Assembly (NCBI GenBank): GCA_016197225.1
Contig: JACPWC010000124.1
Coordinates: 1-33,636, forward strand
Direction of reading: 5' to 3'
From: Chloroflexota bacterium
Lineage (GTDB): Bacteria; Chloroflexota; Anaerolineae; Anaerolineales; VGOW01
Length of the DNA: 33,636 bases
The notes under the pieces are model-generated. The model was not told the DNA's origin. It worked only from the letters and a program-made list of their open reading frames with translations, and did not search any database. The position numbers were made by a program, and so were the translations under genes. Positions 1-33,636 of this stretch are shown piece by piece (positions within the stretch are counted from its first letter, which is position 1; each line of letters starts with the position of its first letter).

Positions 1-1025
1 ATCGCGCCGCCGACGGCAATCATGATCAAGGCCAGGATCAGCATCATCCAACCACAAGGGATAGGCGTGTTATTTTGCTTGCTAAAGAACTCGTTGATGT
101 AAGGGCGGTTGACAAACCACAGCAGGAGCATCAGAGCAAACGGCATGCCGGTGATGGCATAACCGGTTGCCATGCCCTGGGAGGTCAACGTGGCGATCTC
201 ACCCTTGATACGAATGCGTTCGCGAATAGTGAAGGAGATAACGTCCAGAATTTCGGCCAGGTTGCCGCCGACTTCGCGTTGGATGTTGATCGCCGTCACA
301 ACCAGGTCCAGGTCTTCACTGCTGATGCGGGCCAATAAGTGCTCGAGGGCTGTTTCCATGGGCAGGCCAAGTTGAATTTCCTGCACCACCCGTTTGAATT
401 CGACCGAGATCGGCGGCGGCAATTCCTTGCCTACAGCTTCCATGGCTTGCAGAATGCTGTAGCCTGACCGCAGGGCGTTGACCAGCAGGTTCAGTGTGTC
501 GCCAAGCTGGCCGTCAAATGCCTTGAGGCGTGAGCCTTTCTTGAAGCCTACGTAGAAATTGGGAACAAACGCCCCCGCGCCGCCGCCAACGATGGCCAAC
601 ACCAGCGCGTCAACATAGCTGCGGGTTAGAAGGCACTGAAGAAAACCCAACTGGCTCCCCGAACAATCGGGGAACACTGTGACGATCACGCCCAACAACA
701 CGCCGGCGATGGTCGTGATCGCGGCAAAGGCAAAAAACTCGCCGACATTCAACTTGAGGTCAGCGGCGTTTAAGTTGTCCTGCACTTTGCTAAAGAAACT
801 GAGGTTGCGTAAAGCCTCGTTCAGCCGTTCGCCCAGCGGGCTTTGGCGGGGTTTGGGGGTGGGCGAAGCTTGAGTCGCAACAGCTTGAATGTTGGTCTCG
901 GCATAGCGGCCCAAACGCTCCTGAACTACTGACGATGAACCGCGCGAAGAGATAATGCCGTACGTCAGCATTCCGATAGACAACAAACCGCCAAAGGCGA
1001 CGATAGTCAACAATAACGGATTCAT
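1..1025 (-). CDS. tadB: TadB-like pilus assembly membrane protein (3' end outside window)
   Basis: This is an inner-membrane platform protein of the tad/Flp pilus machine, where TadB and TadC work with the TadA ATPase to assemble pilin. 341 codons are visible from an ATG at 1025 and the frame stays open to the left edge, so the C-terminus is missing. An AAGGAGG ribosome site lies at 1032-1038, seven bases before the start. The protein has an N-terminal membrane segment (about residues 3-23), hydrophobic segments near 98-118 and 138-155, and a T2SSF-type helical domain at about 170-290 (LVNALRSGYS, EVGGNLAEIL), then further membrane segments near 290-305 and 325-340. It starts 44 bases after tadA, consistent with one operon. 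TadC is the main alternative, but the long N-terminal part and the position after tadA favour TadB. Confidence 0.88.
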   Translation of the reverse strand, partial: MNPLLLTIVAFGGLLSIGMLTYGIISSRGSSSVVQERLGRYAETNIQAVATQASPTPKPRQSPLGERLNEALRNLSFFSKVQDNLNAADLKLNVGEFFAFAAITTIAGVLLGVIVTVFPDCSGSQLGFLQCLLTRSYVDALVLAIVGGGAGAFVPNFYVGFKKGSRLKAFDGQLGDTLNLLVNALRSGYSILQAMEAVGKELPPPISVEFKRVVQEIQLGLPMETALEHLLARISSEDLDLVVTAINIQREVGGNLAEILDVISFTIRERIRIKGEIATLTSQGMATGYAITGMPFALMLLLWFVNRPYINEFFSKQNNTPIPCGWMMLILALIMIAVGGA

Positions 1026-1069
1026 AACCAACCTCCTTAGGCCGCAAGAAACTCAATGGCCCAATTGCT

Positions 1070-2500
1070 TTAATAGCGGTGCCGATCGCCGATGCCGAAG
1101 ATGGACGGCGGCAGTTGCAGGCCGGCGGCCTCGATGCGATCCATAAACTTGGGGCGAAGGCCAGTCGGTCGTAACCGCCCTACCACCCGGCCATTTTCAA
1201 TGCCGGTTTGTTCAAAGATGAAGATGTCAGTGGTGGTGATGATGTCGCCTTCCATGCCCTGGACTTCGGCAATGGCCGTCACCTTTCGCGAGCCGTCGCG
1301 CAACCGCTCCAGGTGGCAGATCACATTGACCGCCGACGAGATTTGCTCGCGAATGGCGCGAATGGGCAAGTCCATGCCAGCCATCAGGGTCATGGTTTCA
1401 AGGCGGGACAAAGTGTCGCGCGGGCCGTTGGAGTGGGCCGTCGTCATTGAGCCGTCGTGGCCGGTGTTCATGGCCTGGAGCATGTCCAGAGCCGCCTCGT
1501 CACGAATCTCGCCGACGACGATGCGATCGGGCCTCATACGCAAAGCATTCACCACCAGATGCTGAATGGTGACCTCGCCCTTGCCTTCAATATTGGCCGG
1601 CCTGGACTCCAGCGTCACCACATGCTCCTGGCGCAACTGCAACTCGGCCGCGTTCTCAATGGTCAGAATACGTTCGTCGGCCGGAATGAAACCGGAGAGG
1701 ATATTGAGGAAAGTCGTCTTGCCGGAGCCGGTGCCGCCCGACACCACAATGTTCAGGCGGGCAATCACGCAGGCCTTCATGAACTCCATCGCCTCAGGCG
1801 TAATTGCCCCAAAGCCAATATATTGCTCGACAGTGATCGGTTTCTTGGCAAACTTCCGGATGGTCAAAGTTGGCCCGACCAATGAGATGGGCGGGATTAC
1901 CGCGTTCACGCGGGAACCATCGGGCAGGCGGGCGTCTACGTAGGGGCTGGACTCGTCAATGCGGCGGCCTAACGGGGCGACGATGCGGTCAATGATCCGC
2001 ATCAGGTGTTCATCGCTTTCAAATGTCACCGGAACCCGGTGTAACTTGCCTTTCCGTTCAACGTACAGATTCTTGGACCCGTTGACCATGACTTCGGTGA
2101 TGCTCTCATCGCTCAACAAAGGCTCCAGCGGCCCAAAGCCGAGAATTTCGGCTACGATCTGTTCAAAAAGGCGTTTGCGTTCAGCCCGGGCCAGGATGAT
2201 GTTTTCTTCGTTGAGGATCGACTCGTAAAGGTCTTCAATCGTCTTTCGAACTTCGGCGGTGCGCGTCACATCCATGGACGGGTCGAGCTGTTGCAGAAGC
2301 TTGTTTTGCACCCGTGTTTTGAGATCGAGATAATTGTCCTTCGACGCCGCCTGGCCGCCAGCGGGCGCCTCCGTCCGGCGCATTCGAAGTTCACCCAGCT
2401 TCGAGGCTTGTTCACCGCTTGGAGCGCCGCCGGGCGCCGAGGGTTGCGCTCCCGGAGATTGCTGGGATGCCGTTTGACCAATGCGTTTTAGTAATGACAC
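1070..2500 (-). CDS. tadA: TadA/CpaF-type pilus assembly ATPase
   Basis: This is the cytoplasmic hexameric ATPase (PilT/VirB11 superfamily) that powers Flp pilus assembly. It has 476 residues, normal for CpaF. A low-complexity N-terminus (about 1-55, rich in Ala, Gly, Pro and Ser) precedes the conserved domain. Walker A is GGTGSGKT at 255-262, the acidic box is ILTIENAAEL at 278-287, the Walker B region is RIVVGEIRDE at 326-335, and the His box is GHDGSMTTAHSN at 348-359. The acidic box usually reads IEDAAEL, so Asn at 283 is a small departure while Glu282 is kept. The start is GTG at 2500 because the frame is closed just upstream (TGA GGC GTG); an AAAGGTG site lies seven bases before it. It follows tadZ by 41 bases and precedes tadB by 44. 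Confidence 0.95.
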   Translation of the reverse strand: MSLLKRIGQTASQQSPGAQPSAPGGAPSGEQASKLGELRMRRTEAPAGGQAASKDNYLDLKTRVQNKLLQQLDPSMDVTRTAEVRKTIEDLYESILNEENIILARAERKRLFEQIVAEILGFGPLEPLLSDESITEVMVNGSKNLYVERKGKLHRVPVTFESDEHLMRIIDRIVAPLGRRIDESSPYVDARLPDGSRVNAVIPPISLVGPTLTIRKFAKKPITVEQYIGFGAITPEAMEFMKACVIARLNIVVSGGTGSGKTTFLNILSGFIPADERILTIENAAELQLRQEHVVTLESRPANIEGKGEVTIQHLVVNALRMRPDRIVVGEIRDEAALDMLQAMNTGHDGSMTTAHSNGPRDTLSRLETMTLMAGMDLPIRAIREQISSAVNVICHLERLRDGSRKVTAIAEVQGMEGDIITTTDIFIFEQTGIENGRVVGRLRPTGLRPKFMDRIEAAGLQLPPSIFGIGDRHRY

Positions 2501-2541
2501 GCCTCATCACCTTTCCTCACCAGGTTTAACACCGGGCAAGA

Positions 2542-3810
2542 CTATCCCCCAAACAGCCGGCGGGGAGCAGGCTTCTTGCTCTTTTCGTCGCTCGCCGTTG
2601 CCGCTTGAGAAGGTGCGTCCTTTTCAACCACCGGCATAAAGCTGGCCTTCAGTTTGTTGGCCATGTCAACAATGGCTTGTGCGATCGGAAGGTTGCGGCC
2701 ATTGACGACGATTGGGACGCCGTTGTTGATCGAATACAGGACACGATCGTCCAGCGGAATCTGGGCCACAATTTCATGCTTGATTGAATCCTGAATATTC
2801 GCCGCCGTGATGCCGCCGCGTTTGTCCACTTTGTTCAGAACGAACATCACCCGGTCAGCCGGGTAGTTCAACGCCTCAACCAGATCAAAAAAAATACGGG
2901 CATCTTTGATGGCTGGAATGTCTGGTGTTGTCACCAGAACGATTTTATCTGAAACATCGAAAATTGAGAGGATGATATCTGTCAGGGCTGATGAGGTATC
3001 AACAATGACATAAGCATATTGATGGCGCAACGCTTCCAGGGCTTTTTTCACCTGGGCCGCCGTGACCACATCGGCCTGCTCCGGGCTGGAGGGCGCCAAC
3101 AACACCTTCAGCCCTGAGTTGTGAGGCATGGTCACGCTGGCGATAAAATCCTGATCCAGCTCTTCTGCCCGCTCGAAGATTTCGATGACGTTGTGCTGGG
3201 TCTTCAGATTCAGAAAAACGGCCAGGTCACCAAACTGGAGATTACAATCAATCAACAACGTCCTGGTTTCTTCGGAATGAAGCGCCAGCGCCAGATTGGT
3301 TGCCAGCAACGTGCAACCCACCCCGCCTTTGGCGCTGTAAACGGCAATGATTTTCCCTTCGGTGGCCACCGCCGCCGAAGCGCCTGCGCCCGGCGCTGAC
3401 TGGGCCACCACCGGCGTAATTCGCGATTTGCTGATCTCGTAAGAGCGGCGAATGGCGCTGATCAACTCGTCACCAGACGGCGGCTTGTTCAAGAAATCGC
3501 GCGCCCCGGCGATCATGGCTCGCCGGAAGTAATCTTGATCGCCCTGAACCGACAAAATAATGATTTGCGCTGAAGGCACATCCTTGACGATGAGTTCGGT
3601 CGCGGTAATGCCGTCCATGTCCGGCATATTAATGTCCATCAGCACGACGTTGGGGCGTTTCTCTTTGGCGGCCGCAACGGCTTCCCGGCCGGTCTTTGCC
3701 ATGCCGACGATCTCAATATCCGCCTCGAACTGAAGCAGTTTCTTTATGTTTTCTCGAAACTCAACGCTATCATCAACGATGAGCACATTGATTTTTTGAC
3801 CAGGAGGCAT
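2542..3810 (-). CDS. tadZ: TadZ/CpaE: receiver domain fused to MinD/ParA-like ATPase
   Basis: This is a pilus localisation/assembly factor of the CpaE/TadZ family, cytoplasmic, 422 residues. Residues 5-125 form a response-regulator receiver domain with the full set of phosphorylation residues: Asp13/Asp14, acceptor Asp59 in LMDINMPDMDG, Ser87, and Lys109 followed by Pro. A linker rich in Ala, Ser and Gly (about 133-150) leads to a MinD/ParA-like domain. Its deviant P-loop reads KGGVGCT at 161-167: the signature Lys161 is present, but the ordinary P-loop Lys is replaced by Cys166. A LLIDCNLQFGDLA stretch follows. The C-terminus is a charged tail. It starts with ATG 3810 after a hairpin-bearing 87-base gap behind cpaB. 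TadZ proteins often have atypical P-loops, so weak or no ATP hydrolysis is possible. Confidence 0.92.
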   Translation of the reverse strand: MPPGQKINVLIVDDSVEFRENIKKLLQFEADIEIVGMAKTGREAVAAAKEKRPNVVLMDINMPDMDGITATELIVKDVPSAQIIILSVQGDQDYFRRAMIAGARDFLNKPPSGDELISAIRRSYEISKSRITPVVAQSAPGAGASAAVATEGKIIAVYSAKGGVGCTLLATNLALALHSEETRTLLIDCNLQFGDLAVFLNLKTQHNVIEIFERAEELDQDFIASVTMPHNSGLKVLLAPSSPEQADVVTAAQVKKALEALRHQYAYVIVDTSSALTDIILSIFDVSDKIVLVTTPDIPAIKDARIFFDLVEALNYPADRVMFVLNKVDKRGGITAANIQDSIKHEIVAQIPLDDRVLYSINNGVPIVVNGRNLPIAQAIVDMANKLKASFMPVVEKDAPSQAATASDEKSKKPAPRRLFGG

Positions 3811-3840
3811 ATCGTCTCTAAACGACCTCAGTAAAACTCA

Positions 3841-3879
3841 ATGCACAGCATTCCACTTTTTGGGCAGAATGCTGTGCAT
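3841..3879 (-). other. 13-bp perfect hairpin between cpaB and tadZ
   Basis: A perfect 13-base inverted repeat, ATGCACAGCATTC at 3841-3853 and GAATGCTGTGCAT at 3867-3879, encloses a 13-base loop. It fills most of the 87-base gap between the stop of cpaB and the start of tadZ. No clear run of T follows it in the direction of transcription, so it is more likely an attenuating or mRNA-stabilising or processing structure than a full intrinsic terminator. It would separate the highly transcribed pilin/cpaB part from the assembly genes. Confidence 0.6.
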
Positions 3880-3897
3880 GACAAGTAACGAACTAGA

Positions 3898-5046
3898 CTA
3901 CGGACACCCGGTTCCCAGGCACACGAAAGTGCCATCAGGCAAGGGAATAATAACCGGAGGGTTGTCGTTAGGCAGCACCGGCGGATTGACATCGCGCACT
4001 GCCGGCTGAACCCCATACGGCAATTGTGTCGGAACTGAAATGCGGAAACGTTCAATGGTGTATTGCAATGTCACGCTCTCCGTGTCCACACGAGTGGTAT
4101 CGCCGGCGGCTCGCAAGGCAAATGTAAAGCGGGCCTTCGAATCCAGGAAGTAGGTCAACACGACGGCGTCCTGAGGCGACACGATCAGGGTGATGATGTC
4201 TGGCGGGGGAACCGGAGTCGGGGGCGGCGGCGCGGTGCCTTCGGGCAACGGCGTAGGTGTTGGCTCATTGTCTGCCAGCTCTTGAAAATTACCAACCCCC
4301 AACACAACTGCATCCTGCACAATTTGCTGAACCACCAAACGCGGGCGCTGTTCTTCGGACGGCTGGACAAAGAACGGGATCGTAAGCCCGCCTTCCCCTT
4401 CGCTGAACTTAACCTGCCCTTCAACGCCAATGGGTTGCAATGCGAACGTGGTTGCGCCCGTCAGAGGGTCTGCAGTGACGTTGGTGAACAAAGAGGCGGT
4501 GCTTGGGGTGATGGTCTGGGTGGCCTCTTCAAGGTCTGCAAACAACAACGACACCAACACATTCAGATGATCGCCTTCCTGCAAGGCGTAGCCAACGCCC
4601 GAAAGCCGGTTCAGTGGGACGGCCAGCGCCACCTGACCGGGCGGTATCCGCAGTGCGGCATCTGACCCGATTGAACTTAACCCATCAGGCCCATCAGAAA
4701 TTAACGTGGTCAAAACCGGTTCGCCGCGTTCGATGTCGTAGCGAGCCAGCTTGCCGATGACCAGGGCCGTGTCGGTAATAGCGGTGGTTGGCCTGGCTTC
4801 TACTGGCCAGGGCGCAAGCCCCAGGGCCTCAGCCGGAATGGGTTGGCCGCGCGGCAAAGGCTGAACCGCAATCACAATTTGAGTCACCTCAACCGGCGCG
4901 ACCTGTGTCTGTCCTTCGACAGCAGGGGGAGTTGGCTCACCCCCACCAGGGTTAAATATGCCCTGCCCGAACAAGACTACAACTAACGCGACAGTAGCCA
5001 GTAATAATAAGAGACCTATCAAGATTAGCAAACGACCACGTTGCAT
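3898..5046 (-). CDS. cpaB: CpaB/RcpC-like Flp pilus assembly protein (SAF domain)
   Basis: This is an envelope protein of the tad pilus system, anchored in the membrane by one N-terminal segment (about residues 4-25). ATG 5046 is chosen as start because AAGGAGG lies just before it; the frame is open further up to 5211, but that extension would run through a hairpin and has no ribosome site. This gives 382 residues. A SAF-like segment (VIAVQPLPRGQPIPAEAL) lies near residues 58-75, followed by an RcpC/CpaB-type region (RIPPGQVALAVPLNRLSGVG, then EGDHLNVLVSLLF). A Pro/Thr-rich linker occurs around residues 275-300 (PTPTPLPEG, PPPPTPVPPPD), and the C-terminus ends in a short Cys-containing tail. 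It follows the pilin gene after 193 bases carrying two hairpins. SAF domains are thought to bind sugars or glycan strands. Confidence 0.88.
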   Translation of the reverse strand: MQRGRLLILIGLLLLLATVALVVVLFGQGIFNPGGGEPTPPAVEGQTQVAPVEVTQIVIAVQPLPRGQPIPAEALGLAPWPVEARPTTAITDTALVIGKLARYDIERGEPVLTTLISDGPDGLSSIGSDAALRIPPGQVALAVPLNRLSGVGYALQEGDHLNVLVSLLFADLEEATQTITPSTASLFTNVTADPLTGATTFALQPIGVEGQVKFSEGEGGLTIPFFVQPSEEQRPRLVVQQIVQDAVVLGVGNFQELADNEPTPTPLPEGTAPPPPTPVPPPDIITLIVSPQDAVVLTYFLDSKARFTFALRAAGDTTRVDTESVTLQYTIERFRISVPTQLPYGVQPAVRDVNPPVLPNDNPPVIIPLPDGTFVCLGTGCP

Positions 5047-5170
5047 TCCATCCTCCTTATAGAGCAGATTTACAGCCTGCGACAGGGAGTATGATACTTT
5101 GATCAGTTGAAAAGTCAAGCGAACCAGCGCCGCCCCGGCCAGCCCGCCAGATTTTCTCAGGATTAAGACA

Positions 5171-5201
5171 TAGAGCCTCACCCGGTTGGGATGAGGCTCT
5201 A
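5171..5201 (-). terminator. Strong hairpin downstream of flp pilin gene (attenuator/terminator candidate)
   Basis: An inverted repeat, TAGAGCCTCA at 5171-5180 and TGAGGCTCTA at 5192-5201, is extended inside by CCC/GGG with one bulged base. In the transcribed direction it follows the pilin stop by about 40 bases and is followed only by a poor T tract (TGTCTTAATCC). A partial terminator here would give abundant pilin message with reduced read-through into cpaB and the assembly genes, a common arrangement in pilin operons. Confidence 0.6.
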
Positions 5202-5227
5202 CTTTGGGCAATTGGCTATGTGCCTAG

Positions 5228-5246
5228 CATCTAATATGGTTAGATG
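5228..5246 (-). other. Small hairpin overlapping the flp stop codon
   Basis: A perfect 7-base stem, CATCTAA at 5228-5234 and TTAGATG at 5240-5246, has a 5-base loop. It overlaps the TAA stop codon of the pilin gene. Together with the larger hairpin at 5171-5201 it probably protects the 3' end of the short pilin message. This is inference from position only. Confidence 0.4.
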
Positions 5247-5386
5247 TTAGAAACGATATTCGAGAACACGTTACCGATAGCCGGGCCGAGCAACGCCAGA
5301 ATGACGATAACAACGACGGCCACCAAAACAAGAATCAACGCATATTCTACCAAGCCTTGCCCTTTTTCCTTCGGGATAAACAACAT
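5240..5386 (-). CDS. flp: Flp-type pilin (class IVb prepilin), 48 aa
   Basis: This is the major structural pilin of the tad/Flp pilus. The 48-residue protein starts at ATG 5386 after a strong AGGAGGT site at 5395-5401. It has a short positively charged leader ending in Gly (MLFIPKEKGQG), then the prepilin motif LVEYALIL, with the Glu at +3 and Tyr at +4 typical of Flp pilins. A hydrophobic stretch (LVLVAVVVIVILALLG) and a short polar tail follow. Cleavage by a TadV/prepilin peptidase after a Gly is expected; the peptidase gene is not in the window. The gene lies between the histidine kinase and cpaB, with its own promoter candidate upstream and two hairpins downstream. Length and motif leave little doubt about the family. 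Confidence 0.93.
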   Translation of the reverse strand: MLFIPKEKGQGLVEYALILVLVAVVVIVILALLGPAIGNVFSNIVSNI

Positions 5387-5435
5387 TTGCTTTCACCTCC
5401 TTTCGTTTCAAGTTTGTACATACAACCACCAAAAA

Positions 5436-5463
5436 ATTATAATGCAAATCAGCAACAGTGCAA
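5436..5463 (-). promoter_or_regulatory. Sigma70-type promoter candidate for flp
   Basis: On the minus strand a perfect TATAAT lies at 5436-5441, and TTGCAC (three of six matches to the -35 consensus) lies at 5458-5463, 16 bases apart. Transcription would start near 5429, giving a leader of about 43 bases that carries the strong ribosome site. It sits in the 99-base gap between the kinase stop and the pilin start, which suggests separate, high-level transcription of the pilin gene. Confidence 0.6.
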
Positions 5464-5485
5464 TAGGACTACGGTGAGCGCAAAG

Positions 5486-6559
5486 CTACATAAGAGCATT
5501 AATGCTGCCAACCGGAATTTCAAGCGCGGCTCTTGTGCCCTGCCCTAGTGTGCTGTCAATCTGCAATTGTCCGCCTAATAGTTCGGCTTTTTCCTTCAGG
5601 GTGTTCAACCCAATATGCTTTTGCTCGGGAACCAGCGCGGCGGCAACGTCAAAGCCTTTGCCATTATCTTCAACGGTGATTCGCACCCGAAGATCGTCAA
5701 TATCCAACGTCACCCGAATTTGATTACCCTGAGAATGCTCACGAGCATTGCTCAACAGTTCTTGAACGCCGCGGAAGGCCAGCACTTCTCGATGCGGTTC
5801 AAATCGCCGTTCTTCGCCGGTAATGGTCAACGTGGTCTGGATACCACTTTTCTCTTCAAATGCCTTGACGTACCTGCGAACGGTTGGCACCAGTCCCAAG
5901 TCATCCAACATCATGGGTCTGAGTTCGGTAATGAACTCACGCACGCGTTGAAATGTGGAGGTGGCCGTCGTTTTCAAATTCTGAAGTTCGATACGGGCTT
6001 GTTCGGGGTTGCTATCGAACAGGCGCGTGACGATCTCGGCTTGCAGGACAAAGTTGGTGAGAGACTGGGCCGGACCGTCATGCATTGTTTTTGAGATACG
6101 CTGACGTTCGGCCTCCTGAGCGTCAATGATGCGAACGATCAGGTCAGTGCCGCCACTGACGCCGATGGCTCCGGGCGCAGAGGCGGCCGCCCCTTTCATC
6201 ATAGCCCCAGGCGCGATATTCCCCAGGTTTTCCAAAACGGTGTTGAGGTATTTTGCGTAGCGGTCGAGGCTGACCTGATCGCTCTGAAGTTTTTCAAGCT
6301 GGCCTCGCATCGTAAACAATCTTTGCTGGGCGTCCAAAACCGCATCGTACGTATTCTTGATGTCGTTGCGCGGCACCGTATCGAAGTTCTGCTGGAGCTG
6401 GCGCAAGTGGTTGTTGATGGTGGCGTTGCGTTGCGCCAGCTTATCCACTTCGCCCCGGCTCTGTTCCACCAGCAGGGCAATTTCACGCATCTCGCGCTGA
6501 GTGCGTTCTACCTCTTCACGAGTGAAATCCATGAGTTCTTGCAAACCGTTACCGGCCAT
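5486..6559 (-). CDS. Cytoplasmic DegS/NarL-type sensor histidine kinase
   Basis: This is a 357-residue sensor kinase without membrane segments. Residues 8-112 are predicted by eye to be long helices and coiled coil, as in the DegS sensor region. A Gly/Ala-rich linker (115-138) leads to a HisKA_3 dimerisation domain with the H-box ERQRISKTMHDGPAQ and phospho-acceptor His160. The ATP-binding domain follows with the N-box ELLSNAREHS (Asn271), the G1 box DNGKGFD at 298-304, and GLNTLKEKAELLGG at 317-330. It is encoded 18 bases after the response regulator, its obvious partner, and just before the pilin gene. A soluble kinase should read a cytoplasmic signal; the signal cannot be told from the sequence. 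The start is ATG 6559. Confidence 0.92.
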   Translation of the reverse strand: MAGNGLQELMDFTREEVERTQREMREIALLVEQSRGEVDKLAQRNATINNHLRQLQQNFDTVPRNDIKNTYDAVLDAQQRLFTMRGQLEKLQSDQVSLDRYAKYLNTVLENLGNIAPGAMMKGAAASAPGAIGVSGGTDLIVRIIDAQEAERQRISKTMHDGPAQSLTNFVLQAEIVTRLFDSNPEQARIELQNLKTTATSTFQRVREFITELRPMMLDDLGLVPTVRRYVKAFEEKSGIQTTLTITGEERRFEPHREVLAFRGVQELLSNAREHSQGNQIRVTLDIDDLRVRITVEDNGKGFDVAAALVPEQKHIGLNTLKEKAELLGGQLQIDSTLGQGTRAALEIPVGSINALM

Positions 6560-6577
6560 TGTCGCTCCGACTCCGTG

Positions 6578-7270
6578 CTAAGCTTTCGAGTCTTGAAGGC
6601 GCACCCAACCGTGGCGCAGGGCATAAACCGCCGCCTGGGTGCGATCTTCAACATCCAATTTATGCAATATCGCAGTCATGTGGTTCTTGACAGTTTGATG
6701 GCTAATGCCTAGCGCAAAGGCAATTTCTTTGTTGCTCAAGCCGCGTGTCACATACTGAAGAATTTGCATCTCTCGCGGCGAGAGCGGGGAAAATAGCTCC
6801 TGGGAGTCGTCAACATAGGGGCGATTGATCTGGCTCACGCCCTTGTCCATCCAGCTTTCAATGCCCTCGCGGTCAAACAATTGATCGCCAACGACATAGT
6901 GGCCGCGCAAAACCTGGCGAATGACTTCCACCAGTTTTGTCGGTTCAACGTCCTTCGGGCAGTACGCCGCCGCCCCGGCCCGGAAGGCGTGCAGAGCCTG
7001 CTCCGAGTCGTCGTAAGCTGTGAGCATGATGACGTTGATCTTGCGGCGGTCAGACTTAATATGCCGAGTAACCTGCAAGCCGTTCATCCCCGGCAAATTA
7101 ATATCCATCAAAACTACATCGGGGTTGAGAGAGGCAATAAGCTCCAGGGCTTCTTTGCCGTCTGCCCCCTCGCCCACCACAACCAGGTCAGACTCCGAAC
7201 GCAACAGGTCACGCAACCCCTGGCGAAACAATGGATGATCATCAATTATTAGAAGGCCAGCCTTATCCAT
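6578..7270 (-). CDS. NarL/FixJ-family response regulator (DegU-like)
   Basis: This is a DNA-binding response regulator of 230 residues. ATG 7270 is preferred to the upstream in-frame codon at 7288 because GGTGGAG lies eight bases before it and the receiver domain begins at once (LLIIDDHPLFRQGL). Receiver residues are Asp10/Asp11, acceptor Asp56 (LMDINLPGMNG), Thr84 and Lys106. A linker of about 45 residues leads to a LuxR-type helix-turn-helix (PLSPREMQILQYVTRGLSNKEIA ... TVKNHMTAILHKL) near the C-terminus. It is the first gene of the pilus locus and is followed after 18 bases by the histidine kinase. Autoregulation and control of the pilin promoter are likely but inferred. Confidence 0.94.
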   Translation of the reverse strand: MDKAGLLIIDDHPLFRQGLRDLLRSESDLVVVGEGADGKEALELIASLNPDVVLMDINLPGMNGLQVTRHIKSDRRKINVIMLTAYDDSEQALHAFRAGAAAYCPKDVEPTKLVEVIRQVLRGHYVVGDQLFDREGIESWMDKGVSQINRPYVDDSQELFSPLSPREMQILQYVTRGLSNKEIAFALGISHQTVKNHMTAILHKLDVEDRTQAAVYALRHGWVRLQDSKA

Positions 7271-7318
7271 GAAATGCTCCACCTGCAATCAGATAGGTAT
7301 TTATTCTCATGGTACACG

Positions 7319-7327
7319 AGTATAGCA
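7319..7327 (-). promoter_or_regulatory. Extended -10 promoter candidate for the regulator/kinase/pilus operon
   Basis: The minus strand reads TGCTATACT, an extended -10 element (TGn followed by TATACT), in the 91-base gap between the glycosyltransferase operon and the response regulator. A poor -35 (TTGCGC, about 18 bases upstream) is compatible with an extended -10 promoter. Transcription would begin near 7312, leaving a leader of about 42 bases before ATG 7270. Confidence 0.5.
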
Positions 7328-7331
7328 CAAG

Positions 7332-7367
7332 CGTTAGGCGGCGCGCAAACGCGAGCGCACCCTAACG
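7332..7367 (-). terminator. Hairpin at the end of the GT-C operon (terminator candidate)
   Basis: An inverted repeat, CGTTAGG at 7332-7338 and CCTAACG at 7361-7367, encloses a G+C-rich loop that can pair further. It overlaps the stop codon of the last glycosyltransferase gene. No T tract follows, so it is at best a weak intrinsic terminator; some read-through into the pilus operon is possible. Confidence 0.35.
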
Positions 7368-8756
7368 GATTTCAAGGGCAAAAACGGCCATGTGAGGGAT
7401 GCCAACCTCGCAAAGCGGCCCGGTCTGAAATACCAGTTTCAGCTTCTCGTCAGAAATGAAAGCCGGGCACCAACCCGGATAATTGATGAAATACTTTGCG
7501 CCGCTACTTTGCACAAAAGCCCACAATCGAGAGTCGTTGCCTACGTACGGAATGACTTCTGGCGAGACCAGTCCGGCTAAATCTACCAACTGTACATCAG
7601 CAAAATAGCCCAGCGCGCCAATATCATGAGCGGCTATCAACGTGCCGGGCGAAATGTTGGACGCTACCCACTTCGCCGTTGCCGCCATCTCGCTGTTGAT
7701 GATCCGGTTATCGGCGATTAATGCGCGCAGGCCGATGAGCCAAAATGCAATGGCGACGACGCCCACCGTTAGCACCCATGCCCGGCTGACCACCCGCCGC
7801 CACAGCGTGGACGTCGTCACTTGCACCCAATCCCCCGCCCCGCCTCCACCCACGACGATGAGAATCGGAATGACGGGAATCAAATAACGCCCATGCTGAT
7901 AAGTCACCGGCAGGCGTAACGCATAAGCCACTAAGAAGGTGGTCGCCCAACCCAACATCAGCAGGCGCTGGCGATCTTTGGTGAACAGGCCCGGCCACAA
8001 CAACGCCAGCGTGCCCACGAAGGGCGCCGAGAAAATTGAAAGAAGCCTTTGCCACAATGGAAGCTCACGCAGGATTGCGTACTCGGCCTGCTTGGCAAAA
8101 AACGTGTTCGGCCAGACCTGACCGCTCAAGGCAAAGTTGAAGAGAAAGTAGGGGATGACAACAACAGCGGCCCCGACTACAAATGAGGCCAATTGCCTGA
8201 GGCGGCCTCCCCTAACCCAGATCACCAACGCTACAAACGGCAACAACGTCAACCCGTCCGGCCTCGTCCAAACTGCCAACCCGATCAACATTCCAGCCAA
8301 AGCGTGGGAGCGGGTTGCGCCCGCAACTGCCGCGAGCCATGCTCCCAGCGTCAACGCGCAAAATAAGGCGGTCTCCATTCCAGAAGCCGCTGCCCAAACC
8401 AGGTGCCACTCGATTGCCGCCAGCGCCCCAAGGTAGAACGAGTTGCCAACTCGCCCCACAAGCCAGGCTGTCACGCCGAGCAAGACCGAATTGAGGCCCA
8501 GCGTCCACCAGGCGTAATCAATTCGCAAAGCGTAACCGAGCGCCAGCAACATCGTCCACAGCGGTGAGGTTGACCCGGCCGACGGTTGCCCCAGAATGAA
8601 TGCCCACTGGCCATGCCAACCCAAATTACGCGCATACGTTTGATGTATCCAGGCGTCGTCCAGCGGGAAGCCAACGGCGCCCGCCGCCCACGCGGCGGCG
8701 GCGTACCCGACAGCAGAGGCCACTCCCAAACCAATCAACGCCCAATCTCTCTTCAT
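7362..8756 (-). CDS. GT-C membrane glycosyltransferase-like protein, DDAW type
   Basis: This is a 464-residue polytopic membrane protein. The first membrane segment is followed by an acidic motif (FPLDDAWIHQTYARNL, Asp33/Asp34), where GT-C transferases of the GT39/ArnT group carry a catalytic Asp. About ten more hydrophobic segments follow. The soluble C-terminal part (from about residue 365) contains AAHDIGALGYFADVQLVDLAG and LVSPEVIPY, shared with the plus-strand gene at 25468-27081. It is likely to transfer a sugar from a polyprenyl-phosphate donor outside the membrane; donor and acceptor are unknown. It is the last gene of the 11-gene operon; its ATG overlaps the stop of the preceding gene by four bases (ATGA). 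No enzyme of this exact subgroup is recognised. Confidence 0.75.
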   Translation of the reverse strand: MKRDWALIGLGVASAVGYAAAAWAAGAVGFPLDDAWIHQTYARNLGWHGQWAFILGQPSAGSTSPLWTMLLALGYALRIDYAWWTLGLNSVLLGVTAWLVGRVGNSFYLGALAAIEWHLVWAAASGMETALFCALTLGAWLAAVAGATRSHALAGMLIGLAVWTRPDGLTLLPFVALVIWVRGGRLRQLASFVVGAAVVVIPYFLFNFALSGQVWPNTFFAKQAEYAILRELPLWQRLLSIFSAPFVGTLALLWPGLFTKDRQRLLMLGWATTFLVAYALRLPVTYQHGRYLIPVIPILIVVGGGGAGDWVQVTTSTLWRRVVSRAWVLTVGVVAIAFWLIGLRALIADNRIINSEMAATAKWVASNISPGTLIAAHDIGALGYFADVQLVDLAGLVSPEVIPYVGNDSRLWAFVQSSGAKYFINYPGWCPAFISDEKLKLVFQTGPLCEVGIPHMAVFALEIR

Positions 8757-10276
8757 CGTATGACCTCAAACAATTTCACATCGCCTTCGCGCCTGATCAA
8801 TCGAAGCCACTCTGTGCCATCATTTTCATACAGCGGAATTAAGCCGGGCGTGATATTTTGATCCATGACGATGTAGCGGACGTTGAATTGATCGGCGAGG
8901 GCGATCACGGTGTCCCCGTCACCGTTGGGCAACGGGATGCCGGGATGGCCCGTCGCAACCCACACGCCCGGCGGGTTGTTGCTCATCACCACTGCCTCCC
9001 GAGGCAGATCGCGCAGGAGGGCAAACATCGAATCTTCGCCCGATCCGCTCAGGCGTGGAATTGTCAAAGCAAGGGTAAGCGTGGCCGCAAGCGCAACGAC
9101 GAGGACGGTGAAATTGCGCTTGGCAACTTCGGGCTTCCAGTGTTTGAGGCGGGCGGCGATCCAATCAATCGTGGCGTCCAGCCCGATGAGGGCCGCCGGA
9201 AAATAAAATGGCATCAGCGCCGCCCCAGAGTGAAATAGGCCGCCTCGCATGCCTGGAAGGCTGAAGGCGAACGTCATCGCCGCGTACAGCAAAACCGCAT
9301 ACAGTGTCACGATTCGATAGAGCATGTGCTTCCGCAATTGCCACAAGCCAATGGCGATCAGCGGTGTGAGGAAAATCATTCCCTGCACGGCGACGATGGT
9401 TTGGAGATTGGAAATTAGAGATTGAAGTTTGCCGTCGAGAATCACGCTCCAGTCCGCCGCAAAATATCGCGCCGGAGTCAAGTTTGGCGGGTAGTTGAAG
9501 ATGTCGTTATATTCAATCAACCACAATGTTCCCGCCCCGCCCACGCCGAACGGCGAGCCAGCAACAATGAAGTTGCGGATGAACCAGGGGAGCATGACGA
9601 GCAGGTAGCCGACAACGACGGATGACGAATGACGAATGACGAATGACCGTCCCTTGCCGCCGAACAACTCCTGACCAATTGTCCACAAGACTAAGAGCAA
9701 CAACACCAACACCCCATCCGCCCGCGTGAGGTGCGCCAGCCCGGCGCACGCCCCCGCCGCAATAACTAACCTCCAATCCCCAATCTCCAATCCTCGCCAC
9801 AAGGCGACAAAAGTTAAACTGACCACGACCGCATACAGCGCAAACGAGTCCGTCGTTCCCCAGTAGATTGCATAGAAGCCGCAAAAGATGGCAAGCAGTC
9901 CGGCGGCGAGGGCATGACGGCGGAGGCCGGTGGTGAGTAGTGAACAGTGATAAGTGATCAGTGGGAGGAGGCTGGCGATGAGGATGAGCGGCAGGCGCGC
10001 CGCCGCGAACGACTGCCCAAAAGCCATCATCGAGAGTGCGGCAATGATGGAGGTAAGCGGCATCCAGTATAGATGGCTGGGTTGAGGTAATGCCGTTGGG
10101 TTGCCAAGATAATTCCACAAATACGGCTCAGTGAAGCCCTCCCCACTCGCCAGCCGCAACGCGCCGCCGAAATAATAGGCATCGTCCACGTACCACGGCC
10201 CGGAGACGAACGAGGCGAGGGCAAAATTGAAGATCAACGCCAGGAAGAAGAGGAAGAAAAGATCGCGGCGAGGCAT
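8753..10276 (-). CDS. GT39/ArnT-like membrane glycosyltransferase with four intragenic heptad repeat arrays
   Basis: This is a 507-residue polytopic membrane protein. The N-terminal segment is followed by WYVDDAYYFGGALRLASGEGF (Asp31/Asp32), the GT-C acidic motif, and many hydrophobic segments. A soluble C-terminal domain of about 110 residues includes MSNNPPGVWVATGHPG and FNVRYIVMDQN, a form common in this group. The gene is unusual in holding four arrays of 7-base tandem units (9403-9430, 9617-9651, 9771-9791, 9936-9963). These encode polar, odd stretches such as LLPLITYHCSLLTTGL, EIGDWRLVIAAG, FVIRHSSSVV and LQSLISNLQT in loops or between membrane segments. It sits 12 bases after the preceding gene and overlaps the next by ATGA. 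Function is inferred from family only. Confidence 0.78.
   Translation of the reverse strand: MPRRDLFFLFFLALIFNFALASFVSGPWYVDDAYYFGGALRLASGEGFTEPYLWNYLGNPTALPQPSHLYWMPLTSIIAALSMMAFGQSFAAARLPLILIASLLPLITYHCSLLTTGLRRHALAAGLLAIFCGFYAIYWGTTDSFALYAVVVSLTFVALWRGLEIGDWRLVIAAGACAGLAHLTRADGVLVLLLLVLWTIGQELFGGKGRSFVIRHSSSVVVGYLLVMLPWFIRNFIVAGSPFGVGGAGTLWLIEYNDIFNYPPNLTPARYFAADWSVILDGKLQSLISNLQTIVAVQGMIFLTPLIAIGLWQLRKHMLYRIVTLYAVLLYAAMTFAFSLPGMRGGLFHSGAALMPFYFPAALIGLDATIDWIAARLKHWKPEVAKRNFTVLVVALAATLTLALTIPRLSGSGEDSMFALLRDLPREAVVMSNNPPGVWVATGHPGIPLPNGDGDTVIALADQFNVRYIVMDQNITPGLIPLYENDGTEWLRLIRREGDVKLFEVIR
9403..9430. repeat. Heptanucleotide array, GGAGATT family (4 units)
   Basis: Consecutive 7-base units GGAGATT, GGAAATT, AGAGATT and GAAGTTT lie inside the GT-C gene 8753-10276. 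They belong to the same family as the array at 9771-9791, but in the opposite orientation. Confidence 0.8.
9617..9651. repeat. Heptanucleotide array, GACGAAT family (3 perfect + 2 degenerate units)
   Basis: The units are GACGGAT, then GACGAAT three times without mismatch at 9624-9644, then GACCGTC. This is the most regular array in the window and so the best candidate for slippage. It lies in the GT-C gene 8753-10276. Confidence 0.9.
9771..9791. repeat. Heptanucleotide array, CTCCAAT family (3 units)
   Basis: Units CTCCAAT, CCCCAAT and CTCCAAT. Read on the other strand it gives ATTGGAG units like those at 9403-9430. It lies inside the GT-C gene 8753-10276. Confidence 0.8.
9936..9963. repeat. 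Heptanucleotide array, AxxAGTG family (4 units)
   Basis: Units AGTAGTG, AACAGTG, ATAAGTG and ATCAGTG all end in AGTG or TAGTG. It lies inside the GT-C gene 8753-10276. Confidence 0.8.
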
Positions 10277-10288
10277 CGAGCGTTACCT

Positions 10289-11788
10289 TCAACGCTTCAC
10301 GAACTCATAGACACGCAAGTCGCCAACATGGGTCGTGTTGCGCAAGGCATATTGCGACTCTAACCACGCCAAATGCGGATGTTGCTCCGGCGTAGCCTCC
10401 TCAATCGCCCGATCAAAGATGACGAACCACACCCGCCCCGCTCCTCGTGTCGCCGCCTCTGCATCATTCACCGCAAACAGCCCCAGCACCTTTTGCGTTG
10501 GCAGGGCCAGCGTGTCACTGCCCGAACCAGGCGGGTCGGCGAGAAACGATTGCGCCAGCGCGCGATCATAATAGTGCATTGGCAAAAACGTGAGCTTGTT
10601 GCTGTGCAGAATCACATCACCCGGCCCGGCGCTTTGCCGGAGGAAGGCGACAGCGGCTGGAAAGTCCGGGCGTGGGAATCGGGCGAAGGTGTAGTGCGCC
10701 CACAGCCCGGCGATGGCCGTAACTGCCAGCAGGCCGCCCAACACGATACGGATCAAGGTCGGCATCGCCGCCTCTGCCAGCAACCAGCCAAGCGCGATGG
10801 AATACGTCAACGAAGCAGGCAGGAGCGCGCGTTGAATGTAAACAGGCTGATAGAGTGAGGCCAGGAACAACAAAAGCGGCGTGCCGACAGCCAAAGCCGT
10901 CAGCCACAGCGCGTTTTTTGTTGAAGCTTCCCGCCGCTGTTTAAGAATTTGCCATCCCAGAAAAACAGGCAATACAACAGCTGTGAACAAAGCCAATGGC
11001 AACAAAGCTCGCGCCGCCACCAATTCCTCTCCGGCATGATAGACCAACAAGGTCTGCAGAAGCGTCACAAAATCGGGGCGCGTTACCCAGTAGGCCTGTT
11101 GAAGTTTGGCGAACTGCCCCGGCAGGTTGAGGAACCAGGGCAACCACAAAGCAAAGGCCGCCACGCCCGCCGCCGCCATTTTCGCAAATACTTTCGGGCG
11201 GCGCAAGGTGCTCAACCCAAACGCCAGCAGGAAGAACGCCGCCAGGTTTTGCATATACACCGCCAGCGCGGCACTCAGAGCAAGGCCAAGCCAATTGCGT
11301 ATTTGGTATTGCGTATTCCGTGCCGCGTAGAGGAAAAAGAGGACAGTGAGGGCGCAGAACAACGTCAACGGCGCATACATTCGAGTCTCTTGCACGTAAT
11401 ACACCTGAAACGGTGAAACCGCCACAATCAACATCCCGACAGTGGCGGCCCAACCGTTGAACAATCGCCGCCCAATCGCGTAAGCAACGGCCACCGTCAG
11501 CAATCCGGCAAACACGGACAGCAGTCTGGCAGAAAATGGCGACCCTCCAAAGACCTGCATCCAACCCTTGAGGGCAGTGTAATAAGCAACTGGGTGAACG
11601 TCGGACGCCGCGCCCGCAACTGGCGTGAGCGTGCCAGCCAGCATGGCGCTAAAACCCTTCTCGGCAAACAGCACGGCAAACGCTTCGTCGTACCACAGCG
11701 GGCGCGTGTTGAGGGCGACCGAGCGCAAGGTGAACGCCAGCAACAAAACGCCGAACGGCAAAATTCTACGGCCCATCTTGCACTTCAT
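10289..11788 (-). CDS. ArnT/GT39-like membrane glycosyltransferase
   Basis: This is a 499-residue polytopic membrane protein of the ArnT/PMT (GT39/GT83) type. The first segment is followed by RPLWYDEAFAVLFAEKG with the Asp34-Glu35 pair typical of ArnT-like enzymes, then DVHPVAYYTALKGWMQVFG and SPFSARLLSVFAGLLTVA. The second loop has a YVQETRMYA motif (compare YSQEARMY in family members). About ten to twelve membrane segments and a C-terminal soluble region follow. A heptad array at 11294-11321 encodes the polar stretch AARNTQYQIRNW. The start overlaps the stop of the preceding gene by 23 bases; an in-frame ATG four codons later (11776) is a possible alternative. Donor is probably a polyprenyl-phosphate sugar; acceptor unknown. 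Confidence 0.85.
   Translation of the reverse strand: MKCKMGRRILPFGVLLLAFTLRSVALNTRPLWYDEAFAVLFAEKGFSAMLAGTLTPVAGAASDVHPVAYYTALKGWMQVFGGSPFSARLLSVFAGLLTVAVAYAIGRRLFNGWAATVGMLIVAVSPFQVYYVQETRMYAPLTLFCALTVLFFLYAARNTQYQIRNWLGLALSAALAVYMQNLAAFFLLAFGLSTLRRPKVFAKMAAAGVAAFALWLPWFLNLPGQFAKLQQAYWVTRPDFVTLLQTLLVYHAGEELVAARALLPLALFTAVVLPVFLGWQILKQRREASTKNALWLTALAVGTPLLLFLASLYQPVYIQRALLPASLTYSIALGWLLAEAAMPTLIRIVLGGLLAVTAIAGLWAHYTFARFPRPDFPAAVAFLRQSAGPGDVILHSNKLTFLPMHYYDRALAQSFLADPPGSGSDTLALPTQKVLGLFAVNDAEAATRGAGRVWFVIFDRAIEEATPEQHPHLAWLESQYALRNTTHVGDLRVYEFVKR
11294..11321. repeat. Heptanucleotide array, ATTGCGT family (4 units)
   Basis: Units ATTGCGT, ATTTGGT, ATTGCGT and ATTCCGT, followed by a more degenerate GCCGCGT. 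It lies inside the GT-C gene 10289-11788. The same family occurs at 19210-19237 and, inverted, at the start of the array 26096-26144. Confidence 0.8.
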
Positions 11789-13400
11789 AAATAGTCGTCA
11801 GCTCATTCGTAAAAACTGGTTGCAAAAAAACGGGCGGTTGAAAACCGCCAAGCTCTTTTTCTACCGGGCCGTAGAATACGTAGCGACAGGCGCAGGCGGC
11901 CAGCACGGCTCGCCGCTCGTCGTCGGTCATTGGCCCGCCAAAGAACTTTGCCGCCTGCTCTACCTTCAGCGTGTAATAAGCCGTCTCAATTGGATGGCCC
12001 AGGTAAACTCGATGCCCGATTCGGGCCGGGATAAGATTGCCGGTTCGCTCGGCTGAAAATACAACGTCCTGCCAGTCAGAATTTTGGCCTAGCCAGTCAA
12101 TGGCCTGAGTCACATCTGCCGAAACAAAAATCTTTGGCGAACGAGCCAGGGCTGGCAATGCGCCGCCAAACGTAAGATAAAGTGTTGACTGAGCGGAAAA
12201 GACGACGACAAGAATGATGAGTAGCCCACGCGCCCGCCGGTAAGGGTAGCCGACTCTGGCCAACCACTGTTTGAGGCCGTTCAACCGTCGTAGCTGAGGC
12301 AAGAGGCCATTGCCCAAGCCAATGGCGGCTAACACGGCCAGCGGCCCCATCACACCTTCGGTGAAGCGGCGCTGGAAATTTGTCGGCAGATAGATCAGAA
12401 TCATCACGGCAATGATCCAGGCCAATAACAAACGCCCTTCCCCCGACCGGCGGCGAATGACATGCCACGCGCCCCAGACCGCCAACGCGCCGGGCAGGCC
12501 CACGCCCAAAAGATAGTAAATTGGCGGCGGAGAAGAGATGAATTGTTGATTTTGCCTGGCAAAGCTTTGCCACACTGGGTGACGAAAGACAGTGGCCGAA
12601 TAAATAAGTAAGGGCAAATGAACGGCAACGAGCGCGGCCAGACTCCAAAATTCGCGCCACACCAATCTGCGCTTACTCAACCAACCCCAGACAACATATC
12701 CCGCCAATCCCAAATCCACGATCAGCGGCGCAAAAGGTTGAATGGCTTGAACCATCACGATTGTCACCAGTCCGACGACTAGCCATCGCTGATCGCCCTT
12801 TTGCCAAAAAACAAGAAAAGATAGCGCCGTTGTCCACATCAACGCGAAGACTGCTGAAAAGTGTGGAAAGACCATGAGGCTGAAGAAGCCATAAAGATCG
12901 ATCAGCCAGAAATCAAGGGCGACTACGTCGCGGTCCGGTTGCCAGCCGAAGATCAACATCAGCCAACCCAGCCCGGAACCGAGAGCGAAGACGAGGAACG
13001 CAATGCGCCGCAAGGCAACTGACCACAAGAAGCGCGCAGCAAACGCGTACATAGTGAACAAGGCCCACAGGCCAAATAGCCAACGCGCCATTTCGAACAA
13101 CGCCGGCGGCGGCAGAGGCAAGATGCGACCCGCCTGCCCAACGGCAATGTAAAACGTCTTGACGTAGGCTTGAGGAATTATTTCCGACGAATGCAGAAGC
13201 GGATACTGCCACGAACCGCGCAAGCCGGTTTGGATGCTGGCCAAGTGGACGTTGTAATCGGGGAAGTCGTACACAGCGCCGATGAAAACTTGATCCGGGG
13301 TTTGGCTAATGTAGCCGGCAATGATCGGCGCTGACGATATCAGCAGAACCAGAAGGCTGGTCATAACCACCCAGACCTTTTCAGAGCGCTTCACAGACAT
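11766..13400 (-). CDS. Uncharacterised polytopic membrane protein, GT-C-like (paralogue A)
   Basis: This is a 544-residue protein with about ten membrane segments and no close named relative that I recognise. The first outer loop has GAVYDFPDYNVHLASIQTGLRGSW (Asp48), followed by HSSEIIPQAYVKTFYIAVGQ. It is clearly homologous along its length to the next upstream gene (13450-15093). Shared features are an Asp-x-Asn-Val-x-Leu-Ala core, a GSGLGWLM segment, a QRRF motif near residue 345, and a C-terminal CRYVFYGPVEKELGGF (the paralogue has CRFLFYGPAERQLGAF). The overall plan (acidic first loop, many segments, soluble C-terminus) suggests a GT-C transferase, but the usual Asp-Glu pair is absent. 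It is separated from its paralogue by 49 bases. Confidence 0.7.
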   Translation of the reverse strand: MSVKRSEKVWVVMTSLLVLLISSAPIIAGYISQTPDQVFIGAVYDFPDYNVHLASIQTGLRGSWQYPLLHSSEIIPQAYVKTFYIAVGQAGRILPLPPPALFEMARWLFGLWALFTMYAFAARFLWSVALRRIAFLVFALGSGLGWLMLIFGWQPDRDVVALDFWLIDLYGFFSLMVFPHFSAVFALMWTTALSFLVFWQKGDQRWLVVGLVTIVMVQAIQPFAPLIVDLGLAGYVVWGWLSKRRLVWREFWSLAALVAVHLPLLIYSATVFRHPVWQSFARQNQQFISSPPPIYYLLGVGLPGALAVWGAWHVIRRRSGEGRLLLAWIIAVMILIYLPTNFQRRFTEGVMGPLAVLAAIGLGNGLLPQLRRLNGLKQWLARVGYPYRRARGLLIILVVVFSAQSTLYLTFGGALPALARSPKIFVSADVTQAIDWLGQNSDWQDVVFSAERTGNLIPARIGHRVYLGHPIETAYYTLKVEQAAKFFGGPMTDDERRAVLAACACRYVFYGPVEKELGGFQPPVFLQPVFTNELTTIYEVQDGP

Positions 13401-13449
13401 GATAATAAATCAGCCTGACACGAATCGGATGGACGGTGACACGCAAGGT

Positions 13450-15093
13450 TCACCGCTGAGGTCTTAGTTCGTAAATTTCCACATTCGAGGTGGAAAAGGC
13501 AAATTTAAGATAAGGGGCTGTGGCCGGGTCGAAAGCCCCCAACTGACGTTCGGCAGGGCCATAGAACAAAAAGCGACAACCCATTGAGCGAACGAATTGT
13601 TCTCGCCGGGCATTGCTCGTACCAGCATCGAATATCTGAAAGACGGCATCCTGCTTGGCATAGAAATCTATCGTCAAATTCCAATGGCCGATGCAAGTGC
13701 GCGCTCCGCTGCGAGCTGAAATGTAATTCCCAGTTTCGTAAGCGGCAAGCGTTAAATCGTCAACATGGGATTCGCGGCCAAGCCAGTCGGCGGCTTGGGC
13801 AACACCGGCAGGCACAAACATTGCTGGCGAACGAAACCAGGCCGAAAGGGTATAGCCTGTCACCAGCAAAATATTGGAGATCGCGGCCAGGGCCAGTATC
13901 AGATTTATCATCAGTAATCTGAAGCGTCGCGGGTGATAACGCCGCGCCAGCCACCGGGAAAAACGGGAGCGTTTCAATGCCGGCAATACAACTGCGGTCA
14001 GGCCAATTCCGGCCAAACCGGCCAATGGAACTTGCAAGCCCATAATGAACCGTCGTTGGATTTGCACCGGCGCATAAAGCATTACCCCGCCTATGATCAA
14101 CCAGGCTACTAACGGCAACTCGGGCAAGCGCATTCTTCGCAACACGCATACCAGCCCGAAACAGGCCAGCAAACTGCTAACTCCAAAACCCAGGGCATAG
14201 TATTGGAATGGAGGCGACAGGGTAATGTCTTGCCGCGCCAGCGCCGCAAATACAGAGTCGGTCCGAAGCGCAAAAGCATAGTAGAGCGCAACTGGAGCAA
14301 CCCCGGCGCCTGCCGCACCCAATACGCTGAAAATCGTAACGGCACGCTCTCGCCTCTTCCATGCAAGCAGGATGGCACAGACAAAAGCTATGATCCCTGC
14401 CCCGGGGACGATTTTGGGATGTACCACAGTCAGCGCCAATCCTACGCCAAAGGCAATCAATAGCAATTTGGGTTTCGGCGAAAACGCAGAGCGGTGAATG
14501 CTTGTGAGCAGGGTCAACATTAGCGCCCAGGCGATTGCAAAGTGCGGCACAAGCAGGATCGAGAAAAACGCGAAAGCATCCATCAACCACAAATCGATCC
14601 CGGAGATACCTTCAGGGCCGACCGGCATTACAACCTGCATCAACCAGCCAAGGCCCGACCCGATACACACCAGTAAGTAGGCAATCTTCCGCGCCGCCCG
14701 CCAGGCGACATGCGCCGACAGATAATCATAGGCGGCCCACAACATCCACAAGCCGCCCAAGCCGCGCGCTAAATGATAACCAACCATCGGTGACAAACCC
14801 GAGACTCGGCTGATCTGCCCCAGTACAATGTAAAACTCATACAGGAACATAGGCGAATGCGCCTCTACCGAATAAGGCAAGGTCATCAACCAGGCGCCGC
14901 GCCAGCCTTGTTGTAGGATGGCCAGATAAACGTTAGCATCTATTGAATTGAAAAGAGTGCCGGTGAACCTAAGCTCTGAAGTTTGCCGATACCATCCCGC
15001 CAGATAAGGCACATAGGTTATGGCGACAGTGATAAGCGCCACTTTTATGACCCACCATCGTTCTTTTGAGCGCGATGTGCTTGAAAGTTTCAC
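13450..15093 (-). CDS. Uncharacterised polytopic membrane protein, GT-C-like (paralogue B)
   Basis: This is a 547-residue membrane protein and tandem paralogue of 11766-13400. The frame is open up to 15249, but GTG at 15093 is preferred: it overlaps the stop of the preceding gene as GTGA and gives an N-terminus that aligns with the paralogue. The first outer loop reads GTLFNSIDANVYLAILQQGWRGAW (Asp52), then LYEFYIVLGQISR. A GSGLGWLM segment, an IQRRFIMGLQVPLAGLAG region and a C-terminal soluble domain (YETGNYISARSGARTCIGHW, CRFLFYGPAERQLGAF) follow. Function is unknown; GT-C fold membership is inferred from topology and operon context. Confidence 0.7.
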   Translation of the reverse strand: MKLSSTSRSKERWWVIKVALITVAITYVPYLAGWYRQTSELRFTGTLFNSIDANVYLAILQQGWRGAWLMTLPYSVEAHSPMFLYEFYIVLGQISRVSGLSPMVGYHLARGLGGLWMLWAAYDYLSAHVAWRAARKIAYLLVCIGSGLGWLMQVVMPVGPEGISGIDLWLMDAFAFFSILLVPHFAIAWALMLTLLTSIHRSAFSPKPKLLLIAFGVGLALTVVHPKIVPGAGIIAFVCAILLAWKRRERAVTIFSVLGAAGAGVAPVALYYAFALRTDSVFAALARQDITLSPPFQYYALGFGVSSLLACFGLVCVLRRMRLPELPLVAWLIIGGVMLYAPVQIQRRFIMGLQVPLAGLAGIGLTAVVLPALKRSRFSRWLARRYHPRRFRLLMINLILALAAISNILLVTGYTLSAWFRSPAMFVPAGVAQAADWLGRESHVDDLTLAAYETGNYISARSGARTCIGHWNLTIDFYAKQDAVFQIFDAGTSNARREQFVRSMGCRFLFYGPAERQLGAFDPATAPYLKFAFSTSNVEIYELRPQR

Positions 15094-16298
15094 AGGTGGA
15101 TTGTGTTCCGACGATACATCATCAATCCTAATAACAATCCAAACGGCAGGGGCAAATACACCGGCCATTGCTCCTCCCGCCCCTGGACTGTAACTACAAA
15201 CACAACCCACATGCCAACTAGAAGCACAATTTCGGTCAGAGCGATCCATAAATGGGCTTTTGGGCCATAAGCTCGGGCGGCCAAGACAAAGAGGTAAATC
15301 AGCGCCGGTAACATCATCACGTAATTGGTTGTCGCCGTTCGAGTCACAATCAGGTTCGTCGCCACCAGCGTCAGGGCCAGCACCCAGTCAAACCGCCCGC
15401 CATCGTCGCGGCGGACGCCCCACCATTCCCATATAAGCCAGACTGTCAGAATCGTCACGAGCGCCCATTCTACCGGCTGGCCCAGAAAAGGGAAAACCGT
15501 TTGCGTCAGAATGTTGATGGGCGAGCCGATATGCGTGTAGTTTGTGTAATCGGCCAGTTGGCGTTGCATGTCGTTCAGCCAGCCCGGCAGGAGCAGGAAG
15601 GAGCCGCCGACCAGGACCGCCATGCTCATCGCCAGTGAAGCCGCCAGCCGCCAGCGCCGGGCCGAGAGACTCCAGAGGCCGAGCAGGGGCAACAGCAGAA
15701 ACGTCATTTGTGGTTTGATAGTCGCCAGAGCCAGGCACACCCCGGCCAGCACGTCTCGCCGCTCTTTGACAGCCCACAACCCGACCGCGATCAACACCGC
15801 CACCACGCCCGCCATCTGCCAGAGAATAATGGTGCGCGCGCCATGATAAAAAATGACGGCCCAGATCACCGTCAACGCCAGCAACCACGACGGCGGCTTC
15901 CATTGATACATTCGCAAACTTACAATCGTGGTAAGGATGAGCGACACTTCCAGAAGCACCATGCCCACCGCTCGCGCCCACTCATAGTTGAGCCAAAGCA
16001 GAGGCAAATAAAAGAACACGGTGTAAAACGGATAGACGAACCGTTGTTTGTCCTCCTCGGGGCGGGCCCGCCGCCCGTAAATCATCTCCTGCGCCCGATC
16101 CGTCACCTCATCGCTGTACGGGTTTAGCCCTTCCGAGAACCAGGCCAACGACCCCACCCAGCGCGGGATTGAATCGTTGCCGCCCGGAAAACGCGCCGTA
16201 AAAAAATCGTGGAGAAAGATGATGTTGCCCAACGCCACAACCACCAGCAACAAACCCGCCGCCAGCCGACTCAACCTTTGTCTATCAACAAGTTTCAT
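15090..16298 (-). CDS. GT87/DUF2029-family membrane glycosyltransferase
   Basis: This is a 402-residue protein of the DUF2029/GT87 group, whose characterised members are mycobacterial mannosyltransferases that use polyprenyl-phosphate mannose. The N-terminal segment is followed by FPGGNDSIPRWVGSLAWFSEGLNPYSDEV, then RFVYPFYTVFFYLPLLWL. The NPY and YP-FF-LP motifs are typical of the family, and IKPQMTFLLLPLLGLW near residue 194 matches the family KPQ motif. About ten membrane segments are seen. It starts with ATG 16298, overlapping the previous stop as TGATG, and its own stop overlaps the GTG start of the next gene. Confidence 0.82.
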   Translation of the reverse strand: MKLVDRQRLSRLAAGLLLVVVALGNIIFLHDFFTARFPGGNDSIPRWVGSLAWFSEGLNPYSDEVTDRAQEMIYGRRARPEEDKQRFVYPFYTVFFYLPLLWLNYEWARAVGMVLLEVSLILTTIVSLRMYQWKPPSWLLALTVIWAVIFYHGARTIILWQMAGVVAVLIAVGLWAVKERRDVLAGVCLALATIKPQMTFLLLPLLGLWSLSARRWRLAASLAMSMAVLVGGSFLLLPGWLNDMQRQLADYTNYTHIGSPINILTQTVFPFLGQPVEWALVTILTVWLIWEWWGVRRDDGGRFDWVLALTLVATNLIVTRTATTNYVMMLPALIYLFVLAARAYGPKAHLWIALTEIVLLVGMWVVFVVTVQGREEQWPVYLPLPFGLLLGLMMYRRNTIHL

Positions 16299-17821
16299 CA
16301 GCGCACCCGATACACGACAATTGGCCCGTAAGTTTTATCGGCTACGGGCAATTCGGCCACCAACTCCAAACTGCGTTCGCCAAAGAACGGGCTAAAACTG
16401 CTCCAGATGTACTCACGATGATCAATCAGCAACCCCCCGCCACGTGAGACAAAATAATCCAGCAGTCGCTTGTCATGCCGCGCCTCAATCGCGCCCCAAT
16501 CCACCAGGCCGTCGAGATTGATGACGCGGCGCTCGCTGTAGTAAGCGTAGATGCCGGTGTTGAACGCGCCGACAATTTCATCAGGCGCGGTGTTGGACTT
16601 CAGCCACTGCGCGCCGGTCACCATATCGGCCTGCCATTTCAATTCCGGCTCGTTGATTGTTTTGATCGCTTGCGCGATCACGATGGCGCCCAGCCCGATC
16701 CACAGTCCAGCCGCCACCCGTTTCCCGAGCTGTGTTCTCAGCCCCGCCGCCGCCACCGGGCCGACCGCCACCGCCACCGTCCAGGCCAGCGGCACAAAAT
16801 ACCAGCCGCGTGGATACCAGCGCACGAAGGTGTGGATGACGATGATGAGGAGAGCGCCAAGAACTGGAAGCCAGAGATAGTTAGAGTTAGAGTTTTGCGC
16901 TCGATCTCGCAAGACAAGGATGAGGCTGACGACCAACAGAATGAGGCTTGCGCCAGGATAAATGATCGTGTCACGAAGGCTGAGGTTGATGACAGGAAAC
17001 AGCAGGCCATTCCAGAGCTTTTGTGGATCGGAATTTTGAATCGCGTAAGCCACCAGCGACGGGATCGCCGCGCCCGAAGATTGCGCCATCGTCCCCAGGC
17101 GCAGTTGGCTCCAGAGGAACCAGGGGCTAACCACAACCACGGCGGCGACCCCGGCGATCAACCCCTGTCGCAGAGCCAGAACACGATCTGCGTCAAACAG
17201 AATCTTGCGAGTAAACAGTCCGGGCCACAACACGGCCACAATCACACCTAAATCACTGCGGGCCAACACGGCCAGTCCGGCCAGCCCGCCAAAAACTGCC
17301 GCCCGCTTCGCGGTTGGCAACTCGCGAAGAAACTGCCAGGCCAACACGCAGGCCGCCAGCGCCAGGGCCGCCAGCCCTGTCTCCAATCCGTTGACTGATT
17401 CCAAAATGGTGCGCGGGTTGAAGAGATACAAAGCCGTTGCGATCACCGCCGCCGGCGAACGCAACTCAGGGCCAACTGCCCGCCAAACGACCCACCCGGC
17501 CAGCGCGCCGGCCGCCGTGTCGCAAACCGCGCTCACCGTCAACGCCAAATGCACCGGCAGGTCGCCGCGCGAAAACGCGCCAAAGATCGGCGTGAGGAGC
17601 AACGCCCACAGCGGATGAAAGCCATTGGTCGGCGCGACGCCGTCGAACGTAGCGCCCAGCCCGGCGGCGAGGTTGCGGGCGATAACGAAGTAGATGAAGG
17701 CATCGTCCGGCAGGGTGTGTATGACCAAGACCGATATTGGCATCCAGGCTACGATCAGCCGCAACGCCAGCCCGGCCACGACAAGAACGATGAAAGCATA
17801 ACTGCTTCGTGAGTTGATCAC
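16298..17821 (-). CDS. GT-C membrane glycosyltransferase-like protein, DDAF type
   Basis: This is a 507-residue polytopic membrane protein. The N-terminal segment is followed by HTLPDDAFIYFVIARNLAAG (Asp39/Asp40), then the block VAPTNGFHPLWALLLTPIFG, a pattern shared with the DDAY/DDAW proteins of the cluster. The C-terminal soluble part contains FNTGIYAYYSERRVINLDGLV, where related proteins have DIGALGYF and DLAGLVSP. The GTG start at 17821 leaves three bases between it and the previous stop. A short hexamer repeat in the central region encodes NSNSNYLW. Probably a GT39-type transferase; substrate unknown. Confidence 0.76.
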   Translation of the reverse strand: MINSRSSYAFIVLVVAGLALRLIVAWMPISVLVIHTLPDDAFIYFVIARNLAAGLGATFDGVAPTNGFHPLWALLLTPIFGAFSRGDLPVHLALTVSAVCDTAAGALAGWVVWRAVGPELRSPAAVIATALYLFNPRTILESVNGLETGLAALALAACVLAWQFLRELPTAKRAAVFGGLAGLAVLARSDLGVIVAVLWPGLFTRKILFDADRVLALRQGLIAGVAAVVVVSPWFLWSQLRLGTMAQSSGAAIPSLVAYAIQNSDPQKLWNGLLFPVINLSLRDTIIYPGASLILLVVSLILVLRDRAQNSNSNYLWLPVLGALLIIVIHTFVRWYPRGWYFVPLAWTVAVAVGPVAAAGLRTQLGKRVAAGLWIGLGAIVIAQAIKTINEPELKWQADMVTGAQWLKSNTAPDEIVGAFNTGIYAYYSERRVINLDGLVDWGAIEARHDKRLLDYFVSRGGGLLIDHREYIWSSFSPFFGERSLELVAELPVADKTYGPIVVYRVR

Positions 17822-17824
17822 AAT

Positions 17825-19249
17825 CTACTTGCCAATTATCACCAAAGCCAGGCCGGTGAAGCTCCGCACTTCCAGTGGCGCGCCGGGGTTGTCCAGCCGC
17901 CACTGTTTGAAGAACGATGGGCCTTCGGTCAGCGGATCGAACGGCGCTGACTTGCTCAGGGCATGCGCCGACTCATGCGGGCTACGCAGGACGAGCACGA
18001 ACGGCCCTTCGGCCAGTCGGGCGTTCAAGTCGGCGGTGTTGCGAGCAAAGGCAAAGTTAAGCGGCGTGGTCACGTAGGGAGTGATCCCCAAAAGCGATTC
18101 GCCGTCGGGCAGGCCGACAGTCAGGTTTTCAGAATACAACACCTGGGTTGCGCCGCGCCAGTCTTCCTTGGCAAAGACAGGCTCAGTATAGAGCCGAATC
18201 GAACCAAGCAAAAGATAACTTGTAACCAGCAAGATAACTGCCAGCCTCAGGCCTCGCTGGAAATTCGCCAGCGCCGCTGATGAGAGCAATGCTACCGAGA
18301 GGAGAGCCGGCTCAAAAAAACGATCAATGTAGGCAGGCAAGCGAAGCGAAAACAGCCAGGCGGTCGTGATGGGCAAGGCCAGCCACCACAACAGCAACTG
18401 CGCCTCACGAGTCCCGGTGCGCGTGCCTAGCACTAGCAATATAATGACGATTGCAACACCCACGACGGCAAACGCCGTCCACCCCGCCGTATCACCTCTG
18501 ACAAAGTTCCACAAAGTTTTGAGAGGCGTTGTGAGTGAGATTTCCGGTATCCAGGTGTTAGCCGTGAGCGGCTGGCGCTGGGCAAGAAAGGCCAACACCC
18601 AACCTGCCACTGGAATGACGGCCAGGGCTTGGGCCAATGCCCATTTGCGAAAGACAAGAGGCTGGCGGCGCAATTGAGTCAGAATATAAACAGCTTGCGC
18701 GTACACAAACAAGGCTGACACATACTGAGTCACATAAAAGGCCGCGCTGGCGGCAATGAACACCACCCAGCTTTTGCCGCGCTCAGCCTGCCAGAAACAC
18801 CAAAGCACCAACCCGCCCAAAAACAGATAGAGGCCGTAAGGCCGCGCATCCTGCGAATACCACACGGCAAACGGCGAGAAGGCAATCAAGGCCGCCGCTG
18901 TCACGCCAGTGGCGGCGTTGAACGTCGCCCGGCCAAGCTGGTAAGTGATCGAAATTGCCAACCAGCCGAAGAACGCGCTCGACAGTCTCAGGCCAAACTC
19001 GCGCGAGCCAAACAGCGGCACGGCAAGTTTGGTAATCACGTAAGGCAAAGGTGAGACATCGCTCACAACCAGCATCGCTTTCCAAACATCGGCCCAACTT
19101 GTCTTCACGGCCACGCCCCAGGTGTAGGCTTCGTCCACCCAAAAACTGCGCGCGCCCAGCTCGTGAACGCGAAGAAAGAAGCCTATCAACAGAATAACAA
19201 GCATGATGTACTGCGTATTGCGTGTTGCGTATTGCTGTTTGATCTTCAA
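17825..19249 (-). CDS. ArnT/GT39-like membrane glycosyltransferase with repeat-encoded N-terminus
   Basis: This is a 474-residue polytopic membrane protein. After the first segment it has RSFWVDEAYTWGVAVKTSW with the Asp39-Glu40 pair of ArnT-like enzymes, then SPLPYVITKLAVPLFG and SREFGLRLSSAFFGWLAI. The second loop has WYSQDARPYGLYLFLG, the usual family motif. About twelve hydrophobic segments are visible. The first 15 residues (MKIKQQYATRNTQYI) are encoded partly by a heptad array at 19210-19237. An in-frame ATG after the array (residue 16, MLVILLIG) could be the functional start in variants. ATG 19249 overlaps the previous stop (ATGA). Confidence 0.85.
   Translation of the reverse strand: MKIKQQYATRNTQYIMLVILLIGFFLRVHELGARSFWVDEAYTWGVAVKTSWADVWKAMLVVSDVSPLPYVITKLAVPLFGSREFGLRLSSAFFGWLAISITYQLGRATFNAATGVTAAALIAFSPFAVWYSQDARPYGLYLFLGGLVLWCFWQAERGKSWVVFIAASAAFYVTQYVSALFVYAQAVYILTQLRRQPLVFRKWALAQALAVIPVAGWVLAFLAQRQPLTANTWIPEISLTTPLKTLWNFVRGDTAGWTAFAVVGVAIVIILLVLGTRTGTREAQLLLWWLALPITTAWLFSLRLPAYIDRFFEPALLSVALLSSAALANFQRGLRLAVILLVTSYLLLGSIRLYTEPVFAKEDWRGATQVLYSENLTVGLPDGESLLGITPYVTTPLNFAFARNTADLNARLAEGPFVLVLRSPHESAHALSKSAPFDPLTEGPSFFKQWRLDNPGAPLEVRSFTGLALVIIGK
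19210..19237. repeat. Heptanucleotide array, ATTGCGT family (4 units)
   Basis: Units ACTGCGT, ATTGCGT, GTTGCGT and ATTGCTG. It covers codons 5-14 of the GT-C gene 17825-19249, directly after its start and before the first membrane segment. This is the best-placed array for an on/off frame switch. Confidence 0.8.
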
Positions 19250-20706
19250 TTTGTTTTCACCATCACCACTGCCAGCGTATCCGAATAACGCACCGCCCAG
19301 CCGGGCGTCTGCCGCAGTTCGCGCGCCAGCGGCGAGTTGGTATCCACCACCACCAGCCGGATGCCCTGTTCAGCTAACCTCTTCTCCCAACCCGGCTCGG
19401 CCAGATACACGCTCAGATACTCTTGCAAAAATTCGTCATCGTAGAGGTCGGTGCGGCCATCCACGTAAACGGGCAAATCGGGATACAACGCCCAGACCAG
19501 GTAACCGCCAAAATTATAAGAATTAAACATCGGCCCGGCTGTTGGATTTTGTTTGAGATAGTTGGCCGCGCCGACCGGAGAAACACGGGCAACCGCCTCC
19601 AACGTGGTGGCCGGGTTCAACGGCAAAGCCGTTTTCAACAAAGCGGCGGCGGCCACCACGATCAGTAACGTCCAGTTCAAAGCCGCCAAACGGCGCGGCG
19701 GCGAACCCGTTGTTTCGGCAATCTTCAGCTTGGGGAACTGGTCTTGCAGTTCGGCAATGGCCGAGTCGGCGTGGCGCATCAAAATGGGCGCGATCACGAC
19801 AGCGAACACGGCGGTGTTGCGCCCGGCCAGCAGGGCTAAGGTCGTGAAGGCGGCAAAGAGCAAAAGGTCTGTCAGGTCAAGACGGCGGCGCGAAAGCCCA
19901 ACCGCACTAAATGTGGCCAGCCACATGACGATGAAGACCTGTGCCTCACGGGCATGAAAGTTTGGCGACTGCCATTCTTGAATGTAATTTTGCAAAACGC
20001 CGATGGAAACCGTTTTGAACGGGTAGAGCAACATTTGCGGGCCGTAAGGGTTGAACAGCACTGCAACAGCGCAAGCAAAGCCTGAAGCGCCAAGCCAGAC
20101 AACCGGCTTCCAGCCTTCAACACCGCGAGCGAGTATGAATTTGATTGCCTCGCCTGCAAGCGTCACCGCCAGAAGAATGAATCCTATCGCGAAGCCGCCG
20201 TGCAAGTTCACCCAGGCCAGCATGAGCAATGGCAAGAGCCATAACCGATTAATGCCTCGCCAGCGATACAAATGCAAAACGTAGGCAAAGGTAGCGGCCA
20301 ACAACATTGAAATGATCTGTGGCCGTGCCGACCAGTAGACGGCTGAGGTCGCCGCCGCCAACACGACACAAAAGGCGCGCAGGTATGAGCCGCCCTCGCC
20401 GGAGTGGTAGACAAAGAAGAAGGCCAGCCAGACAACGAGCGTCGTCGCCAAATTCAGCCCGCCAAAGCCGAAGGCGCGAAAGATAAGGGCCATCGGGATT
20501 TCGGAGAGCCACGAGTGATTGATCCAGGGCGAGCCGGCTCGAGTGTGAGAGAAAACGTCAAAGTTGAGGAGACGGTGCTCCTCCAGCATCCACTCCCCGG
20601 CTCGCAAATGCCAAAAGGTGTCCGAGTCCACCGCCACGCGGGCGGCCATGGCAAAGAGGCCGACGAAGAAGATGAGGGTGGCGAGGCGGCGAGTGGTAAG
20701 AGTCAT
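19246..20706 (-). CDS. Uncharacterised polytopic membrane protein with DSDTFWHLRAGEWM motif
   Basis: This is a 486-residue membrane protein of a widespread uncharacterised bacterial family. The N-terminal segment is followed by AVDSDTFWHLRAGEWMLEEH (Asp27, Asp29), then SPWINHSWLSEIPMALIFRAFG. About ten membrane segments follow, and a soluble C-terminal domain has FNSYNFGGYLVWALYPDLPVYVDGRTDLYDDE, a conserved block in this family. Asp-x-Asp after the first segment and the C-terminal domain fit a GT-C-type plan, but enzymatic function is not established. It overlaps both neighbours by four bases (ATGA). Confidence 0.72.
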   Translation of the reverse strand: MTLTTRRLATLIFFVGLFAMAARVAVDSDTFWHLRAGEWMLEEHRLLNFDVFSHTRAGSPWINHSWLSEIPMALIFRAFGFGGLNLATTLVVWLAFFFVYHSGEGGSYLRAFCVVLAAATSAVYWSARPQIISMLLAATFAYVLHLYRWRGINRLWLLPLLMLAWVNLHGGFAIGFILLAVTLAGEAIKFILARGVEGWKPVVWLGASGFACAVAVLFNPYGPQMLLYPFKTVSIGVLQNYIQEWQSPNFHAREAQVFIVMWLATFSAVGLSRRRLDLTDLLLFAAFTTLALLAGRNTAVFAVVIAPILMRHADSAIAELQDQFPKLKIAETTGSPPRRLAALNWTLLIVVAAAALLKTALPLNPATTLEAVARVSPVGAANYLKQNPTAGPMFNSYNFGGYLVWALYPDLPVYVDGRTDLYDDEFLQEYLSVYLAEPGWEKRLAEQGIRLVVVDTNSPLARELRQTPGWAVRYSDTLAVVMVKTN

Positions 20707-21659
20707 TCAGGGCTTTCGTTGGCGGCTGATTTAGAGACGGGCGGCGCTCGCAACATCCACCATACCAATGCCGGAAATCCCAGCGCCAGCCATTTTAGCC
20801 CGCTATTAAAAATTAGCGGGATGAGGAGCAACCATGTCCCGGCCCACAAAATTAAGCGCCTGGTTCCCTTCACTCTGCCCAGGGCAGGCAAAAGCAAAAC
20901 AAAATGTTGAGGCATGAGGAATGGCGACAGAAAACTCCCGGCGGCCATCAGCGCCAGAGGGTCTGGGGGCGTTTGTGCAAGCAAGGTCAAGCCAATGGCA
21001 ATCATGGGCCATCCTAAACTGGCCCAGCCAAAGGCGGACGGATGTTGAATGCGATCGGTGACGCTCCCAAGCACACGCGTCGGCCAAAACTGCCACACCA
21101 CGAGTGTCAATAATCCGAAGGCCGCCGCCCATATAATCCAGGAGCGACGCGATAGCACTGCCCACAGGCCTAAATGAGGTTTGAGCAACACCCAGGGAAT
21201 CCCAACCGGCATCATTAACATCCCCCAAAGCGCAACTGCTTCAATGTTGCCGACCCATAGCAGAATCATAGTTGGCGGGGTGAATAATGCCAACAGCACA
21301 CAGCCCAGCGCATTGCTGGTCAGGCGCCAGGCAGGCCGCCGCTCCCCGCCGAAAACTTCACGCGCTACCGACACGGCCACTGTCATCAACAATAGCGCAT
21401 TCAATCCGGCCAGGCCCGTTCGCCAGGGCAGTGCGAGCAGAGGCGCAAGCGCCCATTCTATCCAGGGCGGGTATTGCCGAAAGTCGCGCGCCCAAAAATA
21501 TACACGCCAATCAAACCCCAGCATCGGGAGTTGATGGGTGAGCGGCCACAATAACAGCGCCCCTGCCAGCACAGCCAAAGCTGATCTCCAATCGGGTGGC
21601 TCCGCTCTCAACCAATTCTCGCGCCAACCCAGCCGCCAGCGCCGCGTGCTAGTCATCAT
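20703..21659 (-). CDS. GT87/DUF2029-like membrane protein
   Basis: This is a hydrophobic protein of 318 residues when started at ATG 21659, which has AGGAGA six bases upstream; a second ATG follows at once (21656), and a longer frame to 21677 lacks a site. The N-terminal region has MLGFDWRVYFWARDFRQYPPWIEWALAPLLALPW, resembling the GT87 pattern of an Asp-containing first loop followed by a P-P-x-x-x segment. A VLLKPHLGLWAVLSRR block matches the family K-P-x-x-G-L motif. About eight membrane segments are seen, shorter than typical GT87 proteins (about 400). Its start overlaps the YfhO-like gene by 11 bases. Confidence 0.65.
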   Translation of the reverse strand: MMTSTRRWRLGWRENWLRAEPPDWRSALAVLAGALLLWPLTHQLPMLGFDWRVYFWARDFRQYPPWIEWALAPLLALPWRTGLAGLNALLLMTVAVSVAREVFGGERRPAWRLTSNALGCVLLALFTPPTMILLWVGNIEAVALWGMLMMPVGIPWVLLKPHLGLWAVLSRRSWIIWAAAFGLLTLVVWQFWPTRVLGSVTDRIQHPSAFGWASLGWPMIAIGLTLLAQTPPDPLALMAAGSFLSPFLMPQHFVLLLPALGRVKGTRRLILWAGTWLLLIPLIFNSGLKWLALGFPALVWWMLRAPPVSKSAANESPE

Positions 21660-23844
21660 GCCGTCTCCTGTTGGCAACTTCGATAATCACCCATACCATC
21701 AGTCCAGCCAACGAGGCGAGCGAAACCGGCCAACCGATGCGCCAGCCAAGCGGGTTGTAACTCAACCGGATATGGTGTTGGCCGCTCTCCACGGCCACAC
21801 CTATCAATGCCTCTTCCACTCGTTGGGTTACTACCGATTTTCCATCCACCGTTGCCTGCCAACCTGGCAACCAGGTTTCGCTCACCACCAGTTGACTGGG
21901 TTCGAGCGCCAACACCTTCAGCTCATATTCACCTGCGCCCCGCTTCACGATCTCTACAGTGCCATCACCCTTCAACCGGGCGCGCGGTTGCCAAAGCAAG
22001 TTCTCATAAACCCAGTCCTGTTCATGATGAAACACTGCTTTCAGGTTTAGATCGGAGAGGATGTATGGAGCGACAATGTAACGAACATTCAAAAGCCCCA
22101 ATCGGTAGGCGTCCGGCACAGAGGTCGGGGTGATATCGTCCAGGCAAACGGGGATGGAGGTGGAATGGCCCGGCCGGTTACAGCCTGTAGCCAATCGGAT
22201 TGCCGTGACAGTATGTTCTATTTGAAATCCTATTTGCCCTTCCAGCAGATCAACATTGCGCTCAGCCGCAAGTGAAAATGGGATGTCGCCGGGTGGCGAG
22301 TACACTCTAAAAATGCCGGGTTGAGCCGTCACAAAATCGAAGGCGGGCGTAGAGGTTAAGAACTCAGCGCGGGGGTTGACCAGCCGCAAATGGTCTGTCG
22401 CCAAAGGCAGCAGATCCAATAACAAGACAAGGATCAACAGCCACTGAAATACGCGCCCACTGATATACCTTTTGAGCCAAACCCAACCCGCCGCGGTCGC
22501 GGCTATCATCACTGCCAATTGAACAACGAGTTGCCAGTGCCACTGTTGGAATAGCGCATAATAAGCAAGAAACGCCGCCATGCCACCCACAAAATAAACC
22601 CCGGCCAGTCGGAGGAGCCACTGTCGCCGTGGCCCCCATTGCCAGCGCAGGCCATCATGGTTAAGCGCTTCAACTCCCAGCCCTGCCAACAATGACGCCG
22701 CCAACCCGCCGAAAAACCAGAGCCGCGTTGGCACACGCAATAGCCGGAAGCCAGGAACGATCGCCAACGTTAAGCCAAACAATGGCGTGCTGGCCCCCAG
22801 GCTATAGACCAAAGCAAAGGCTACTAGCAATATCAACTGCCATTTGATGCGGCGCGGGGATATGCGCCAGCCAATGATAGCCAACAAAGGCGTCAGCACG
22901 CCTAAAAAAATTGTCCATTCGTGGAGATGTGTCCGCGGCGGGGCTAACAACGTAAAGAGCAACTCTGGCGGCAGGGCATAGGCGTTGGCGTCTGCAAGAG
23001 TGTAATTGGCCCGGCTATTGTAAGGCATCAATTCAATCAACGGGGCCAGCACCGCCGCGGCGAAAAGCGCAAAGGAGGCAATCATCACCCCATAAATTGC
23101 GGCCAGCCGCGCGCCCTCACGCCAACCTGCTGGTTGGCCGCCGACTGCTCGCCAAAAAGCCGGAGCGAAACGCCAAAGCCAGAATAGGGAAACCACAAAC
23201 AGAGTGTAGAGAGGAATGTAAACGTGCGCCGGCAATTGCAGAGCCAAAGCCAGCCCAGCGAGCGCCGCCGCCAACAGCGAACCGTCGAGCGCCAGCTTGA
23301 ACGCCAGCAATACTGCTGGAACCCAGGCCAGCCCAGCCACTGTGCCAATATGCCCCACAGCCAAATGCGCCATCATTTTAGGGGCAAAGGCAAAACTGAG
23401 ACCTCCTAGTAGTGCCGCCGGGCGTGACGTATTGCCGCCGACGCGCAACAAAAGAAACGTGAAAACTCCGGCCAGAAAAACGTGCGTCGCGTCGAAGATA
23501 TTAAACGCCAGTTCCGGAGGCAAAAAGACGAAAACTATATTAAGCGGATAGATGAATGCCGTGTCGGTGTCGCCGGCTAATGGCCGCCCCAGGGCCATTT
23601 GTGGCGCCCATAGCGCAAGTTGCCCGGCCCGCAAATGCGCCGCGAACTGCGTCAACTGGTGCCAATGAAGCCCGGAGATGTCAGAGCCTAAACCTGGTTG
23701 AGACCAGATGATGGAATCTGGAGTGACAAAGGAAGGCCAAAAGAACAGACCCGTAATCAACGCCAATAACAGAATTGACGCGCTATCTCGCTCAGCCCAT
23801 TGCTCTATTGCTTGTTGTAGCCTGGCCGTCATCATTTGAGTCAT
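21649..23844 (-). CDS. YfhO-family membrane protein (full-length copy)
   Basis: This is a 731-residue protein of the YfhO family, large membrane proteins implicated in envelope glycopolymer glycosylation. The first outer loop has TPDSIIWSQPGLGSDISGLHWHQL (Asp55), then GRPLAGDTDTAFIYPLNIVF and the family-like GLSFAFAPKMMAHLAVGH. About twelve membrane segments are followed by a long extracellular domain from about residue 480, with GIFRVYSPPGD and, near the C-terminus, VVSETWLPGWQATVDGK and RVEEALIGVAVESG, typical of YfhO. A last membrane segment and RRRHDD tail close the protein. ATG overlaps the previous stop (ATGA). A truncated homologue lies at 32540-33496. Confidence 0.88.
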   Translation of the reverse strand: MTQMMTARLQQAIEQWAERDSASILLLALITGLFFWPSFVTPDSIIWSQPGLGSDISGLHWHQLTQFAAHLRAGQLALWAPQMALGRPLAGDTDTAFIYPLNIVFVFLPPELAFNIFDATHVFLAGVFTFLLLRVGGNTSRPAALLGGLSFAFAPKMMAHLAVGHIGTVAGLAWVPAVLLAFKLALDGSLLAAALAGLALALQLPAHVYIPLYTLFVVSLFWLWRFAPAFWRAVGGQPAGWREGARLAAIYGVMIASFALFAAAVLAPLIELMPYNSRANYTLADANAYALPPELLFTLLAPPRTHLHEWTIFLGVLTPLLAIIGWRISPRRIKWQLILLVAFALVYSLGASTPLFGLTLAIVPGFRLLRVPTRLWFFGGLAASLLAGLGVEALNHDGLRWQWGPRRQWLLRLAGVYFVGGMAAFLAYYALFQQWHWQLVVQLAVMIAATAAGWVWLKRYISGRVFQWLLILVLLLDLLPLATDHLRLVNPRAEFLTSTPAFDFVTAQPGIFRVYSPPGDIPFSLAAERNVDLLEGQIGFQIEHTVTAIRLATGCNRPGHSTSIPVCLDDITPTSVPDAYRLGLLNVRYIVAPYILSDLNLKAVFHHEQDWVYENLLWQPRARLKGDGTVEIVKRGAGEYELKVLALEPSQLVVSETWLPGWQATVDGKSVVTQRVEEALIGVAVESGQHHIRLSYNPLGWRIGWPVSLASLAGLMVWVIIEVANRRRHDD

Positions 23845-25469
23845 GGGAGGTGCGCCGCTGAATTTTCCTTCAACGTTATTTCTCGCGGCGCAACTTTACG
23901 CGACAGGCCATAAAAAACGTGAAAGTCGCCAATAGATGTTTCGTTGTATGTCACTCCTAAACGGTCAAATTCAGATCGAAGCCGCCCATCGAGTGGCGGG
24001 TGATTGGTAGTGATGTAGGCCGCCCGGTCGCTGGCGGCTACCGCCGCAGTGTAGGGCCGGTAGCGATCATCGCGGGTTGTATAACTGAAATCGAGATGAT
24101 AAGGCAGCGCCGCCGAGCAAAGAATGGTCTCGTTCGAAAGAAAGGCGATCGGAAATGTCACCCAGTAATTGCTGTAGCAACGAGTCTCGCCCTGCGCTTT
24201 CAGGAAATCAATCACGGCTGGCAGGTCGCGCTGATCCACTTGCGCCACTTCGTCGAACTGGGTGGTGAAGCCGGGTGGGAAATTGAGCATGGCGTCCGCG
24301 TTGCCCCAAAGGTTGAAAGAGAGGATCAAAGCCAACAAGGCTACGGCGGCTCGTGGGTATTCGCGGCGGGCGCGATTCAACAGGTCGGCAATGAAGAGAG
24401 CCATTGGCGTTGCCAGCGGCAAAAAATATCGGCCCGACGGATCGGCTCCGAACGGTGTGACAATGAAGGCGACGACGACGACGATACAGATGCTGAGCAA
24501 CAACGCTCGCTTCCAATCATGCAAACTCAATTTGGCCGCCCGCCCGACAGCGCCCATAAACAACACTAGCACTATTGGCGCAAGCGGCAGGGCCAGCCAG
24601 CGCACTGCCCAGGGCGGGCGAAGGCCGATGATGACCGGCAAGCCTAACACGACGAAGGCAAATAGATGTAACAGCGGCCCGCTGGAAGCATTGGCAATCG
24701 CCGAGCCGCCCAGTTCGCTGATAGTCTCCGCCCCAAACAGCGTAGCCCACCACCACGGCGCACTGCCAAGCGCAAAACCCATCAGAGCCGACAAATAATT
24801 CGCTACAGAGTCCACAGAGAGCACGAAGAAAAATCGTGTTGTTTCTTTGCGATCCCTGTGTTCTCTTTGGTGAAGAATCAGCGCAATGCCAATTGGCAGA
24901 AGATAGACTCCGAGCAGGCCAAACGCCCAAAAGCCGAACCCGGCCAACACCCCAAACAACAGCCATTCAAGGTAGGGGCGGCCCTGTGTGGCCGCCCTTT
25001 CCCGCAGCCGGATCGTCCATAACAACAGCACGTTGCCAATCAATAGCGTCTCGCCGTAGCCGCCGAGCGTGGCGGTCGTGTACAGCGTTTCCAGCACTGT
25101 CGGCACGGCCAGCAGAAGCACGGCGGCAGTCGCCGTCCAGCGGTCGGCAAAAATTTTGAGTCCGAGCAGGTAAGTCGTTGCAACCGTGCCAAGATAAAGC
25201 GCCGCCTGCACAACCCGAATCGCCAACACACTCTGGCCAAAGAGCAAAAACGCGCCGGCAATCAGCCAGGCATCCAAACTGCCCAGATACGCCTGCCCAT
25301 AAAAAAACACCGGGCGCTCGCCCTGCAAAATGTGCCGCGCCATCAACGCCACCACTGCTTCGTCGGCGTTGAAAGGCGTGACATCCAGAACCAGGATGAC
25401 GGCCTTCAATCCGGCGGCCAGGGTTAGCGCCACCCACAAACCGATATTGTCTCGTATAATCGCTCGCAT
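23841..25469 (-). CDS. GT39-like membrane glycosyltransferase with embedded inverted-repeat elements
   Basis: This is a 542-residue polytopic membrane protein and the first gene of the 11-gene operon. The first segment is followed by VTPFNADEAVVALMARHILQ (Asp36-Glu37) and PVFFYGQAYLGSLDAWLIAG, a pattern of GT39-like proteins. The following loop has TLYTTATLGGYGETLLIGN. About twelve membrane segments and a C-terminal soluble domain (RCYSNYWVTFPIAFLSNETI) follow. Two inverted-repeat elements are carried in frame: 24971-25000 encodes part of RAATQGRPYLEW, and 24801-24875 encodes HQREHRDRKETTRFFFVLSVDS, both unlike membrane-protein sequence. No strong ribosome site precedes ATG 25469, whose first two bases are shared with the divergent start of the plus-strand gene. 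Confidence 0.82.
   Translation of the reverse strand: MRAIIRDNIGLWVALTLAAGLKAVILVLDVTPFNADEAVVALMARHILQGERPVFFYGQAYLGSLDAWLIAGAFLLFGQSVLAIRVVQAALYLGTVATTYLLGLKIFADRWTATAAVLLLAVPTVLETLYTTATLGGYGETLLIGNVLLLWTIRLRERAATQGRPYLEWLLFGVLAGFGFWAFGLLGVYLLPIGIALILHQREHRDRKETTRFFFVLSVDSVANYLSALMGFALGSAPWWWATLFGAETISELGGSAIANASSGPLLHLFAFVVLGLPVIIGLRPPWAVRWLALPLAPIVLVLFMGAVGRAAKLSLHDWKRALLLSICIVVVVAFIVTPFGADPSGRYFLPLATPMALFIADLLNRARREYPRAAVALLALILSFNLWGNADAMLNFPPGFTTQFDEVAQVDQRDLPAVIDFLKAQGETRCYSNYWVTFPIAFLSNETILCSAALPYHLDFSYTTRDDRYRPYTAAVAASDRAAYITTNHPPLDGRLRSEFDRLGVTYNETSIGDFHVFYGLSRKVAPREITLKENSAAHLP
24801..24875. repeat. Intragenic imperfect inverted repeat of the CACAGAGA type
   Basis: Arms 24806-24831 and 24842-24867 pair imperfectly over 26 bases (about 18-19 matches) with a 10-base loop. 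The arms are rich in ACACAG/AGAGA words. Similar CACAGAG-type dispersed hairpins are familiar in many environmental bacterial genomes, mostly between genes. Here it lies in frame inside the GT-C gene 23841-25469. Confidence 0.6.
24971..25000. repeat. Intragenic perfect hairpin of the GTAGGGGCGGCC type
   Basis: GGGCGGCC at 24976-24983 and GGCCGCCC at 24990-24997 form a perfect 8-base stem with a 6-base loop. It is preceded by GGTAG, like the dispersed GTAGGGGCG repeats seen in many bacterial genomes. It is embedded in frame in the GT-C gene 23841-25469. Confidence 0.6.
25455..25460 (+). promoter_or_regulatory. -10 box for a possibly leaderless plus-strand transcript
   Basis: A perfect TATAAT at 25455-25460 ends seven bases before the ATG at 25468, so transcription would begin at or next to the A of the start codon. 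No ribosome site lies before that ATG, which fits leaderless translation. No good -35 was seen. Confidence 0.5.
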
Positions 25470-27081
25470 GGCCGGGAAAGGAAGCTCGAAGTTATCGTTT
25501 GACGTTCGCGCGCTTTTCGCGGGCTGTGCCTCACGTTTTACGCCTTACATCCCTTTCTTTATTTTCGCCCTCGCCCTCTTCCTCCGCCTCCTGCCCGGCG
25601 AGCGCATGGTGGACGACGCTTACATCACCTTTCGCTACGCCCGCAACATCGTCAACGGCCTCGGCTTCGTCTACAACCCCGGCGAGCGAGTCATGGGAAC
25701 TACAACGCCGCTTTACACTCTGCTCATGGCCGGGCTGTCGTTCGTTCTCCGCACCCAAAACTTTCCTGCCCTCGCTCGCTGGGTCAACGCCCTGGCCGAC
25801 GCGGCCACCTGCGCCCTGCTCGTCTCCCTCGGCGAAACATTGAGCGGCCAACGGCGGGTGGGCATCGCCGCCGGGCTGATATATGCCGTCGCCGCCTTCA
25901 GCGTGACGTTTGCCGTCGGTGGCATGGAGACTTCGATCTATATTCTCCTGATCGTTCTCACCGCCCTGCTCTACCTGCGCCAGAACCCCGGTTGGGCCGT
26001 CGCCGCCACCCTGGCCCTCCTTACTCGCCCTGATGCGCTCATCTTCCTTGGCCCTCTCTGGCTCGACTACATCCTTCGCATCCTTCTCAAGCTCCGCAAT
26101 ACGAAATACGGAATTCTCAATTCACAATTCTCAATTCACAAAACAGTTGCTTTCTTCATCTTTCCACTTATCGTTTGGCTCCTCTTCGCTACCTTCTACT
26201 TCGGCACGCCCATCCCGCATTCCATTGCCGCCAAAAGCGTCACCTACCAACTCCAGCCCGAAGAAGCCTTCGTCCGGCTCTGGCAACACTACAGCACTCC
26301 GTTCTACGAGCAGGCCACCCTCTTCAACTTGCCCTACGGAAACTTCTGGCCCCTGCCCGGCATCGTCTTGTACTTATCACTTTATTTGATCAGCGCCCTC
26401 GCTTTCCTCCGCCGCGACTCACGGGCAACCGCCATCCTTCTTTACCCCTGGCTCTACTTCGCAACCTTCGCCATCGCCAACCCTCTCATCTTCCGCTGGT
26501 ATCTCACCCCGCCTCTGCCTTTTTATTTTCTCGGCCTCCTCGGCGGCCTCTCGCATATCGCAAACAGCTTATCGCAACGTCTTACGTCTTACGTTTTACG
26601 TTTCACGTTCCCGGCTCTTTGCGCCCTCTTCATCTTCTTCTCCCTCCGGGCCTGGGTGCTTGCGCCCGATCACGGCCCAGCCCGGCCCGCGCCCGACATG
26701 GCCTGGTTCAAACTCGAGCAACTTTACACGCAAGTCGGCAAGGAACTTGCGCCACAACTCACGGCGCAAACCGTCATCGCCGCCGGCGACATTGGCGCGC
26801 TTGGCTACTTTTCCGGCGCTCGCATTCTCGACACCATCGGTCTCGTCTCGCCCGAATCCGTGCCTTACTATCCTTTGCCAAAAGATCAGCTTGTTATCAA
26901 CTACGCCATCTCCGCCAACCTCATCGCCGACCGCAAACCCGATTACGTCGTCTTCCTCGAAGTTTATGGCCGCAAAACCCTGTTGGCCGATTCCCGTTTT
27001 ACTGCCAACTACACTCTCATCAAAAAGATCGCAACTGACATTTATGGCAGTGACGGGATGCTGGTGTATCAACGCAAGTAA
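25468..27081 (+). CDS. GT-C membrane glycosyltransferase-like protein, DDAY type, with three heptad arrays
   Basis: This is the only plus-strand gene. ATG 25468 gives 537 residues; the open frame reaches 25330, but that extension lies inside the divergent gene. The first segment is followed by GERMVDDAYITFRYARNIVNG (Asp49/Asp50), then GFVYNPGERVMGTTTPLYTL, a pattern of GT39-like proteins. About ten membrane segments follow. The C-terminal soluble domain has AAGDIGALGYFSGARILDTIG and LVSPESVPYY, shared with 7362-8756. Heptad arrays at 25529-25549, 26096-26144 and 26580-26607 encode ASRFTPY, RNTKYGILNSQFSIHKT and QRLTSYVLRFTF. The stop codon abuts the stop of the converging gene 27082-28044. 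Confidence 0.82.
   Translation: MAGKGSSKLSFDVRALFAGCASRFTPYIPFFIFALALFLRLLPGERMVDDAYITFRYARNIVNGLGFVYNPGERVMGTTTPLYTLLMAGLSFVLRTQNFPALARWVNALADAATCALLVSLGETLSGQRRVGIAAGLIYAVAAFSVTFAVGGMETSIYILLIVLTALLYLRQNPGWAVAATLALLTRPDALIFLGPLWLDYILRILLKLRNTKYGILNSQFSIHKTVAFFIFPLIVWLLFATFYFGTPIPHSIAAKSVTYQLQPEEAFVRLWQHYSTPFYEQATLFNLPYGNFWPLPGIVLYLSLYLISALAFLRRDSRATAILLYPWLYFATFAIANPLIFRWYLTPPLPFYFLGLLGGLSHIANSLSQRLTSYVLRFTFPALCALFIFFSLRAWVLAPDHGPARPAPDMAWFKLEQLYTQVGKELAPQLTAQTVIAAGDIGALGYFSGARILDTIGLVSPESVPYYPLPKDQLVINYAISANLIADRKPDYVVFLEVYGRKTLLADSRFTANYTLIKKIATDIYGSDGMLVYQRK
25529..25549. repeat. Heptanucleotide array, TTTTACG family (3 units)
   Basis: Units CCTCACG, TTTTACG and CCTTACA, in codons 21-28 of the plus-strand GT-C gene, just before its first membrane segment. 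It is the same family as 26580-26607 and fairly degenerate. Confidence 0.6.
26096..26144. repeat. Longest heptanucleotide array, GCAATAC/TCAATTC family (7 units)
   Basis: Seven consecutive 7-base units over 49 bases: GCAATAC, GAAATAC, GGAATTC, TCAATTC, ACAATTC, TCAATTC, ACAAAAC. The first units are the reverse complement of the ATTGCGT family and then drift to TCAATTC. It lies in the plus-strand GT-C gene. Confidence 0.85.
26580..26607. repeat. Heptanucleotide array, TCTTACG family (4 units)
   Basis: Units TCTTACG, TCTTACG, TTTTACG and TTTCACG, in the plus-strand GT-C gene near residue 375, between the last membrane segments. Confidence 0.85.
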
Positions 27082-28044
27082 TCAATCCGCTTCATCCAAA
27101 ACATGGCGATAGAACAAAACCCCCAACGGCAATAACATGGCGGCCCTGGTGAAGACGGTGCCATTAGGGCTTATCACCGGAAGCGAGGCAACCACATAAC
27201 CCCACCACGGTAACGGAAAGGCTAACAAGGACAACAAACTATAGGCTGGCGAATAAGGGGAAGCGAGCGCGTTGGCAGCCAATAAAATCAACAACCGCAA
27301 GCGCCGATCTATGCGACCCGACAAAGCGGGAATAAACAACGCCAATGCGAAAGGGCCAATGATCGGCCATAACGAAACGCCAACAGTAATCGAAAGGCCG
27401 TTATCCTGAGTGGCGATGCGCGGCAGGAATTCCATCGGCCACAGCCCCCAGTTGATAAATGTCCAACCAATCACCAGAGCCGTCAGCCAACTTGTGCGCA
27501 ATCGTGTTTTCCAGTCAGGCGTCCACACAAAATATAGCAGGGCTGGCACGAGGCCAATTTGCGGCTTGATCGCCAGCAAAACATAGGCGAGAGTCAGCCA
27601 GATATATTGCTTGCTACGTATCGCGTACCAGCCAAACGCAATACCTAGTACCACTAGCGGCTCTAGTTGCCCAAACGCCAGCATCCAAATTCCTGGATAT
27701 GAGAGGACAAGCCAGATTGGTGAACCGCCGAGCATCCGCGCTGAAGCGTATAAGCTGGTCAGCATGAGCGCCGTAAACACAATATAGCTGGCCGGATTCC
27801 CCAAAAGCGCCAACGGTGTAACAAGAAGTAGCACAAACGGCGGGTTGAAAAAGGTTGGGTGCAACTTCCACGGCTCGTGAACACCGCCAAGCCAGGTCAA
27901 TGCCGGGGCAACGTAATTCTTCTCCCAATCTCTTTCATGATCAGGGATGTTCGGCAACATAACCAACATGGCGATGCTGATTCCCAGATAAACGATCAAC
28001 TCAAGATGGGGAAGTTGGCGATAGCGAGCAATCAAAGATTGCAT
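27082..28044 (-). CDS. GT87/DUF2029-family membrane glycosyltransferase
   Basis: This is a 320-residue polytopic membrane protein when started at ATG 28044, one base after the stop of the methyltransferase gene; ATG 28065 and a longer frame to 28095 overlap that gene and lack ribosome sites. An Asp/Glu-rich first loop (NIPDHERDWEKNYVAPALTWL) is followed by HPTFFNPPFVLLLVTPLALLG, the usual GT87 P-P segment, and AIKPQIGLVPALLYFVW, matching the family KPQ motif. About nine membrane segments are seen. It likely uses a polyprenyl-phosphate sugar. It ends the right-hand operon, converging on the plus-strand gene with no space between stops. Confidence 0.78.
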   Translation of the reverse strand: MQSLIARYRQLPHLELIVYLGISIAMLVMLPNIPDHERDWEKNYVAPALTWLGGVHEPWKLHPTFFNPPFVLLLVTPLALLGNPASYIVFTALMLTSLYASARMLGGSPIWLVLSYPGIWMLAFGQLEPLVVLGIAFGWYAIRSKQYIWLTLAYVLLAIKPQIGLVPALLYFVWTPDWKTRLRTSWLTALVIGWTFINWGLWPMEFLPRIATQDNGLSITVGVSLWPIIGPFALALFIPALSGRIDRRLRLLILLAANALASPYSPAYSLLSLLAFPLPWWGYVVASLPVISPNGTVFTRAAMLLPLGVLFYRHVLDEAD

Positions 28045-28045
28045 A

Positions 28046-28960
28046 TCAAATCTGCTTTCTCGCATAAGCAGTAAACAAGTCCAACGTATTAACAAGCATC
28101 GGCCAACTGCTCAGATTCAGTTTAGCTGCCAGCCACTCTGCCAGTCCGCCGATCCACGGCCCAAACGCCGCTCGCACCCGCCCGGCCAGATAGCCCAAAC
28201 GCAAATAGCGGCCCTGCGTATGATCGCGCAAATACACAAAGCCTGCTTTCTCCAACATGGCCCGCAAGGTGGCCCGCGAAAAAAACACGACATGCATCTC
28301 CATCAGAAACGGCCAGCGCCCGCCCATCACCTTCGCCGTCAGGCTGCCAATATCAATGGTGTGGATCACAATCGTCCCGCCCGGCTTGAGCAAGCGAAAG
28401 GCATGGGCAACTTCGCACAGGGGATCGTCAAAGTGCTCGATCACATCCCACATGGTGATCACGTCAAATGACTCATCGGGCCACCCGCCATTTGCCAGAG
28501 TTCCCTGTTTCACCGCCAATCCGTTTTGTTGGGCATGCCTTGCCGCCCAGGTTGACGGTTCGATGCCCTCAGCGGCCCAACCGGCCTCAGTTGCCACTTC
28601 CACGAAGATGCCTGTGTAAGCGCCTACATCCAGCAAGCGCCGCCCAGCCGGCTCGCCGGTGAGGCGATGCAACGGTTTCAGATGTTTACGAAATGTTGCC
28701 ACCCGTCCTGCTTGTTCCTGCAAGTAAAGCGGGTCTTCAACGGCTTCATAAGCCTGCAAGACAGCTTCGCCAACGCCGCGCGGGTTGGCAAACACCAGTC
28801 CGCACTGCTCGCATTGCACAATTCGATAATGCTGGCCGTAGTCGGGCGAAGTGCAATTGAACGCCGACCCGGCTTTTATTTGATGCGTTTCCGGTAGAGT
28901 GGCCGGATACAACTCGCGGCTCTGCTCCGAGCCACACAGATTGCAAGAAACATACTTCAT
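28046..28960 (-). CDS. Zinc-ribbon class I SAM methyltransferase
   Basis: This is a 304-residue cytoplasmic protein. The N-terminus has two Cys pairs, CNLC at 6-9 and CEQC at 50-53, forming a likely zinc ribbon (the CEQCGLVFANP block is typical of this group). The methyltransferase domain follows with motif I LLDVGAYTGIF (109-119), an acidic strand end (GIEPS) and a post-motif DVITMWDVIEHFDDP. LLKPGGTIVIHTID follows. The family methylates sugars or lipid-linked glycans in many surface polysaccharide clusters. It starts at ATG 28960, overlapping the stop of the GT4 gene (ATGA). Confidence 0.88.
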   Translation of the reverse strand: MKYVSCNLCGSEQSRELYPATLPETHQIKAGSAFNCTSPDYGQHYRIVQCEQCGLVFANPRGVGEAVLQAYEAVEDPLYLQEQAGRVATFRKHLKPLHRLTGEPAGRRLLDVGAYTGIFVEVATEAGWAAEGIEPSTWAARHAQQNGLAVKQGTLANGGWPDESFDVITMWDVIEHFDDPLCEVAHAFRLLKPGGTIVIHTIDIGSLTAKVMGGRWPFLMEMHVVFFSRATLRAMLEKAGFVYLRDHTQGRYLRLGYLAGRVRAAFGPWIGGLAEWLAAKLNLSSWPMLVNTLDLFTAYARKQI

Positions 28961-30060
28961 GATGATTTGTTGATCGCTTCCTTATAAACTGCTTCAAATT
29001 TTTCCATCGCCGTCGGCCAGTCAAATTTAGCCGCCGTCGCTTTTGCCGCCGCGCTCAACTGTTGCTTTTGATCTGGAGGCAAGCTGGACGCCTGAACCAG
29101 AGTTCGGGCCGCAGAGACGGCGTCACGGTAGTCAGCCAGGAATCCATTCTGCCCGTTGATGACCACATCGCGGAATGCTTCGATGTCGTTCACCACCGGA
29201 ATTAGTCCGGCGGCCATCGCTTCCAGCAATGCCAACCCGAATCCTTCGTAGGAGGCCGCACTCAAAAAAGTTTCTGCCGCGCCAAGTTCGGCGCGCAAGC
29301 CGGCGTCGTCAATCTCGCCCGTCCAGCGCGCGGCGCTGGCGATGTTCAATTCGGCGGCCTGTTGTTCAAGTTCGGCGCGAAGGTAGCCGTCGCCGACCAC
29401 GACGAGTGATAGGTTGGGCTGAAGCTCACGAGCGCGGGCGAACATTTGCAACAACACGGGCAGATTTTTGTTAGGGGCCAGACGGCCCACAGTAATTACT
29501 CGCCCCGGCACAGGCCGGTGTTTAACCGATGCAAATGCTGTGTAGTCAATCGCATTGTCAATTCGCACGGCGCGGCCCGCGTGAGTCGCAAACTTGCGTT
29601 CGTCGCTGGCGCTGCTGGGGATGACAATTGCCTTCCGCAATGAGCGCGCCGTGATCAGGTTGAAATGCAATCGTTTGAGGGCGGCGTGATCGGCGGTATG
29701 AAAGAAGCCGCCGTGCGTGGAGACGACGAGTGGGCGACGATGAAGGAAGTGCGCGGCGGCCAGAAAGTCCAAAAAGAAATCGGTGTTGTGAATGTGAATC
29801 ACGTCGAAGTGTCTGGCGAGGCCCAGCACGCCGGGAGCGGCAAAGAAGAGTGGGCCGCCCACGAAGGGCAAACGGTGAACGGGGAGGCCGTTCACCATTT
29901 CGTGGGCGGCAAGGGTGCCGCGCTCGTGCCAGAGCCGGTTCAGCGTGCCAATCTCGACAGTGTGGCCGCAAGCCGCCAACCGCAAGGCGAGGTCGGCCAC
30001 AAATCGTTCGACGCCGCCCACCGAGGGGTAGTATTGGCGACAGATGTGAAGAATTTTCAA
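28957..30060 (-). CDS. GT4-family glycosyltransferase
   Basis: This is a cytoplasmic or membrane-associated GT-B-fold transferase of 367 residues that uses a nucleotide sugar. TTG 30060 is chosen as start: it overlaps the preceding stop as TTGA, GGAG lies six bases upstream, and the protein then begins with the family N-terminus (KILHICRQYYPSVGGVERF). The longer frame to 30129 would enter the preceding gene. The C-terminal domain carries YEGFGLALLEAMAAGLIPVV with the E-x7-E motif (Glu272, Glu280), followed by NGQNGFL. Acceptor unknown. It lies between a GT-C gene and the methyltransferase, consistent with one glycan pathway. Confidence 0.9.
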   Translation of the reverse strand: MKILHICRQYYPSVGGVERFVADLALRLAACGHTVEIGTLNRLWHERGTLAAHEMVNGLPVHRLPFVGGPLFFAAPGVLGLARHFDVIHIHNTDFFLDFLAAAHFLHRRPLVVSTHGGFFHTADHAALKRLHFNLITARSLRKAIVIPSSASDERKFATHAGRAVRIDNAIDYTAFASVKHRPVPGRVITVGRLAPNKNLPVLLQMFARARELQPNLSLVVVGDGYLRAELEQQAAELNIASAARWTGEIDDAGLRAELGAAETFLSAASYEGFGLALLEAMAAGLIPVVNDIEAFRDVVINGQNGFLADYRDAVSAARTLVQASSLPPDQKQQLSAAAKATAAKFDWPTAMEKFEAVYKEAINKSS

Positions 30061-31436
30061 CTCGCACTCCGTGTCGCACGCGCTAACACCGCGCCCGCGC
30101 CGATCCACATCAATGGCTCGACCACCCAATGATACCGATCCAGGTTAGCGAGGAAGATCGCGTGCGAGATCGCCGTAAGCAAGATCGCCATGAGTAGCGT
30201 GTAAGTCCAACCGCGTTTTTGCGAATCGGCGCGAAGAAACCAAACGCCGAAGAAGAATAGTGGCGTTAAAATGATTCCGCGATCACGAACCGTCCGACTC
30301 AAAAACGCCATTGCGCCATTGAGAGGCGGCCAGCTTTGATTCCAGCGCGGATCGTCTGGCAGAGACGCGCCCACTGCCTCAACTGCCCATTGATTGACCG
30401 CCGTGCGTCCATCACGAGTAGATAAACTTTGCGATAAAAAATTTGCCGCTTCATCGTGGCGGCGGTCACTGATTCCAAAGAAATAGCCAACGCCGCGAAT
30501 GGCGGCGACACCGTAGTTGAATGGATTCACTTTGATGCTTTCGATAGCGTAGTTCATGAAAATTTGATCGGCTTCGGCAATCGTGTAAGTGCGATCCGAA
30601 AGTATGTCGGCGCGGATTCGCCAACCACTCATCTGACTCGCATCTTGTGTTTTGTATTGCGCGTAGCGTTCACGATAAAGATCAAACGCGGGGAAGTCCG
30701 GGTTGAACACATCATCCATATGTTGATAAATCCACCACTGCGTTCCCGTCACCGGCGAAATAGTCACGCGACCTGTGGCGCGATAGACATACAATAACCA
30801 GGGGGACAGGACGAACAACACCAGCGCGACATACATCACGGCGCGAGTTAACAAACTTTTGAGCGCCTTTCGCTTCACGCCTAGCGCCAGCATGATCGGC
30901 GGCGCGATGACGAAGCCCGCGAGCGATGGGCGCGTGAGCACAATGGCGCTGCCCAACAACGCCAGCCACATCAACATGATCCATTTGGGTTTGGATGTGT
31001 GCATCCATAACCCCCACGCCCACGCCACCAACAGAGTCGTGGCTAACGTTTCGGTCATCAAATAGTTTTCAAAAAAAACCAACGGCGGGTAGAGCGCGAT
31101 GATGACACCTAACACCAAACCGATCCGCGCTGAATAAAGACGGCAGCCAAGATCGGTGGCGAGCGCGACGGTAATCACACCCAATACCGCATGAAAGAGA
31201 GTCACCATCCACGGCGATGCAGAAATGCGTAACGCTTCGCCAAGCAACATCGGATACAGCGGCGCCCGAAAAGGCAACAGCAAATCCCACGAGGCATGGT
31301 CGCGCCAATTGAGCGCCATTTGATAATAGGCAATGGAGTCGGGTGTGAGCAACAAAGGCGTAACGCTGTGAGTCATAAAACGCACAATGACAGCTATTGC
31401 GCTGGCGCTGAGAATGCACCACTTATGAGCGTTCAT
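30057..31436 (-). CDS. GT39-like membrane glycosyltransferase
   Basis: This is a 459-residue polytopic protein when started at ATG 31436, which overlaps the GT2 gene by 14 bases; a TTG at 31466 is a less likely start. The first segment is followed by LLTPDSIAYYQMALNWRDHASW (Asp33) and FRAPLYPMLLGEALRISASP. The loop FFENYLMTETLATTLLVAWAW is typical of this GT39-like group, where Glu in the MTE motif is conserved. About ten membrane segments are seen; unlike other cluster members, a long loop (about residues 235-305, VTGTQWWIYQHMDDVFNPD onward) lies in the middle. It directly follows the GT2 gene, so it may use the lipid-linked sugar made by it. Confidence 0.82.
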   Translation of the reverse strand: MNAHKWCILSASAIAVIVRFMTHSVTPLLLTPDSIAYYQMALNWRDHASWDLLLPFRAPLYPMLLGEALRISASPWMVTLFHAVLGVITVALATDLGCRLYSARIGLVLGVIIALYPPLVFFENYLMTETLATTLLVAWAWGLWMHTSKPKWIMLMWLALLGSAIVLTRPSLAGFVIAPPIMLALGVKRKALKSLLTRAVMYVALVLFVLSPWLLYVYRATGRVTISPVTGTQWWIYQHMDDVFNPDFPAFDLYRERYAQYKTQDASQMSGWRIRADILSDRTYTIAEADQIFMNYAIESIKVNPFNYGVAAIRGVGYFFGISDRRHDEAANFLSQSLSTRDGRTAVNQWAVEAVGASLPDDPRWNQSWPPLNGAMAFLSRTVRDRGIILTPLFFFGVWFLRADSQKRGWTYTLLMAILLTAISHAIFLANLDRYHWVVEPLMWIGAGAVLARATRSAS

Positions 31437-32370
31437 TGCTTGTCGCGCGATCCAGAATTTTGTCAACGATAAAGATAGGGCGTTTCCGTGTTTGATCCAA
31501 ATTGCGCCACAAGTATTCGCCCAGCACGCCCAAGATCAACATCTGCACGCCCGAAGTGATCAACACGACGATCATCAACGATGCCCAACCTTCCACTTGC
31601 ACATTGAGAAACAGCCGCGCAATGATCACATACACAATTGCCAATATACCCAAACCCGAAAAGGCAATCCCCGCGAACGACGCCAGGCGGATCGGCATGT
31701 ACGAGAAGGCAACAAAGGTATCAATAGCGTATTTGAGCTTCTTCGTAAACGTCCAGCGCGATTGACCATGCTTGCGCGCCGCGCGATCATATAAAACAAT
31801 GTGCGGCTTAAACCCCAACCAGACGATCAGATAAATCAAGTGAGCGTTTTTCTCTTCACACTGGAGCACAATATCTGCCACGTAGCGATCCACCAAAAAA
31901 AATCCCACGCCTGTTGGCGGCACTTCTTTCAATACAAGCCAGTGCAGCAAGGTATTAAACACGTTGGCAAACATGCGGCTGATAAATGGATCATCACGGT
32001 TGCGGCGCACGGCAAACACCACACGCTCCCCGGTTTGCCACGCGCGCACCATGTTCGATAAAGCCTCTATGCTATCTTGTAGATCCGCCGCGATGAACGT
32101 CACAGCCGAACCCGTCGCGTGAGTCATCCCCGTAAGGATGGCGGCGTTTGAACCAAAGTTGCGCGAGAGTTTAATAACTTTCACTCTCGCATCTTCAGCG
32201 GCAATGCTTTTCAAAACATCAAAAGATCGATCACCCGATCCATCATCTACGAACACAAACTCACATATCAGATCAGTGTGTTGCTCGGCAAACGCGTACA
32301 ACATTCGATGTAGTTCGACAAGCGAGTCTTGGTTGTAATAAACAGGAACAACAATAGAGAGTGTTCGCAT
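31423..32370 (-). CDS. GT2 polyprenyl-phosphate sugar synthase-like (GtrB/ArnC/DPM type)
   Basis: This is a 315-residue membrane-anchored GT-A transferase. The catalytic domain has IVVPVYYNQDSLVEL at its start, VDDGSGD at 41-47, LSRNFGSNAAILTGM near 68-82 and AADLQD at 94-99, followed by the GVGFFLVDR strand and a KHGQSRWTFTKKLKYA segment typical of GtrB/ArnC-like enzymes. Two C-terminal membrane segments and the tail LGEYLWRNLDQTRKRPIFIV complete it. Members transfer a sugar from a nucleotide donor to undecaprenyl phosphate, making the donor used by GT-C enzymes. AAGGAG lies about eight bases before ATG 32370. It is the only such gene in the window. Confidence 0.92.
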   Translation of the reverse strand: MRTLSIVVPVYYNQDSLVELHRMLYAFAEQHTDLICEFVFVDDGSGDRSFDVLKSIAAEDARVKVIKLSRNFGSNAAILTGMTHATGSAVTFIAADLQDSIEALSNMVRAWQTGERVVFAVRRNRDDPFISRMFANVFNTLLHWLVLKEVPPTGVGFFLVDRYVADIVLQCEEKNAHLIYLIVWLGFKPHIVLYDRAARKHGQSRWTFTKKLKYAIDTFVAFSYMPIRLASFAGIAFSGLGILAIVYVIIARLFLNVQVEGWASLMIVVLITSGVQMLILGVLGEYLWRNLDQTRKRPIFIVDKILDRATSNERS

Positions 32371-32387
32371 AGCAAACTCCTTATCTT

Positions 32388-32543
32388 ACCAATAAAGACA
32401 TGATCACAGATATTGCATTCGTCGCCGATCACCGCGCCTGCTAACACATGAGCAAACGCCCACACCCGAGTCCGCGCGCCGACACGCGCCCCCGACTCAA
32501 CAATTGCCTTCTCGTGAATAAATGCCGACGTATGAACATTCAT
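32388..32543 (-). pseudogene. 5' remnant of a WlbB/WbpD-like hexapeptide acyltransferase
   Basis: From ATG 32541-32543 the frame encodes 52 residues that match the N-terminus of left-handed-beta-helix sugar acetyltransferases: VHTSAFIHEKAIVESGARVG, then TRVWAFAHVLAGAVIGDECN and NICDHVFIG. After that the frame runs without family resemblance into the leader and start of the GT2 gene and ends at 32268. Full-length relatives have roughly 150-200 residues, so most of the enzyme is missing. Its start overlaps the stop of the YfhO-like fragment (ATGA), showing it was once part of the same operon. A deletion that fused the remnant to the ribosome site of the GT2 gene is the simplest account. Confidence 0.75.
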
Positions 32544-33496
32544 CTTCGTTTTCTCCATATAACGATCATCCACCAAACACTCCAAGCGATCAAGGTGATA
32601 AGCGAAATTTTCCAACCCATTCGCCAACGAAGCGGATCGTAGATTAAACAAATCGTGTGATCGCCCGATTCAATTTTGACACCGATCAACGCCTCTTCAA
32701 CTCGCTCCACCTTCACAGGGATGCCGTCAACCGTTGCCCGCCACCCGGGCGCCCATGAGTCGCTGACGATCAACTGTGTTGACTCATTTGCGCCGGCTTT
32801 GATCTCGTACATCCCCGCTTCACGTCTGACGATCTCAGCCTTGCCGTTGGCGATTCGCGCACGTGGTTGCCAACGCAGGTTTTCATAGACGAGATGATCA
32901 TTTTGAAAAACTAATTTGAAGTTAGGATCGTTCAGTGGCGCCTTGGTCGAGACGAATCGCACATTCAACCGCCCCAACTTCTCCGCGTCGGGGATCGCAG
33001 TTGGAACACGATCATACAAACACGATGGCACCGCCGTTGCGTATTGAGCTTTGAGGCAACCTGTCGCCTCATTGATCGCCCGCACTGAATGACTCAACTG
33101 CAATGACAATAATCCATCCAACGTATCAATGCCGCGTTCAGCCGCCAACGCATATTGAAAGTCACCACTCGGAGAATACACCCGAAAGATTCCATTTTGT
33201 GAGGCGATAAATTCAAACGAGGGTGAAGGCGCAAAGAGTTCTGCCTTGACATTATTCAACTGAATGTAATTGGCATCAAGAGGCAACAGATCGAACAACA
33301 AAAGCGGAATCAGCGACCACTGCAAGAGGCGGGCACTAATTCGATCCCGCATCCACGCGAAGAACAACGCGAGGAAGGCGACAAAGGCGATCAGTTGCAG
33401 CGCAAGTTGTCCATGCCACCGTTGAAAGAGAACAGCATAGATCGCCAAAGCCGTCATGCCGCCAACGATATACACCCCGGCGAGTCGCTTGATCCA
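32540..33496 (-). pseudogene. YfhO-family gene fragment lacking the N-terminal half
   Basis: This open frame encodes the C-terminal part of a YfhO protein homologous to residues 409-731 of the gene 21649-23844: RLAGVYIVGGM, FRVYSPSGDFQYALAAERGIDTL, VYENLRWQPRARI, SDSWAPGWRATVDGI, RVEEALIGVKIESGDH. Homology starts at about 33496 (WIKRLAGVY) and stops there; beyond it the frame runs into an AT-rich stretch and meets a TAA at 33527-33529. A GTG at 33475 could start a 311-residue protein, but the first half with the conserved membrane domain and acidic loop would be missing, so it is treated as broken. Confidence 0.8.
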
Positions 33497-33636
33497 TTTT
33501 TGAAATAAATTACAGTATAGAGTCGTTTAATTTGATAATCTTATTCACAAATAAAACCCTGGTTTAGAAAGAGTGGAAATACGATCATTTCAAATAAAAA
33601 ACTTTAATTTGAATTTGTTTTAAATCGATTTGAAAG
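33497..33636. other. AT-rich segment at the right edge, no gene recognised
   Basis: From about 33497 the composition falls to roughly a quarter G+C. No convincing gene is seen. Short inverted words occur, for example TTTCAAAT at 33588-33595 and ATTTGAAA at 33628-33635. It abuts the exact point where homology of the YfhO-like fragment ends, so it may be the edge of an inserted element, foreign DNA or an assembly join. Confidence 0.5.

Follow-up and report, generated by a model that had tools for sequence, protein, structure and literature searches.

Arrays of tandem 7-base units lie inside glycosyltransferase genes of this genome, and they raise the question of whether these genes could be switched off and on by gain or loss of a unit, or whether the arrays reflect a process of another kind. 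We addressed this question in the window, that is the whole stretch of 33,636 nt analysed, in a scan of 1.606 Mb of the same genome and in orthologous genes.

Period-7 arrays in the window and in the genome

By scoring lag-7 matches out of 21, we found values between 15 and 20 at eight sites (9399, 9617, 9765, 9930, 11294, 19208, 26112 and 26576), which are real arrays (Table 1). The sequence-only reading had listed nine, all within four GT-C genes; eight of them hold, while the one at 25529 is not an array. Seven lie inside three GT-C genes, and the eighth, claimed at 19210, belongs to an intercistronic spacer upstream of the likely ATG. The GT-C class is defined by PMT_2 or a related Pfam domain together with many membrane helices; a PF13231 match above cut-off was found for the genes 8753–10276, 10289–11776 and 17825–19204, the gene 25468–27081 having no Pfam match. 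The pilus locus of the window is free of heptamer arrays, as had been stated.

Table 1. Features of the window (positions in the 33,636-nt stretch; scores are lag-7 matches out of 21; G002, G003 and G004 are genomes with orthologues)
Feature	Position	Strand	Score	Basis or state in orthologues
GT-C glycosyltransferase gene, PF13231 (PMT_2), 507 aa, four arrays	8753..10276	-		Pfam 26.9 bits and gene call
Period-7 array, ATTGGAG family, weakest real one	9396..9435	-	15/21	Orthologues without array at this site
Period-7 array, GACGAAT (coding strand GTCATTC), longest perfect run 3.7 units	9609..9654	-	20/21	CATTGTT array in G004; none in G002, whose protein is shorter
Period-7 array, CCAATCC family	9761..9800	-	16/21	Partial array in G004, length unchanged
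Period-7 array, AxxAGTG family	9916..9968	-	16/21	ATCACGT array at identical residues in G003
GT-C glycosyltransferase gene (PF13231)	10289..11776	-		Pfam 63.4 bits, scored on a slightly longer frame; one array too in the G004 orthologue
Period-7 array, ATTGCGT family	11289..11328	-	16/21	
GT-C glycosyltransferase gene (PF13231), ATG at 19204, no internal array at 16/21	17825..19204	-		
Intercistronic spacer, 41 bp, mostly GCAATAC-family array ending beside the ATG	19205..19245	-	18/21	
Polytopic GT-C-like gene, 537 aa	25468..27081	+		No Pfam match; weakly resembles terminal arabinofuranosyltransferase model
Site of claimed array 25529, just two similar words, no array	25521..25548	+	10/21	
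Period-7 array, CAATACG words then AATTCTC/AATTCAC words	26092..26148	+	18/21	Other words in G002 and G003
Period-7 array, TTTTACG family	26571..26619	+	19/21	Different words in G002, G003 and G004

Codon shuffling within the window genes, with arrays counted at ≥16/21, yielded a mean of 1.02 arrays against 7 observed. This mean is made up of the spacer array at 19208, which shuffling leaves untouched, and of about 0.02 from coding DNA, where 6 arrays were observed. Chance, codon usage or protein-level periodicity, from which periods 3, 6, 9, 12 and 15 in coding DNA do originate, is thus given practically no weight as the source of the heptamer arrays, all the more as the enrichment of period 7 is found chiefly outside genes.

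Confinement to glycosyltransferase coding sequence, which had been proposed from the window and is nearly true there, proved false at the scale of the genome. The scan found 199 period-7 arrays, 68 of them coding and 131 intergenic, although intergenic DNA represents only 13.5% of the scanned DNA; there, the density reaches about 60 arrays per 100 kb and period 7 dominates. Tandem 7-base units thus occur at many genomic sites, chiefly intergenic, as do STRR-like repeats. Gaps of 60–100 bp hold 68 of 107 arrays, and co-directional gaps are richer in them than convergent ones (0.97 vs 0.34 per kb), a location that led us to reject intrinsic terminators as an interpretation.

The arrays share a vocabulary. 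A total of 220 arrays use 95 canonical words, so the genome does not rely on one or a few fixed words, and these words recur strongly, with 437 same-word array pairs vs 45 by shuffling. One heptamer word was found in many phyla, often with an inverted partner. A G-quadruplex reading was discarded (only 6/220 arrays are G4-capable). The suggestion that several word families point to a common 7-base process rather than to one ancestral repeat is therefore borne out by the number of words and by the dominance of period 7 in intergenic DNA, and our best reading is a heptamer-array process that is both lineage-wide and cross-phylum.

GT-C genes as coding hot spots and their orthologues

Within coding DNA, the density is 52 arrays per 100 kb for GT-C (PF13231) genes compared to about 2.7 for other genes, about 20-fold higher, and 13/30 GT-C genes bear arrays vs 24/926 of the others (P = 3e-12). 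The congener G004 repeats this excess (55 vs 3–10 per 100 kb). Hence, the softer claim of a GT-C enrichment among coding sequences stands genome-wide and in a second species, even if intergenic spacers are the main home of the arrays. Equal density in intergenic DNA and in other genes, with no unit-number variation within or between strains, had been named as the outcome that would refute the proposal; half of it was observed, since spacers are as dense in arrays as GT-C genes, whereas other genes are far lower.

What could account for the GT-C bias? First, overall divergence does not account for the bias, as non-GT-C genes in the same 60–70% identity bin have no arrays. Second, a hydrophobic peptide cannot be its sole cause: the peptides encoded by arrays score lower in hydrophobicity than the protein as a whole (0.24 vs 0.42) and other polytopic proteins contain few arrays. 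The lack of arrays in non-GT-C genes of equal identity, together with their scarcity in polytopic proteins, suggests that a GT-C property beyond general laxity may matter. Third, in the gene 8753–10276, the only one for which conservation was measured, the array columns in array-free homologues are gappier and less conserved (26% vs 35% identity). Finally, GT-C genes from relatives outside the genus are almost devoid of arrays, so that tolerance would become visible only where arrays get made. In Calothrix, 8 GT-C genes contained no array.

Phase variation, by which gain or loss of a 7-base unit would switch GT-C genes like contingency loci of pathogens, had been put forward from the frame shift that such a change causes. 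The genes do encode surface-related glycosyltransferases and are truly enriched in arrays. However, phase-variable heptanucleotide tracts of the HMW1A and neuO type are long and pure, whereas the arrays found here are short and impure: perfect runs in coding arrays do not exceed 3.9 units (median 2.1), so that none amounts to a long, near-perfect tract prone to slippage. The four GT-C genes compared, like their orthologues in congeners (one genome per species), all have open frames, and no stop was found inside 40 PF13231 matches. In addition, individual GT-C genes harbour several arrays at once, and arrays are equally dense in spacers. Between congeners, the word changes rather than the number of units: in orthologous GT-C genes, the arrays share their protein positions while words and lengths differ, the frame being kept in every case, and several of these arrays replace sequence without changing its length. 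The copy number of coding arrays shows no clear peak at the values expected from in-frame growth (1+3 units). Together, these data make on/off switching very improbable.

We therefore favour, as the probable explanation, a lineage-wide process making heptamer arrays, of which GT-C segments under loose constraint would tolerate those that preserve the frame. Such a process would generate short degenerate tandem arrays from a limited dictionary of heptamer words, presumably by slippage and perhaps with the help of hairpins. The GT-C hot spots would correspond to helix and loop segments accepting many sequences, where arrays, as in untranslated spacers, could survive provided that they introduce no stop codon and leave the frame intact. 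GT-C arrays would then be slow-evolving passengers and not fast on/off switches.

Complementary arrays in spacers

Of the intergenic arrays, 81% have a complementary partner no more than 60 bp away, compared to 25% in controls. In its typical form, a co-directional spacer of 60–100 bp is filled by two complementary arrays, and the potential hairpin reaches the next start codon. SD-like 4-mers are found in 13% of array gaps vs 45% of other gaps. These spacer hairpins may act on mRNA between genes, either on its stability or on a translation start without SD.

That they are RNA elements selected for mRNA stability, attenuation or translation start, coding arrays being by-products, would fit their position in short co-directional spacers, beside the start codon and without SD, as well as the folding of array gaps beyond shuffles (median z -3.96) and the hairpins retained with a changed word in some orthologous spacers. 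Nevertheless, other co-directional gaps also out-fold shuffles (z -2.19), many orthologous spacers have no hairpin at all, and convergent gaps, the place for terminators, are array-poor. Half of the GT-C arrays have no nearby partner either, and the spacer of the window folds too weakly to be a hairpin. Taking these observations together, we consider this explanation as quite unlikely. Compensatory changes in one orthologous spacer (2 pairs altered on both sides, 3 broken) involve too few pairs to be used.

Complementary heptamer arrays could also be inserted, with a preference for GT-C genes, by a dedicated element that is either mobile (REP/REPIN-like) or copied from a hairpin template. This possibility draws on the word dictionary common to many loci, on the complementary arms at a single locus, on the partner within 60 bp found for half of the GT-C arrays vs 17% in controls, and on the same word recurring in many phyla. 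However, the spacer hairpins have no common consensus or constant ends, the words differing between spacers, and the substitution of GT-C sequence at unchanged length by several arrays speaks against insertion. Moreover, the arms match by word but not by individual unit, since pairing is just as good in registers shifted by 7, which does not support an upkeep of the palindrome unit by unit. The genome has two genes of the Y1 transposase family (PF01797), neither with adjacent heptamer hairpins, and no link to RAYT was seen. Such an element is thus possible although rather unlikely. A bolder proposal, which we regard as unlikely, is that a dedicated process crossing phyla writes complementary heptamer pairs into spacers and, in array-rich lineages, keeps rewriting the same GT-C segments, the enzymes being diversified by repeated in-frame replacement of helix or loop segments.

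Relation to known repeats

Heptamer arrays in bacteria are an observation decades old that, to our knowledge, still lacks a mechanism. Elhai and co-workers (2008) reportedly described, in Nostoc, small dispersed repeats of 21–27 nt embedded in tandem heptamers, tandem heptamers being a common genomic background, as here. Heptamer arrays are already known; in the literature searched, neither their paired-hairpin form in spacers nor their hot spots in GT-C genes seem to have been described. With a common dictionary, complementary spacer pairs and fixed GT-C sites with word turnover, this genome offers a tractable system on the origin of period-7 repeats. Heptamer arrays in glycosyltransferase genes should not be read as phase switches, and array spacers are low-complexity DNA that annotation may misread as coding.

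Heptanucleotide tracts occur in phase-variable genes such as HMW1A of Haemophilus influenzae (PMC8262952) and neuO of E. coli K1 (PMC13001214). The arrays described here share with them the seven-base repeat and, in part, the location in surface-related genes, but consist of 3–5 impure units, several per gene, in open frames. REP, BIME and REPIN palindromes are small intergenic hairpins with many copies per genome (PMC3116915, PMC3733652), and the spacer hairpins resemble them in size, place and number. Unlike them, they have heptamer-periodic arms, no shared consensus and no array-flanked RAYT-like gene found in the genome.

The TAACTGA direct repeats of Beggiatoaceae, Cyanobacteria and Bacteroidetes come as 2–6 units that run up to the start codon, where a ribosome-binding site is mostly lacking, and are mixed with related 7-mers; one word is favoured there, and inverted pairs are nearly absent (PMC4679880). 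Here too, arrays end at the start codon, mostly without ribosome-binding site, and AACTGAT arrays are present; the word dictionary and the hairpins set them apart. Finally, the heptanucleotide repeats of cyanobacteria and Xanthomonas (STRR of Calothrix and Nostoc; GGGNATC repeats) have few degenerate units, are dispersed, chiefly intergenic and mostly between co-directional genes, and differ in sequence and length between close relatives at one site (PMC4692102). The arrays of this genome have all these features, namely degenerate 7-base units, dispersed and chiefly intergenic location, co-directional neighbours and variability at a fixed place, but instead of one G-rich word they use many words, with paired complementary arms and a strong GT-C bias in coding DNA.

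Heptanucleotide arrays in the window and across the genome

Tandem Repeats Finder detects imperfect arrays of 7-base units in the window, as does a lag-7 match scan (scored as matches out of 21); the sequence-only reading had placed nine of them inside four genes for GT-C membrane glycosyltransferases. Eight of these sites scored 15-20, and the one at 25529, with 10 of 21 matches, was rejected as an array. Since the array at 19210 falls in a spacer directly upstream of an ATG, it is not inside a gene, and seven arrays in three genes stood. Genes were called with a home-made caller whose model is built on 3-periodic hexamers; coding arrays scoring 16 or more numbered six in the window, compared to ~0.02 after codon shuffling within genes.

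Coordinates of arrays, genes and hairpin spacers (window positions unless a locus is given)
Position	Feature	Details
3811-3897	Spacer between two pilus-locus genes	Non-periodic hairpin ATGCACAGCATTC / GAATGCTGTGCAT, z -3.9
8753-10276	Array-bearing gene	PF13231 protein
10289-11776	Array-bearing gene	PF13231 protein
19205-19245	41-bp spacer with array 19210	Immediately 5' of ATG at 19204
25468-27081	Array-bearing gene	Polytopic product, no Pfam match, weak similarity to arabinofuranosyltransferase model
26571-26619	Array site, words in four species	TTTTACG; TAGCTGA; AAATCTC; AAACTTC/CCAATCT
L009:9684-9769	Period-8/-9 hairpin spacer	
L010:15957-16035	Period-8/-9 hairpin spacer	
L011:14371-14455	Period-8/-9 hairpin spacer	
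L012:11923-12000	Period-8/-9 hairpin spacer	
L013:6762-6836	Period-8/-9 hairpin spacer	
L019:8606-8707	Period-8/-9 hairpin spacer	
L074:3884	Differently worded hairpin of congener G004	Shares place with a period-8/-9 hairpin
L031:2626-2814	189-base heptamer array (congener G003)	Adjoins GT-C gene; longest seen; GCGTATT/GCGTGAT words mixed
L049:3111-3146	Array in housekeeping gene	
L077:2484-2546	Array in housekeeping gene	

The window is one entire contig, or nearly so, among the 126 that make up the 4.81-Mb genome. We sampled one third of this genome (1.606 Mb in 101 pieces), mostly by taking the opening 20 kb of contigs C1-C95, with a small bias from a few stretches picked for the GACGAAT word. 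The sample holds 199 period-7 arrays at 16 of 21 or more, 68 in genes and 131 intergenic, the latter within the non-coding 13.5% of the DNA (~60 per 100 kb). Therefore, the proposed confinement to glycosyltransferase coding sequence is wrong. Period-8 arrays (52/75 intergenic) and those of periods 10 and 14, the latter a multiple of 7, also lean towards intergenic DNA; periods 6, 9, 12 and 15 are coding-type signals. Arrays also occur within conserved housekeeping genes (phosphoenolpyruvate carboxylase, Thy1-domain protein).

Paired arms and shared words

Array density was 0.97 per kb in co-directional gaps, compared to 0.34 in convergent and 0.19 in divergent ones, and gaps of 60-100 bp (n = 221) hold 68 of 107 arrays. 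In many cases the spacer runs, from stop codon to ATG, as array, short loop and complementary array. Of the intergenic arrays, 81% have a complementary partner no more than 60 bp away (shuffled controls, 25%), and the two halves pair with a median of -25.0 kcal/mol within the same gap and -10.7 between different gaps. Shifting the register by 7 leaves pairing just as good, so the arms match at the level of words and not of individual units. A Shine-Dalgarno-like 4-mer is found in only 13% of these spacers, compared to 45% of other gaps of equal size, and the spacers may have a function as RNA. In orthologous spacers of a congener, some hairpins are retained with changed words and others are missing.

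Hairpins whose arms have a period of 8 or 9 (for example GACAAGGT, or GACGCAAAG/CTTTGCGTC words) occur in further co-directional spacers of this genome, in some cases where G004 has a hairpin of different wording. Beside the two Y1 (REP-type) transposase genes, at L351 and L352 (frames of 176 and 584 codons), no heptamer hairpins were found.

Collapsed to canonical form, 220 arrays represent 95 words, with 437 same-word array pairs compared to 45 when letters are shuffled inside words. Where exactly two columns vary, these are adjacent in 50/76 arrays (25 expected). The GTCATTC word, arrayed over 27 bases, is present in at least 117 stretches across phyla (Verrucomicrobia, Bacteroidota, Cyanobacteria, Planctomycetes, Chloroflexi and others), with a chance expectation far below one by our own estimate. 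At 38 of the 117 loci an inverted partner lies within 90 bp. In the flanks of the 117 loci, 114 period-7 arrays score at least 17/21, compared to 0-17 for other periods.

Array excess and conserved positions in GT-C genes

Of the genome's 30 best PF13231 genes, which span 57.3 kb, 13 contain arrays, 30 in all (26 in 51.3 kb minus the window's four genes), compared to 32 arrays in 1.19 Mb of other coding DNA sampled outside the window (~2.7 per 100 kb). By gene, arrays are found in 13/30 GT-C and 24/926 other genes (P = 3e-12), and in a congener sample, mostly G004, in 6/10 and 7/194 (P = 3e-6). The expected GT-C enrichment is thus real among coding sequences, but does not extend over intergenic DNA. 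Other polytopic proteins showed no enrichment (3.0 arrays per 100 kb). Further array-bearing GT-C genes were found in congener G002 (2/9), a Promineifilum genome (2/9) and Prosthecobacter (1/4), and none among eight in Calothrix. GT-C homologues from other genera of the order have almost no arrays, and two stretches of 20 kb each from one genome outside the genus are free of them altogether; enrichment therefore tracks array-making lineages. PF13231 matches are unusually many in the source genome (40), G002 (35) and the Promineifilum genome G140 (36).

We aligned four genes with congeneric orthologues, using one genome per species. Arrays occupy matching residue positions in several species with differing words. 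Length differences at arrays are whole codons, several arrays substitute sequence at unchanged length, and reading frames are open throughout. In gene 8753-10276, the array columns show lower conservation and more gaps in array-free homologues of other families. All 13 arrays of the 60-70% identity bin come from three gene pairs, each GT-C or GT-C-like, and overall divergence was therefore rejected as the cause of the bias.

Phase switching of GT-C genes by slippage, as proposed from the sequence, requires longer, purer arrays and would produce frame-broken copies. However, perfect runs in coding arrays reach at most 3.9 units and no frame-broken copy was found among the genes compared with congeners, and we therefore favour an array-making process over switching. 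This process would be lineage-wide, with slippage as its putative maker, and its products would survive in untranslated spacers and loosely constrained GT-C segments, where frame acts as a filter. Such tolerance would account for the GT-C excess.

Known heptameric repeats

In the literature searched, which mostly excludes subscription journals, we found no description of paired-arm spacer hairpins or GT-C bias. Two studies (PMC4692102, PMC4679880) cite the proposal that the 7-base unit mirrors the DNA segment in contact with DNA polymerase. Heptameric repeats are over-represented in Nostoc and Xanthomonas and, like the arrays of the source genome, are chiefly intergenic (PMC4692102). In Beggiatoaceae, TAACTGA arrays with kin in Cyanobacteria and Bacteroidetes lie immediately upstream of start codons (PMC4679880).
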